DNA of 64,000 nt from Hordeum vulgare subsp. vulgare (taxonomy: Eukaryota; Streptophyta; Magnoliopsida; Poales; Poaceae), in the NCBI RefSeq assembly GCF_904849725.1, contig NC_058524.1, forward strand, positions 506,524,263 to 506,588,262. The letters run 5' to 3'. A program made the position numbers and the translations under genes. The notes under the pieces are model-generated. The model was not told where the DNA came from. It did not search any database and was given only the letters and a program-made list of their open reading frames with translations. Positions 1 through 64,000 of this stretch are shown here, piece by piece (position 1 is the first letter of the stretch; every line of letters starts with the position of its first letter).

Positions 1-175
1 GATAGTGTCATCAGCACGAAGGCCGGAACAGAGCAAAATAAAGGGGGTGGAGGAGGAGTTAACAAATGTGCTCACTTTCGAATGCAGGGGAGGTCGTCGA
101 AAACCAATCCCTCGCGGAGAAGCTACTGCACATTTAAATGCACTCAATGAACACAAGAAATTCCTACATTAATTA

Positions 176-864
176 GAAATTAGGAGCCGTTAATCTGGTG
201 GGACCAAGTTATTACGGTGTAGATTACTCTATATAATATGAAGTTTGCAGTATATATTATGTTATTTTTATACTATGGAAATACCAGATATTTCCAATTC
301 AATCTCTCACATATCCGTTTTTGTCAGTTACGCATCCCTCACGTATCTCTATCTCAAAAAATAATATCTCTAACGTATCTCTCTCTCTCTCTTAACATAT
401 AGTCCAAGTTTTGATCTATCCTAGGCCGGCTGTCACCTTGGGATCCTTTGTACTTGAGCAAAGGCGGTGCAGCCATACCTGAAATCCTTTGTACTTGATA
501 GTGTCTTTCAAACGGCCCACTATGTACAAGTACCCATCTGAATCAATTATTTTGTAGTACTAGTATAATTAGATATTTGCATCAGACTCAAGTAAAGGCC
601 AGTGCATATGTCAGCCATCAAACTCAAGTAAAGGCCAGCCATCAAACTCAGAAAATGCAGACAATGCATATGTCAAAGTGTTCATAGGGTCTTCAATAAC
701 CACCTCATGAGCGATTTAAGTAAAGGCCAGTCAATGTCTTTTTAAGGAAAACTCAAGTGACTTGAAATGATCTTTTTAACTAGAAATCGATTTGCATCAC
801 ACTACAAATGCCCAAAATTCAAGGTGTGTTTTTCGTTTGGAGTGGCTGAGTTGGGCTCATGAAA
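176..864. other. C1 interior without recognisable gene
   Basis: AT-rich sequence with a short local repeat around 585-735 (forms of CTCAAGTAAAGGCCAG). No convincing reading frame is seen. A run of CTCT near 380-395 is a simple repeat. Confidence 0.6.
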
Positions 865-1250
865 TGTTACCTCGAGCTGCTGGCGGGCCGTGGGAGGAGG
901 GGGCTGCGGCGGCGGGGCGAGCTCGAGGCGGCGGGGCGACGAGCGCGGCCGGCGAGGCAACGGGCGCAGCGACGGGCGCGGCCGGGCGAGGCGAGGCGAC
1001 GGGCGCGGCGGGGCGAGCTCGAGGCGGCGGCGGCGGGGCGAGCTCGAGGTGGCGGGGCGACGAGCGCGGCCGGGCGAGGCGAGGCGACGGGCGTGGCCGG
1101 GCGAGGCGAGGCGACGGGCGCGGCGACGGGCGCGGCGGGGCGAGCTCGAGGCGGCGTCGGCGGGGCGAGCTCGAGGCGGCGGCGGCGGGGCGAGCTCGAG
1201 GCTGCGGCGGCGGGGCGAGAGAGACGCGGTGAGACAGAGACGGGCGCGGT
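865..1250. repeat. GC-rich minisatellite in C1
   Basis: Irregular tandem copies of GCGGGGCGAGCTCGAGG and CGGGCGAGGCGAGG make a CpG-rich island of about 380 bases. All frames on both strands stay open because of composition, giving Arg/Gly/Ala-rich pseudo-proteins; these are not genes. Each GAGCTCGAG core contains a palindromic GAGCTC. C3 has a different G-rich minisatellite at the comparable position. Confidence 0.8.
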
Positions 1251-1279
1251 GAGAGAGAGGTCACGGGGGGATAAGGCAG

Positions 1280-1634
1280 GTTATGGGGTTAGCCTCTTTG
1301 CCCTCAGCCAGCTGTCGGCAAAGACAGCCGTTAGTCTTTGCCCTCAGCTGGCTGTCGGCAAAGAAGGCCCCCGATTTTTTTTTTCTGGCTGAGGCGGCGA
1401 CTGGGGTTAGCCCCTATGCCGTCAGCCTTCCTATGCCGACCGCTTTTTTGTCCTTTGCCGTCACCTGGCTACCGGCTTAGATAAAGCGGACGGCATATAT
1501 TTTATTTGCCGTCAGCCACTCCTATGCCGTTAGCTTGTATTTTGGCTGAGGGCAAAGTCTCTTTGCCGTCAGCCCCGTAAAATTGCTGACGGCAAAGCTT
1601 AAAGCTGTCGGCAAACTAGCAGATTCCAGTAGTG
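1280..1634. repeat. Subterminal repeat region of C1
   Basis: About ten direct and inverted copies of a core such as TTTGCCGTCAGC and CTGACGGCAAAG, ending with the CACTA terminus at 1634. In En/Spm-type elements such arrays bind the TNPA-like protein (established for maize Spm); that this array does so is inference. Confidence 0.8.
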
Positions 1635-4330
1635 TCCTTGACGGAACAATTTTCCAAAAATCACCAGATCATATTTTTGATCTTAATTGTTTTGACAATA
1701 TGCCCTATATAATTGACTTTCTAGCGTCTGTTTTGAGTTTTTTGATTTGAGTTGCAGAAGTGCCCTGAAAAAAATATTTACTACATGTTGTTCTGTTTTC
1801 CCACATTCTGCCCTGTTTTGCGTTTTCATAGTTTTGCGAATCTTAAGCTTGCTTTTTCTTTGCAAAAACCTTTTGGCAATATTTAGCAATAGTAGGTCTT
1901 CATGAAAATCTTTATTTCCAATAGAGAATAAATTATTTTATTATTTGCACTAACCACTCTAATGAGCTTATGTTGAGTTTCGTATGAAGGGAGTTTTCAA
2001 GTATGCGATGGAAGATGATGAAAGAAGATCTAGGAGTGTCAAGTGCTCAAGCTTGTGGATGCCCCATGCACACCAAGAAATACTCAATGAGACTCAAGCG
2101 TCTAAGCTTGGGGATGCCCTCGTGCATCCCCTTCTCCATCAACAGTCATCAGTTCGTCCTTCTCCATGCTATATTTTTATCACTTCATACGTTATGTGCT
2201 ATGCTTGGAGCGTCTCGCTCTTTCCTTTGTAGTTTGTCTTAGTTTTGCTTGCTACTCATAACAAGTTGGATCCTAGCCTTCTTTGTTTGGTAGAGAAACA
2301 TGCTCCACTCCACCCTACAACACAACTTAGGTATTCATGCTTATCTTTTTATGTGTTCTTTATCTTTTCATAGCTGATGTCATGCTTAGCTCTTAGTTTT
2401 TATGATTTATCTTTTTAAGAGCTTTTATTTCGATTTCTTTTGGAACTCTCTTGACTAATCATGCTTATCTTGTTTATATAGTTGGCTTGTTGCACTGAGT
2501 TGTGTGTCTTGCATGAGTAGGTAATTGAGGTTGCTATTTAAGTATAGTAGTAACTTGCAATAGTTTTGAGGTATTGATTTGAGTAATGTTTGGACAATTG
2601 GTATCAAGAGCTTGAGCCTATTAGTGATAGGTGTGGTATTTTGGAACATCTGTGTGTATTTTCAAAAACTAAAAAAAAATAGTTGAGAACTCTACCTAGT
2701 AGATGGATCGCTAACCTCTGGAGGGGTTGGAATATAGAGTACCCTCACGTTATCATGGGTCGAGGATGCGCAAGGATAACCAAACCTCCAAATACTCCTC
2801 CTCGGGGTACTTGTCTCTTTGTGAATCTCCTCACTAGATAGAGAGTTACCAATAACAAGTGCATGAGTTCTTCGGACTAATGCGAGTATTCGATTGTTGG
2901 CACTTCCACCATCCATATTTTGCTAGCCTCTTCGGTATCGTGCATTGCCCTTTCTCATCTTGAGAGTTGGTGGATACTTCGTCGATGCATCCAAACCCTT
3001 GGCATGATATGCTCTGTCATCATAAGCCTCATTATATCCTTCCTCAAAACAGCCACCATACCTACCTATTAAGGCATTTACATAACCTTTCCGAGATACG
3101 TTTCCATGCAACATCCACCATCTCAAGAATTGATCTTCATGTCATACATGATTTTTCTTGATCGACGAGCCGCATGCTAGTTGGTCCTTGCCCTTATTAG
3201 TGCTACATGGCGCGCTAGTTTCATTGTATATCCTGCTACACTAGCAGAGGCATACATTTGCATACATCATGATAGTTTTCATTTGTCTTTATGTTGAGTA
3301 CTTCTTATAAAGTGTGAAGATCTTCTTTTTATTCTTGTAAAACATAGAGTGATGCCCTTAAGTGAGGACAAGATCCCAAAGAGGACAAATTAAAAGATCC
3401 CAAAATAGGACACATTAAAAGATCCCAAAGAGGACAAATGAGAGATAAATAGAAAGAGCGAAAGAGGCCAAAAAAAATTAAAAAGGAAAGAAAAAGAAAT
3501 AAAAAGAGAGAAGGGTGCAACACTACTATTACTTTTGAAAGATCCACACTCGTACTCCATTGTTATATTTCTACTCCATAGAGAGTATCATTCATGCATA
3601 ACTATGTGGGGACCCTTACACTATAGAACTTGGCTTGTATATTCCAATGATGAGCCTCCACAAATGAGCTCTAGGTCTTCATGAGCAAGCAAGTTGGATG
3701 CACCCTCACTAGTTCCATAGGAGAGCTTACCTTAGCTCATATATGCATTTGTTGCATGTCAATCTCTACTCCGCACATCATATCTATCATTTGGCTTTCT
3801 CTCGCCTATGGTTTTCCTCATTGATGTGAGTCTTTCACACCTTTTTTGTCTTCCCTCCCCATCATTATTCTCTTTGCCATCCTAAGTGCCAACATATGTT
3901 GCTTGAGCTCATCCATTTCATGAGTGCTCAAAGTCGAAAGGGAGAGGATCCTTTTGACTTGTGCCTAACTAGTGGTCTGGGCATGAGTCAAAATAAGATT
4001 CCGAAGGAGACCAAGTGTGAAGTTTTAGTAGATTGAGGTCTCAATTAAACTATATTTTTATGCTCTAAAGCCATCTCCCACTTCTTGCACACAAACACCA
4101 TTTGGAGACATTCGAGTAATGGACAATGAGAGCTCTTGCACCTCTATGTTCGTACTTTGCTAATTTCAATACTAAATATAGACGCTTGGTTGTTATTGTC
4201 TTGACTTGAATTGCATAATTTACTTGCTTTACTTTGAAGTTCTTATATGTGTGTTAGCATGTCACCACAGAAATTATTTGTGTTATCATTGACGTACTCG
4301 AGGATGAGCAGAAATTAAGCTTGGGGATGT
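1635..4330 (+). mobile_element. G1: 3' non-coding internal part of a gypsy element
   Basis: The stretch runs from the C1 insertion to a purine-rich tract (AAGCTTGGGGATGT) directly before the LTR at 4331. The motif AAGCTTGGGGATG also occurs near 2103, a repeated polypurine-like signal. No credible coding region is present; the open frames here are short and lack retrotransposon motifs. Pol would lie left of the window. The family resembles abundant wheat gypsy elements of the Sabrina/Fatima kind, but I cannot name it with certainty. Confidence 0.65.
3360..3450. repeat. Short tandem repeat in G1
   Basis: Three copies of a unit of about 30 bases built on AGATCCCAAAGAGGACA. It lies in non-coding G1 sequence and has no visible function. 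Confidence 0.7.
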
Positions 4331-5981
4331 TGATACGTCCCAAACGTATCTATAATTTTTGTTTGTTCCATGTTGTTTTGGGTGACATTGCTAGATGTTT
4401 TGCTACACTTTCATACCTTTTTACACATATTTGGACTAACCTACTAACTCAGTGCACCCAGTGCCAGTTTTTGTTTGCTGATGTCTTTTTTGCAGGGACT
4501 TTTACCCCAATTTCCAGAGCCCGAAAAATCCCGACAAAAATATATAAAAATCAGCATGACGGGGGCCTCATGAGGCATCAAGGTGGGCTAGAGGGGGGTC
4601 AGGCCCTACCCAGGCAGCCACCCTACACGGCCTCCCTCCTGGCCATGCCACCAAACCGTCTGGGTGGCTCCCACACCCTCTGGTGCCCTCCTTCGGCCTA
4701 TATTTAACTCTCCGATAGGAAACCCTACGATAAGATCTAGAATCACGAATTTATCCATCGTCCCGTCGCCTCAGCGCTTCCGAGATCGGGAGCGTTAGAA
4801 GACCTCTTCCCGGCACCCTGTCGGAGAGGGGATTGACCTCCGAGAGATACTCCACCACCATGGACGCTTCCCGGACGTACCGTGGGTAGTCCTCCTTGGA
4901 CCATAAGTCCATGACCAGTAGCTATGTGATGTGTTCTCTCTAATCTTGTGCTTTAATGCTTAGCCCTTGTGAGCTGCCCAACATGATCAAGGCATCTATG
5001 TAATTTATCTGCTATTGCTATGCTGAGTTTGCTGGGATCCGATGGATTATGAGATTATGTTCAGATTGTGATGAGTTATATATTTGGTTCTCCTTTTATA
5101 TTATGTTCTTGAGTAATTCGTGCATGTTCTCCATTCCTTTTTATTGCTTTGGTAGAGTAGTACATTGTAACTCCAAGAGGGAGCATTATGCCTTATTGTG
5201 GGTTCATGCCACCTCATGTCTAGCTTGAGTGAATGAAACATGAGACTAGGGGATGTGTTGTTGCCACCAGGGAGAAAACAACGGTGCTTGTGACCACGCT
5301 TGCAAGGATTGTTTACCTTACGCAAAGTTCGTTAATGCAGTTGTCTGTTGCTTTGAGTTTACACTTTGGGTGGGGCTCGCAAGTTAATACCAGCGAGATG
5401 TTCTGGATAGACATCTCAGGGTGGATGGTTAGAGAGTAGATGCTGATGGATAAACGGTCTACTTGTCTTGGCGTACTGCCCATTAGTTTTGAGCCTCCAA
5501 CTTTCTAGTAGCATGATTAGCATTGCGGTGTGTTTATAATTTTGTCAATTGCCTAGCTGTAATTGGTTTACCCAACATAGTTGTTTATCGTCTTTTGGGA
5601 GAGAGACATCACTTGTGAACATCATGGGACTCTGGTCCATATTACCGCCATTGTTTACACCTCCACCATTTACTGTTTTTATTTACTTTTCCGTTGCAAT
5701 CACTATCACTATTCCCGCTTGTGTTGTGATCCTTTGCAAACTACAAGGTCGGAGAGATTGACAACCTCTCTGAACTCGTTGGGAGCAAAGTTATTGGTTG
5801 TGTGCGCGGGTCTAGGTCTTCTGCTAGCGTCAGAGCAGAAGACACCTACTGGTTGATCCTCAGAGTCCTCCTGGTTCAATAAACCTTACAGTCTCCGTGT
5901 ATGGGAAATCTGCTGCTGACGACATCTCCACCTTCCACCATGGGTAACCAACGAGGGGCGAGAAGTATATCCATGTCATCA
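4331..5981 (+). mobile_element. G1 3' LTR (gypsy)
   Basis: Starts TGATACGTCCCAAACG right after a polypurine tract. I place the end at CATGTCATCA (5981) because the neighbouring sequence then becomes the K1 LTR; this end is approximate, since the partner LTR and its target duplication are outside the window. The length of about 1650 bases is close to solo LTR S3 (1644 bases), whose start is similar. No open frame of note. Confidence 0.7.
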
Positions 5982-6729
5982 GCTTCCTCTATGAATGAGA
6001 GGTGGTGGAGGAGTATATATAGGCATCTCCCAAAATCTTTCCGCTACAACATTATTGCCCAACTCGGTCAAACCGAAGTGAATCTTGGTGGCACCAATTT
6101 GCACAAAATGTGGCAACTTTTGATTTTTCGGTGAGACCGATATATGAATCTTGGTCGTACCGATATGGTTACCTAGGGCATTTCCCAAATCTTGGTGAGA
6201 TCGATTTCATAACTCTAAAATTTCGATTCTTGAAATCTTCAGAACAGAAAGTTGGTCACTGATGTTCGATGGCACCAAAGTGAAAGTTGGTGGTACACAG
6301 ATTATAGGGTTTGGCAAAGGTTATGTCTATGGAAAATCAGTAGGGCCAAAATGGAATTCTTGGTGGCACTGATTTTTTATGTTTAGGATTTTGGACAGAG
6401 AACATTGTGAGGAAATTGCTAAGTATTTTTGGTGGCTATCTCTAAGCACTCGAGCAACCAATTCATCATAAATACCTCACCCCTTTTAATAGTATTGGCT
6501 TTCATATGGACTCAAAAGTTATTTCTCACAAATATAAAATGTAGAGTCCTATTGCTTGAAGCTTGGCCAATTCTATTCCTTTCCTTGTATCAAGGGGCTT
6601 CTCCTCATAGTCCTTTAGCCAATGCAGCTTTGAACTTTTCTGAAATATACTTTGATAGAATCATTATTTCAATGATACATATGTTGTTGTTAATTACCAA
6701 AACCACCTTAGGGAGCAATTGTGCTTTCA
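5982..6729 (-). mobile_element. K1 3' LTR
   Basis: Positions 6137-6729 align with 57806-58408, the K1 5' LTR; 5982-6136 has no partner because the other copy is truncated. On the minus strand the LTR starts TGAAAGCACAATTGC at 6729, directly after a polypurine tract. The LTR carries several forms of TCGGTGAGACCGAT and GGTGGCACC, partly palindromic, placed upstream of a TATA-like box. Confidence 0.75.
6014..6021 (-). promoter_or_regulatory. TATA-like box in K1 LTR
   Basis: TATATATA, read as CCTATATATACTCC on the minus strand, downstream of the repeated palindrome-like motifs. This is the place expected for the U3 promoter of a copia LTR. It lies in the 3' LTR, so it would not drive K1 itself. 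Confidence 0.5.
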
Positions 6730-6742
6730 ATCTCCCCCTTTT
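6730..6742 (-). promoter_or_regulatory. K1 polypurine tract
   Basis: Minus-strand AAAAGGGGGAGAT sits directly against the LTR start at 6729. It would prime plus-strand DNA synthesis. The same AAAAGGGGGAG core precedes the 3' LTR of K2. Confidence 0.8.
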
Positions 6743-7165
6743 GGTAATTCATGACAACATATATACCAAAGCTTCGACAAAAGATATAATCTATGATTAG
6801 CATCGTCGCTTTGAGAAGTATGTGAAAAGCAAGATCTCCCCTAGATTCGTGCATTATTTGAAATTTCTGCTTGAATGAAAATGCACTATCGGTTAGGTTC
6901 ATCGGTTACTCTTCCATATCACATACATCTTGGTGGAGCGCATAAAAGATATGAATGAATAGTAATGCACATAACACCAAACAATGAGTGAGTGATCATC
7001 ATGTAGATAGCTCAAAGGTATGACGTTGTAGCATCAACAATCAAAGTATATGATCAAACACGAAAGTTTAAGTCATCCAAAACACGAAATGTTTTGTAAA
7101 ACCAAAAGAGAGCAATAAAAAGCAACACACACACTCTCTCTCTATCTCTATGTACAAGCATTAAT
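6743..7165 (-). other. K1 3' untranslated sequence, left of G2
   Basis: Non-coding sequence between ORF3 and the polypurine tract of K1. Bases 6972-7165 are duplicated at 20293-20487 inside G2 (about 94 percent identical by eye). It ends TTAAT, the left copy of the G2 target duplication; the right copy is CTAAT at 20983-20987. Confidence 0.65.
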
Positions 7166-7661
7166 TGTCGTGGTTTTGTCACGGCAGATGTCCTCGTGAA
7201 AGGACTTAAAGATGGAGCCATCGCACCTTGGTGGCGACTCGAAGGGGGTGAGCGAAGGCAAGACTCAGATTTACCCAGGTTCGGCCCCTCTTGAGGAGGT
7301 AAAAGCCTACGTCCTGCTTTGTGTGGATTAATGGTGGTTTCGATTACAAGGAGGGTGTAACTCGCCTGACCTAGCTCTCGATTCTCTCTCACTCGCCTAA
7401 CCTTTCCCTCGGACTCGCCTTTATATACAGGTCGAGGCCCTAGGGTTTACAAAGTCCTGCCATGCTACTCTTTGTGGCTTTCCTTATCTCTAAGTCACCG
7501 TGTCCTCCACGACCAGGAGCTTTCTTGGTAATCCATCATACGCACGACCTCTTGAACCACCATCCGGCTTCTCGGCCACGGGACGCGCGTTGAATGGTAA
7601 GTCGCCCCTTTGGTGACCCGGCCCACTAAGGGCGGGTTATCCGCAGGTAATATCCCCAACA
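7166..7661 (-). mobile_element. G2 3' LTR
   Basis: On the minus strand it runs from TGTTGGGGATATTACC at 7661 to CACGACA at 7166. It matches 20488-20982 closely. The minus strand just before it reads CTCGGGCCAAA, a weak polypurine tract. Confidence 0.85.
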
Positions 7662-7963
7662 TTTGGCCCGAGATTGTCTTGAATTCATTCATGTCAATAA
7701 ACTTCCACCAATTTGGGGCGACTCTTACCATTTCTATCCTTCGACGAATGATAAGTCGCCACCCATTGTAATTTGAACTGACCCATCGTGTAATCTTTGA
7801 TGACATCACCTCATCCCCTTAATTCCGGGGCTTTCAGCACTGCAACCATCAATGGATCCTTTGTTCCATAATGGCTTATCCCAAAAATCTAGGCGCCATC
7901 ATCGCAGTCTCTGACTTGTTGCCTCGATCTCCGCCTTGACAACCTCAATTTCCATTCCTGCCC

Positions 7964-7972
7964 TTTAAATAA
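7964..7972 (+). promoter_or_regulatory. TATA-like box of the G2 antisense gene
   Basis: TTTAAATAA lies about 20 bases before the first ATG of a leader exon (7984) and about 800 bases before the conserved protein start at 8765. Its place inside the element, opposite to pol, fits an internal promoter for the antisense transcript. Functional use is inference. Confidence 0.4.
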
Positions 7973-7983
7973 CAAGAGGAGAA

Positions 7984-10900
7984 ATGGGGGGAGGAAGCCC
8001 CGTCACCTACCTCCATATCTTCCTCGTCTTCCTCATGCTCTTCCTCTTCGAGCACCAGCGCCCCGGCGCCGCCACAAGCTCCTGGAGATCCTCCATCGAC
8101 CGTGGTATTCCGGGCGCCAAGAAGCACGAAGTACTGTGCTTTCGTCCCCGGCACCGATCTCCTTTTCCCAGGTACACACATTCCCTTATTAGGGTTAGCC
8201 GAGAACACCATGACCATCGATTCCTGCGAGCTAGCTTCCATGACGCGACGAACGCCCTTACCTGCCTTAGATCCATTTCATATTTTCGCAATAGATTTTA
8301 GGCAGTAGCAAACTATGGCCACTTTATCGCGTCTTTTTGCTATCTTAAGTCTTCATGCCATAGATCCAACGCTGTCACTGCCTTACGCTCATAGCTTTTC
8401 TCCATTGTTTCGAGAAATATCCCTTTATTTTGATCCACTCGTAGATCCATAGTTTATTGCCTGTTTTTAGAAATATGTTTGTTCACCTCCCGAGAATATC
8501 CCTAACGAAAAAGAACCTTTAAGAGTCGCCGTTTAGCTCCAGCTTGCATAACGACTTACATTTATCACCATAGCTATGCTCCCTTTCTTTCCAATTTGAA
8601 GGGCGAGTTACAATACTTCGAAGATACTTCCATGAACCACCCGAATAGCGGGTTATGATGTATGTCAGCCATTTGGCGAGTTATCATACTGTAGACCCAT
8701 ACCGGCGAGTTAGAATACTTCCTAATTGTCACCGAACCGCCTCGTTCCCCTCTCTTTTGTAGTCATGGCTATTTCAAAGTGCAATTGGTTACCCACGAAA
8801 ATCGATGACGCTGCTCTCGAGAAGTTTGTTATGGCGGGTCTCCTTGACAATAAGGACACCGTCGGTGGGAGAACCGACCCGGGTAAGTTGACTCCCAATC
8901 CCGTTGCAGGAGAAGTAGTCATCTTTACTAATTACCTTGAATGAGGCTTTAAACCGCCCGGGTCAAAGTTTTTCTAAGACATCCTGGACTTCCTTAATGT
9001 TCATCCTCAAGACTTGGGACCCAACTCCATCAGCAACATTTGTCAGTTCCAGGTCTTTTGCGAGGTATTCTTGCACAGAGAACCCATAGTTCCTTTATTT
9101 TGGAACTTCTTCCATTTGAATCGCTAGACCGAGTTTCCCAACGGTCCCAACCATGAACTTGGAGGAGTCAATATTCAAAGACACCGCGAGCATGGATTTC
9201 CTTCAGTCCTTCTGCCCAACCATCCCAAGGGCTGGGCCGAGTCATGGTTTTATTGCCGGGACACCTCTCCACCTGGCGAAAACCCTCTTCCGGGCTTCAG
9301 AGTAGATCGCCTGCCAATGGACTTCAATCTGCCGGAGAAACTCATAGAAGAAGAAGAGTCAGAATTTGTCCCCATTTTCTCCGAGTTAATGTCTTGGACC
9401 AACAACGGATTCATCGGGATCGATCTATTCCGCTGCTGGATACAGTGGAATATTCTTCCATTGAGTCGCCGAGATGGGCTGATGTATGAATATGATGGTA
9501 CGGTCGACCATCCGCAGTGCTTCAATCACAAAAGACTCTCAGAGAGTGAAATTGTCGGAATCATCAAGAAGCTAACCGGTGAGCCTTTGGAAGAATGCGC
9601 CAAGATTGGACTGAAGTCCTTCTGCCGCTCCAACCCGGTGCCGCCAGTAAGAATCCAAGCCACCTTTCATCTTTTTATGCTTACCAATGCTCTTGGTTTT
9701 AAATTCACTTCTATTCATCAGAAAACTAATACATTTTGGCGAAGGGGCCCCAAAGTAACCGCCCAAAAGACCACCAAGTCGCCCCCAAAAAAGATGAAGA
9801 AGGCAAGCAAAAGTAAAGCCGCCATCAAAGATTCATCTTTTGTTGGCGACTCACAAGCTGACGAAGCGCATTCAGAGGTAAGGCTTCCCCCTCACTCATT
9901 ATCTATGTATTCCGACTTATGTTTATACCATGCGTCTTTATGTGTAGGGCGAGGACATTGAGAGCCAAGATGATGCGGTCGAGGTAATATCCATTTCTTC
10001 CGACTCACCTTCTCCTTCTCCTAGACCAGCCAGACAGATCTATGGAAAAGTGCCCATGTCTCACCCATATGCTTATATGGACCCTGATTTCCTTTTGAAG
10101 AAAGCAAGATATACCCCCAAGCGCAAGACCCATAGTCGCTCTGGCGACTTAATCTCCGGATTGCCTGAGAAGACAACCAGTCGGAAACGCACCAATGAGG
10201 TACACTTTTGTTTTATCATACCCTTTCTTGTGTAAAACGTGACTCGCCACTTCTTTAACTTCAAGCCTTTGCTCTATCAGACTTCTCCCCCTACATCTGG
10301 CGAGTCGGCAATATCAGCTCTTCCGCCGATGATTCATGTACAAGGGTGAGTCTCTTTGTTAATCCCAATTTCTTCTAAACAACGATATGTGCATTTAATC
10401 TTGGTGCCTTTGTCTCAGAGCACAAGCGAAGAGGAGGAAAACCGGCGACCTATCTTCTGCTCCCAAAACAACTGACGCCTTAGGCACGAGAACCTATGTC
10501 CCAGAGATTGATGAAGAGAAAGCGGCGGCTCATGATATTCCTGCGGACGATATTCCCAATGCTCGGGATGACTCACCCGTCATTTTGAAGGAAACCGCTG
10601 ATAAGGTTAACCCGCCAAGCCCTCTCAGGGCGACTCAATATCCAGACGACCTCGTGGTCACCGGTACTAGCTATTCCACTCCTCCGGTTGCAGTACTTTC
10701 CAAACATACCTGGAAGGAATCTCGCCCTACTCCTGATCAAGACACAAGTAAATTCGAGCTCCCTCAGTATGAGAAGCTGGAATTCGACCAACTTTGTTCC
10801 GGCTTCGCAAGTCATCTGGAGAGGGATTATGAGATGAACAAGAGCTTGATTCATCTTATGAGGGTTAGGCGTGAGGTACGCCTATTTATGTATTTTCCTT

Positions 10901-12745
10901 CACCCATTAGCCTTCCAAGGGTCGGCTCATCTTTTGAAAGATGGGCCGGGTCTTTCAATATAATAAAAATCTTCAACCTGCAGCCCCCAAGGGTCGGGTC
11001 ATCTTTGGAAAGATGAGCCGGGTTTTGAAAAAAAAAATCTTCAACATGTAGCCCCCAAGGGCCGGGTCATCTTTTGAAAGATGAGCGAGGTCTTGAAAAA
11101 ATCTTCAACCTGTAGCCCCCAAGGGCCGGGTCACATTTTGAAAGATGAGCTGGGTCTTGAATATAATAAAAATCTTCAACCTGTAGCCTCCAAGGGCCGG
11201 GTCATCTTTTGAAAGATGAGCCGGGTCTTTAAAAAATCTTCAACCTCTAGCCCCCAAGGGCCAGGTCATTTTTTGAAAGATGAGTTGGGTATTGAAAAAA
11301 AAAATCTTCAACCTGTAGCCCCCAAGGGTCGGGTCATCTTTTCAAAGATGAGTCGGGTCTTGAAAAAATCTTCAACCTGTAGCCCTCAAGGGCCGGGTCA
11401 TCTTTTGAAAGATGAGTCGGGTCTTAAAAAAATCTTCAACCTGTAGCCCCCATGGGCCGGGTCATCTTTTGAAAGATGAGCCGGGTCTTGAATATAATAA
11501 GAATCTTCAACCTGTAGCCCCCAAGGGCTGGGTCATCTTTTGAAAGATGAGTCGGGTCTTGAAAAAATCTTCAACCTGTAGCCCCCAAGGGCTGGGTCAT
11601 TTTTTGAAAGATGAGTCGGGTCTTGAAAAAAAATCTTCAACCTGTAGCCCCCAAGGGCCGGGTCATCTTTCGAAAGATGAGGAGGGTCTTGAAAAAATAT
11701 TCAACCTGTAGCCCACAAGGGCCGGGTCATCTTTTGAAAGATGAGTCGGGTCTTGAAAAAATCTTCAACCTGTAGCCCCCAAGGGTTGGGTCATCTTTTG
11801 AAAGATGAGTCGGGTCTTGAATATGGTATGATTTTGAAGAAAATCATACATTAGCCCCCATGTATCATGAGTATTGCTTGCTGTAATGCTGAAACTTGTC
11901 TCCCCAAATTTGATGTGCAGGAGTCTGTGACCCATACTGAGTCGGCTTTAGCCGACTTAAGAAAAAATGTAGCTAACCAACAAGAATCACAATCAGAGTT
12001 GGAGAGGAAATACCGCCTAATTCAGGCTGAGCTGGAGAAGATGAAGGCTGACCAGAAAAAACTTGAGAAGAAAGCCAAAGCTGACCAAGCCGCCATTCTT
12101 AAGCGTGCTGAGCAGGCTGAGGATAAATTGGAAACCGCCCAGCAGGAGCTTTCCGGCTTAAAGAAACATATTTCCAACATGACTGTCCCTATGTTTGGTA
12201 AGCGTTAACCATGGACTGTTGACTAATTAATCAGGTATCGAAAATTATCAAATACTGATATGCCCTTTGCAGGTGCATGAGCCGCCAATCTTCTAGACGA
12301 CTGCATGCTGAAGTTAAAAGCTATATATACCTTCGCTGAGCAGCTATACACCGGGGGCGTGCTGACGATTAAGGCGGTGATGGGCAGCAAGGAGCCGGTC
12401 AGAACCATCAAGCACATGCTCGGCTTTCTATCGACATTGCCTCCTCAGATAGAGGAAATGAAAAGGTCAGCCGCCCGGAAGGGAGTCCTGAACACCCTGA
12501 GTCGGTGCTTAGCCTATGCCCCGGAGCTCAAACCAGAAGAAATAGCCGCCGGCTACCCCGAGCTGAAGGATGACGGGTCAGAATTCACTGAGGTGGACTA
12601 TTACCGAGTTATCATAGAATCTCGCTATGCGGCGACTCAACTGGCAGCCACCTTGGATTTGAGCAAATACCAAGCCGCCTATGATGAGAAGAAAAAGAAG
12701 GTGACGCCTCCCTCATATGAAACTGCTAGCATGGTTCCTCGCTGA
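7984..12745 (+). pseudogene. Antisense gene of G2 (putative gypsy type transposon protein, Transposase_28-like)
   Basis: A spliced gene on the strand opposite to pol. A leader exon (about 7984-8170, donor CAGGTACAC) is followed by the main exon 8763-9648, which begins ATGGCTATTTC after an acceptor TTTGTAG. This exon has the conserved block of plant 'putative gypsy type transposon' proteins, including the GEVVIF and LGPNSI motifs. Short Lys/Ser-rich exons follow to about 10875, then a long intron with a minisatellite, an exon of charged coiled coil (11921-12197) and a last exon 12273-12745. In-frame stops at 8942, 8975, 9125 and 12278 break it; three of the four fit C-to-T changes. Function of the family is unknown. 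Exon borders between 9700 and 10875 are approximate. Confidence 0.7.
10907..11825. repeat. 62-70 base minisatellite in an intron of the G2 antisense gene
   Basis: Fourteen tandem units, each with AGCCCCCAAGGGCCGGG, then TCATCTTTTGAAAGATGA, then a run of A and CTTCAACCTGT. The middle segment is a perfect inverted repeat (TCATCTTT/AAAGATGA) with a two-base loop, so every unit can form a hairpin. The array lies between a plausible donor (GAGGTACGCC near 10875) and acceptor (TGTGCAG near 11920). Confidence 0.9.
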
Positions 12746-14101
12746 CCCAAGAATCCTTTTGATCTTGACATGGACCTATCTTTCTTCCTTGATGATGAAA
12801 ATGAGTTTGTTGCCCTTTCCAAGTGTAATTGGAAACTCGTCGACTTACAATCGAAGGCGGGGAGAGCTCAAGGCAAGGTGACTCGGCAGCGGCCTGATTC
12901 GTCCATTGATCCTTTCTTCACTGGGGGATGACACCTATTTTGGCCATGCGAGCCATGTAATAGCTTTGTTAGTGCCTTTTAATGGAACCACTTTTATTCC
13001 TTGAATATATGCATGACTCGCCTGCAATTTTGATGAACCAGGGAATATCATAATTTGACAAAAAAGTTTTCACCTTATGTGTAAGGAAAAACATCAGCCG
13101 ACTGAGTGAGTGCATGGCAAAGAATAGACCAGCCCCCTGGATTATGTCAAAAAATAGATCAGCCCCCGGGTTATGACAAAAAATAGATCAGCCTCGGGTT
13201 ACGGCAAATAATGGTTAAAAAATGAGTCGGGGCGAGTTATAATCGAAAGCCGACTCAAATATATAATGGAACCTTGTGGTCCTGCCATCAAGAAACAAAA
13301 TTGTATCGACTCAGTGAGTTACGATAGGATAAGACGAGTTTACAAAACTCTAGTGTTTCCCTTAGAAAGCTTTTCGCAAAAATCTTTGTTGTTTTAGACC
13401 GGCTGATCAGGCGTGAGTCAAGCTTCCATGAAGCAGGTTCAATGAACCAATGGTTTCTCTATTTCCCATGTGTGACTCTGGTTGGTACCTTTTACATTTT
13501 AACCAAGGCGAGTTCTGGGTCCAAATAACGGATTGACTCGCCCTGAGTACATAGGTCCATGTGGCGACTTGTTCAACACATAGTCCTGTATATCCATTTG
13601 TAATGCGGTAATTTTTCGCTAGCCAAGAGGGTATTCAGGATGAACTCAATGAGTGGAAGCCCCCAAGTGACCTATGATTCAGGAGGGAACCAGGCATAGG
13701 ATCACAGAAGCATATACGCTCTTACTACGAAACGACTTGGGGACTAGTAGCCCCCAAGTAAGTCGGCTTAATTCACAAAACCACATAAGGCGCCTATGTT
13801 TGAACCGTGCAAAGTGGCAACTTTGGTCCTCTTTGGCTTTATCAAAGCCGAGTTTTGAAGTAAGTGCAGGATGGCGACTTACGCTCTTTGACTTTGATAG
13901 CGTCCATGTTTGGGCGACTTACGCTCTTCGACTGTGATAGCATCCATGTTTGGGTGACTTATAGAACAATAAAGACTCGTGCTTTCAAAAGCTGAAACGG
14001 CAAGGGACCCCGAAATTCGTGGGTGCTGGCTTTATTGCTTTCATAATTCAAGGATTACAATTTTCTGAAAACTGGTAAAGAAAAAGGGTGAGCTCATGGC
14101 T
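12746..14101. other. G2 spacer between the antisense gene and pol
   Basis: Non-coding sequence where the antisense gene and pol converge. It holds three short tandem units near 13120-13210 (forms of AATAGATCAGCCCCCGGG) and repeated GGCGACTTACGCTC near 13875-13935. No reading frame here has a recognisable domain. Confidence 0.6.
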
Positions 14102-15451
14102 CTAAGTGTAGTAAGGCCGCAGATGGGCTATGTTCCACGGGCGAGTTGTCTCAACCCATGTAGTTGGCCGATCTGGGCGAAGATCCACCATATAGTATGA
14201 GCCGTTCCGAAGATTCTTGCTGATGACCAACGGTCCTTCCCACGGAGGTGATAGCTTGTGCATACCAGTATGATCTTGAATCAAACGGAGCACCAAATCG
14301 CCTTGTTGGAAAGTCCGGCTCTTGACCCGGCGACTGTGGTAACGTCGCAAGTCTTGTTGGTAAATCGCCGATCGTGATGCGGCTAAGTCTCGTCCCTCCT
14401 CTAAGGAATCCAACGAGTCCTGTCGCGCCAGCTCGTTGTCCTGTTCCACGTAGGCGGCGACTCGTGGGGAATCATGTTTGATGTCACTTGGTAACACCGC
14501 TTCTTCTCCATAGACCATAAAGAAGGGAGTAAAACCTGTGGAGTGATTTGGAGTTGTCCTGATACTCCATAGTACTGATGGTAACTCCTCCACCCAATAT
14601 CCTCGAGTGCGCTCCAAAGGTACCATGAGCCGAGGCTTAATCCCCCGCAACATTTCCTGATTTTCCCTCTCCTCCTGTCCGTTAGACTGGGGATATGCAA
14701 CCGCAGAAACATCACGCCGGATATGCTCTCGTGAACAAAACTCTTGCATTGCACCTTTGGACAAATTAGTACCATTGTCAGTAATGATACTATGAGGATA
14801 TCCGAATCTAAAAATCAGCTTCTTCAAGAATTTGACGGTCGTATCTGCATCACAACTGCTAACAGGTTCCGCCTCCACCCACTTGGTAAATATGTCCACT
14901 GCAACCAATAGGTGAGTCTTTTTATTGGAAGACATCTTGAAAGGGCCAACCATATCAAGCCCCCAGACTGCGAACGGCCAAGTGATAGGTATCATCCACA
15001 ATTCCTGAGCCGGCACATGCATCTGGCGTCCAAATTTTTGACAGCCATCACATCGGCGAACGACCTCCTTTGCGTCTGCATGAGCCGTCAGCCAATAGAA
15101 ACCATGTCTGAAGGCCTTAGAAACCAAGGATCGGGATCCAGCATGATGAACGCAGTCGCCCGCGTGAATCTCATTGAGGATCATACATCCTTCTTCAGAA
15201 GAGACGCATCTTTGAAATACCCATGTAGTGCTTCGTTTGTGTAACTCGCCATTGTGTATGACCATGGATTTACACCGACGAACGATTTGGCGAGCTAACA
15301 ACGCGTCGGCAGGTAACTCGCCTTTGGTGATATATGCCATGTAAGGAGTCGCCCAATCTGGAGTAGCGTGAAGAGCCGCCACGAGTTGAGACTCCGGATC
15401 CGGTATCGCTAAATCTTCTTCTGAAGGCAGTTTTACCGAGGGGTTATGCAA
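14102..15451 (-). CDS. G2 integrase (C-terminal part of pol)
   Basis: Open for 449 codons. It shows the zinc-binding HHCC region (HAGD, HHAG, then CDGCQ), the catalytic core with first Asp in GLDMVGPF, second Asp in TDNGT, and Glu in the SNGQEERENQ block, followed by the GKLSPPWEGP-like C-terminal part (KLSPPWEGPL). All three DDE residues appear present, so this is the best preserved domain of G2. It would insert the element's DNA into the genome. It is in the same frame as protease, RT and RNase H; it is cut off from them by stops near 15460-15590. Labelled CDS for the open domain; as part of the polyprotein it is not intact. Confidence 0.85.
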   Translation of the reverse strand: MHNPSVKLPSEEDLAIPDPESQLVAALHATPDWATPYMAYITKGELPADALLARQIVRRCKSMVIHNGELHKRSTTWVFQRCVSSEEGCMILNEIHAGDCVHHAGSRSLVSKAFRHGFYWLTAHADAKEVVRRCDGCQKFGRQMHVPAQELWMIPITWPFAVWGLDMVGPFKMSSNKKTHLLVAVDIFTKWVEAEPVSSCDADTTVKFLKKLIFRFGYPHSIITDNGTNLSKGAMQEFCSREHIRRDVSAVAYPQSNGQEERENQEMLRGIKPRLMVPLERTRGYWVEELPSVLWSIRTTPNHSTGFTPFFMVYGEEAVLPSDIKHDSPRVAAYVEQDNELARQDSLDSLEEGRDLAASRSAIYQQDLRRYHSRRVKSRTFQQGDLVLRLIQDHTGMHKLSPPWEGPLVISKNLRNGSYYMVDLRPDRPTTWVETTRPWNIAHLRPYYT

Positions 15452-15589
15452 TACATCCTAAAAGACATTAGGAGGAACTGGCTAACGTTGTGAACCAAGA
15501 CGGGAAAGAGCGTCTGCTGCTTCGTTAAGCCGCCGGTCGATGTGATCCACTTGATAACCATTGAAATGACCCACTACATGTGACATAAC

Positions 15590-15892
15590 TCATTTATAAG
15601 CCGCCATCAAAGGGTCTCGTGTATCCCAGGTGTCAGAAACCTGCTGCGCCACCAGATCTGAATCGCCCAGACACCTAACTCGCATGAGATTCATCTCTTT
15701 GGCGAGTCGCAAACCATGGACCAAGGATTCGTATTCTGCTGCATTATTGGTACATGGGAACATGAGCCGAAGGACATAGCAAAACTTGTCACCTTCAGGC
15801 GAAGTTATCACCACACCAGCCCCGAGCCTTCCAACTCTGGACCCATCGAAATAGAAGGTCCAATAAGTAAGATCAGGTCTCTCCTCCGGGAT
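15590..15892 (-). pseudogene. G2 second RNase H domain
   Basis: Same frame as RT, separated from it by one stop at 15893. It shows FYFDGS, NNAAEYE and GDSDLV, the catalytic Asp, Glu and Asp blocks of plant/archaeal-type RNase H. A second RNase H after the usual one is the mark of the Tat lineage. It would degrade RNA in RNA-DNA hybrids during reverse transcription. It ends at a stop at 15590, and two more stops follow before integrase. Confidence 0.75.
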
Positions 15893-17233
15893 TTACAACT
15901 CGGTCCAATCATTGATGAAATCCACGAGTGCTTGAGATTTGATGGCCGTCTGAGGCATATACTGCACGTGATGGGATCCAAGCTCGATGGCCCACTTAGC
16001 AATCCGTCCAGTGGCCTCCCGATTCTGTATAATGTCGCCGAGGGGGGCGGAACTGACGGCCGTGATCGGGTGTTCCTGGAAGTAGTGCTTCAGCTTTCGA
16101 CTCGCCATAAATACCCCCAAAATCAACTTATGCCAATGTGGGTAACGTTGCTTGGAGAGGGTAAGGACCTTGCTGATGAGATACACCGGTCGCTGGACCG
16201 GATACTCCTTCCCTTCTTCCTTCCGCTCGACAACTACTGCCACGTTGACTGTCTTGGAATTGGCGGCAATGTACAGGAGCATAGGTTCCTTGTGTGCCGG
16301 AGCCGCCAACACTGGCGGGTTAGCTAATTGCCGCTTCAAGGCTTCGAAAGCTTCATTGGCTTCGTCCGTCCATATGAAACGATCAGTTTTCTTGAGCAAC
16401 TGGTAGAGAGGAATGGCCGTCTCCCCAAGAAGACTTATAAAGCGGCTAAGAGTTGCGATTCCACCCGCCATATGCTGGACCTGGTTAACGTTGCCTGGTT
16501 TCCCTAGCGAGGTAATTGCCTCAATCTTGTCTGGGTTGGCCTTGATGCCACGCTCCGATACCAAGAAACCCAATAACCTCCCCACAGGGACACCAAAGAC
16601 GCACTTGGTGGGGTTAAGCCTCATCTGGTAAACATGCAGGTTGTCAAAGGTTTCCTTGAGATCCTCGAAGAGCGATTCTTTTCGGTGAGACCTGACCACG
16701 ATGTCATCAACATAAGCGTGGACGTTACGGCCTATCTGGTTGTGCAAGCGATTTTGGATGCAACACTGATAGGTTGCCCCCACACTCTGGAGCCCAAACG
16801 GCATAGACACGTAACAGAAGGCCCCGAATGGGGTTATGAAGGATGTCTTTTCCTGATCGGCCACTGACATCTTGATGTGATGGTATCTCGAATAAGCGTC
16901 CAAAAAACACAAACGTTCGCAACCCGCCGTCGAGTCAATAATTTGATCAATGCGGGGAAGGGCGAAGGGATCCTTTGGGCAGGCTCTATTGAGGTCGGTG
17001 TAGTCGATGCACATGAGGAAGGTGTCATTCTTTTTTAGCACCAAGACCGGGTTATCCAGCCATTCAGGATGGAAAACCCCGATGATAAGCCCGACGGCTA
17101 GAAGCCGGGCTACTTCCTCTCCGATCGCCTTACGACGCTCGTCATTGAACCTGCGAAGGTACTGTCGAACTGGCTTAACTTTAGGGTCAGTGTTAAGATG
17201 GTGCTCAGCGGATTCTCTTGGTACACCTGGCAT
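15893..17233 (-). pseudogene. G2 reverse transcriptase and RNase H
   Basis: Gypsy-type RT with the FLDAYSRYHHI block, MPFGLQ and the YVDDIVV active site, thumb region, and the connected RNase H-like domain to the end (446 codons). Its position after protease and before a second RNase H fits the gypsy order. The frame is open throughout but lies between stops at 17297 and 15893, so a full polyprotein cannot be made. Confidence 0.88.
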
Positions 17234-17296
17234 GTCACAAGGTTTCCATGCAAAGATGTCCCGATTCTCACGGATGAATTCGACGAGCGCGCTTTC

Positions 17297-18109
17297 CTAT
17301 TTGGGCTCGAGACCCGCCCCGATAGTGAACTGCTTCGTGGAGTCGCGAGGTGTGAAGTCTATAACCTTGGTGTCGTCCGTCAGTTTAAACTTGAGGGGCG
17401 GCTCTGAATCGATGGTTGGCCTTTTGAGCGGCGTCATGTCGGTTGGTTCAATGTTAGCTTGGTGAAATTTGAGCTCCTCAGCCGTGCAAGCCGACTCCGC
17501 GTAAGCCGCGTCCCCTTCTTCACATTCTTGAGCTATCTTCCTATCTCCGCTGACGGTAATGGGACCCTTAGGGCCGGGCATCTTGAGTTTGAGATAAACA
17601 TAGCATGGGCGGGCCATGAATATGGCGTATGCCGGCCGTCCAAATAACGCATGATAGGGGCTCTTGATCTTGACCAGTTCGAACAGGAGAGACTCGCTCC
17701 TGCAATTTGACTCTGTGCCAAAAGCCACGTTAAGTTTAATCCACCCAATTGGATACGCCGACTTACCAGGGACAATATCGTGGAAGACCGTGGAGGATGG
17801 CATCAGGTCTTTCTCCAAGTGGTTTATCCGTCGGAGAGTATCAAAATATAGGATGTTGATGCTGCTGCCTCCATCCATGAGGACCTTGGAAAGGGTGTAC
17901 CCTCTGACTTGGGGAGCCACAACCAAAGCCAAGTCGCCGGGGTTGTCCACTCGGGGGGGATGGTCTTCCCTGCTCCAGGTTATAGACTGTTCAGACCAAT
18001 GGAGGTATCGAGGGAGCGCCGGCTCAGCTATGCTGAACGTTCTATGCTTCACCTTATGATCCCGCTTGCAGGTGTTGGTGGTGAACACATGATACTGCCC
18101 GCTGCTCAA
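17297..18109 (-). pseudogene. G2 aspartic protease region
   Basis: A 270-codon open stretch in the pol frame with LMDGGSSINIL, the variant DGGS active site usual for plant Tat/Athila-type proteases, then the region leading to RT. It would cut the Gag-Pol polyprotein. A stop at its end and one at 18152 on the gag side isolate it. Confidence 0.75.
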
Positions 18110-18151
18110 TTGTTTGGGGTTGTTCTGAAACTCGCCGCGATATTCCTGTCG

Positions 18152-18811
18152 CTAGGGATCCCCTTGCGGGTGAGGTTGCTGGAACACTCCCGGTGGGTGG
18201 TACTTCTGGTTGTGAACTTGGTATTGGCCAGCGTTGGGCTGTGACCCGCCATGTGGTCCCAGGTTAGGAAAACCACCGAACATGACCTGGCATGACCCGG
18301 ATGCGCCGGGTTGTTCCTGTCGCTGGCCCTGTTTGCCACCTTGACCTCTCCTGAGCGCCTCGGCCCGAAATTCCTGCATCAAATAGCAATCCTCCCTAGA
18401 GTGAGTCACCGGTTCTTCCGCCGTGGCATGCTGCGGACAAGGGCCTTTGAGCATCTCATGATAATTGCGTGGTTTCTTCCCGCTAAAGCCCCGCTTCTTC
18501 TGACGCGGGTTTTCGTTGCCGGTATTAGTAGTAGCAACAAATACCATAGGACCTTCCTGTTCTCTCTTTTTGCCGTGCCCACCATGGTGGTGGTTGCCCC
18601 AGCCTTGAAACTGAGAATGGCCCCTGTGTAACTCGCCCTTCCTGGCGGTACTAGCTTTGTCTTCATCCTCCCCAGGATCCTTGTTGTCGTCCGACTCAGC
18701 ATACCTGGTAAGGGTATCCATTAACTCGCCCATGTCTTGTACTTTTCGCTTAAGTCGCCCTAGCTTTAGTACCAGAGGTTTGTAATGGCAGTTCTTCTCT
18801 AGGATCAACAC
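18152..18811 (-). pseudogene. G2 gag, C-terminal part
   Basis: In the pol frame. Rich in Gly, Gln and His, with a Cys/His cluster (CPQHATAEEPVTHSREDC) in place of a zinc knuckle, as in Tat-type gag. A stop at 18152 fits CAG-to-TAG. The overlap with the preceding gag frame at 18750-18811 marks a frameshift. Confidence 0.7.
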
Positions 18812-20302
18812 CGCCTGAGCCTTCCGATGAATGAATAACTTCCGTGACTAGCCGGTTCCAATGGTGGGCCGACTCATCCGGCCGCTGGATGCAGTGCTGT
18901 AGGTCGACGATGGTCATCGGGCGCTTGCAAGTCCCTCTGAAATTCTTGATGAAACATTCTTTTAGCTCCACCCAGGTGTTGATGGAGTTGGGTGGTAAGA
19001 TTTTCAACCATGCACGTGTCGTCCCTTCGAGCATCATGGTGAAGTACTTAGCACAAACCGCATCATTTACGTCGAGCATGTCCATCGCCAGCTCGTAACT
19101 CTCAATCCACGATCCTGGTTCGAGATCTGGTGAGTAATTAGGGACCTTCCGGGGCCCTTTGAAGTACTTCGGCATTCGCTCATGGCGCAAAACCAGTGCA
19201 AGACACGATACCCCGATGTGCTTGCCTCCGGCGTCCAGGGGCGCGGGAGGTGATGGCATGTAAGCGGGGTAAACCTGACCCGCCGCGGCTGTTGGCTCTA
19301 CTTGACGCGCGGCTCGCGCTGCATCCACGATATCTTGGGCTCGCGTGTCAGGCATCCCGAGCGGGTCGTGTTGAGGGAATTGCCGCGGCCCACTAGTTAT
19401 TGCGGGCAAGTCCTCATGGCGACTTCTGGTGTGACTCGCCTGAGGTGTGGAGTGCAGCCAATCGAGGCTATGAGAATATTGCACGTGCTGAACCACGACC
19501 GTCTTTAGCATCTCGATGGCGTTCCTGGCCTCTATCTTGGCTGGGGATTTTCCGTAGATCGGAAGGGACTCCAAGTGGTGGGTTGCCGCCAGCACATTGT
19601 CTACGGGATTCGAGAAGTCACCCTGTGGCGTTTGGAACCGAGTTGCATGGGCATCCATTGGCTGAGGCGGCGGCGGATTGGGCGGTGGAACCATTCCTCC
19701 CCCCGAGACAGTTTGTAAAGGCCGACCAAGACCCGCCCCGGGGGTGCGCGAGGTGTCGAAAAGGCGAGTTGGATGTAAGTCGGCCGGGATGCGCCCGTGG
19801 TGCCTCCTTTGGTGAACGGCGTCGGACGCGTGCTCCAGTCTCTCGAGTCGCCATCCCTCGGTGTTCAACCACTCCGTCTCTGCTGCGATCGCAGCCTGCT
19901 GCGTCTCCACCCTGGTGACTTCTGCGTCCATGTCCCGCTGTGCCTCGGCCATTGCCTCCCGTAGCTTGGCTAGCTCGGCGTTGACGGACTCCTGATTCTC
20001 GGTCGTGACCGGGGTTGTCATGAGGCTGGCGACCTCCGCCGTTAGCTCCGTCATGGTCTGTGCTGGGGGATTGGACGTTCCACCGGTATCATTGTTGCCA
20101 CTTGGATTTTGCTAAGGCTGCGCTGACCTCGCCATGTAGATGGCGATTTGCCGACAGGACCTCTCGAAGACTTCGGGGTCCATTGCCAACGACAGCCCTC
20201 CGAGTTGTCCTTCCTGTAGAGGGTGGATTGAATCTGTCTCACCCATGGATGACTCGCCTCGGAATGGACCGGGGTGATCTCCTGGACCGCACGTAACACC
20301 AA
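18750..20302 (-). pseudogene. G2 gag, N-terminal and central parts
   Basis: Two frames: 20302-20051 and 20054-18750. The central part has the conserved retrotransposon gag core (WIESYELAMDML, LEGTTRAWL, FIKNFRGTCKRP). It would form the particle around the element's RNA. The N-terminal end is truncated at about 20292, where the copied flank begins. A frameshift lies near 20050 and another near 18800. Confidence 0.75.
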
Positions 20303-20487
20303 ACAATGAGTGAGCGATCATCATGTAGATAGCTCAAAGGTATAACGTTGTAGCATCAACAATCAAAGTATATGATCAAACACGAAAGTTTAAGTCATCC
20401 AAAAGACCAAATGTTTTGTAAAACCAAAAGAGAGCAATAAAAAGCAACACACAGTCTCTCTCTCTATCTCGATCTCCAAGCACTAAT
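20293..20487 (-). repeat. Duplicate of the K1 flank inside G2
   Basis: Copy of 6972-7165, with about a dozen differences. It ends in CTAAT exactly at the left end of the right LTR, just as the original flank ends in TTAAT at the left LTR. The junction with gag has the shared bases GCAC (20289-20292 and 6968-6971). Confidence 0.85.
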
Positions 20488-20982
20488 TGTCGTGGTTTTG
20501 TCATGGCAGATGTCCGCGTGAAAGGACTTAAAGATGGAGCCATCACACCTTGGTGGTGACTCGAAGGGGGTGAGCGAAAGCGAGGCTCAGATTTACCCAG
20601 GTTCGGCCCATCGAGAGGAGGTAAAAGCCTACGTCCTGCTTTGTGTGGATTAATGGTGGTTTCGATTGGAAGGAGTGTGTAACTCGCCTGACCTAGCTCT
20701 CGATTCTCTCTCACTCGCCTGACCTTTCCCTGGGACTCGCCTTTATATAGAGGCGAGGCCCTAGGGTTTACAAAGTCCTGCCATGCTACTCTTTGTGGCT
20801 TTCCTTATCTCTAAGTCACCGTGTCCTCCACGACCAGGAGCTTTCTTGGTAATCCATCATACGCACGACCTCTTGAACCGCCATCCGGCTTCTCGGCCAC
20901 GGGACGCGCGTTGAATGGTAAGTCGCCCCTTTGGTGACCCGGCCCACTAAGGGCGGGTTATCCGCAGGTAATATCCCCAACA
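20488..20982 (-). mobile_element. G2 5' LTR
   Basis: Minus strand TGTTGGGGATATTACC at 20982 to CACGACA at 20488, with CTAAT as target copy at 20983-20987. It is not joined to a primer binding site but to a copy of K1 sequence. Confidence 0.85.
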
Positions 20983-21132
20983 CTAATGATCTATACACTT
21001 CTCTCACTTTGGCAACAAGTTACCAAAAATTTCAAAGGTCTAGATCTAGGTGTCACTCTATGCTCGATATCCTCTGGTAGCAGTTGATGGAGTCGATAAG
21101 AGAGTATTGGTGCAGGCTTCGACCGATGTCCT

Positions 21133-24100
21133 CTAAGGTGGAGGTGTCGACAGTGGAAGTACAGGAGTTGGTGGAGCTGAAGGAGCTAAAGGCGCCGATG
21201 CTTGAGCTGATGAAGTTGGTCTTGCTTCCGGCACAGGCGTCGCTGCAGACCTAGTGTAAGTCTTGAACTGAGTAATCGTAGGAAGAGAAGAATCATCATC
21301 ATCACCGCTACAGCGAGGTGTATGCACTACATCAACTTCATGCTTGAACTGCTCAATAGTTGTAGACAACTCTATCACTTTGACATCCAGGTCATGGAAT
21401 TTAGTATCCATGGTCCTCTAAAGGCTCTTCTTGTTTAGCAAAATCTCAGAAATGTTCTGCTCCATCCCTTGGATCGTGCTGACAGGGATTGAAACCTGCT
21501 CCACTCTGGATCTCGGTTGTGTTGCTGGAGCTGCTCTCGCTGCCTCAGCCTCTGTTGTTGCCTCTGCTTGGTCACGAGTTATAGCTGAGCTGGGATGGCT
21601 TGGGTCCATCACAACTTTGTTATCTTCGAACTCTGGCTGAAGTGGCAGGTGTGAACGATCAAGTTTGTATGCACGCATGCTTCCCAATCTCGACGTTGAT
21701 GAGCATCTGAATGTACGGAGCAATCCACATGATCTCTTCTAATCAGCAGATGCTCTCCTGACTGTCTCAACTATCACATCCATCACTCTGATTCTGGTGT
21801 GGGTGTCTATGTGGTGCAGCATGTTGATGGAATACCCTGTGATCATCCTCTCATCTCCTGATTTGTGCATGAGGGTGTACCTGATAATGTTGTTGGTAAT
21901 GGGTATCCCAACTTGTAGGAAGTAGACAAAGCCAAACTTGTGTGTCTTCACACACTTGTGGGGCACAGGATTGTACATGCTAGCCATAGTGTTATGATTC
22001 ATCTTGGACTCTGAGTACACATCCAAGTCTCCCTCTTGTGCCTTTGGGGCACTCTTGATAACCCACAAGTATAGGGGATCGCAACAGTTTTCGAGGGTAG
22101 AGTATTCAACCCAAATTTATTGATTCGACACAAGGGGAAGCCAAAGAATATTCTCAAGTATTAGAAATTGAGTTGTCAATTCAACCACACCTGAAAGATT
22201 TTGTATCTGCAGCAAAGTATCAGTAGCAGGGTAGTGTGATAGTAACAGTAGCAACAGTAACTAGTAGCAGCAAAGTGACAACAGTCGTGATAGAGTAACA
22301 GCAGTAGCAGTGACAGCAGTAGCAGCAAAGTAACGTAGCAAGGACTAGTAGGAAAAACTCGTAGGCATTGGATCGGTGATGGATGATTATGTCGGATGCT
22401 ATTCATCATGCAACAGTTACAACACGGAGAGATACGTAACTAGCTCCAGTTCGTCGATGTAATGTAGGCATGTATTCCGTATATAGTCATACGTGCTTAG
22501 GGAAAAGAACTTGCATGACATCTATTGTCCATCCCTCCCGTGGCAACGGGGTCCTAATGGAACTACGGGATATTAAGGTTCTCCTTTTAATAGAGAACCG
22601 GAACAAAGCATTAGCATTTAGTGAATACATGAACTCCTCATACTATGGTCATCTCCGGGAGTGGTTCCAGCTATTGTCAGTCCGGGGTTGCCGGGTCATA
22701 GCACATAGTAGGTGACTACAACTTGCAAGATAGGATCAAGAACACACATATATTGGCGAGAACATAATAGGTTCAGATCTGAAATCATGCACTCGGGCCC
22801 TATTGACAAGCATTAAGCATGGCAAAGTAGCAGCAACATCAATCTCAGAACATAGTGGATACTAGGGATCAATCCCCATCAAAACTAACTCGATTACATG
22901 ATAGATCTCATCCAACCCATCAGCGTCCAACACGCCTACGATGAGATTACTCACGAACGGTGAAGAGCATCATGGAATTGGCGATGAAGGAAGGTTGGTG
23001 ATGATGATGGTGACGATCTCCAATCTCCGGAGCCCAGAACGGACTCCAGATCTGCCCTCCACTGGAAGAAAAGGATTGGCGGCGCCTCCGTATCGTAAAA
23101 CGCAATGAACTCTTCTCCTTGATTTTTTTCCAGACGGACGGGACTAAATAGAGCTGAGATTGGAGGCGGTGGAGCAACATGGGCCCCACAAGCCTGCCAG
23201 GCGCGACCAGGGGGAGCTCGCGCCTGGTGGGCTTGTGGGCTCACAGCTCCACCCCTCCGGTTGATTCTTGCACCAGTATTTTTTATATATTCCACAAAAA
23301 ATCCCCGTAAATTTCCAGGTCATTCCGAGAACTTTTATTTCTGCGCAAAAACAACAGCATGGCAATTCTGCTGAAAACAGCGTTAGTCCGGGTTAGTTCC
23401 GTTCAAATCATGCAAATTAGAGTCCAGAACAAGGGCAAAAGAGTTTGGAAAAGTAGATACGACGGAGACGTATCAGGCACCAATGATAGTGTCCCACTCC
23501 TCTACAGTACACTCATACTTGCGACCTTCATCCATCCACACAATCCTTCCATGTGGATAAAAATGAGCAGTTGAGTAGAATTGCATTATCATCTCATCAT
23601 TCCAGGCAGTAATCTCTTTCCCAACAAAATCTTCAATGTCAATTGCCCTCAAGTTTTCTCTCACAGGATGGAAGAAATGCTCATGTTCCTTGATGTATTC
23701 CCAGTCTACATATCTCATGTCACTAACTACAGGACTCTTGCACAACAACATTGTCTCATAGAAATCTTGTTGCTCCTTGGTGTGAAAATAAGGATCAACA
23801 ACAGTTCTCCACTGTCTCAGACCTTGATCCCTTCTCTTCTTCATATCCTCAGCAACTGGATGAGCTTCATTGTGCAATGGCAAGTGAGCTCTCAATTGCC
23901 TCATCACAGAAGTGTCTTCTTCCTCCTCTGCAGCAATATCTCTGGATGCAGAGCCCTTGTTCGTCTCTGCTACAGGTATATCCCTAGTAGTCCTCTTGGG
24001 AGGTACTGACTTCTTGGACTTAGGAGGAGAAGGTTTTGTCTTGGGTGCAGACCTGCTTGGCATAGCATCTGCGAAGAGCTTCTTCTTCTTGGAAGGAGGT

Positions 24101-24598
24101 GCATTAGCAGCAACCTCTTCTTCCTTTTCCTCGGAAGCATTTGCTAGATCTTCATACATAGACATTGGACTTCCAACAACATGCACCACTCCCTTCGTGG
24201 GTCTCTTCTGCTCTGGCTTCTTAGCCTACTTTGAAGAGGGGTCCTCAAGGGTGAGCTTCTTCCCTTTATGAGTAGTCTCTGGAGCTCTCATAGAATCAGG
24301 TCTGGCATACTCCTTTCTCACAGTTTTCTTGATTGCGATCTTCTACTTTTGTTTTTGGGGAATGCTTAATTCTGGTATGAAGTCAGCATCAGCATCCTCC
24401 TCATCTGAGTTAAGCTTCTTCCGGGACCTGGTAGAAGCCGTGGGCATATCAAGGGAAGTTGGAGTACCTGGGTCACAAGAAGTCCTCTCAGTACAAGCAA
24501 TTGAGTCCATTTCAACACTGGGCTCTAAGGAGACATTCTCGCTATCCTCTGAACCTAACATATTGACAAGCAATCAAGCAATCAATCTGACGCTGTGA
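21133..24598 (-). pseudogene. K1 ORF3 (plant transposon protein), split by a solo LTR
   Basis: A third ORF in the position of the env-like gene of Sireviruses. It runs minus strand in one frame on both sides of S1; removing S1 and one target copy leaves the frame open. The N-terminal part is acidic and Lys-rich (nuclear-type basic runs such as SKKKK), the middle has the block QFYSTAHF plus IVWMDEG, which matches QFYVTVHF plus LVWMTG in K2 ORF3, and the C-terminal part is Pro/Ala-rich. In-frame stops stand at 24343, near 24230, at 21739 and at 21418. It belongs to the family annotated in grasses as 'putative plant transposon protein'; biochemical role unknown. Confidence 0.75.
22053..23475 (-). 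mobile_element. S1: solo LTR of a gypsy element inside K1 ORF3
   Basis: Minus strand TGATACGTCTCCGTCG at 23475 to GGGTTATCA at 22056, then three extra bases AGA to 22053. The target duplication is GGCAC (22048-22052 and 23476-23480). Removing the LTR and one target copy restores the ORF3 frame across the site. It contains a CAG/TAG-rich imperfect microsatellite at 22210-22340. The family differs from S2 and S3 although all start TGATACGTC. Confidence 0.9.
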
Positions 24599-25283
24599 AT
24601 GCAAGTACAAGAGCAGGAGTCGATGAGCATCACAAAACACAGATGTTTTCAAAAAATTGAACTCATAAATCTTAAGTTTAACTTTCTGCAAAAGGGGGTT
24701 TCGGTTCCACCGAGACAAAAAAATTGGAACCACCGAGAATACAATCTCCTTATCAAAAACTTGGCGCACTTTTTGGTCTCACCGAAAATAGTAACTTGAT
24801 CTCACCGAGATTTTTCTCAGTAGCCCAAAACTAAAATTGGTCAGACTGATTATTCTGACTCGGTGACACTGAGATTTGGTTTTGCGGACGGTTAACCCTA
24901 AATTTCTTCATTCTCTAATCTAATGGAATCTTCTACTTGACAAGAACATCGCAATCATGGACTTCAGATAGAGAAAACCAATTTGAGCAAGATTTGGATT
25001 AGGGAGCGCAAATAGGAGCATAGAAAACTTGTCGATAACTTAATACCTAAGTACCTCCCTCTAGTTATCTATGCTTTCTTGTCTCAAATTCTCCCTCACA
25101 CAAGATGGAACCTTGGGTTTTGTCGTTTAAAACTTCATGTCGGTGTAGTAGTGGCGGATGTTCGTTGTTGATGAAGATCATCTTGAGTTGGGAGCAATCT
25201 TTGTTGTTTCTTACTCTTCTCACCTACATGGGTTAGTCCCAAAACACAAGGAACAAATACAAATATATCTATGTACATGGAGT
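24599..25283 (-). other. K1 spacer upstream of ORF3
   Basis: Non-coding. It contains GGTTCCACCGAGAC, GGAACCACCGAGAA, GGTCTCACCGAAA and GATCTCACCGAGA between 24690 and 24820. The 13-mer at 24775-24787 is the exact reverse complement of LTR bases 6126-6138. It ends with AGT (25281-25283), the target copy of C2. Confidence 0.7.
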
Positions 25284-25480
25284 CACTAGTAGAAAAGGCC
25301 CATTTGTCCCGGTTCGAGAGGCCCATTAGCCCCGGTTCAGGAACCGGGACTAAAGGGTCGGGACTATAGGCAAAAACCTTTAGTCCCGGTTGGCTTACGA
25401 ACCGGGTCCAAAGGGTCTCCATGTGGCCACTGCGGGGAGCCCAGGGAGGAGGGCCTTTAGTCCCGGTTGCTCACACCAAC
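25284..25480. repeat. Left subterminal repeats of C2
   Basis: Forms of TTTAGTCCCGGTT and CCGGGACTAAAGG in both orientations follow the terminus. The same core is found at 56510-56832. Confidence 0.85.
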
Positions 25481-25613
25481 CGGGACCAAATGGCATCCAC
25501 GCGTCAGCATCTGGCCGGAGCTGGGTAATTTTTTGAATGGCGGGTTGTGGGCTTTTTCGAGGGTTAATTTAGTGATTTCATATGATGTTAGCTACCTAAT
25601 AGAGAGAAGTGTC

Positions 25614-25799
25614 CACTACTATAGAGAAGCCTAGTAGTAGCGCGGGTTTAGTGCCTACTAGTAGCGCGGTAACCCGCGCTACTAGTAAGGAGCTACAACT
25701 ATTACTTACCAGTAGCGCGTCTAAGACGCGCTACTGCTAAGACATATATCTATAGCGTGTATGATACCAGCGGTACTTATAAGACAACTATTAGTAGTG
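25614..25799. mobile_element. Possible small CACTA-type MITE
   Basis: 186 bases from CACTACTATAG to TTAGTAGTG, with internal inverted pairs of GTAGCGCGGGT and ACCCGCGCTAC typical of another CACTA family's subterminal part. Flanking triplets are GTC and TTC, one mismatch. Could instead be a rearranged fragment. Confidence 0.45.
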
Positions 25800-26429
25800 T
25801 TCTTGCAAACCCGCTCTATTAGTAATCTGTTTTTCATTTTTTTTATTTTTAGTGTATTTATACGCCGTTATACAAATTTTGATACAGTACCAATTAAGAG
25901 GTTGTTATATCATTATGTTCATGATGAATTATTATATCATTGTGAGGAAGAAACATGGCTTTTATTCATCCAAATGAATCAAAAGTGATCAAAAGTTGAA
26001 TTAGTAAGACGACGATCCTACTAATTCAACTTTTGGTCACTTTCGATCCATCCACATGAATCTAATCCGCTTTCCTCCCCCCAATGATATAATACCAATC
26101 ATGATCATAATAACAAATCATCATGATAATCATGATTAACATCATTGTCATATTAATATAAAAACTCCTGCATAACTATAGCTAATAATCATCATAGTCA
26201 TTTCCACCAACACTATTTAATCATCATTTTCGTCGATGAGACATCATATAACAAAGGTTGGTCACTAGTCATAATCACAACTCCTCCTCATCATCATCAT
26301 CAACTATAACACATTGTAGCACATAATAACACATTGTACCTAGGACCTACTCCTCTCTCATAGGACCTACTCTACCCTCTCTTAGGTAGAATATCATAAA
26401 ACAAGATAGGCCCTGACTCTCCACTATGG
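25800..26429. other. C2 3' non-coding region
   Basis: AT-rich, with CAT/ATC simple repeats near 26090-26310. It lies downstream of the B3-like gene on the minus strand and holds no recognisable frame. Confidence 0.5.
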
Positions 26430-27183
26430 AGAATGGAGATCATCTTGTCTCCAATTTTTGGCCTACGCACAATGTTGCTTCCAAGAAGCTCTCTACAATT
26501 AACCATACATTTTTCCAATCTTTGATTGTCATTTCATCGGTTTTAGAAATCCAGTATGGACAGGAGTGATGCAGATACCTAGGCTGACCTGGCCGTGTTG
26601 GTCGTATGCTCATAACATCAATGCAACCTCTTGGAAACATCAGATGAGGCACACAATCCTACGGGGTTTTCTTTTGAAAACATAGTAATAACTTTGTAGC
26701 TAGCAATGTAGTTTAGTTTTACAAGAATTTATGCAACATATTCACGGATGTCGTAATAGTAGAAAATCTTACCATGCAATCTCCATGCATGTTACCGTAG
26801 TTCACCACGTACACTAGTGGCACGTATTGACCATAATGTGGAGGAGTTTGGTGATAGGTATTGTCATTCTCAAGATCATTGATAAATGCGACAAGATGAT
26901 GTTTCTCCTTACAAGTTAATTATGCTTCATCATTGTAGTCATAGGTTTTGTCTACCATCTTCCGTACATTTTTTGCAGAACGAAAATAAGTTGTCAATGG
27001 AAATAAGTTGTCAACTACTTTTAAATAAACAATATAAATTACTTAATAAATATGGTTGAGAAACTCACATAATGGTAGAACTGGAGGGGTCTGCACATCG
27101 ACCCAGATGTCGATATTACCTTCAATTTCATCTTTCGGACGAATATCAAAGGTGATAAGCATATTAGGTTCAAATGCATAAGC
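26430..27183 (-). pseudogene. B3-like gene of C2, 3' half
   Basis: Continues the gene started at 50880, cut by C3 and K2. Coding pieces on the minus strand are 27183 to about 27070 (ending near LPLCEF), a piece around 26960-26790, and 26652-26440 (with RPGQPRYLHHSCPYWIS and IKDWKN). The order and spacing resemble the second half of two-domain grass proteins annotated with a B3-type DNA-binding pseudobarrel. The last part has lost its frame near 26520. Exon borders are approximate. Other reading: an unrelated transposon protein of unknown fold. Confidence 0.45.
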
Positions 27184-27790
27184 CACTACTGAAATTCAGA
27201 AATTTGTCGTCTGCCAAGGCGGACGGCAAAGGGTGCAACCACGGACAGCAAAGGCTTTGTCGTCGGTCAGCTGACGGCAAAGTAGATGGCAAAAAAAATC
27301 CGGTGAAGAGGTTCTTTGCCGTCTGCTTTATCAAAGCGGACGACAAAGAATCTTTGCCATGAGGGGGCAGACGGCAAAATAAATGGGACGGCACATATTG
27401 CAACGTCCCCATTAAGTGTTAACGGCAGGCCTCCTCTCTTTGCCGTCTGCCTTCCCCCCTTTGCCATGTGGGGGCAGACGGCAAAGAGGGGAGAGAGAGG
27501 GGGCAGATTACCCCCCCTTTGCCGTCTGCCTTCCCCCTTTGCCATGTGGGGGCAGACGGCAAAGAGGGGAGAGAGAGGGGGCAGATTCCCCCCTAAGCCG
27601 TCTGCCTTCCCCCCTTTGCCATGTGGGGGCAGACGACATAGGGGGGAATCTGCCCCCTCTCTCTCCCCCCTTTGCCTTGTGCCTTCCCCCCTTTGCCATG
27701 TGGGGCTGACGGCAAATAGGGGAGAGAGAGGGGGCAGATTCCCCCCTTTGCCATGTGGGGGTAGACGGCAAAGAGGGGAACCGGCCCCTT
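27184..27790. repeat. Left subterminal repeats of C3
   Basis: Five to six units of about 70 bases, each with CTTTGCCGTCTGCC, CCCCTTTGCCATGTGGGGG, CAGACGGCAAAG and GGGGAGAGAGAGGGGG. The unit is an internal inverted repeat, so hairpins can form. Open frames here are by-products of the repeat. Confidence 0.88.
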
Positions 27791-28440
27791 TTTTATTTAT
27801 TTTTTGTTATATCCAGCATTTTTAACAATAATCAGGATATATATATATTTTTTACATACATAAATTTCTTACCGTACTCATAACCATATTAAAATAACCT
27901 CTTATATCCAGCTTTCAAGTTGCATCCGTACCAAACCATATATTACACCAGTTTCATCCACGTGCATACAAAGTTTCATATATTCATATACTGCAATAGT
28001 TTCAATACAACCCATGGTACAAGAAACCATCTTCAAGCATTCCATCAATATTTTCCAGGCTTCCCGTGAAGTGAAGGTAATCTGCAAAATGACAAATAAG
28101 AAAGTTAGAAGAATAATACTAGATGAAGTAGTGTATATATAGGTTATTTCGGAGAGAAATTAGCTAAGTATAGACCATTTAGGAGCTAACTAAGCTAATT
28201 ATGTCATTTAGGTAGAACCCTAGCTAACTGTAGGTCGTTTCGGAGCTAACTTGGGTAAAATAGGTCATTCCGGAGCAAACTATGCTTATTAAGCCATTTT
28301 TGATCTAGCTAGGCTAATTATAGGCCATTTAATACCTAAGTTAGGGGGAATAGGTCATGTTGCAGCTAAGTAAGCCTTATTATGTCATTTATGAGAGAAC
28401 TTAGCTAACTATAGGTCATGTTTTATTAAATAGACCATTT
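27791..28440. other. C3 interior before the tandem array
   Basis: AT-rich, no gene seen. From about 28140 it holds degenerate copies of a unit built on AGGAGCTAACTAAGCTAATTA plus TAGGTCATTT, which is also the linker inside the array that follows. Confidence 0.6.
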
Positions 28441-31400
28441 AGGAGCTAACTAAGCTAATTATGTCATTTCGTAGGATAATTAGCCAATTTAGCCTTTCTT
28501 GGATGAGTCTAAGCTATATAGAAGAAGAGAAAGAGAAGAAGAAGTAAAAGAAGGAGGAGGAGGAGGAGGAGGAGAAGGAGAAGGAAGAGGAGAAGAAGAA
28601 GAAAATAAGAAGGAGAAGGAGAAGGAGGAAGAAGGAGGAAGAAGGAGGAAGAAGAAGGAGAAGGAGAAGGAGGAAGAAGGAGGAAGAAGAAGGAGAAGGA
28701 GGAGCTCCTTATCCTTCTTCTCCTCCTTCTTCTCCTTCTTCTTATCCTCCTCCCTCTCCTTCTTATTCTCCTCTTCTTCTTCTTCCTTCCTTTCATTTTT
28801 CCTCTTTCTTCTCCTCTTGTCCCCTTCTTCGGGCTAAATTGGCTAAGAATGCCTTTTTGGAGCTAATTAAGCTAATTATGTCATTTCGAGGATAATTTGC
28901 TAAGTATAGGTCATTTTTATTAAATAGACCATTTAGGAGCTAAGTAAGCTAATTATGTCATTTAGATGGATAATTAGCCAATTTAGCCTTTCTTGGATGA
29001 GTCTAAGCTACGTAGAAGAAGAGAAAGAGAAGAAGAAGTAAAAGAAGAAGGAGGAGGAGGAGGATGAGAAGAAGAAGGAAGAGGATACGAAGAAGAAAAG
29101 AAGAAGGAGAAGGAGAAGGAGGAAGAAGGAGGAAGAAGAAAGAGAAGGAGGAGCTCCTTCTCCTTCTTCTCCTCCTTCTTCTCCTTGTTCTTATCCTCCT
29201 CCCTCTCCTTTTTCTTCTTCTCCTCTTCTTCTTCTTCCTTCCTTTAATTTTTCCTCTTTCTTCTCGTCTTGTCCCCTTCTTCGGGCTAAATTGGCTAAGA
29301 ATGCCATTTTGGAGCTAATTATGTCATTTCGAGGATAATTAGATAAGTATATGCCATTTTTTATTAAATAGGTCATTTTGGAGCTAACTAAGCTAATTAT
29401 GTCATTTAGATGGATAATTAGCTAATTTAGCCTTTCTTTGATGAGTCTAAGCTACTTAGAAGAAGAGAAAGAGAAGAAGAAGTAAAAGAAGGAGGAGGAG
29501 GAGGAGGAGGAGAAGGAGAAGAAGAAGAAAAGAAGAAGGAGAAGGAGAAGGAGGAAGAAGGAGGAATAAGAAGGAGAAGGAGGAGCTCCTTCTCCTTCTT
29601 CTCCTCCTTCTCCTTCTTCTTATCCGCCTCCCTCTCCTTCTTCTTCTTCTCCTCTTCTTCTTCTTCCTTCCTTTCATTTTTCCTCTTTCTTCTCCTCTTG
29701 TCCCCTTCTTCGGGCTAAATTGGCTAAGAATGCCTTTTTGGAGCTAATTATGTCATTTCGAGGATAATTAGCTAAATATAGGTCATTTTTTATTAAATAG
29801 GTCATTTTGGAGCTAACTAAGCTAATTCTGTCATTTAGATGGATAATTAGCCAATTTATCCTTTCTTGGATGAGTCTAAGCTACGTAGAAGAAGAGAAAG
29901 AGAAGAAGAAGTAAAAGAAGGAGGAGGAGGAGGTGGAGGAGAAGGAGAAGGAGAGGAGAAGAAGAAGAAAAGAAGAAGGAGAAGGAGAAGGAGGAAGAAG
30001 GAGGAAGAAGAAGGAGAAGGAGGAGCTCCTTCTCCTTCTTCTTATCCTCCTCCCTCTCCTTCTTCTTCTTCTCCTCTTCTTCTTCTTCCTTCCCTTCATT
30101 TTTCCTCTTTCTTCTCCTCTTGTCCTCTTCTTCGTGCTAAATTGGCTAAGAATGCCATTTTGGAGCTAATTATGTCATTTAGAGGATAATTAGCTAAGTA
30201 TAGGTCATTTTTTATGAAATAGGTCATTTTGGAGCTAACTAAGCTAATTCTTTCATTTAGATGGATAATTAGCCAATTTAGCCATTCTTGGATGAGTCTA
30301 AGCTACGTAGAAGAAGAGAAAGAGAAGAAGAAGTAAAAGAAGGAGGAGGAGGAGGAGGAGGAGGAGAAGGAGAAGGAGAAGAGAAGAAGAAGAAAAGAAG
30401 AAGGAGAAGGAGAAGTAGGAAGAAGGAGGAAGAAGAAGGAGAAGGAGGAGCTCCTTCTCCTTCTTCTCCTCCTTCTTCTCCTTCTTATCCTCCTCCCTCT
30501 CCTTTTTCTTCTTCTCCTCTTCTTCTTCTTCCTTCCTTTCATTTTCCCTCTTTCTTCTCGTCTTGTCCCCTTCTTCGGGCTAAATTGGCTAAGAATGCCT
30601 TTTTGGAGCTAATTATGTCATTTCGAGGATAATTAGCTAAGTATAGGTCATTTTTTATTAAATAGGTCATTTTGGAGCTAACTAAGCTAATTATGTCACT
30701 TAGATGGATAATTAGCCAATTTAGCCTTTCTTGGATGAGTCTAAGCTACGTAGAATAAGATAAAGAGAAGAATAAGTAAAAGAAGGAGGAGGAGGAGGAG
30801 GAGAAGGAGAAGGAGAGGAGAAGAAGAAGAAAACAAGAAGGAGAAGGAGAATGAGGAAGAAGGAGGAAGAAGAAGGATAAGGAGGAGCTCCTTCTCCTTC
30901 TTCTCCTCCTTCTCCTTCTTCTTATCCTCCTCCCTCTCCTTCTTCTTCTCCTCTTCTTCTTCTTCCTTCCTTTCATTTTTCCTCTTTCTTCTCCTCTTGT
31001 CCCCTTCTTCGGGCTAAATTGGCTAAGAATGCCTTTTTGGAGCTAATTATATCATTTCGAGGATAATTAGCTAAGTATAGGTCATTTTTTATTAAATAGG
31101 TCATTTTGGAGCTAACTAAGCTAATTCTGTCATTTAGATGGATAATTAGCCAATTTAGCCTTTCTTGGATGAGTCTAAGCTACGTAGAAGAAGAGAAAGA
31201 GAAGAAGAAATAAAAGAAGGAGGAGGAGGAGGAGGAGGAGGAGAAGGAGAAGGAGAGGAGAAGAAGAAGAAAAGAAGAAGGAGAAGGAGAAGGAGGAAGA
31301 AGGAGGAAGAAGAAGGAGGAGGAGGAGCTCCTTCTCCTTCTTCTCCTTCTTCTCCTTCTTCTTATCCTCCTCCCTCTCCTTCTTCTTCTTCTCCTCTTCT

Positions 31401-31875
31401 TTTTCTTACTTCCTTTCATTTTTCCTCTTTCTTCTCCTCTTGTCCCCTTTTTCGGGCTAAATTGGCTAAGAATTCCTTTTTGGAGCTAATTATGTCATTT
31501 CGAGGATAATTAGCTAAGTATAGGTCATTTTGGAGCTAACTAAGCTAATTATGTTATGTAGATGGATAATTAGCCAATTTAGCCTTTCTTGGATGAGTCT
31601 AAGCTATGTAGAAGAAGAGAAAGAGAAGAAGAAGTAAAAGAAGGAGGAGCAGGAGGAGGAGAAGGAGAAGGAAGAGGAGAAGAAGAAGAAAAAGAAGAAC
31701 GAGAAGGAGAAGGAGGAAGAAGAAGGAAGAAGAAGGAGAAGGAGGAGCTCCTTCTCCTTCTTCTCCTTCTTCTTCTCCTTCTTCTTATCCTCCTCCCTCT
31801 CCTTCTTCTTCGTCTCCTCTTCTTCTTCTTCCTTCCCTTCTTCGGGCTAAATTGGCTAAGCTAATTATGTAATTT
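28441..31875. repeat. Tandem array of eight 422-494 base units with GA/TC inverted arms
   Basis: Unit marks (TTGGATGAGTCTAAGCT or close) at 28499, 28993, 29438, 29866, 30288, 30731, 31165 and 31589. Each unit has an AT-rich linker (GGAGCTAACTAAGCTAATTA), a GAAGAAGGAGGA-type arm, a central GGAGCTCC, a TCCTTCTTCTCC-type arm, and CTTGTCCCCTTCTTCGGGC. The arms are near-complementary over 100 bases or more, so each unit can fold into a long hairpin. Long Glu/Lys/Arg-rich or Ser/Leu-rich open frames on both strands are products of the composition. Confidence 0.93.
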
Positions 31876-32199
31876 AGATGGAAGTCTAGCTATCTTTTAT
31901 TCAAACACTAGAAATAACATACCTAAGTTAGGGTGAAGCACGGTGGCTCTGGCTTGTTTCACTTGGAGAAGGCTGCCCTGGAGAAGGCTCGACTGTAGAA
32001 GGGTCGTGCGATGCGTTTCGGGAGATATTCTGCACCAAACATCGTTTGCAATGTGTAGTTAGCATGAGGACACTCTTAAGATCACTACACTGAAATGAAA
32101 CTCACTGTCCTCGCCACGTTAATGACTGGCATCGGCGGAGGGACTTGGCCGTTCTTCTCGCACATAGACTGTACATTTGGTTTCGACAAGTCAAACTTT
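31876..32199. other. C3 sequence between array and TNPA-like gene
   Basis: About 320 bases without a convincing gene; it may hold the degraded 3' end of the TNPA-like gene. I see no conserved motif in it. Confidence 0.4.
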
Positions 32200-32978
32200 T
32201 TATTTATTAATGAAACGGACATTCAAATGCAAGATTTGAAATAACATGAAGAAGAAACTTACCACGAAGAGCTCGTATATGGCCCTGTTAGACGCATCAT
32301 TCCGTGCCCTCTCCGCCTCCACCAATGCAGTCGTCCTCTCCTCCAGCTCCCTAATTTCCTTATCCTTCTCCGCCATAGCCGCCTGCATTGCCTCTCTCTC
32401 TTTCTGAATAGCAGCCTACAACACAACTCATTGTTAGCAATGTAATCATATTGGTTCCAACGCACAACATAATGCGGAAAGATAGTTGAGTCCATTGGAG
32501 TCGCCTGGAAGGAAGCCTCTGGGACACGAGTCTCGTGGGTCGAAGGTTCGTCGACCTGAGGCTCGTCGACCCGAGGCTCGTGAACCGGAGACTGTGTAGC
32601 CTCCACCTTAGACGAATCCACCCTAGAAGTCCCGTGCTCAGGCGAATCAGCTTGGGGTGGTGGCGGAGACCGTGTAGCCCTACCTCTCCCACGACCATGT
32701 GTAACTTTAGTACAACATAAATACCAACATGAGTAATAAAATGTATATAAATACCAATATGCATACAACATGAGTACAACATAAATACCAACATGAATAC
32801 AACGTGTACCTTTAGTGCCTCTCGGCTGCGCGGGGGGTCGACCTCCTCTCATGAGGGGCGCTCCTTGCATAGTAGAGAGCAACACTCTCCGAAGAGGCGA
32901 GGCAGGAATGGAAGTACCCATCCCATCACCCGCCAACGAAGAAGCAGCCGCGGAGTGCTTTCGACCCTTTCCCACCAT
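32200..32978 (-). pseudogene. TNPA-like second gene of C3
   Basis: On the minus strand: a first exon with MVGKGRKHSAAAS and a Arg/Pro-rich tail (from 32978), a Pro/Glu-rich exon with VDEPQVDEPSTHETRV (about 32700-32460), and a coiled-coil exon with MAEKDKEIRELEERTTAL (about 32415-32260). This layout, a basic start then a Glu/Lys coiled coil, is that of the second gene of En/Spm-type plant transposons, which binds subterminal repeats. The C-terminal part is missing, perhaps displaced by the tandem array. Introns are inferred from breaks in frame. Confidence 0.6.
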
Positions 32979-33163
32979 CTTTCAACACCTGCCATGACAA
33001 AGAGTTAATGAAATTAGTACAACATAAATACCAACAGGAGTAATAAAATGTATATAATTTAAGTGTATCATCGTCATAAATACCAACATGACTAATAAAA
33101 ATTGAATACCTAACATGAACTCAAAATTTATATATAGTATAATAGTTGAATACCTGACATGAA

Positions 33164-33979
33164 CTAATAACAATCGTCCTCGTCTATATATGCTTTGGGG
33201 TCAATAAATGCATCATGATCATCACTATCATCAATAAATGCATCATCATCATCACTATAACGAAGAACATGTGGAAGGCCACCATTATGTAATCGGTCAA
33301 GAAGTGACAGGTCATCCGCAGCAGTAACCTCTTCTTCTTCTAGCTCTTCCTGTTCGGGCTCAGGGGTTAAGACGGATTCACTGTCGCTGTCTACTTCAAT
33401 GTTCTGGGGTGAAGTAGAGCGGTTCTTGAAACGTTTCTTGGACATACGTGTTTCTTGGAAGAATTCTCCTTCATATGTGTGTGGGTTAATGTGAGGTTCG
33501 TAATCCTCTTCATTGAGGGTAGGTGGTCTAAAATGTGGTGGCACTTCATAAACGACATCCCAACCTTTGAGATTTGGATCAGTTTGGCAGGCCCACGGTA
33601 GATAGAAAACTTGTGTCACCTGTTGAGCCGTAATATAGACATCGGGAACATCTAAGTGGGTGTTTTGGTTGATTTCGACTAGTCCTATATGTTCATGAGT
33701 CCTTCTAGTCTCCCTTGGCTCAAACCAATAACATTTGAAGACTACGACGGTCGGTGGGTTTTCACCATAGAATAGAAGTTCATAAATTGCTTCAACTCTT
33801 CCATAATACTCGGTGTCTCCTTCGCTGATAGTAGAGACAGAACAATTTGTAGTCTTTAGGTCGGGCATAGATAGCTCTTTGCCAAAGGTACGAAAGTGAT
33901 ACCCATTGATGTTGTATTTGTCAAATGAACGAACCTTATAGTCAAAACCATTAGCGACTTGTCTCAACTCGGCGTCCAT
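33164..33979 (-). pseudogene. DUF4216-containing part of the C3 transposase gene
   Basis: 271 codons, minus strand. It begins near a cluster typical of the DUF4216 block of plant TNP2-type proteins (FGKELSMPDL, YYGRVEAIYEL, FKCYWFEP, DVYITAQQV, FYLPW) and ends in an acidic tail with repeated DDHDAFID. DUF4216 usually forms the C-terminal part of the same transposase gene. Upstream it is separated by non-coding sequence from 34272. Function of the domain is unknown. Confidence 0.8.
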
Positions 33980-34271
33980 AGACTCTGCATCAGCCTACAA
34001 GTTTAATATGAAAGAATGGATGCATTAGCCGCAAATTAGACCAATAAATCAAATGGGCCCTTAATGGTAATTAATTACCCTTTGTTTGAACCAAGAGATG
34101 AAACCGGGATAGTCGCCTCCATGCTTTGCGAGAAGCTCATACTCTTCGACGGAATCCTTTTCGCTCACCGCTCCATCCGAGAATTCGGCGACGTATCGAC
34201 AATATCAAATATCCGGGAATAAGAGTAGTTCAAAGCGATTAGAAGTTGAGGTGCAATAAATTACCGAGAAC

Positions 34272-36820
34272 TTACTCGATGTACGGCCGCACTTCTGTTA
34301 GGTTGGTGAAGATATACAATGAAATGGTCCGCCATTCTTCGACATCCAACGATTTCCCTTTCGAAGCACCGGATGGTGCGAGCTTACCTTTGAATAGGCT
34401 GAGGTTGGATTGAACTTTTTCTCGATCGCCATAATTGTACCGAGGCTTTGGGTTATGCAAATGATGATTTTTGGCTTCGTAGTGTGCTGTCACGAAGTTT
34501 GCCGCCTCCTCAGTAATGAATGCCTCGGCCATCGATGCTTCAATTCTACGTTTATTTTTACACTTAGCTCGAAGCGTCTTCTGCATCCTCTAAGTTGAGT
34601 AGCGCCATCGATTTTGAACGCCCCCCCCCCATTCTTGCCTCGGTAAGGAGATGCAAAATCAAATGTTGCATTGGATTAAAGAAGCCCGATGGAAAGATCT
34701 TTTCTAATTTGCATATCAACTCCGGCGCCAACTCTTCCATTTCATCTAGCACGCGAGGCGATAGTTCTTTCACACAAAGAGAATGGAAGAAATAGCTCAG
34801 CTCTTCCAGTACTAGCCATTCATCCTCAGGGATAAAGCCACGCAACATCACCGGCATTACCCGCTCAATCCATATGTGCCAATCATGACTCTTGAGCCCA
34901 AATATTTTCAATTTCTCAAGACTCGCTCCCCTCTTTAGATTCGCATCATACCCATCGGGGAACATCAACCGCATTTTCACCCACAATAGCATTTCCCTCA
35001 TAGCTGGCCTTTCAAGATTGAACCATGCCTTTGGCTTCGCTATGCTTTGCTTTCCTTTCTGTTGTGCCAAGTTTTGCAATGGTCTATCACATAGAGCCTC
35101 CAGGTCGATTCTAGCCTTAGGATTATCTTTTGACTTCCCCTCTATGCCGAATAATGTACCAAAAATGGCCTCCGCAATATTCTTTTCAGTGTGCATCACG
35201 TCAATGTTGTGTGGGCAAAGGAGGTCTTTGAAGTAAGGGAGATCCCATAAGCATGACTTGTGAGTCCAGGCGTGTTCCGTATTATACCCTTTGAAGTATC
35301 CTGGACGCAAAGGATCAGGCTCGAGAGCATTTAACTGATCAAGGGTCTGTTGGCCTGTCAACGCAGCTGGTGCAGTGTTTTTGACAACTCTACCTTTGAT
35401 GAAATTCTTCTTGTCTTTTCTGAAATTATGGTCAGGATCCAGGAATTGTCTATGCATGTCGAAGCAAGAATACTTGCGACCAGCCTGCAGCCAAGGGAAC
35501 TAAAGAGCTGCCTTGCATGTGGTGCACGGGAACCTTCCATGCACACACCAGCCAGCGAATAGCGCAAACGCCGAATAATCATGCGTCGTGTACATGTACC
35601 ACACATGCATTTTGAAATTTGTTTTGGTAACCGTGTCGTAGGTCTTGATCCCATTATCCCAGGCTTCTTGCAACTCATCCTTAAGCGGCTGCATGTACAC
35701 ATTCTTCCGCGGATAGTTGGGCCCTGGAATTATCAACGTCAGGAAAATGTTATTTCTTTTCATAATCTCTCCGGGTGGCAAATTTAGTGGAATCACAAAT
35801 ACAGGCCAACAACTATATTGTGATGCCGTCATACCATACACATTGAACCCATCCGTGCTGATGGCAACTCTAGGTTGCCTTGGATCTTCCGATTAACCTT
35901 ATGTAATGCATCGAAGTGCCTCCACGCAAAAACCATCTGCAGTGTGTACTAGCATCTTGTTCCCATCCGCATCTAGTTCGGTTCTTTTGCCCAATTTGTG
36001 CCATGTCATCTGTCTGGCCGTCTCTTCGACCATGAAAAGATGTTGAAGTCTTGGTACGATTGGGAGATATCAAAGAACACTAATGGGGATTTTGGTCTGA
36101 TTCTTCTCACCCATGTCGTTGTCTACCACAATATACCTGGAAGAATTGCAAATGGGGCAATAGTTCAAGGCCGCATACTCAAGCCTAAATAAGGCACATC
36201 CATTCTCACAGGCATGTATCTTCTCATAGGGAATCTTAAGTACACGGAGGATTTTCGCTGACTGCTACAGGTTTGCACGCAGTACACGGCCTTTGGGTAG
36301 AAAGCATCCAAATATCGTCATCATCGCGTCGTAGCATTCTCTGCCTAGGTTGAATTGAGCCTTTAGAGCCTTTACTTGCGCGATGGCATCCAGCTGACAA
36401 AGCTCAGTCTGCTCGTGGAGAGGACGTTTTGAAGACTCCAGCATTTCATAGAAGGCCTTTGCAGATTCCTCCATCTCATCGTCCGAATCACGAGCATCAT
36501 CAAATTCTTGCACCATGTCTTCAATCCCGGTACCATGCTCGTCGGTGCGACGACGAATTACCTCAGCTCTGGCACGTTTGAGACTCACCATGAAAAGTCC
36601 ACACCGTATAATTAGGCGTAAAACCCCACTTCTGTAGGTGTTTACCCATTTCAAACTCTGTCTGCTTTTGCCAGTTGTCGCAGTTTGGACAGGGGCACCA
36701 TGTTTTATGCTGGTCATTTGCAAATGCGGCTCTCACAAACCCCCTGGTTTTTGTTAACCATTCATGGGTCATGTCTTTCTGACTAGGGTGACCAGTGTAC
36801 ATCCAAGCACGATCACTCAT
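34272..36820 (-). pseudogene. TNP2-type CACTA transposase of C3
   Basis: Minus strand, read from 36820. The N-terminal transposase-associated domain (WMYTGHP, CPCPNC) is at 36820-36580; the Transposase_21 core runs over 36580-35200 (ACENGCALFR, CPICNSSRY, then GWCVHGRFPC and HNIDVMHTEKN); the DUF4218 part is at 35200-34564 (MPVMLRGFIPEDEW), and a last exon is at 34586-34272. The gene would encode the enzyme that cuts and joins CACTA ends. It is broken: stops at 36265, near 36073 and at about 35500, a frame change near 36590, and frameshifts between about 35880 and 35940. Two or more stops fit C-to-T changes. Confidence 0.85.
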
Positions 36821-37539
36821 GTTGCCTAGCTAACTATGGGGGCACAAGAAATAAATATATAATTCATCATCTATATTCATACGCTAATCAAGTTTGTTAG
36901 TTTTATTATGTCCATGCAACCTACACGCTAATAGGTAAAGATAGGTCCTAATCCCACCCGAGTATGTGTAGACTGGGTTCGTTTTCCCATGCTCTGCTCC
37001 AGATGCGACGTAGAATTTCGGCAGCACCTCCCCGCTGTTCTCCTGATACATGTCTCGGCAATAAGCAGAGAAGATGTGTACCCGGAGAACAACAGGGGAG
37101 GCACTGACGAAATTCCGCATCGGATCCAGAGCACAGCATACGGGAAAACAAACCCAATCTACACATACTCGGGCTGTCCATGGATAATGTTGGACAATTC
37201 GAAAGGATGGCGGTTATAAAGATGCAAAGAAATGCATATTTATAGATGTCGCCCTTTCGAACGGGAGACGCATACTGGTCACGCATACTCATGATTGAAG
37301 AAACCTATAGCTAGCAAGTTTCATCGGCACGAAGACCGGGACAGAGCAAATTAAGGGGGTAAGAGGAGAAGTCATTTGTGCTCACCAACGAACGCAAGGG
37401 CGGAGCTCGTCCAACGCACGTGGAGGTCGTCGAACAACTGCACATTGAAATTCACCCGATCAACACAAATATGATGTTTTTATAATTAACATAATCGGAA
37501 AATATGTGACCTAACTCATAATTTACAAAATTATGACCC
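36821..37539. other. C3 5' flank of the transposase gene
   Basis: No gene. It holds two inverted copies of a segment of about 100 bases (around 36950-37060 and 37070-37180, with TCTCCTGATACATG-like cores and CGGAATTTCG), which can pair as a cruciform. From 37321 it matches the start of C1. Confidence 0.5.
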
Positions 37540-38097
37540 CATTGGCTTAGTGGCGTCGATGGTCGATGGTGTCGGGTGTCGGTGGCGTCGATGGTCGGTG
37601 GTGTCGAGTGTCGGTGGCGTCGGCGATCGGGGGTTAGTTGTGTCGGTGGTCGGAGGTTAGTGTTGTCGGGGGTCAAGGATCACTAGCGTCGGGGTTTGGG
37701 GTCTCTTTGGTCAACAAGAGGCCGAAGAGGTGTCGGGGGTCGGGGGTTGGGGGTCAATGGTGTCGGGGGTCGGGGGTAGGGGGTCGGGGGTCGAGGGTCA
37801 GGGGCGTCGGGGGTCGGGTGTCGAGGGTCAGTGGCATCAGGAGTCGAGGGTCAGTGGCGTCGGGCGTCGGGGGTCGAGGGTCGATGGTCACTGGCTTCTG
37901 GAGTCGAGGGTCAATGGCGTCGGGCATCGGGGGTCGGGGGTTAGTGGAGTCGGGGGTCGGGAGTCGGGGGTTGGGGGTCAGTGGTGTCGGGCGTCGGGGG
38001 TCGGGAGTCGGGTCTCAGTGGCGTCGGAGGTCAGGGGTCGAGGGTCGGGGGTTGGTGGCGTCGGGGGTCGTGGGCCGGGGGTCGGGGGTCGGGGTCC
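37540..38097. repeat. G-rich minisatellite in C3
   Basis: Irregular repeats of GTCGGGGGTCGGGGG and GGTGTCGG forms over about 560 bases. The plus strand has many runs of four or five G, so quadruplex structures are possible. Reading frames across it are Gly/Val/Ser/Arg repeats and are not genes. Confidence 0.88.
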
Positions 38098-38880
38098 TTT
38101 TCTTTCTTCTTCTCCTCTCTCCTCTTCTTCTTCTTCTTCTTATTGATCATCATATTATTATTATTCTTCTTCTTTCTCCTCTTCCTCCTGCTCCTCCTCT
38201 TCTTCATCTTTCTTTTATCTTTCTCCTCCTTTCCTCTTTCTTCTTCTTCTTCTTCTTCTTCTTCCTTTTTCTTCTAGTTCATTATTCTCTTATTTTCTTC
38301 TAAGTTTTTTTCTATCTATTTTTTTCTTCTCTATCTACTTTTTCTACCTAATAAACTAACTATCTAATTTCACATAAAAACGGAAAAAAACTAACTATCC
38401 AATTTAACAGAAAAAATAGAAAATAAACTAACTATCTAAATTAACTATCTAATTTAAAAGCAAAAACAGGAAATAAAGACAAAAAGAAAAAAACTTACCT
38501 GCAGTGGGAGGAGGGGAGGGCGAGCTCCGGCCGTGGGCGGCGGGGAGGAGGGGCGTGGGGAGGAGGTGCGCGGGGAGGAGGGGAGGGCGAGCTCCGGCCA
38601 TGGGCGGCGGTGGTAGGCCGGAGTGGTTCCGGTGGTTGTGGTGGCGGCGCTTGGGTGGGTAGAGCGCGAGGAGGAGGGCCGCAGGGAGGAGGGACGCGGG
38701 GAGGAGGGGAGTGGCGAGCTCCGGTCGTGGGCGGCGGCGGTGGGCCGGGGCAGCTCAGGTGGTGGTCGCGGCGGCGCTGGAGTGGGCAGGGGCGCGCGAG
38801 AGAGAGGCAGGAGATCGAGGGGAGCGGGGGTGGAGTGTGCCGTTAGGGGAGCGGGGGTGGGGGCTGGGTGCCGTTAGGGG
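38098..38880. repeat. TC-rich tract and low-complexity spacer of C3
   Basis: 38098-38280 is a CTT/CTC-rich simple tract; 38281-38500 is AT-rich with TAACTATCTAA repeats; 38510-38880 is GGGGAGGAGGG-rich, a CpG-rich block. No gene supported. Confidence 0.7.
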
Positions 38881-39182
38881 GAGCGCCCCTTTGCCGTCTG
38901 CAAAAGCTGGGAGGCAGACGACAAAGGGGTGGGTGGGGTGGGGCGGGCTTCGGCCGTTAGGGTGGTGCCCCTTTGCCCTCTGCGTGCTCTTTGTCGTCCG
39001 CCTCTGGGCCTTTGCCATGCGTCAGCAGACGGCAAAGAGGTGGCCGACGACAAATAAAACCTTTGCCATCAGCAACCTCTTTGCCATCTCCTTTGTACCA
39101 GCTGACGGCAAAGAGGATCTTTGCCATGCGTCAGCAGACGGCAAAGGCATGGCAGACGGCAAATTTCTCAATTCCAGTAGTG
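38881..39182. repeat. Right subterminal repeats of C3
   Basis: Copies of TTTGCCGTCTGC, CAGCAGACGGCAAAG and CTTTGCCATGCG up to the terminus AATTCCAGTAGTG at 39182. Same core as at the left end, in both orientations. Confidence 0.88.
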
Positions 39183-39190
39183 AGCTTTGC

Positions 39191-40420
39191 TGTTGGGGCA
39201 TAGTTTATGCCTAAGTAATTTTGGTGATTGATGACAGTACCGCAAAGGACTAACCGTGTGTGTTAAGATTTCAGATAACACACGTCAACGGCACAAGATG
39301 ACTTGCCCCCTCTTTCGTGGAACAGAAGCACGGTGTTCTCTATGATTCTCTTTATTTGAGTCATAGGAAAGCCGTACTATTAAGAGGGGAACCGTAGTGG
39401 AAAGGTTTGGGTGGAATCAATCTTGCACACGCACACTTCACCTCTTTTCCCCCATGCCGGCAACTTTGGAGTGCCTCCCGCCTTGGTGTTTCTTTCTTCT
39501 TTGCAAATGGTCCCCCAGCGGTAGTACCGCTGGCCCTAGCGGTAGTATCGCTGGAGTGCTAGCGATAGTACCGCTGCAGCCAGCGGTAGTACCGCTCGAG
39601 TGGCAGCGGTAGTACCGCTGGAGTGCTAGCGGTAGTACCGCTAGGCACGGGCTGTGAGTGGGAAAATGGTTGGATTCCCCCCCCCCCACTATATAAGGGC
39701 TTCTTCTAGCTGTGGAACCTTATCTCTTACCCTCCCAAGCTCCATTGTTGCTCCCAAAGCTCAAAAGTGCCCGATCTGTCTACCTAGCCAATCAATCTTG
39801 TTGATTCTTTAGGGATTGGTTGAGAAGGCCTAGATCCACACTTCCACCAAGAGAAAAGTTGATTCCCCCACCAATCCCTTGCGGATCTTGTTACTCTTGG
39901 GTGTTTGAGCATCCTAGACGGTTGAGGTCACCTCGAAGCCACATTCCATTGTGGTGAAGCTTTGTGGTCTTGTTGGGAGCCTCCAAGCTTTGTGTGGAGT
40001 TTGCCCCAACCTTGTTTGTAAAGGTTCGGTCGCCTCCTTCAAGGGCACCTATAGTGGAATCACGGTACCTTGCATCGTGGAGGAGAATACCGTGGCCTTA
40101 GTGGCTTATTGGGGAGCATTGTGCCTCAAGACCGCTCCAAGCGAGACGTACTTCCTGTCAAAGGGAAGGAACTTCGGTAACACATCCTCGTCTTCATTGG
40201 TTCCACTTGTGGTTATCTCTAACCTTTACTTTGTGTATGCTTATGTTGTTGTCTTTCCCTTACTTGCCTTAGTAGCTCTCATTGTTAGCTTCATTACGGT
40301 TCACCCCATTGTTGTTATATTTGTGAACCCATATGTTGTTTACCCTAACTTGCTAAGATTAATTAAAAAGTGGTCGTTGCCTATTCACCCCCCCTCTAGT
40401 CAACCATATCGATCCTTTCA
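39191..40420 (+). mobile_element. K2 5' LTR
   Basis: TGTTGGGGCATAG to CGATCCTTTCA, 1230 bases. It contains six copies of an odd palindrome AGCGGTAGTACCGCT at 39518-39650, directly upstream of a TATA-like TATATAA at 39690-39696. The 3' LTR has about thirteen copies, which explains most of the 218-base difference in length. Confidence 0.92.
39690..39696 (+). promoter_or_regulatory. TATA-like box of K2 5' LTR
   Basis: TATATAA after a run of C and the palindrome cluster; the same arrangement occurs at 49737-49743 in the 3' LTR. This would mark the U3/R promoter. Confidence 0.6.
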
Positions 40421-40422
40421 AT

Positions 40423-40435
40423 TGGTATCAGAGAC
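40423..40435 (+). promoter_or_regulatory. K2 primer binding site
   Basis: TGGTATCAGAGAC two bases after the LTR. It is complementary to the 3' end of initiator tRNA-Met, the usual primer of copia elements, with one change near the end. Confidence 0.85.
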
Positions 40436-40471
40436 ACGTCTCTTTATTAAGGGTTTCACCACCCGAAGAGT

Positions 40472-43003
40472 ATGGAAGGCGAAGAGGAAATTAACCATGG
40501 GCAACCCGAGGCCATGGACTTGACTTCGGTCACAAGGGACGACTTGAATATGGCTATGGCCGCCCTCAAGACTTCCTTGACGAACGAAGTCAAGACCATG
40601 CTTAAAGAGTTAATTGAGGGATTTAAAAGTCCACCCGAACCGGCGTTAGTGGTTAAACCCACCATCACCGATTCGGAGGCCAATTCCTCTAAGGAAGCAA
40701 GTAAAGGTATGCGACCTTCTTCATCTCACGAAAAGGATGGGACTGGAACATATGCCTCAGTTCCACCCCCCATGGTCTATGGAGGATCCGTTCCCACACC
40801 GTGTCTTAATCCTGTTGGTCCTCCTCCTAAGCTTGTGAAAGGTGACTTTGCTAACTGGGTATTTCCTATTAAGTATCATTTGAATCACAGCTCAACAAAC
40901 TTGTGGAGAATCATCGAGCAAGGATATTATCCCCATGATCCAAGCAACCTCACTCCAAGAGAAGATGCAGACAATCAATACAATCACTCCACCTTGTTTA
41001 TTCTCCAGTCTGCAGTGCCACCTGAAGATCTTCCTCACTTGTGTCCCTTCACTTTAGCCAAGGATTGTTGGGAGCATATTATGGTGTTGTACAAGGGAAT
41101 CTCAAGCATTCAACGATCCAACTATGAAGTGATACTTGATAAGGCCGATGAGTTTGTGATGAAGGAAGACGAGGACCCTCGTGATCTCTATCAGAGGGTG
41201 ACTGCTATTGTTGTGGCACTCAAGGATCATGGGAGCAAGGATGTGGATGATACATGGGTCAAGCGCAAGTTTCTCAAAGCCATCATGCCTTTCAACAAAG
41301 CCATGTCATCTGTCATTCGTCAGCTGCCAGACTTCCACTCCTTGTCTTCCAGTGAGGTGTTGGATGAATTTATTGCAATGTCAATCATGAACGAAACAGC
41401 CGACAATGCACTTGCTCGTGTTCGCTCAAAGACAACTTCACCCAACCTTGCGTTAAAAGTAAAAGCAACGTTTGAAGAAGAAGAAGAGGATGAGGAAGAG
41501 GAGAGCTGCCCTGAAGACACAAAGTATGCCTATCATGGGCACATGGCTCTTGCGTCAAGGCAATTCTGGGGCAACAAGAGGAACTCAAGACCCACCTTCA
41601 CCAAGAACAACTTTAGTGGATTCAAACCCAAGCAATGAGTGAGGTCATGTTATAACTGTGGTAACGTGAGCCACTTCGTGGCCGAATGTCCCTATGAGAA
41701 AAGGGAAGACAACGGGGGTAAGCTCATTCGCAAAGACAAAACTAAATCATTTCCAATCAAGAACAACTTTGTGAAGAAACCCCACCCAAAAGGGATGGTG
41801 GCCCTTGAAGAGTACCCTGCCGATGATGATGATGTAGTGGCAACGGCAACTGTTGCTATTGCCACTACCTCTCCCCAGAAGGTGTCTCTCTTCAACGCCC
41901 CCAACGAGAACCACATCACCAAGTGCCTCATGGCAAAAGGTATCAATCAGGTAACTCCCATCACTAAGACCAACATCGCTACTGCTCCTTCATTGTTAAA
42001 TTGTGTTGATGATTGTGATATTGGGGAACTTAATGAGCATGATCTTGACAAGTTTCTATGCACTATTAAGGGAGAATCCAAGAAGCACTTTGTGGCTCTC
42101 TTGGAACAACTGGGTGAGGCCAATGACCTCATTGAGTCTCATGAGGAGACCATCTCCGAGCTTCAGGGACACAATCGTGACTATGCCGATGAAATTTCTG
42201 AATTATCTATTGCTCTAGTAAAGGAGCGCACTCTTCGTTTGGCTCTTGAGGAGTCATATAACGATGACTGCGCTAAAATGCAAAAGAAACTAGATCATGA
42301 TGTTGTTCTTACTCGTATGCTTAAGTCTGAAAAGTATGCTCTTGGGGTTGGCCATGACAGACTCAAAGTGGAGTTTGACACACTTGACAAGGCCCACAAG
42401 GTCTTGAAAGGTGTTCGTTTCTCTCTGAAAGAGTCTGATGATCAACTCCAAGCAAAGCTAACCAAGGAGATCTCTACTTGTCCTCCCTTTGTGTTAATTG
42501 ATAATGCTTGTGCAACTAATCCCTGTTGTGAGCATGTACATCTTGTGGAGGAAAATGCCAAGTTAAAGGAGAAACTTGAGAAGGGCCTTGTGGCATGCAT
42601 ACAAGGTGAGAAGAGCCTGAATGATCTCTTGAGCACTCAAAAAGGTGTTGTAGGAAAGGAGGGACTTGGACTAACCTCCAAGTCAAAAGGTAAAAGGAGG
42701 AACAGGAACAAACGATCTCCTACCCTCATGGACATCTTTGTCAAAGAGGGTGACGGGACTCAGAAGGTGAATAGGAACAAGGTGGACTATGGAAACCTCA
42801 AGAAAAGCAAAACCATTCCTACTAACACAGCCGACAAACTCAATTCTTCTTATGTCTTATGTCGTGCTAGTGATGGGCATGTTTATGCCAGATTTGTTGG
42901 TTCCTACGATGAGTATATTGGATGGGCTATCTGGGTTCCTAAGACCCTTGTCTCTAACATGAAAGGACCCTTTAAAAAATGGGTACCTAAAACCAAGCCT
43001 TGA
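40472..43003 (+). pseudogene. K2 gag
   Basis: Starts with ATG at 40472, 36 bases after the primer binding site. First part (to 41635): plant copia gag core (FANWVFPIKYHL, LAKDCWEHI, EDPRDLYQRV). Then a zinc knuckle CYNCGNVSHFVAEC at about 41645, a long coiled coil (about 42080-42480), a Lys/Arg-rich stretch (GKRRNRNKR) and an end in KKWVPKT. An in-frame TGA at 41636-41638, between core and knuckle, breaks it; TGA fits a C-to-T change of CGA. It would build the particle and bind the element's RNA. Long gags with a coiled coil are usual for Sireviruses. Confidence 0.85.
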
Positions 43004-43007
43004 TCTA

Positions 43008-44507
43008 TTGCAGGAGTTTTCTTCCGGTGGGGTGTCATGGTTGCTCGATAGTGGAGCAACAAATCATATGACCGAAAGCAAGGACTTAGTGGTGGATGTG
43101 CATCCTTCTCCATCTATGCCCACCCATGTCCAATTCGTCGATGCATCCTCGTCAAAGGTATTGGGATTTGGTAAGGTGGTCGTCTCTCAAGAGTTATCTA
43201 TTGAGAAGGTCATGCTTGTTGAGTCACTTGCCTACAATTTACTTTCGGTTCGTCAACTTGCAATTATGGGTTTTTCCACATTCTTTAATCTTGATACTGT
43301 GGTCCTCCTGTGGAGCAAGACTCTTAAAGTAGCCTATGTTGGATATGTCGAAAATGGTCTTTATGTGGTAAACTTCTCAAAGCGACCCACTAAGACCGCG
43401 ACGTGTTTAATTGCTAAAGTTGATGTGGGCTGGCTTTGGCATCACCGTTTAGCTCATGTCAATATGAGATCTTTGCAAAGTCTTCTAATAGGGGACCATA
43501 TTCGTGGACTAACAAATGTGAGTTTTGCGAAAGATCGTGTTTGCAGTGCCTGCATTGAAGGAAAGATTCATGAAACTGCTCATCGTCCAACGACTCTCAT
43601 CTACACTAAGAGGCCATTGGAGCTCCTCCATATGGATCTGTTTGGCCCTCCATCATTTGATAGTCTTGGAGGCAGAAAGTACTGCTTGGTGATTGTTGAC
43701 GACTACTCAAGATACACCTGGGTATATTTCTTCAAAAGGAAGATTGAAACTCAACAAACTGTCATCAACTTTGCTAATGAAGCTCAACGTCAACATGAAG
43801 CAAAGATCTTGATGATTAGAAGTGACAATGGCACCGAGTTCAAGAACTACACCTTGGATGAGTTTCTAGGTGATGAGGGAATAAAACATCAATATTCAGC
43901 ACCATATACCCCTCAACAAAACGGCGTGGCATAAAGGAAGAACCGGACCTTGATAGACGCTGCAAGAACAATGATGGCGGAATTCAAATCTCCATATAAC
44001 TTTTGGGCAGAGGCCATCAACATAGCATGTCATGCGTCCAATCGGCTCTATATCCGCAAAGGCTTGAACAAGACTCCTTATGAGATTCTAACTGGAAACA
44101 AACCCAATCTCAAGTACTTCCGGGTATTCAGTTGTAAGTGTTTAATTCTCAAGAAAGGTGCACGTTTAGCTAAATTTGATTCTAGAGCACATGAGGGCAT
44201 CTTTGTTGGTTATGCTACAAACTCTCATGCTTACCGTGTCCTCAACAAGTCCACCAGACTCATTGAGGAGACGTGTAACGTGGAGTTTGATGAAAATAAT
44301 GGCTCCCAAGTGGAGCAAAGTGGTCTTTGTGATGTAGGTGATGAAATTCCTCCCCAAGCCATAAGAAGACTGGGGATTGGTCAAATACTCCCCATTGAGG
44401 AACCCCTTGTGGCCGAAGGAGAAGGACAATGCTCTACTCGAATGGAGCCATCACCTCCACAAGCCCCACACGCTTCCGATGAACAAAGAGAAGACTCAAC
44501 AAAATGA
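43008..44507 (+). pseudogene. K2 pol: protease and integrase
   Basis: Frame is +1 relative to gag. Protease active site WLLDSGAT near the start, then the integrase zinc region (HHRLAH and CSACIEG), catalytic core with Asp in HMDLFGP and Asp in RSDNGTEF, and a conserved C-terminal part (VFSCKCLILKKG, FVGYA). The block after PQQNGV has a TAA stop at 43932-43934 in the place where copia integrases carry their catalytic Glu. Start is a guess: pol of this lineage is made by read-through or a spliced RNA, and TCTATTGCAG just before it looks like a splice acceptor. Confidence 0.85.
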
Positions 44508-45026
44508 ACAAGCTCAAGGTCAAGATAAATTGCCCAACAATGATGATGTGTCCCATGATATTCAAGCACTCACCCAAGGCTCTGAACCTGGTCATGATCA
44601 AGATCAAGTGCAACCGCGAGATCCAGACCAAGTAGAAGCACAAGATCAAGATCAAGAGCAACCACAAATACAAGAACAAACAAGTAAACCTGCTCAAGTC
44701 GAAAGTCAAGATGATCAGGATACTGTCTCACAATTCCCTTCTGCAGAACCAACAGCGGTGCCAAGGGAGGCTCAAGACGCAAGGGCAAGCAAAGTAAACA
44801 AGTCAATGCTCCCCAGTTATCCAATGAAGAACTCTTGGAGCGTCGAGCATACAAGACTGCGAACAAGCTGAGAGTCAAGTCACATCTTATGAAGAATGTA
44901 CTTGGCAGTTTAAAAAGGGGAGTATCCACCCGTCAACAAATTTAGAATTATCGTGAGCATCACGCGTTTGTTTCGTATTGTGAACCTCAACAGGTACAGG
45001 AAGCGCTCGATGATGAGGATTGGGTT
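44508..45026 (+). pseudogene. K2 pol linker between integrase and RT
   Basis: Gln/Asp-rich repeats (QDQDQEQPQ type) encoded in frame 1 to 44871, whereas integrase and RT are in frame 3; so there is a frameshift near 44500 and another near 44830. In the RT frame a TAG stands at 44943-44945. The Gln-rich linker has low complexity and is prone to slip. Confidence 0.7.
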
Positions 45027-46520
45027 ATGGCCATGCATGAAGAACTTAACAACTTCGAGCGTAACCAAGTCTGGGATTTAGTGCCAAGGCCAACGGAGGA
45101 ACATAATGTCATCGGGAAGAAATGGATATTCAAGAACAAGCAAGATGCCAATGGGATTGTGATTCAAAACAAGGAAAGATTGGTGGCTCAAGGCTACTCC
45201 CAAGTCGAGGGTATCGACTACAGTGAAACCTTTGCCCCTGTTGCTCGTCTAGAATCTATTCGCATGTTGCTTGCATTTGCTTCTCATCATAACTTCAAAT
45301 TACAACAAATGGATGTGAAAAGTGCCTTTCTTAATGGTCCTTTAAATGAGTTGGTCTATGTCAAACAACCCCCGGGATTCGAACATCCCAAGCTCCCAAA
45401 TCATGTGTACAAACTTAATAAGGCACTCTATGGCCTTAAACAAGCCCCACGTGCGTGGTATGAGTATCTTACTGGGCTGTTACAAGATCGTGGGCTTGAA
45501 ATTGGGAAGATAGATCCCACTCTTTTTACTAAGAGGGTTAAAGGGGATTTTTTCATATGCCAACTATATGTTGATGATATTATCTTTGGCTCTCCTAACA
45601 TTTCCTTCAATAAAGAATTTGTTGCACTAATGACTGAGAAATTTGAGATGTCCATGATGGGAGAGTTGAAGTTCTTCCTCGGGTTCGAGATTAAACAAGG
45701 CCTAGAAGGGACCTTAATCAAACAAGCCAAGTACACTCAAGACATGCTCAAACGGTTCGAGCTTGAAGATGTCAAACCGGTCAAGTTCCCCATGCCAACA
45801 AGATGCAAGCCTGACAGTGATCCCAATGGTAAAGCAGTGGATCAAAAGGTATATCCCTCCATGATTGGATCCCTCCTTTACCTTTGTGCATCTAGACCGG
45901 ATATTATGTTGAGTGTAGGGATATGTGCATGGTTTCAATCCGCACCAAATGAAAGTCATTATATGGCAGTTAAGCGGATCTTTCGATATTTGGCTCATAC
46001 CCCAAACTTTGGCCTATGGTATCCCAAAGGAGAAAACTTCAACCTAGTTTGCTATTCTGAGTCAGATTGGGCAGGAGATTGTGTGGAGAGGAAGTTAACG
46101 TCTGGAGGATGCCAATTCCTTGGTCGCTCACTGGTAAGTTGGTCTTCAAAGAAGCAGAATTGCGTCTCTCTATCATCCACCGAAGCTGAGTATGTGGCAG
46201 CTGCAAGTTGTTGTGCACAATTGCTATGGATGAGGCAAACTTTAAAGGATTACGGTGTCACTTGTGACAAAGTGCCTCTTCTATGTGACAATCAAAGTGC
46301 TATCAAGATTTCCCTCAACCCACGGCAACATAGCAAAACCAAGCATATTGATATTCGCCATCACTTCATTCGTGAACATATCAAGCTAGGTGATATTGAG
46401 GTCCACTTCATCCACACTGAAGAGCAACTTGCAGATATCTTCACTAAGCCCCTAGATGAAGCAAGGTTCCGGGAGTTAAGGCATGAGCTAAATATCATTG
46501 ATTCAAGTAATGTGGATTGA
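45027..46520 (+). pseudogene. K2 pol: reverse transcriptase and RNase H
   Basis: 497 open codons. RT shows [42 protein letters not shown], the active site YVDDIIFG, and the thumb; RNase H has [17 protein letters not shown] and CDNQSAI, ending with [11 protein letters not shown] and a tail LADIFTKPL. In the RNase H block YSESDWAG the residue expected to be the first catalytic Asp is Glu (codon 46059-46061), so RNase H may be weak or dead. The RT domain itself seems undamaged. Confidence 0.9.
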
Positions 46521-47238
46521 AGCTAGGCACATTGCACCTTACTATGCATTTTATCTCGTTATAGATGTAGGCATGGACATAGGGGGAGTGGTGTTCTCTC
46601 AATGAACTCTTCCTCCCCCCATTATGCATAAATTGATCTAGTCTTTCACTTTAGCCATTACCAAATGGCACTTGCGCTTCAAAGACGAGCGTTGGTCATG
46701 AACCCAAGGATAATTCTTCGCGGTGTCATACCTTTGTCTCAAACATAGGTGGCATCGGCCACCGCCCCCCCCCCCCACCTTTCTCTCATATGGAAGAAAG
46801 GATAAAAATGACAAGTCAGTATATCTTGCTGGTGCTATCTTCTTATTTTCACTAATTGTCATTTGCCCACGTTCTTCTCATCTCCTAGGTCCCGTTGTGA
46901 CATTTGCAGCGGTACTACCGCCAGGGGTAGCGGTACTACCGCCAGGACGCCAGTGGTACTACCGCCATGGGTAGCGGTACTACCACCAGGACCCCGGCGG
47001 TACTACTGCGAGGGGTAGCGGTACTACCGCCAGGACCCCAGCGGTACTACCGCCAGGGGTAGCGGTACTACCGCCAGGACCCCAGTCTACCATGACCTAA
47101 CTAGGATATTTTTAGGGCTGTCTCAGGGGGAGTGGTACTACCGCCAGGGGTAGCGGTACTACCGCACTGACCCCAGCGGTACTACCGCCAGGGGTAGCGG
47201 TACTACCGCCAGAAGGATTCTCTGTTTAATCCTTTCAT
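46521..47238 (+). other. K2 spacer between pol and ORF3 with palindrome array
   Basis: Contains twelve copies of AGCGGTACTACCGC at 46903-47212, spaced by CAGGGGTAG or CAGGACCCC. This is the reverse complement of the LTR palindrome AGCGGTAGTACCGC. Polypurine-like tracts TAGGGGGAGTGG (about 46579) and CAGGGGGAGTGG (about 47124) are also present. No coding frame. Confidence 0.85.
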
Positions 47239-48717
47239 GTGCTTGGCAATGAGTGTTTACTTTTCTGCCTTTTCTTGTTCATTGCCTTGACTCCTTTTGT
47301 CGCTCTTTGTCGGTGTGTGTTTTGTGTCACAGGTAGTGGTCGCCGCTCGAACCCGCCACGGGACACACAGTCCAAGCATTATCGCAATCCAGAGGCTCCA
47401 GAGGGCTCCGCCACTTCAGGTCTACCACCCATAAAGAAGGCCTTCAAGAAGACCGCTCACAAGGACAAGGGGATCAACGTTCGCACCATGCCCCCTAAGG
47501 ACTTTCTGCGGTTCTGCAACCAAAACCACTATCTCCAAGAGAGGGCTGTGATCAACAATGTCGAGCATGTTTGGGCAAAGGATCACTGCAGGATCTACCG
47601 TGATATCATCAAGCATTTCAAGAAGATTTTTGTTCCCGTTTAGTGGATTGACTTGGCTCACCTTCAGCAAAACCTGGACTACTTTGGTGACGCTCTCTCT
47701 CTGATTGACAAGTTGGGAATTAAGGACATCATCTCCTTCAAGACAGACATTGATCCAAATGTTGTTGCCCAGTTCTATGTCACGGTTCACTTCTCGCCTG
47801 ATGACGAGCGCTCCCTGGTTTGGATGACTGGGACTCAGAAGATGATAGGCTCCTGGCGTGAATTCATGGCATTCCTCAAGGTTGATTTTCAGGGAGCTGA
47901 CACTCCACTTGGGTCGCGTCCTCATGCTGCAGCTCCCACTGATAGGGCCTCTGCCAAGGACAGGTTGCAGCAACTCTATGTGAAGAAAGGTGTGCTCCCC
48001 AGGCATCTGGACATCATGCATCGGATCTTCCGCAACACCCTCTTTCCTCGCATTGGCAACTTTGACGAGGTACATGGCTCTCTAGCTGAGATGCTACTGC
48101 TTTGTGAGGAGGCTATGACTAAGGAGTCTGCCCCTCTTGATATTTCTGATGTGATGTTCACTGAGCTCTGGAACTGCATCATGATGCACAAGGTTCCCAT
48201 CTACGGGCCCTACTTGTTTGCTTATATCAGTCAGAAGTGGCAAGACACCTATCCGCTTGAGGAGTTATACATCCAGGCTGACTACTTTGTGCACGATCCT
48301 ATCAAGCTTTGCGTCAAGGACAAATGGGCCAACCCATCAACTTCATGTCAGCACATGGACACTGACACAGAGACTGCTGCTGACAGAGGAACCGCTTCTC
48401 AGTCCCGCTCTTCTGCCATGCCATCTTGGGCCATGAAATTGCAAGATAAGATGAAGACTCTCTTTTGTATGCAGGCTAAGGGCCAGTATCAGATGCGCGT
48501 GGCTCAGAAGGAGAACCGTCAGCGGCACAAGCGTATCCTGAGGACACTTGATGTTGACATCTCCAACGGATCAGAGGACGACATCACTCCAGAGTCTGAT
48601 TGGATGCGGGCTCAAGGTTACCAGTGGTCTGGCGCAGAGGAGGAGGAGGACAATGAAGAGGAGCAGGACGATCTGGATGCTACAGACGAGTCTGGGGATG
48701 ATGAGGATGAGCAGTGA
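47239..48717 (+). pseudogene. K2 ORF3 (plant transposon protein)
   Basis: 492 codons in a single frame with one TAG at 47641-47643 (fits CAG-to-TAG). N-terminal basic part, a middle of globular type (QFYVTVHFSPDDERSLVWM, LPRHLDIMHRIFRNTLFPR, IYGPYLFAYI), and a strongly acidic C-terminal tail (EEEEDNEEEQDD). It aligns in pattern with K1 ORF3 around the FY-V/S-T-V/A-HF block. I see no signal peptide or membrane segment, so an envelope role is not supported. It is the family often called 'putative plant transposon protein'. The true start may be further 5' through splicing. Confidence 0.8.
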
Positions 48718-48760
48718 CCACCTATGGCGTTAGGTGTTCCCCTTTTTTGGTGTCTTGTGC

Positions 48761-48772
48761 CAAAGGGGGAGA
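48761..48772 (+). promoter_or_regulatory. Second polypurine-like tract of K2
   Basis: CAAAGGGGGAGA, some 260 bases before the LTR-proximal tract. Multiple such tracts are a described Sirevirus trait. Confidence 0.6.
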
Positions 48773-49017
48773 GAGTCTAGGAGCTGGATTTGCTTTGAGA
48801 GTTGAACTTTGCTTAGCTTTGCTTATCTTTCGTGTTTGCTTCGAACTTGGTTTTCTTCTATTTTGCTATCTTTGCTTTGTGTGACGTGAGACATGAACTA
48901 GTGTGAGATTTATTTCCATCATATGTTGTGAGTCATATGCTCCTTATTTTTCATATATCTCTATCTTTTTGTTCACATGTTATTCACTGTGGAAATCCGG
49001 TATTGTCATCAATCCAC

Positions 49018-49031
49018 CAAAAAGGGGGAGA
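49018..49031 (+). promoter_or_regulatory. K2 polypurine tract
   Basis: AAAAAGGGGGAGA directly before the 3' LTR start at 49033. Primer for plus-strand DNA. Confidence 0.85.
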
Positions 49032-49032
49032 T

Positions 49033-50480
49033 TGTTGGGACATAGTTTATGCCTAAGTAATTTTGGAGATTGATGATAGTACCGCAAGTGTGTTAAGATT
49101 TCAGATAACACACGTCAACGGCACAAGACGACTCGCCCCCTCTTTCGTGGAACAGAAGCACGGTGTTCTCTACGATTCTATTTATTTGAGTCATAGGAAA
49201 GCCATACTATTAAGAGGGGAACCGTAGTGGAAAGGTTTGGGTGGAATCAATCTTGCATGTGCACACTTCACCTCTTTTCCCCCTTGCCGGCAACTTTGGA
49301 GTGGCTCCCGCCTTGGTGTTTCTTTCTTCTTTGCAAATGGTCCCCCAGCGGTAGTACCGCTGGGCCTAGCGGTAGTACCGCTGGCCCTAGCTGTAGTACC
49401 GCTGGAGTGCTAGCGGTAGTACCGCTGCAGCCATCAGTAGTATCGCTAGCTGGCGGTAGTACCGCCCCTGGTCAGCGGTAGTACCGCTCCAGGAGCTTAG
49501 TACCGCATGCCTAGCGGTTGTACGTGGACGGACCTTTTTGCGAAGACTTTCTTGGCGGTGGTAGTGCTTATGCACTACCAGGGGGCCAGCGGTAGTACCG
49601 CTGCAGCCAGCGGTAGTACCGCTGGAGTGCTAGCGGTAGTACTACTGCAGCCAGCGGTATTACCGCTGGAGTGCCAGCGGTAGTACCGCTAGGCACGGGC
49701 TGTGAGTGGGAAAACGGTTGGATTTCCCCCCCCCACTATATAAGGGGTTCTTCTAGCTGTGGAACCTTATCTCTTACCCTCCCAAGCTCCATTGTTGCTC
49801 CCAAAGCTCAAAAGTGCCTGATCTCTCTCCCTAGCCAATCAAACTTGATGATTCTTTAGGGATTGGTTGAGAAGGCCTAGATCCACACTTCCACCAAGAG
49901 AAAAGTTGATTCCCCCACCAATCCCTTGCGGATCTTGTTACTCTTGGGTGTTTGAGCATCCTAGACGGTTGAGGTCACCTCGAAGCCACATTCCATTGTG
50001 GTGAAGCTTCGTGGTCTTGTTGGGAGCCTCCAAGCTTTGTGTGGAGTTTTCCCCAACCTTGTTTCTAAAGGTTCAGTCGCCGCCTTCAAGGGCACCTATA
50101 GTGGAATCACGGTACCTTGCATCGTGCGAGGGCGTGAGGAGAATACGGTGGCCATAGTGGCTTATTGGGGAGCATTGTGCCTCCACACCGCTCCAACGGA
50201 GACGTACTTCCTGTCAAAGGGAAGGACCTTCGGTAACACATCCTCGTCTTCATTGGTTCCACTTGTGATTATCTCTAACCTTTACTTTGTGTATGCTTAT
50301 GTTGTTGTCGTTCCCTTACTTGCCTTAGTAGCTCTCGTTGTTAGCTTCATTACGGTTCACCCCATTGTTGTTATATTTGTGAACCCGTATGTTCTTTACC
50401 CTAACTTGCTAAGATTAATTAAAAATTGGTCGTTGCCCATTCACCCCCCCCCCCTCTAGTCAACCATATCGATCCTTTCA
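49033..50480 (+). mobile_element. K2 3' LTR
   Basis: TGTTGGGACATAG to CGATCCTTTCA, 1448 bases. About thirteen intact or changed copies of the AGCGGTAGTACCGCT palindrome at 49347-49690 against six in the 5' LTR. Also a ten-base insertion near 50130 and scattered substitutions. TATATAA at 49737-49743. Confidence 0.92.
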
Positions 50481-50880
50481 CTTGCATAATTCTACCCAAG
50501 TTTTGCATTCAAAAAAGGAGTAGGTGTCTACATTGTACAACTTTACGACAAAAGTATAACCATGCTCGGTCCTAAAGTAAACTATCGTTACCTCCATAGT
50601 TTTTTCAGTACTGAAACCAATCTTATCCAAGACATAAATTCTTGCATGGCAAGGGATACGCTAGTAGAATAGTAAAAAATAAAAATTATAAGTTGAAGCA
50701 AAAGAAGTCATGCTTAATTACGAAAAAAGACTTCTCGTTGTGACTTACTGTATCCACTTCGAAGTCCTCATCCAGCATGATGCTGAAGCGCCTATCATCT
50801 ACTAGGTAAGGCGTGTCGCAGACGCCGCGCTCGTCTTGGTAGTATTCGCACATAACGAATTTCCTTTCGTCGTCAGACAT
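50481..50880 (-). pseudogene. B3-like gene of C2, 5' half
   Basis: The first coding exon starts ATG at 50880 (MSDDERKFVM) and ends near 50752 at a donor CAGTAAGTC; an intron follows to about 50670, then an exon (ARIYVLDKIGFS, GYTFVVKLY, ECKTWVELC) that runs into the K2 target copy. The frame continues at 27183 when C3, K2 and their target copies are removed. The pattern of short beta strands and the two repeated halves resemble plant B3-type pseudobarrel DNA-binding proteins carried by wheat transposons. It might bind C2 ends, as TNPA does in Spm; this is inference. Family call is by recall, without profile search. Confidence 0.5.
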
Positions 50881-51890
50881 ATCCTTCCTAAAACTGATCA
50901 ACACACAGATCACTATTACTCAATATGCAACGGGTTGACTTTAGGTCTGTCGAGTCTTTCCTTCCTAAACTCTCACGTCTCACATGTATGGTGGGCACTC
51001 CCTCTGATATTTCGACCGTCGGTGATGGTCGCTACTCCCCCTTTCCCTAGTGCATTACAAATATCTAGCACGAGGAAAAGAAGGAGAAGCGACCCCCCGA
51101 CACCTAAAGTCAACCCTTCCATACATCAAGAAATGACATAGAAAAAGGCCCCATGTTTTGTCGGAATATCATTGAATTCCCGTTCTGGCAAATCACAAGC
51201 ACTCAATATGTCCTACATTGTAGCAGAAGTCATGCTAAAATTCATGAAATTTTTTTGCCTAGCACTAGCATTTCCATCATCATCTATATTCAGAATGCAT
51301 CATCATCGACATCAATGACATGGCGACTAGCACTAGCATTTTCATCATCGACATTTACAACACAGTATCATCTATATCAACAACATGGGGATTTGGCTAT
51401 TCTCACCTAGAGGCGACGGCGACGGTGATGGCGATGGGCTCGGGGGGACGGCAACGGACTCGGGGGCGACAACGACGGGATCGGGGCCGATGACGACGGC
51501 CTCGGGGTGATGATGGCGACGTGCTCGGGGGCGGCGATGAGGACGGGCTCGGGGACGGCGGCGACGACGAGGAGGACTGGATCGGGGGCGGCGACGACGA
51601 CGGCAACGGCGACGGCAGCGGTGATGGCAACGGCGACGGCGACAGCAATGGGCTCGGGGGCAACGGGGACTACGAGGAGGACTGGATTGGGGGCGGTGGC
51701 CACGAGGAGGAGGAGGACGGGCTCCGGGTGGCGACGACGACGAGGAGGACGACGGGCTCGGGACGGCGGTGAGGACGAGGAGGACGACGGGCTCGGGGGG
51801 AAATGGGAGTTTAGAGGAAATTTCGACAACTCCCGCCTATATGCGAAAACCAGTGGTCCCTGTTCGAGGCACAAACCGGGATGAATGCAC
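50881..51890 (-). promoter_or_regulatory. Leader and promoter region of the B3-like gene
   Basis: On the minus strand: an ATATAG box near 51840, a leader of about 400 bases made of GGCGAC/CGTCGC-type triplets (51410-51830), a donor-like CTAGGTGAGAA near 51410, an intron, and an acceptor-like TTTTAG just before the ATG at 50880. The triplet-rich leader opens Pro/Ser or Gly/Asp frames on both strands that are probably not translated. Confidence 0.45.
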
Positions 51891-52060
51891 CCATTTCGTC
51901 CCGGTTAGGGCCCCGAACCGATACTAAAGGCCAATTTCCAATAGCCCAAAGGGCGAGAAGAAGAGACCTTTAGTCTCGGTTGGTGCCACTAACCGACACA
52001 AAAGGGCATCTTCCAAGTCGGCTGGTGGCACAAACTAGGACTAAAGGTATGTGCCTACCA
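51887..52060. repeat. Internal block of C2 subterminal-type repeats
   Basis: Forms of CGTCCCGGTTAGG, ACCGATACTAAAGG, CTTTAGTCTCGGTTGG and GGACTAAAGG in both orientations, like the two ends of C2 but some 4.8 kb from the right end. They lie just upstream of the leader of the B3-like gene. Confidence 0.75.
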
Positions 52061-52289
52061 TAGGCGTTGTGCGGTTGGATGTTTAGTCCCACCTCGCTAG
52101 CCGAGAGAGCCCACGAGTGGTTTATAAGCGCTCGTGCGCAGACCCTCTCGAGCTCCCGTGAACTGCACGCTTCCGGGCCTAATTTCTCACTGGTTGTGGG
52201 CCTAATGGACCTTTTGCGGGCCTGAATCCTAGCCCAACTCTCTGCTTGGGTTTCTAGTCGTATTAACGCCGTGGTGGCCTAGTAGGTGG
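52061..52289. other. C2 promoter-like segment right of the internal repeat block
   Basis: Unique-looking sequence with TTTATAAGCGC near 52120 and CCTCTCGAGCTCC; may hold a start site on the plus strand. No gene in it. Confidence 0.4.
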
Positions 52290-54840
52290 AATTTTTTTAA
52301 ATATAGTTTTTTTTTGTTTTTTACTTTATTTATTTAATTTTGTGACTAACTTTACTAAAAAATATATTTTTGAGTGATTCTTTTTCATACTATTTACTAT
52401 TATTGTGTTTTTATCATTATATTCAATTTGGTAGGTTTTAGGTTATTTTAAATGACTGTTTTAATCAAAAACACATCTGTTACAAAAGGGATTTCATTTT
52501 TCTAAACTTATTTGAACTCAAGACTTTTTGTGTGTTCAAAACGCACCATTCAAGGCCACATCATCAATTTTCAACACTTTCCGAGTTCATTTGGTATTTT
52601 TATTGCATTTACTGATTTTTTTGAGCTAAATGGCCCAGAAATTGAAAACCACTAGAAATGATATCTTAATAGGCTGAAAGTTGGCATGGTATCATCATTT
52701 CACCCACATAGCATGTGCAAAAAAGTTGAGAGGGTTGCGGCAAAATCTGGATGCACTTCGTGTACAAATCGGACAATCTCTTTCGAAGTGTCAGGGTTTT
52801 TAATCAATAACAGATCTATTACAAAAGGGATTTTATTTTATTGAACTTATTTGAACTCAAGACTTTTTTTGTGTTCAAAATGCACCATTCAAGGCCACAT
52901 CATCAATTTTCAACACTTTCCGAGTTCATTTGGTATTTTTCATGCATTTACTGATTTTTTTTAGCTAAATTGACCAGAAATTAAAAGCACTACAAACGAA
53001 ATGTAAATAGGTCGAAAGTTGGCATGGTATCATCATTTCACCCACATAGCATGTGCAAAAAACTTAAGAGGGTTGCGGCAAAAAGTGGATGCACTTCGTG
53101 TACAAAACAGACAATCTCTTACGAAGTATCATGGTTTTTAATCAAAAACTGATCTGTTACAAAAGGGATTTTATTTTATTGAACTTATTTGAACTCAAGA
53201 CTTTTTGTGTGTTCAAAATGCACCATTCAAGGCCACATCATCAATTTTCAACACTTTCCGAGGTCATTTGGTATTTTTCATGCATTTACTCATTTTTTAT
53301 ATCTAAATGGCCCAGAAATTGAAAAACACTACAAATGAACTCTCAATAGGTTGAAAGTTGGAATGGTATCATCATTTCACCCACATAACATGTGCTAAAA
53401 AGTTGGGAGGGTTGCGGCAAAAAATGGATGCACTTCGTGTAGAAATCGTACAATCTCTTTCGAAGTATCAAGTTTTTTTATAAAAAATAGATCTGTTACA
53501 AAAGGGATTTCATTTTTTTGAACTTATTGGAATTCAAGACTTTTTGTTTGTTCAGAATGCACCATTCAAGGCCACATCATCAATTTTCAACACTTTCTGA
53601 GTTCATTAGGTATTTTTTATGCATGTACTGATTTTTTGAGCTAAATGGCCCAGAGATTGAAAAGCACTACAAATGAACTCTGAATATGTTGAAAGTTTGC
53701 ATGGTATCATCATTTCACCCACATAGCATGTGCTAAAAAATTTAGAGGGTTGCGGCAAAAACTGGATGCACTTCGTGTGCAAATCGGCAATCTCTTTCGA
53801 AGTATCACGGTTTTTAATCAAAAATAGATCTGTTACAAAAGGGATTTCATTTTTTAAACTTATTGGAGCTCAAGAGTTTTTGTGTGTTCAAAATGCACCA
53901 TTCAAGGCCACATCATTAATTTTCAACACTTTCTGAGTTCATTTGGTATTTTTCATGCTTTTAATGATTTGTTTTGAGCTAAACGGTCGAGAAATTGAGA
54001 AGCACTACAAATGAACTCTGAATAGGTTGAAAGTGGGCATTGTATCATCATTTCACCCACATAGCATGTGCTAAAAAGTTGAGAGTGTTGCGGCAAAAAC
54101 TGGATGCACTTTGCGTACAAATCAGACAATCTCTTTCGATGTATTAGTGCTTTTAATCAAAAACAGATCTGTTACAAAAGGGATTTCATTTTTTTGAACT
54201 TATTGGAACTCAAGACTTTTTGTGTGTTCAAAATGCACCATTCAAGGCCACATCATCAATTTTCAACAGTTTATGAGTTCATTTGGTATTTTTCATGCAT
54301 TTACTTATTTTTTAGCTAAATGGCCTAGAAATTCAAAAGCACTACAAATGAACTCTGAATAAGTTAAAAGTTGGCATGGTATCATCATTTCACCCACATA
54401 ACATGTGCTAAAAAGTTGAGAGGGTTGCGGCAAAAACTGGATGCACTTCGTGTACAAATCGGACAATCTCTTTCGAAGTATCACGGTTTTTAATCAAAAA
54501 CAGATCTGTTACAAAAGGGATTTCATTTATTTGAACTCGAGACTTTTTGTGTGTTCAAAATGCAACATTCAAGGCCACATCATCAATTTTCAACCCTTTC
54601 TGAGTTCATTTGGTATTTTTCATGCATTTACTCGATGTTTGTTTTTCACTTTATTTATTTAATTTTGTGAATAAATTTACTAAAAAATAGATTTTTGAGT
54701 GATTCTTTTTCCTGCTATTTAATATTACTGTGTTTTTATCATTAATTCAATTTGGTAGGTTTTAGGTTACTTTAAATGATTGTTTTAATCAAAAACAGAT
54801 CTGTTACAAAAGGGATTTCATTTTTTTGAACTTATTTGAA
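52290..54840. repeat. 338-base tandem array in C2, bracketed by a direct repeat
   Basis: The mark TTACAAAAGGGA occurs at 52480, 52819, 53157, 53496, 53833, 54172, 54509 and 54804: six intervals of 337-339 bases and a last one of 295. The mark GGATGCACTTCG repeats at 52749, 53087, 53426, 53764, 54102 and 54439. A segment of about 200 bases (TTTATTTAATTTTGTGA... type) occurs both at 52300-52500 and 54645-54840, closing the array on both sides. AT-rich; no gene. Confidence 0.92.
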
Positions 54841-55087
54841 CTGACGACTTTTTGTATATATATGTGGTCGAAATGCATGATACCATGAAGTTAGAAAGGG
54901 CTAAACCATTCAAAAGTAGAAAATGAAGTTAGAAAGGGCTAAACCATTCAAATTTGAAAACTATAATGGCACAAATAGAAACTACACATATATAAATTGG
55001 TCCAAGCAGTACTCAATGATACTAGTCCGAACAGTACATAATAATAGCTAGCATAGATATATATACAGGTGTTCACCGTTGTGAACA
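54841..55087. other. C2 sequence 3' of the exonuclease gene
   Basis: About 250 bases without a gene. GAAGTTAGAAAGGGCTAAAC occurs twice (54888-54950). Confidence 0.5.
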
Positions 55088-55670
55088 CTACTCGTCTGAG
55101 TCGTCTGAATCAGAATGTCCACCTGCTCTGAGGTGACGTCGGCCATAGTAGACGACTCGAATCTTGCGGTACAACTCGTACGAAACGTATGCATCTTTTG
55201 CTGCATACTCAATGTTGATACGATCAAGTGGGGCCTTCTCCCAAAGTCTATGCTGAGACTTTGGGAATTTGGTCTTCATATCAAAATACTCCTCGTCGAT
55301 CAAGGCAACTGACATATGAGCCATCGAAGTCCTCTCATGTCGAAGCCTGAATTCCTGTTGGAGATCAATGAGGCAATTAGCTGGTATCTCAATACCGAAG
55401 TTGTGCCTCATCTTGAGCTTGTCGTTTGTTATGTCAACGATAACAAAACAGATGCCGCTGCGAAGGAAGTCCATGAATTCTGGACAATGCTTGTCACTAC
55501 TTCAACAGCAACAAATTAAAATGGAACAAATGTTATATACCGCTACAACAAGGAAAAATGTTTCACTACAACTAAAGAGAAAAATATCTTTAGGATTCAA
55601 ATAAAACATATTGCTATCCTATGAAATTTTCATATCCTATGAATTGATCAAGAAACTGTAAATTAACTAT

Positions 55671-55673
<3 letters not shown>

Positions 55674-55713
<40 letters not shown>
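55674..55713. repeat. AT dinucleotide microsatellite
   Basis: About twenty AT units in the intron of the exonuclease gene. Likely to vary in length. Confidence 0.95.
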
Positions 55714-55715
<2 letters not shown>

Positions 55716-55759
55716 TCCCACGTTTTTGCAAATATGCAACAAGCTAGACATATTGCATA

Positions 55760-55935
55760 TTGCTATCCAATGGAACCTAGAGAGATCACTATAGCTATCC
55801 AATGGAACCTAGAGAGATCACGATAGCTATCCAATGGAACCTAGAGAGATCACTAGCTATATGCAATTTTCGTAACTATGACACATCATATTGCTATCAA
55901 ATAGAACCTAGAGAGATCACTAGCTATATGCAATT
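55760..55935. repeat. Short tandem repeat in the exonuclease intron
   Basis: Four to five units of 33-50 bases with GCTATCCAATGGAACCTAGA and GAGATCAC. Further single copies of the core lie near 56080-56135. Confidence 0.8.
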
Positions 55936-56509
55936 TTCATAACCTTGGATCAAAGAACGCCGCATAAAATTGTTTCACTACAACTAAAGAGAAATTGATC
56001 TTTATAGGATTCCAAAATGGAACATATTGCTATCGATCCTATGCAATTTTCATATCTTATGAATTTATCAAGAAACACTCAATTAACTATCCAATGGAAC
56101 ATATATAGAAACTGCATATTGCTATCCAATGGAACCTGCATACCTCGCCCATTGGAAGATCAAGACATGGTGTTTGAAACATAATTGGATAACGGCAACA
56201 CCTCGTTGATCGGTCGTGTACTACAGATCAAGCCCCAAGAACTTCTCATGATCCATCACGCCGACAAGCCACCGTTCCTTCAACTGTATAAGAAAATGCG
56301 ACACCTCCCTGCTCTCGTTCGTGTAGACGACATCAAGCTTGTTCGTGCCATGTGCGAGCACCTCTGTGAATTCAGATGGCATGGTGGAAGAAAAGAACGG
56401 TAGAAGAGAGGGGAAGAAGAGAGCGAGAGAGGAGAGAGGGGAAGAAGAACAGAGAAATGGCGAGACTCTGCTTCGGTTGTGCTTTTGCGAAGCGGGATAC
56501 AAACCATTT

Positions 56510-56832
56510 GGGCCTTTAGTCCTGGGTTGAGCCACCAACCGGGACTAAAGGGTGATACGAATGGTTGCCACCACCACTCCGTCCCGGTTTGCTCTACTAA
56601 ACATGACTAAAGGGGGACATGAATGGTCCACCTGGTCCCGGTTTGACCCACCAACCGGGACTAACAGGGGATACGAACGGTCCCTGTCTATTGGTCTCGG
56701 TTCGTGTCTCGAACCGGTACCAAAGGGTTGACACGAACCGGGACCAATGGCCCACCATAGGTCCCGGTTCGTTGGCGAACCCAAACTAATGGGATTTCTT
56801 CAAGTGTACCAAAGCCCTATTTTCTACTAGTG
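56510..56832. repeat. Right subterminal repeats of C2
   Basis: Seven or so copies of CCGGGACTAAAGG or GTCCCGGTT forms up to the end TTTTCTACTAGTG at 56832; target copy AGT follows. The exonuclease leader abuts this block. Confidence 0.88.
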
Positions 56833-56835
56833 AGT

Positions 56836-57010
56836 GAAGTACAAGATAGATGATGTCCATTTATACATTAATTACCTTGTTCCTTGCTTACCTTTGAGGG
56901 AATTTGTGACTCCTTGAACTAATGCATATGGTTGGAGTTGATCGCACATAGTTCCTGCTAAAATGAATCTAAGTGAATTTCATTGGCAGGGTCACCCCTC
57001 AAGAACTTAT
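56836..57010 (-). other. K1 sequence between C2 and gag
   Basis: Short non-coding stretch after the gag stop. With 24599-25283 it forms the whole gag-to-ORF3 interval of K1, so no pol is present. Confidence 0.6.
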
Positions 57011-57805
57011 CTAGTTCTTCTTCTTGGGGACCCACATCGCCTTGATGGGGATCCTTGGAGTTATGGTAGCGCTAGTTGAAGTAGAGCTAGTAGTGTCCTT
57101 GGGAATCCACTTGACCTTGGCTTGGGGTTCTTCCTCAAATGAGTCAATCTCTTATTGAAGTTTGTCCATGCCCTTGTGGTCTTGTGGTGGAATGTCATCT
57201 TGAGAGCATGTTCCCTTTGGGACAATAGGGTCATACTCTCCTTTCCGGGAAAAACTTTGGGATGGGGTATTAACCTTCTTCCCATTTAACTCCGTTGGCA
57301 TTGAAGTAGCCAAAACCTTGCTTCTTCCGGTGTCCTCCTTGCTTGCGTACAATTTTGTCTCAAATAGTTTACTCCCGGAAAGACTCTTGAAGACACCTCT
57401 ATCTATAATTCCTTTCAATAAATTATTTTCTTGCTCAAGTGTAACTTGGCTAACAACATCATTAGTAGAATCAAGTGATCAACTAGCAACAACATATTTT
57501 GATTTAACATTAGCATTGTTGTTACTAGATGAAGAAACTTTATTGCCTTTGTTACTAGTGTGCTTAGGTTTAACTTGTGGAACAAAAGTACACAGGAGTA
57601 ATAGTTTCGCTAGATAAGAACAACTCTTATTTCGAAGATCATCATTGATTGCTCTTAGAAACTCATGCTCCTGCTCTAAATTCAGCTGCTCGAAGCGTAG
57701 CTTCTGATGAGTTCTTGCAAGATCTCTATGATCTTCTAGAGTAGATTCATTAGCTAACTTAAGAGTCTTTAATTCTTTAGTTAGTTGTTCAATCTCTTTG
57801 AAATT
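57011..57805 (-). pseudogene. K1 gag, C-terminal part
   Basis: Minus strand. From 57805: a coiled coil (KEIEQLTKELKTLKLANEST), Cys/Lys/Asn-rich part (PQVKPKHTSNKGNK, SSSSNNN), then KGIIDRGVFKSLSGSK and an end WVPKKKN at 57011. The coiled coil and WVPKK ending match Sirevirus-type gag (compare WVPKTKP in K2). A stop near 57150 and at least one more near 57480 break it. Its upstream half is deleted; the frame begins at the junction with the LTR. Confidence 0.7.
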
Positions 57806-58408
57806 CTCGGTGAGACTGATATATGAATCTCAGTGTTACCGATATGGTGACCTAGGCAATTTCGACATCTCGGTGAGACCAATTTCAAAACTCAGAAATT
57901 CTGATTCTTGAAATCGACACACCACAAAGTTGGTCACTGATGTTCGGTGGCACCAAAGTGAAAGTTGGTGGTACTGAGATTCTAGGGTTTGGCAAAGGTC
58001 GTGTCTCTGGAAAATTGGTAGGGCCAAAATGTAATTCTTGGCGGCACATATTTTTGATGTTTAGGCTTTTGGACAGAGAACTTTGTGAGAGAATTGTTGA
58101 ATATTTTTGGTGGCTGTATCTAAGCACTTGAGCAACCAATTCATCATCGATACCTCACCCCCTTCTAATAGTATTGGCTTTCCTATGAACTCAAAAGTGA
58201 TTTCTCACAAATATAAAATGCAGAGTCCTCTTGCTTGTAGCTTGGCTAATATTATTCATTTCCTTGTATGAAGGGGATTCTCCTCACAATCCTTTAGCCA
58301 ATGCATCTTTGAACTTTTCTAAAACATACTTGGATAGAATCATTAGTTCAATGATACATTTGTTGTTATTAATTACCAAAACCACCTTAGGGAGCAATTG
58401 TGCTTTCA
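57806..58408 (-). mobile_element. K1 5' LTR, truncated
   Basis: Matches 6137-6729, with roughly 10 percent differences by eye. It starts TGAAAGCACAATTGC at 58408 (minus strand). The far end (with TATA box, R and U5) is missing, replaced by mid-gag, so K1 could not have been transcribed from here after the deletion. Confidence 0.75.
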
Positions 58409-60195
58409 CATAGGTCGAGGTCAGGTCTTCAAGTTGGGGACGCTCCTCGGTTCTTCTGAACTGTTTTTCGTCTTCGGTCATTGGTCTTGAAAACTGGTTC
58501 GACAAATCTTCTCATCTCGGATCTTGAGGATCACTGAGCTGAATCCGAAGAGTTCACACGTCGGGCATCCAAGGATCTCTTTAAGCTTTTGGCCTTTATT
58601 AATGTGTCATTATTTTTATGCCACACCTCAGGTTTTCAAGTGTAGTAGTGTCCTCTTGCATCCGAGCTCCACTGCCGGACTATATCTGAGGGTTTTTTGC
58701 AGTTCGATTCACGAAATTGGCGTGGGGATCAACTCCTAGCTCGGCAGCACACTTAGGAACGGAAACACGGTGTGCATAGTCCTCGAGACTCGGGTTGGGT
58801 GCGGACGACCAACCCAAGAATCGTAATCTCCTCGGAAACTGTTCTGCACTTGTTGTGTACGTTTTGACAACGCTGAAGTACAAATCGCCAAGAAAGATGA
58901 CAAACTACGGGTCAAAAAAGATTTCCCGAGCAGAACTACCATGTCGAACGCCTCGAACAAGAGGATGTCCCGCCTCCTGAATGTGAAAACATAAAAATAG
59001 GTTAAAGGTGCATAAGCCCGGATAACCAAAAAACTTTGGCAAAAACATTACGTCTCAATTAAATCAAGTTTCTTGGTGCCAATCCAAAAATCGGTCTTAA
59101 AATTAGTTTGTGCTTCCGTCGTGCTTTAACATGACACATGCGATCTCAAGGTTTCAAGCGGGTCAGCCTTAGGCTTCAACCTCCATATCCCAAAGGCGGA
59201 GTGTTTCTTCCATGCGAGTTTAGCAAACTAAACTCGAGATGCTTTAGAAAGAAACTAGCAGTCCGGCTATTGACCAAACACTAGAGTCGAGAAAGGAGCA
59301 GTAGAAAAAGACTTTGCAACTATCAAGAAGAACACACTTATTACAAAATGGATCATATAAATTTAAAATCCCCCACGTAACATGGGTAGAGGAAGTGTTT
59401 TTAAGAAACAACGCTCTTAACAAGCTAAGTTTTAAACAAACAACTTTTTTGTTTAACACAAATATGATGCTTGGTTTAACCGCACAGAAATTAAAAATTG
59501 AAAAAACGTTAAGCATGAAAGCGACTTAGCTCGTTATCATGCTTGGTGTTGATGACGTGGGTCGAGCTTGCTGCGGACCAAGCACCCAGCCCCCAAGCCG
59601 GTCCCGAAGTAACCGTTCAAACACGTCGGCTTAATGAAATAGCAGAGAAGCATGGTTGATGCGGTGAGGCGAAGCCCCCAGTCCAGCTAACACGCCGAAG
59701 TTCATCGGCTGGTGACGCCCCCAACTTAGTCATACGCTAATCATAAACGCAAATACGTACGACCAAGAGTAGGGACTCACAGCAAGATATCACAACACAA
59801 CTCTAGACCCAAATTAATGTCATGCAAGCTTCATATTACAAGCCAGGGGCGTGAAGGGCTCTAATACATAAGTTCAAATACAAATGAGTCAACACAAGCA
59901 ATTAATATCTAAGTACAGACTTAAGTAAACAAGTTTGCCTTAATAAGGCTAGCACAAACATAAGCAACGGATCGAAAAGGCAAGGCCTCCTGCATGGGAG
60001 CCTGCTAACTACTCAGCAGCATCCATGTAGTCCTACGCTAGGTCGGCGTAGTAGTAGTAGTCAGCAGGATCAACTAACTCCTGGGCTCCTTCATCTTGTC
60101 ACGACAATCGTATTAAGAGGGAAAAGGGGAGCAAAGCAACGGTGAGTACTCATCAAAAGTAATCGCAAGACTGACATCAGAGCCATGCTAAGTAT
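58409..60195. mobile_element. H: non-coding remnant of an LTR element
   Basis: No gene seen. Blocks such as AGCCCCCAAGCCGGTCCCG and GAAGCCCCCAGTCC (59590-59690) resemble the non-coding internal parts of wheat gypsy elements. It is interrupted by S2 and S3 and continues at 61671 and 63652. Reading frames are short and without motifs. Class assignment is weak. Confidence 0.5.
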
Positions 60196-61670
60196 TGATA
60201 CGTCCATTTTGCATCATGCTTTCATGTTGATATTTATCGCTTTTTGGGCTATTATTACACTTCATGGTACAATACTTATGCCTTTTCTCTCTTATTTTGC
60301 AAGGTTTACATGAAGAGGGAGAATGCTGGCAGCGAGAATTCTGGCCTGAAAAGGGAGCAAGTTTGAGATACCTATTCTACGCAACTCCAAAATCCGTGAA
60401 AATCAACGAGGATTTATTTTGGATTTTATAAAAAATACTGGGCCGAAGAAGTACCAAAGGGGCGCCAGCAGGAGGCTTGTGGGATCCCAGCTGGCCCTCT
60501 GGCTCCCCTCTTTTCCTACAAGAAGGGTTTCGTTCCAAAAAAATCAAGAGGAGGCTTTCGGGAGGAATCGCCGCCGCCACGAGGCGGAACTTGAGCAGAA
60601 CCAATCTAGAGCTCCGGCAGGACGATCCTATCGGGGATACTTCCCTCCCGGAGGGGGAAATCGTTGCCATCGTCATCACCAACACTCCTCTCATCAGAGG
60701 GGACTCGCCACCATCAACATCTTCATTAGCACCATCTCATCTCCAAACCCTAGTTCATCTCTTGTAACCAATCTCCGTCTCGCGACTCTGATTGGTACTT
60801 GTAAGGTTGCTAGTAGTGTTAATTACTCTTTGTAGTTGATGCTAGTTGGATTACTTGGTGGAAGATTATATGTTCAGATCTGTGATGCTACTCATTACCT
60901 CTCTGGTCATGAATGTGATTATGCTTTGTGAGTAGTCACTTTTGTTCCTGAGGACATGGGATAAGTCATGCTATAAGTAGTCATGTGAATTTGGTATTCG
61001 TTCGATATTTTGATGTGTTGTATGTTGTCTCTCCTCTAGTGGTGTTACGCGAACGTCGACTACATAACACTTCACCATTATTTGGGCCTAGAGGAAGGCA
61101 TTGGGAAGTAGTAAGTAGACGATGGGTTGCTAGACTGACAGAAGCTTAAACCCTAGTTTATGCGTTGCTTCGTAAGGGGTTGATTTGGATCCACTAGTTT
61201 AATGCTATGGTTAAACATTGTCTTAATTCTTCTTTCGTAGTTGCGGATGCTTGCGAGAGGGTTAATCATAAGTGGGATGCTTTTCCAAGTAAGGGTAGTA
61301 CCCAAGCACCGGTCCACCCACCTATCAAACTATCAAAGTAACGAACGTGAATCATATGAACATGATGAAAACTAGCTTGACAGAAATTCCCATGTGTCCT
61401 CGGGAGCGTTTTACCTCCTATAAGAGTTTGTCCAGGCTTGTCCCTTGTTACAAAAGGGATTGGGCAACTTTGCTGCACCTTTGTTACCATTGTTACTTTC
61501 TACTTGCTACGAATCTTCTTGTCACACAACTACTTGTTACCGATAATTTCAGTGCTTGCAGAGATTACCTTGCTGAAAACCGCTTGTCAGGTCCTTCTGC
61601 TCCTCGTTGGGTTCAACACTCTTACTTATCGAAAGCACTACGATAGATCCCCTATACTTGTGAGTTATCA
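60196..61670 (+). mobile_element. S2: solo LTR of a gypsy element
   Basis: TGATACGTCCATTTTGC at 60196 to GAGTTATCA at 61670, 1475 bases, with perfect target copies AGTAT (60191-60195, 61671-61675). No internal sequence remains, so it arose by recombination between two LTRs. It is a separate family from S1 and S3, judged by body sequence. Confidence 0.93.
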
Positions 61671-62007
61671 AGTATGCATCGGTATTAAAGGAATGGGGCT
61701 ATATCTTTGGACTGACTACAGAAATGCAAGAATAGAGAGAAGGCCTAGTCCTATTGAAGACTATCATATTCAGTGTCTTGCAGCATTAGAAGAGTGTAGA
61801 TCAGTAACACATATGTAATTTTTTTTGCAACAAATTTATTAATTACGCCCAGAGATCCTTCCTCGACTCCATGCGAGAAAGCAATCTCTGTGACAACATT
61901 GTAATTTAAGTCACAATTCTAGTTGTATTAGATTGGGATACGACTGCAAGTCATCGTGTTACCGTGGACACAGCTATTCACATAGTTGAATCATCCCTCG
62001 AGGGGTG
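61671..62007. mobile_element. H, middle segment
   Basis: Continuation of H between S2 and S3; no gene. It ends CTCGAGGGGTG, whose last five bases are the S3 target copy. Confidence 0.5.
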
Positions 62008-63651
62008 TGATACGTCTCAAACCTATCTATAATTTTTGATGGTTTCATGTTGTTATCTTGTCATCTTCGGATGTTTTATGTACCTTTTATATCTTTTTGG
62101 GGACTAACTTATTAATTCAGTGCCAAGTGTCTGTTCCTCTTTTTTCTGTGTTTTTGGCTCTTTTCAGATCTGATTTTGGAACGGAGTCCAAACGGAATAA
62201 AATCCCTGAAATAAATTTTTCCCGAACGGAAGAAGATCAGGGGGCTTATGGGCCAAGCCAGGAGAGCTACAGGGAGCCCACAACCCCTATAGCCGACACC
62301 ACGGGACGGCAGCTAGCAGGCTTGAGGCCTCCCTGGCGCCCCCTGACCTAGCTCCTTCGCCTATATATTCCCTAAAATACAAAAAAATCAGGGAATCCAC
62401 GAAAACACTTTTCGGCCGCCGCAAGCTTCCGTTTCCGCGAGATCTCATCTGGAGACCCTTCCAGGTGCCCTGCCGGAGGGGACTTTGGAGTTGGAGGGCT
62501 TCTACATCAACATCATCGCCCCTCCAATGACTCGTGAGTAGTTCACTTCAGACCTACGGGTCCGTGGTTAGTAGCTAGATGGCTTCTTCTCTCTCTTGGA
62601 TCTTCAATACAAAGTTCTCCATGATCTTCATGGAGATCTATCCGATGTAATGCTCTTTGGCGGTGTGTTTGTCGTGATCCGATGAATTGTGGATTTCTGA
62701 TCAGATTATCTATGATATATATTTGAGTCTTTGCTGATTTCTTTTATGCATGATTTGATATCCTTGTAAGTCTCTCCTAGTCTTGGGTTTTGTTTGGCCA
62801 ACTAGATCTATGATTCATGCAATGGGAGAAGTGCTTGGTTTTGGGTTCTTACCGTGTGGTTACCTTTCCCAGTGATAGTAGGGGCAGCAAGGCACACATC
62901 GTGTAGTTGCCATCAAGGGTAACAAGGTGGACTTTGTCGTAGATATGAGATTGTCCATATACATCATGTCATCTTGCTTAAGGCGTTACTCTGTTCTTTT
63001 GGACTTAATACACTAGATGCATGCTGGATGGCGGTCGACGTGTGGAGTAATAGTAGTAGATGCAGAAAGTATCGGTCTACTTGTTTTGGACGTGATGCCT
63101 ATAGATATAATCATTGCCATAGATGACGTCATGACTTTGCACCGTTCTATCAATTGCTCGACAGTAATTTGTTCACCCACCGTCTACTTGCTTTCATGAG
63201 AGAAGCCACTAGTGAATACTACGGCCCCCGGGTCTATTCACACCTATCGTTTCCACTTTCGCTTTACTTTGCTTTGTTACTTTGTTGCTTTCAGTTCTCA
63301 CTAGGCAAACAATCTATAAGGGATTGAAAGCCCCTTCATAGCGTTGGGAGCAAGCTTTTTGTGTTTGTGCAGGCACTTGAGATACTCCTTCACTGGATCG
63401 ATACCTTGGTTCTCAAACTAAGGGAAATACTTACCACCACTGCGCTACATCACCCTTTCCGCTTCGAGGGAACACCAACACAAGGCTCCAAGGCCACGGG
63501 GGAAATCCTTTGGATATTTGCCTAGGAAGTCCCTTATGGCGTAGCCGTAGCAGAAGGATTCCTGGTGCCGTTGCTGAGGAGTATCAAGACAAGAATAGTT
63601 TCCCGTCAGCACTTTTCTGGCACCGTTGGAAGGTCTTTTGTTGCAGTAGCA
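62008..63651 (+). mobile_element. S3: solo LTR of a gypsy element
   Basis: TGATACGTCTCAAACC at 62008 to TTGCAGTAGCA at 63651, 1644 bases, target copies GGGTG (62003-62007, 63652-63656). Its start resembles the G1 LTR. Near its end it holds TGGTGCCGTTGCTGAGG (about 63570) and TGGCACCGTTGGAAGG (about 63620), which look like primer-binding-site regions of other gypsy elements but lie inside the LTR as defined by the target copies. Confidence 0.9.
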
Positions 63652-64000
63652 GGGTGCACCACATTTCCCACCACGCTTGATAACCTCTGTCCGGACACAC
63701 TTTCCTCGGTCAAGACCGGCCTTGGGACACCAACACGTCGTAGTCCTACCTAGGCTCAACAGAGAGGCCAGCCCACCGGACTAAACCCTATGCACGGAGG
63801 GGTCTTGGGTCCATCGCCCTTTGCACTCCTACACGTTGCGAGGGCGGCCGAGATCAGTCATGGCACCTCTTATACAAGATCAATGCTTATGAGGACCACT
63901 CAAGCGCGCTCCACTCCAATGCTGACGTACGAAGAGCCTCGACTGATACAACAATGTCGAGTGCCCATAATTGTCCCTATGTGAAGGTTAGTGTGCATAG
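63652..64000. mobile_element. H, right segment
   Basis: Continuation of H after S3, with GGCTCAACAGAGAGGCCAGC and GCACGTTGCGAGGGCGGCCG-like text common in wheat LTR elements (positions 63750-63855). No gene. Confidence 0.5.

What the first reader, a model, noticed from the sequence alone, without database searches (positions are those of the whole stretch)
25284..56832. CACTA element C2 carries a B3-like protein gene and a DEDDy exonuclease gene but no recognisable transposase
Seen: matched CACTA ends with AGT target copies, and two spliced minus-strand genes inside. One shows exonuclease motifs I-III, the other resembles two-domain B3-type DNA-binding proteins of wheat. Known: Spm-type elements encode TNPA (binds subterminal repeats) and TNPD/TNP2 (cleaves ends). 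Inference: the B3-like protein could do the TNPA job on GGGACTAAAGG repeats and the exonuclease could act on transposon ends or on RNA; together they would be an accessory module moved by a partner's transposase. This is the best candidate in the window for an undescribed system.
Basis: partly seen in the sequence, partly recalled or inferred. Interest (0 to 1): 0.75.

Follow-up and report, generated by a model that had tools for sequence, protein, structure and literature searches.

The report
Grass transposon carrying two hitchhiking genes
This is an old, broken copy of a common grass 'jumping gene' that carries two extra genes, an exonuclease and a likely DNA-binding protein; both recur in many related copies but the copies examined show no clear sign of being kept working, so the element itself is fairly ordinary.

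The parts
25284..25296 (+). C2 left terminal inverted repeat; TSD AGT at 25281-25283
56820..56832 (-). C2 right terminal inverted repeat; TSD AGT at 56833-56835
25284..27183 (.). C2 own DNA, left part
   Evidence: aligns as one 92% block to a second complete element, E2 = L002+L042
50486..56832 (.). C2 own DNA, right part
   Evidence: aligns to E2 in blocks of 86-93%
56144..56382 (-). Exonuclease exon 1; in-frame TAG at 56221-56223 at the motif-I glutamate codon
55088..55499 (-). Exonuclease exon 2 (motifs II and III), open
52459..54632 (.). 6.5 copies of a 338-bp tandem repeat between the two genes
51892..52047 (.). Inner cluster of 4 subterminal-type repeats (CCGGGACTAAAGG, up to 2 mismatches)
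50749..50880 (-). B3-like gene, exon 1
50486..50660 (-). B3-like gene, exon 2, first part (up to the Copia)
26378..27183 (-). B3-like gene, rest of exon 2 and later exons; TAA at 26920-26922; frame slip in a run of A in the last exon
25614..25824 (+). CACTA-like inner end (CACTACTATAGAGAAGCC...) with GCGCTACTAGTA-type repeats; the region aligns in E2; resembles the end of the B3-only elements
27184..39182 (-). Nested CACTA of another family (ends CACTACTGAAATTC.., TSD AGC), not part of C2
35500..35892 (-). Transposase_21 (tnp2) match in the nested CACTA, E 6.2e-42; DUF4218 at 34564-35499, DUF4216 at 33164-33994
39191..50480 (+). Copia LTR retrotransposon inserted in the B3-like gene, TSD TTTGC/CTTGC

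Best explanation
C2 is an old, TNP2-less CACTA element of 8.25 kb, later interrupted by a TNP2-bearing CACTA and a Copia. It belongs to a high-copy family in which a WRN-like DEDDy exonuclease gene sits just inside one end and a B3-like gene just inside the other. Shown: the ends, the insertions, the recurrence of both genes, and the broken state of both genes here. Inferred: it moves by TNP2 supplied in trans by another element, and its two genes are hitchhiking cargo. Each gene is the cargo of its own, separately amplified CACTA family, and the C2 family arose when an exonuclease-type and a B3-type element were joined. The genes are not needed in cis. Any function would have to be in trans from a few source copies, and no clear trace of that was found.
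For: Second complete element E2 (8,695 bp, TSD ATG) with the same order exonuclease - 338-bp repeats - B3-like gene, without the two insertions and with no TNP2 hit; E6 (3,313 bp, TSD GTT) with the exonuclease and the 3' part of the B3-like gene. 9 of 40 left-end hits have B3 exon 2 at 1.6-1.8 kb in C2's arrangement (a tenth, at 3.3 kb, does not), 0.13 pairs within 30 kb expected; 7 of 40 pair with a right-end hit (among them the window, E2 and E6), 0.015 expected. An exonuclease CACTA family (CACTAGTGGAAAA end) sampled by its noncoding end: 15 of 15 loci, one being the query's own, carry the gene; 6 of 14 assessable are intact. Variation there fits neutrality: singletons 26 syn / 79 non / 2 stop, shared 5 / 22 / 4, p 0.82 and 0.51. 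B3 exon 2, 9 copies, omega 0.82-1.09. C2-family exonuclease with both exons: 0 of 6 copies intact.
Against: Nine wheat B3-like proteins stay 307-310 aa at 67-87% identity to P0071, which would be unlikely without constraint, though gene prediction favours open frames (two more relatives there are 288 aa). Exonuclease exon 2 gave omega 0.49 in the 27 copies chosen by protein score, a choice that biases it down. Daron et al. report most CACTA-captured genes of wheat 3B at dN/dS 0.2-0.6 against Brachypodium homologues (passages). The five catalytic sites are not clearly more conserved than the rest (p 0.13 and 0.34), nor less. E4, E5 and E8 carry the exonuclease but the B3-like gene was not reached. 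No element with C2's ends plus TNP2 was found; the search for it did not complete.
Confidence: 0.7

Rival explanations
1. The B3-like protein is a trans-acting anti-silencing or TNPA-like factor encoded by a few source copies, binding repeats in CACTA elements; the exonuclease is unrelated cargo.
For: B3-like fold of residues 31-141. It is the only gene my queries recognise in two complete 3.7-3.8-kb CACTA elements, so one likely binding-protein gene per element, as VANC genes sit in VANDALs (PMC10398659 passages). A 338-bp tandem repeat of changing copy number lies beside the gene in the C2 family (6.5, 7.5, 18.9 copies), recalling the tandem-repeat targets of VANC. Nine wheat relatives with open frames of 307-310 aa.
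Against: Near-neutral copy-level variation; nearly the same exon 2 consensus sits in elements with unrelated subterminal repeats; the second domain has no assigned fold; no binding or expression data.
Confidence: 0.15
2. The two genes form a dedicated two-protein accessory module of C2.
For: Both present in 3 of 3 complete C2-type elements read, the B3-like gene only as a 3' piece in one.
Against: Each gene stands without the other in the 3 complete elements read of two other families; 0 exonuclease-B3 pairs within 30 kb among 149 and 150 top-scored places (capped lists, limited power); both broken here; 0 of 6 intact exonucleases in the family; near-neutral variation.
Confidence: 0.05
3. The whole 31.5-kb span is one autonomous element with TNP2.
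For: TNP2, DUF4216 and DUF4218 matches lie inside the span.
Against: They lie between their own TIRs with TSD AGC; E2 continues across that point without the insertion; the start of an element of the same nested type, with TNP2, occurs inside E8 at another site.
Confidence: 0.02

Closest known systems
Exonuclease-carrying wheat CACTA families DTC_famc5 (Vincent) and DTC_famc6 (TAT), Daron et al. 2014, PMC4290129 (passages)
   Same: A putative 3'-5' exonuclease gene repeated in three and seven copies of two CACTA families on chromosome 3B, read there as capture with DNA exchange between the two families.
   Different: No B3 gene is mentioned in the passages seen; family identity with C2 was not tested, as their sequences were not at hand.
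Pack-CACTA / gene-capturing CACTA elements (PMC13317346 passages)
   Same: Elements with TIRs that carry captured DNA inside; TNP2-less by recall.
   Different: Here the cargo is a recurring, high-copy part of a family rather than a one-off gene fragment.
Spm/En (TNPA, TNPD) of maize (PMC2613891 passages)
   Same: CACTA ends, subterminal repeats; a transposon-borne gene for a (here predicted) DNA-binding protein.
   Different: No TNP2 in C2's own DNA; the B3-like gene is shared by elements with different subterminal repeats.
VANC genes of VANDAL elements (PMC10398659 passages)
   Same: A transposon-borne gene for a (here predicted) DNA-binding protein, and noncoding tandem repeats that change in number.
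   Different: VANDALs are MULEs; no homology or demethylation was tested here.

Membership tests
CACTA (En/Spm) superfamily | CACTA terminal inverted repeats | tested here: met
   exact over 13 bp
CACTA (En/Spm) superfamily | 3-bp target site duplication | tested here: met
   AGT for C2; ATG for E2; GTT for E6
CACTA (En/Spm) superfamily | subterminal repeats near both ends | tested here: met
   17 in C2's own DNA, 0.15 expected, most in 100 shuffles 1
Autonomous CACTA element | own TNP2 | tested here: not met
   TNP2 only inside the nested element; no hit in C2's own DNA, E2 or E6 with the nested element's TNP2 pieces as queries. So C2 is filed as a non-autonomous CACTA.
DEDDy 3'-5' exonuclease (DNA_pol_A_exo1, WRN-like) | Pfam profile above the curated score | tested here: met
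   44.7 bits against 23.6 for the window copy read with X at the stop; profile of relatives matches WRN exonuclease 2fbt, E 8.1e-5
DEDDy 3'-5' exonuclease (DNA_pol_A_exo1, WRN-like) | catalytic D-x-E, D, Y-x3-D in relatives | tested here: met
   D52 33 of 36, E54 35 of 36, D102 35 of 37, Y178 35 of 36, D182 33 of 36 non-gap rows of A3
DEDDy 3'-5' exonuclease (DNA_pol_A_exo1, WRN-like) | intact catalytic residues in the window copy | tested here: not met
   stop at the motif-I glutamate: a pseudogene of the family
B3 DNA-binding superfamily | Pfam B3 profile above the gathering score | tested here: not met
   No B3 match for the window copy at E<=10; best relative 24.2 bits against 30.1, E 3.2e-5. 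Hence 'B3-like', not filed as a member.
B3 DNA-binding superfamily | B3 fold | tested here: inconclusive
TNPA-type binding protein | binds the subterminal repeats of its element | not testable with these tools
   Indirect evidence against: B3-only elements U46 and U43 have 0 GGGACTAAAGG-type repeats.
Vincent / TAT CACTA families | sequence identity to the published families | not tested
   Reference sequences not at hand.

The most novel reading that the evidence does not exclude
This grass genome holds a very abundant CACTA family whose only recognised gene encodes a B3-fold protein, a plant transcription-factor fold recruited as the transposon's own trans-acting DNA-binding or anti-silencing factor. 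It was passed between CACTA families with unrelated subterminal repeats, C2 being one recipient.
Probability: 0.15. Interest if true: 0.65.

Novelty: new variant of a known kind. Interest (0 to 1): 0.35.

Why it matters
If the genes are cargo, the case shows how a 4.2-Gb grass genome fills with at least hundreds (150 of 150 scored for each gene), perhaps thousands, of stretches that look like exonuclease or transcription-factor genes; gene annotation and family counts need to mask them. If the B3-like protein works for the transposon, it would be a plant transcription-factor fold turned into a transposon factor, testable by binding and methylation assays.

Tried and rejected
Rejected: one 31.5-kb element with its own TNP2 (empty site in E2); TNP2 in E8 as the family's own (it lies inside a nested CACTA starting at E8 12421, whose other end was not reached); a Ulp1-type second gene in the L014 element (recalled likeness only; no Pfam match). 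Led nowhere: the search for related loci in viral contigs (no relative); the exonuclease structure model (pLDDT 39, not used); profile search of solved structures for B3 (no B3 chain); NCBIfam (nothing above a cut-off); IQ-TREE codon model (no omega printed), so only Nei-Gojobori and variant counts are given; the intron as neutral yardstick (alignment unreliable between families). VIA-align re-scores Foldseek's own list and is not an independent search. In one search locus L007 was read in the wrong orientation, so its end was not tested. L007 had no exonuclease hit on either strand and L003 only a broken exon 1. One search cut the window's B3 exon 2 a few bases short; redone. Rows dropped before counts: L011-L013 (near-identical copies) and L003, L009 and L065, L073 (L074 gave no exon 2). 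One partial last row was left out of the list used (149 places). In the checkpoint note I wrote 27 of 30 for the CACTAGTGG ends; the recount is 26 of 30. Confidence in the best explanation was lowered from 0.72 to 0.70 on checking, because the 30-kb co-occurrence test has limited power.
Full report
WHAT IS THERE. The ends claimed for C2 are real: CACTAGTAGAAAA at 25284 and its exact 13-bp inverted copy ending at 56832, with AGT on both outer sides. C2's own DNA holds 17 CCGGGACTAAAGG-type repeats (up to 2 mismatches); Markov-1 shuffles give 0.15 on average and 1 at most in 100. They lie in three clusters: both ends and an inner one at 51892-52047.

The span is a nest of three elements. A CACTA of another family lies at 27184-39182 (ends CACTACTGAAATTC.., TSD AGC) and carries Transposase_21 (E 6.2e-42), DUF4218 and DUF4216 matches. 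A Copia lies at 39191-50480 (TSD TTTGC/CTTGC; two LTR stretches 93% and 89% identical). C2's own DNA is 25284-27183 plus 50486-56832, 8,247 bp. So the title's 'no recognisable transposase' holds for C2 itself, not for the interval.

THE TWO GENES HERE. Exonuclease: exon 1 at 56144-56382, exon 2 at 55088-55499; Pfam DNA_pol_A_exo1 44.7 bits against a cut-off of 23.6, read with X at the stop. An in-frame TAG stands at the motif-I glutamate codon. B3-like gene: exon 1 at 50749-50880; exon 2 is split by both insertions; later exons run to 26378. It has a TAA at 26920-26922 and a frame slip in a run of A in the last exon, which recurs in other copies: of 12 copies aligned the run has 6 A in 6, 5 A in 5 and 7 A in 1. 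Both genes of this copy are dead.

COPIES IN THE SOURCE GENOME. The window lies in a 4.21-Gb assembly of 180 contigs; contigs C2-C7 are 562-666 Mb. That fits a diploid D-genome goat grass; this is inference. All searches score only the best candidates, so counts are lower bounds. Right end: 40 scored of 2,346 candidates. Exonuclease: 151 matches from 150 scored of 6,136. B3-like gene: 242 matches from 129 scored of 5,102 and, with the window's own exon 2, 150 matches from 150 scored of 3,151.

E2 (L002+L042) is a complete 8,695-bp element, TSD ATG, with exonuclease, 7.5 copies of a 338-bp repeat, inner subterminal repeats and the B3-like gene in C2's order; it lacks the nested CACTA and the Copia and gives no TNP2 hit. 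E6 is a complete 3,313-bp deletion form, TSD GTT, with the exonuclease and the 3' part of the B3-like gene. E4, E5 and E8 carry the exonuclease, but the B3-like gene was not reached in the stretch read (nested DNA, or a 338-bp array of 18.9 copies in E8). Of the 7 right-end loci fetched besides the window's own (of 39), 5 have both exonuclease exons, L003 a broken exon 1, L007 none. 9 of 40 left-end hits have B3 exon 2 at 1.6-1.8 kb in C2's arrangement, a tenth at 3.3 kb in another; 7 of 40, among them the window, E2 and E6, pair with a right-end hit at 2.9-50.6 kb; one of these (C5:264.63 Mb) also has the B3 exon. So the two genes do recur together in this family.

THEY ALSO LIVE APART. Of the 30 best exonuclease loci, 26 have, upstream of exon 1, the end of another CACTA family, CACTAGTGGAAAA. 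One member, L014+L040, runs 211-7864 (TSD TTC, read by eye) with the exonuclease, no B3 or TNP2 hit, and a different second gene without Pfam match. The B3-like gene is the only gene my queries recognise in two complete small CACTA elements, U46 (3,846 bp, TSD ACT) and U43 (3,703 bp, TSD AGT); their other ORFs were not scanned against Pfam. Of the 40 best ends of that family (of 2,191 candidates), 12 have a B3 hit within 3 kb; of 40 exonuclease-family ends 14 have an exonuclease hit within 3 kb. In 5 of 5 loci chosen by the noncoding 3' end the last B3 exon is present; exon 2 is near-complete in 3. Between 149 exonuclease and 150 B3 places 0 pairs lie within 30 kb, 0.32 expected by chance; as both lists are capped, this has limited power and the complete elements weigh more. 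C2 keeps an inner CACTA-like end at 25614 with GCGCTACTAGTA-type repeats, as E2 does and as the B3-only elements show, and an inner subterminal cluster. I infer that the C2 family was made by joining an exonuclease-type and a B3-type element.

SELECTION. The exonuclease family sampled by its noncoding end (15 loci, one being the query's own): 15 of 15 carry the gene, 6 of 14 assessable are intact. In 14 of these sequences variants fit neutrality: singletons 26 syn / 79 non / 2 stop, shared 5 / 22 / 4 (omega 0.85 and 1.23; p 0.82 and 0.51); 4 stop variants are shared between copies, so broken copies probably multiplied. In the 27 copies chosen by exon-2 protein score, exon 1, outside that match, gives 1.17 and exon 2 0.49; within the C2 family 0.76 and 0.98; between the two 0.72 and 1.13. 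Consensus against consensus: exon 1 0.89, exon 2 2.2, small counts. C2-family copies with both exons: 0 of 6 intact. B3 exon 2 in 9 copies: 0.82-1.09; between the two group consensuses 0.71 on 7 changes. Catalytic sites are not clearly more conserved than other sites (p 0.13 and 0.34). Against a pure-cargo reading: nine wheat B3-like proteins keep 307-310 aa at 67-87% identity to P0071, without DNA to test; and Daron et al. report most CACTA-captured genes of 3B at dN/dS 0.2-0.6 against Brachypodium homologues (passages).

MECHANISM. Most likely C2 is moved by TNP2 in trans, as non-autonomous CACTA elements are (for Spm/En: PMC2613891 passages), and carries both genes as cargo. The TNPA proposal meets a direct difficulty: U46 and U43 carry a closely similar B3 exon but 0 GGGACTAAAGG-type repeats and 19 and 18 GGTGCGCCACTA-type ones, whereas the diversity of CACTA binding proteins is thought to follow that of their repeats (PMC2613891 passages). 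A looser trans role, like VANC or TnpA in loss of DNA methylation (PMC10398659 passages), stays open at about 0.15.

WHAT IS KNOWN. Daron et al. 2014 (PMC4290129, passages) report a putative 3'-5' exonuclease gene in three copies of Vincent and seven of TAT on wheat chromosome 3B, as captures with DNA exchange between the families. Ulp1-type captures in CACTA are also known (PMC2528002 passages). I saw no report of a B3 gene as recurring CACTA cargo in the listings; six papers in all were opened for passages. The library lacks most subscription journals.

Noticed in passing
52459-54632; E2; E8 (L052+L050+L008): A 338-bp tandem repeat between the two genes varies from 6.5 to 18.9 copies and is absent from the deletion form E6.
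   Followed up: partly
Protein P0074 (Aegilops tauschii, 427 aa): A gene model joins a bHLH-MYC_N domain (PF14215, E 1.1e-16) to the transposon's B3-like protein, possibly exon shuffling by a B3-carrying CACTA or an annotation artefact.
   Followed up: no
L010-L013, G000 C7:29.12-29.28 Mb: Four exonuclease loci with the same broken exon 1 at about 54-kb steps: probably a tandem segmental duplication.
   Followed up: no
28421-31739: Eight repeats spaced 422-494 bp with long purine-rich and pyrimidine-rich inverted stretches inside the nested TNP2-bearing CACTA.
   Followed up: no
26378-27183 and 50486-50880: The window's B3-like gene looks mosaic by eye: its first half is nearer the P0073 group, its second half nearer the P0069-P0071 group.
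   Followed up: no
L014+L040, 4865-6324: The other exonuclease CACTA family has a different second gene with no Pfam match, so the second slot of these elements changes between families.
   Followed up: partly
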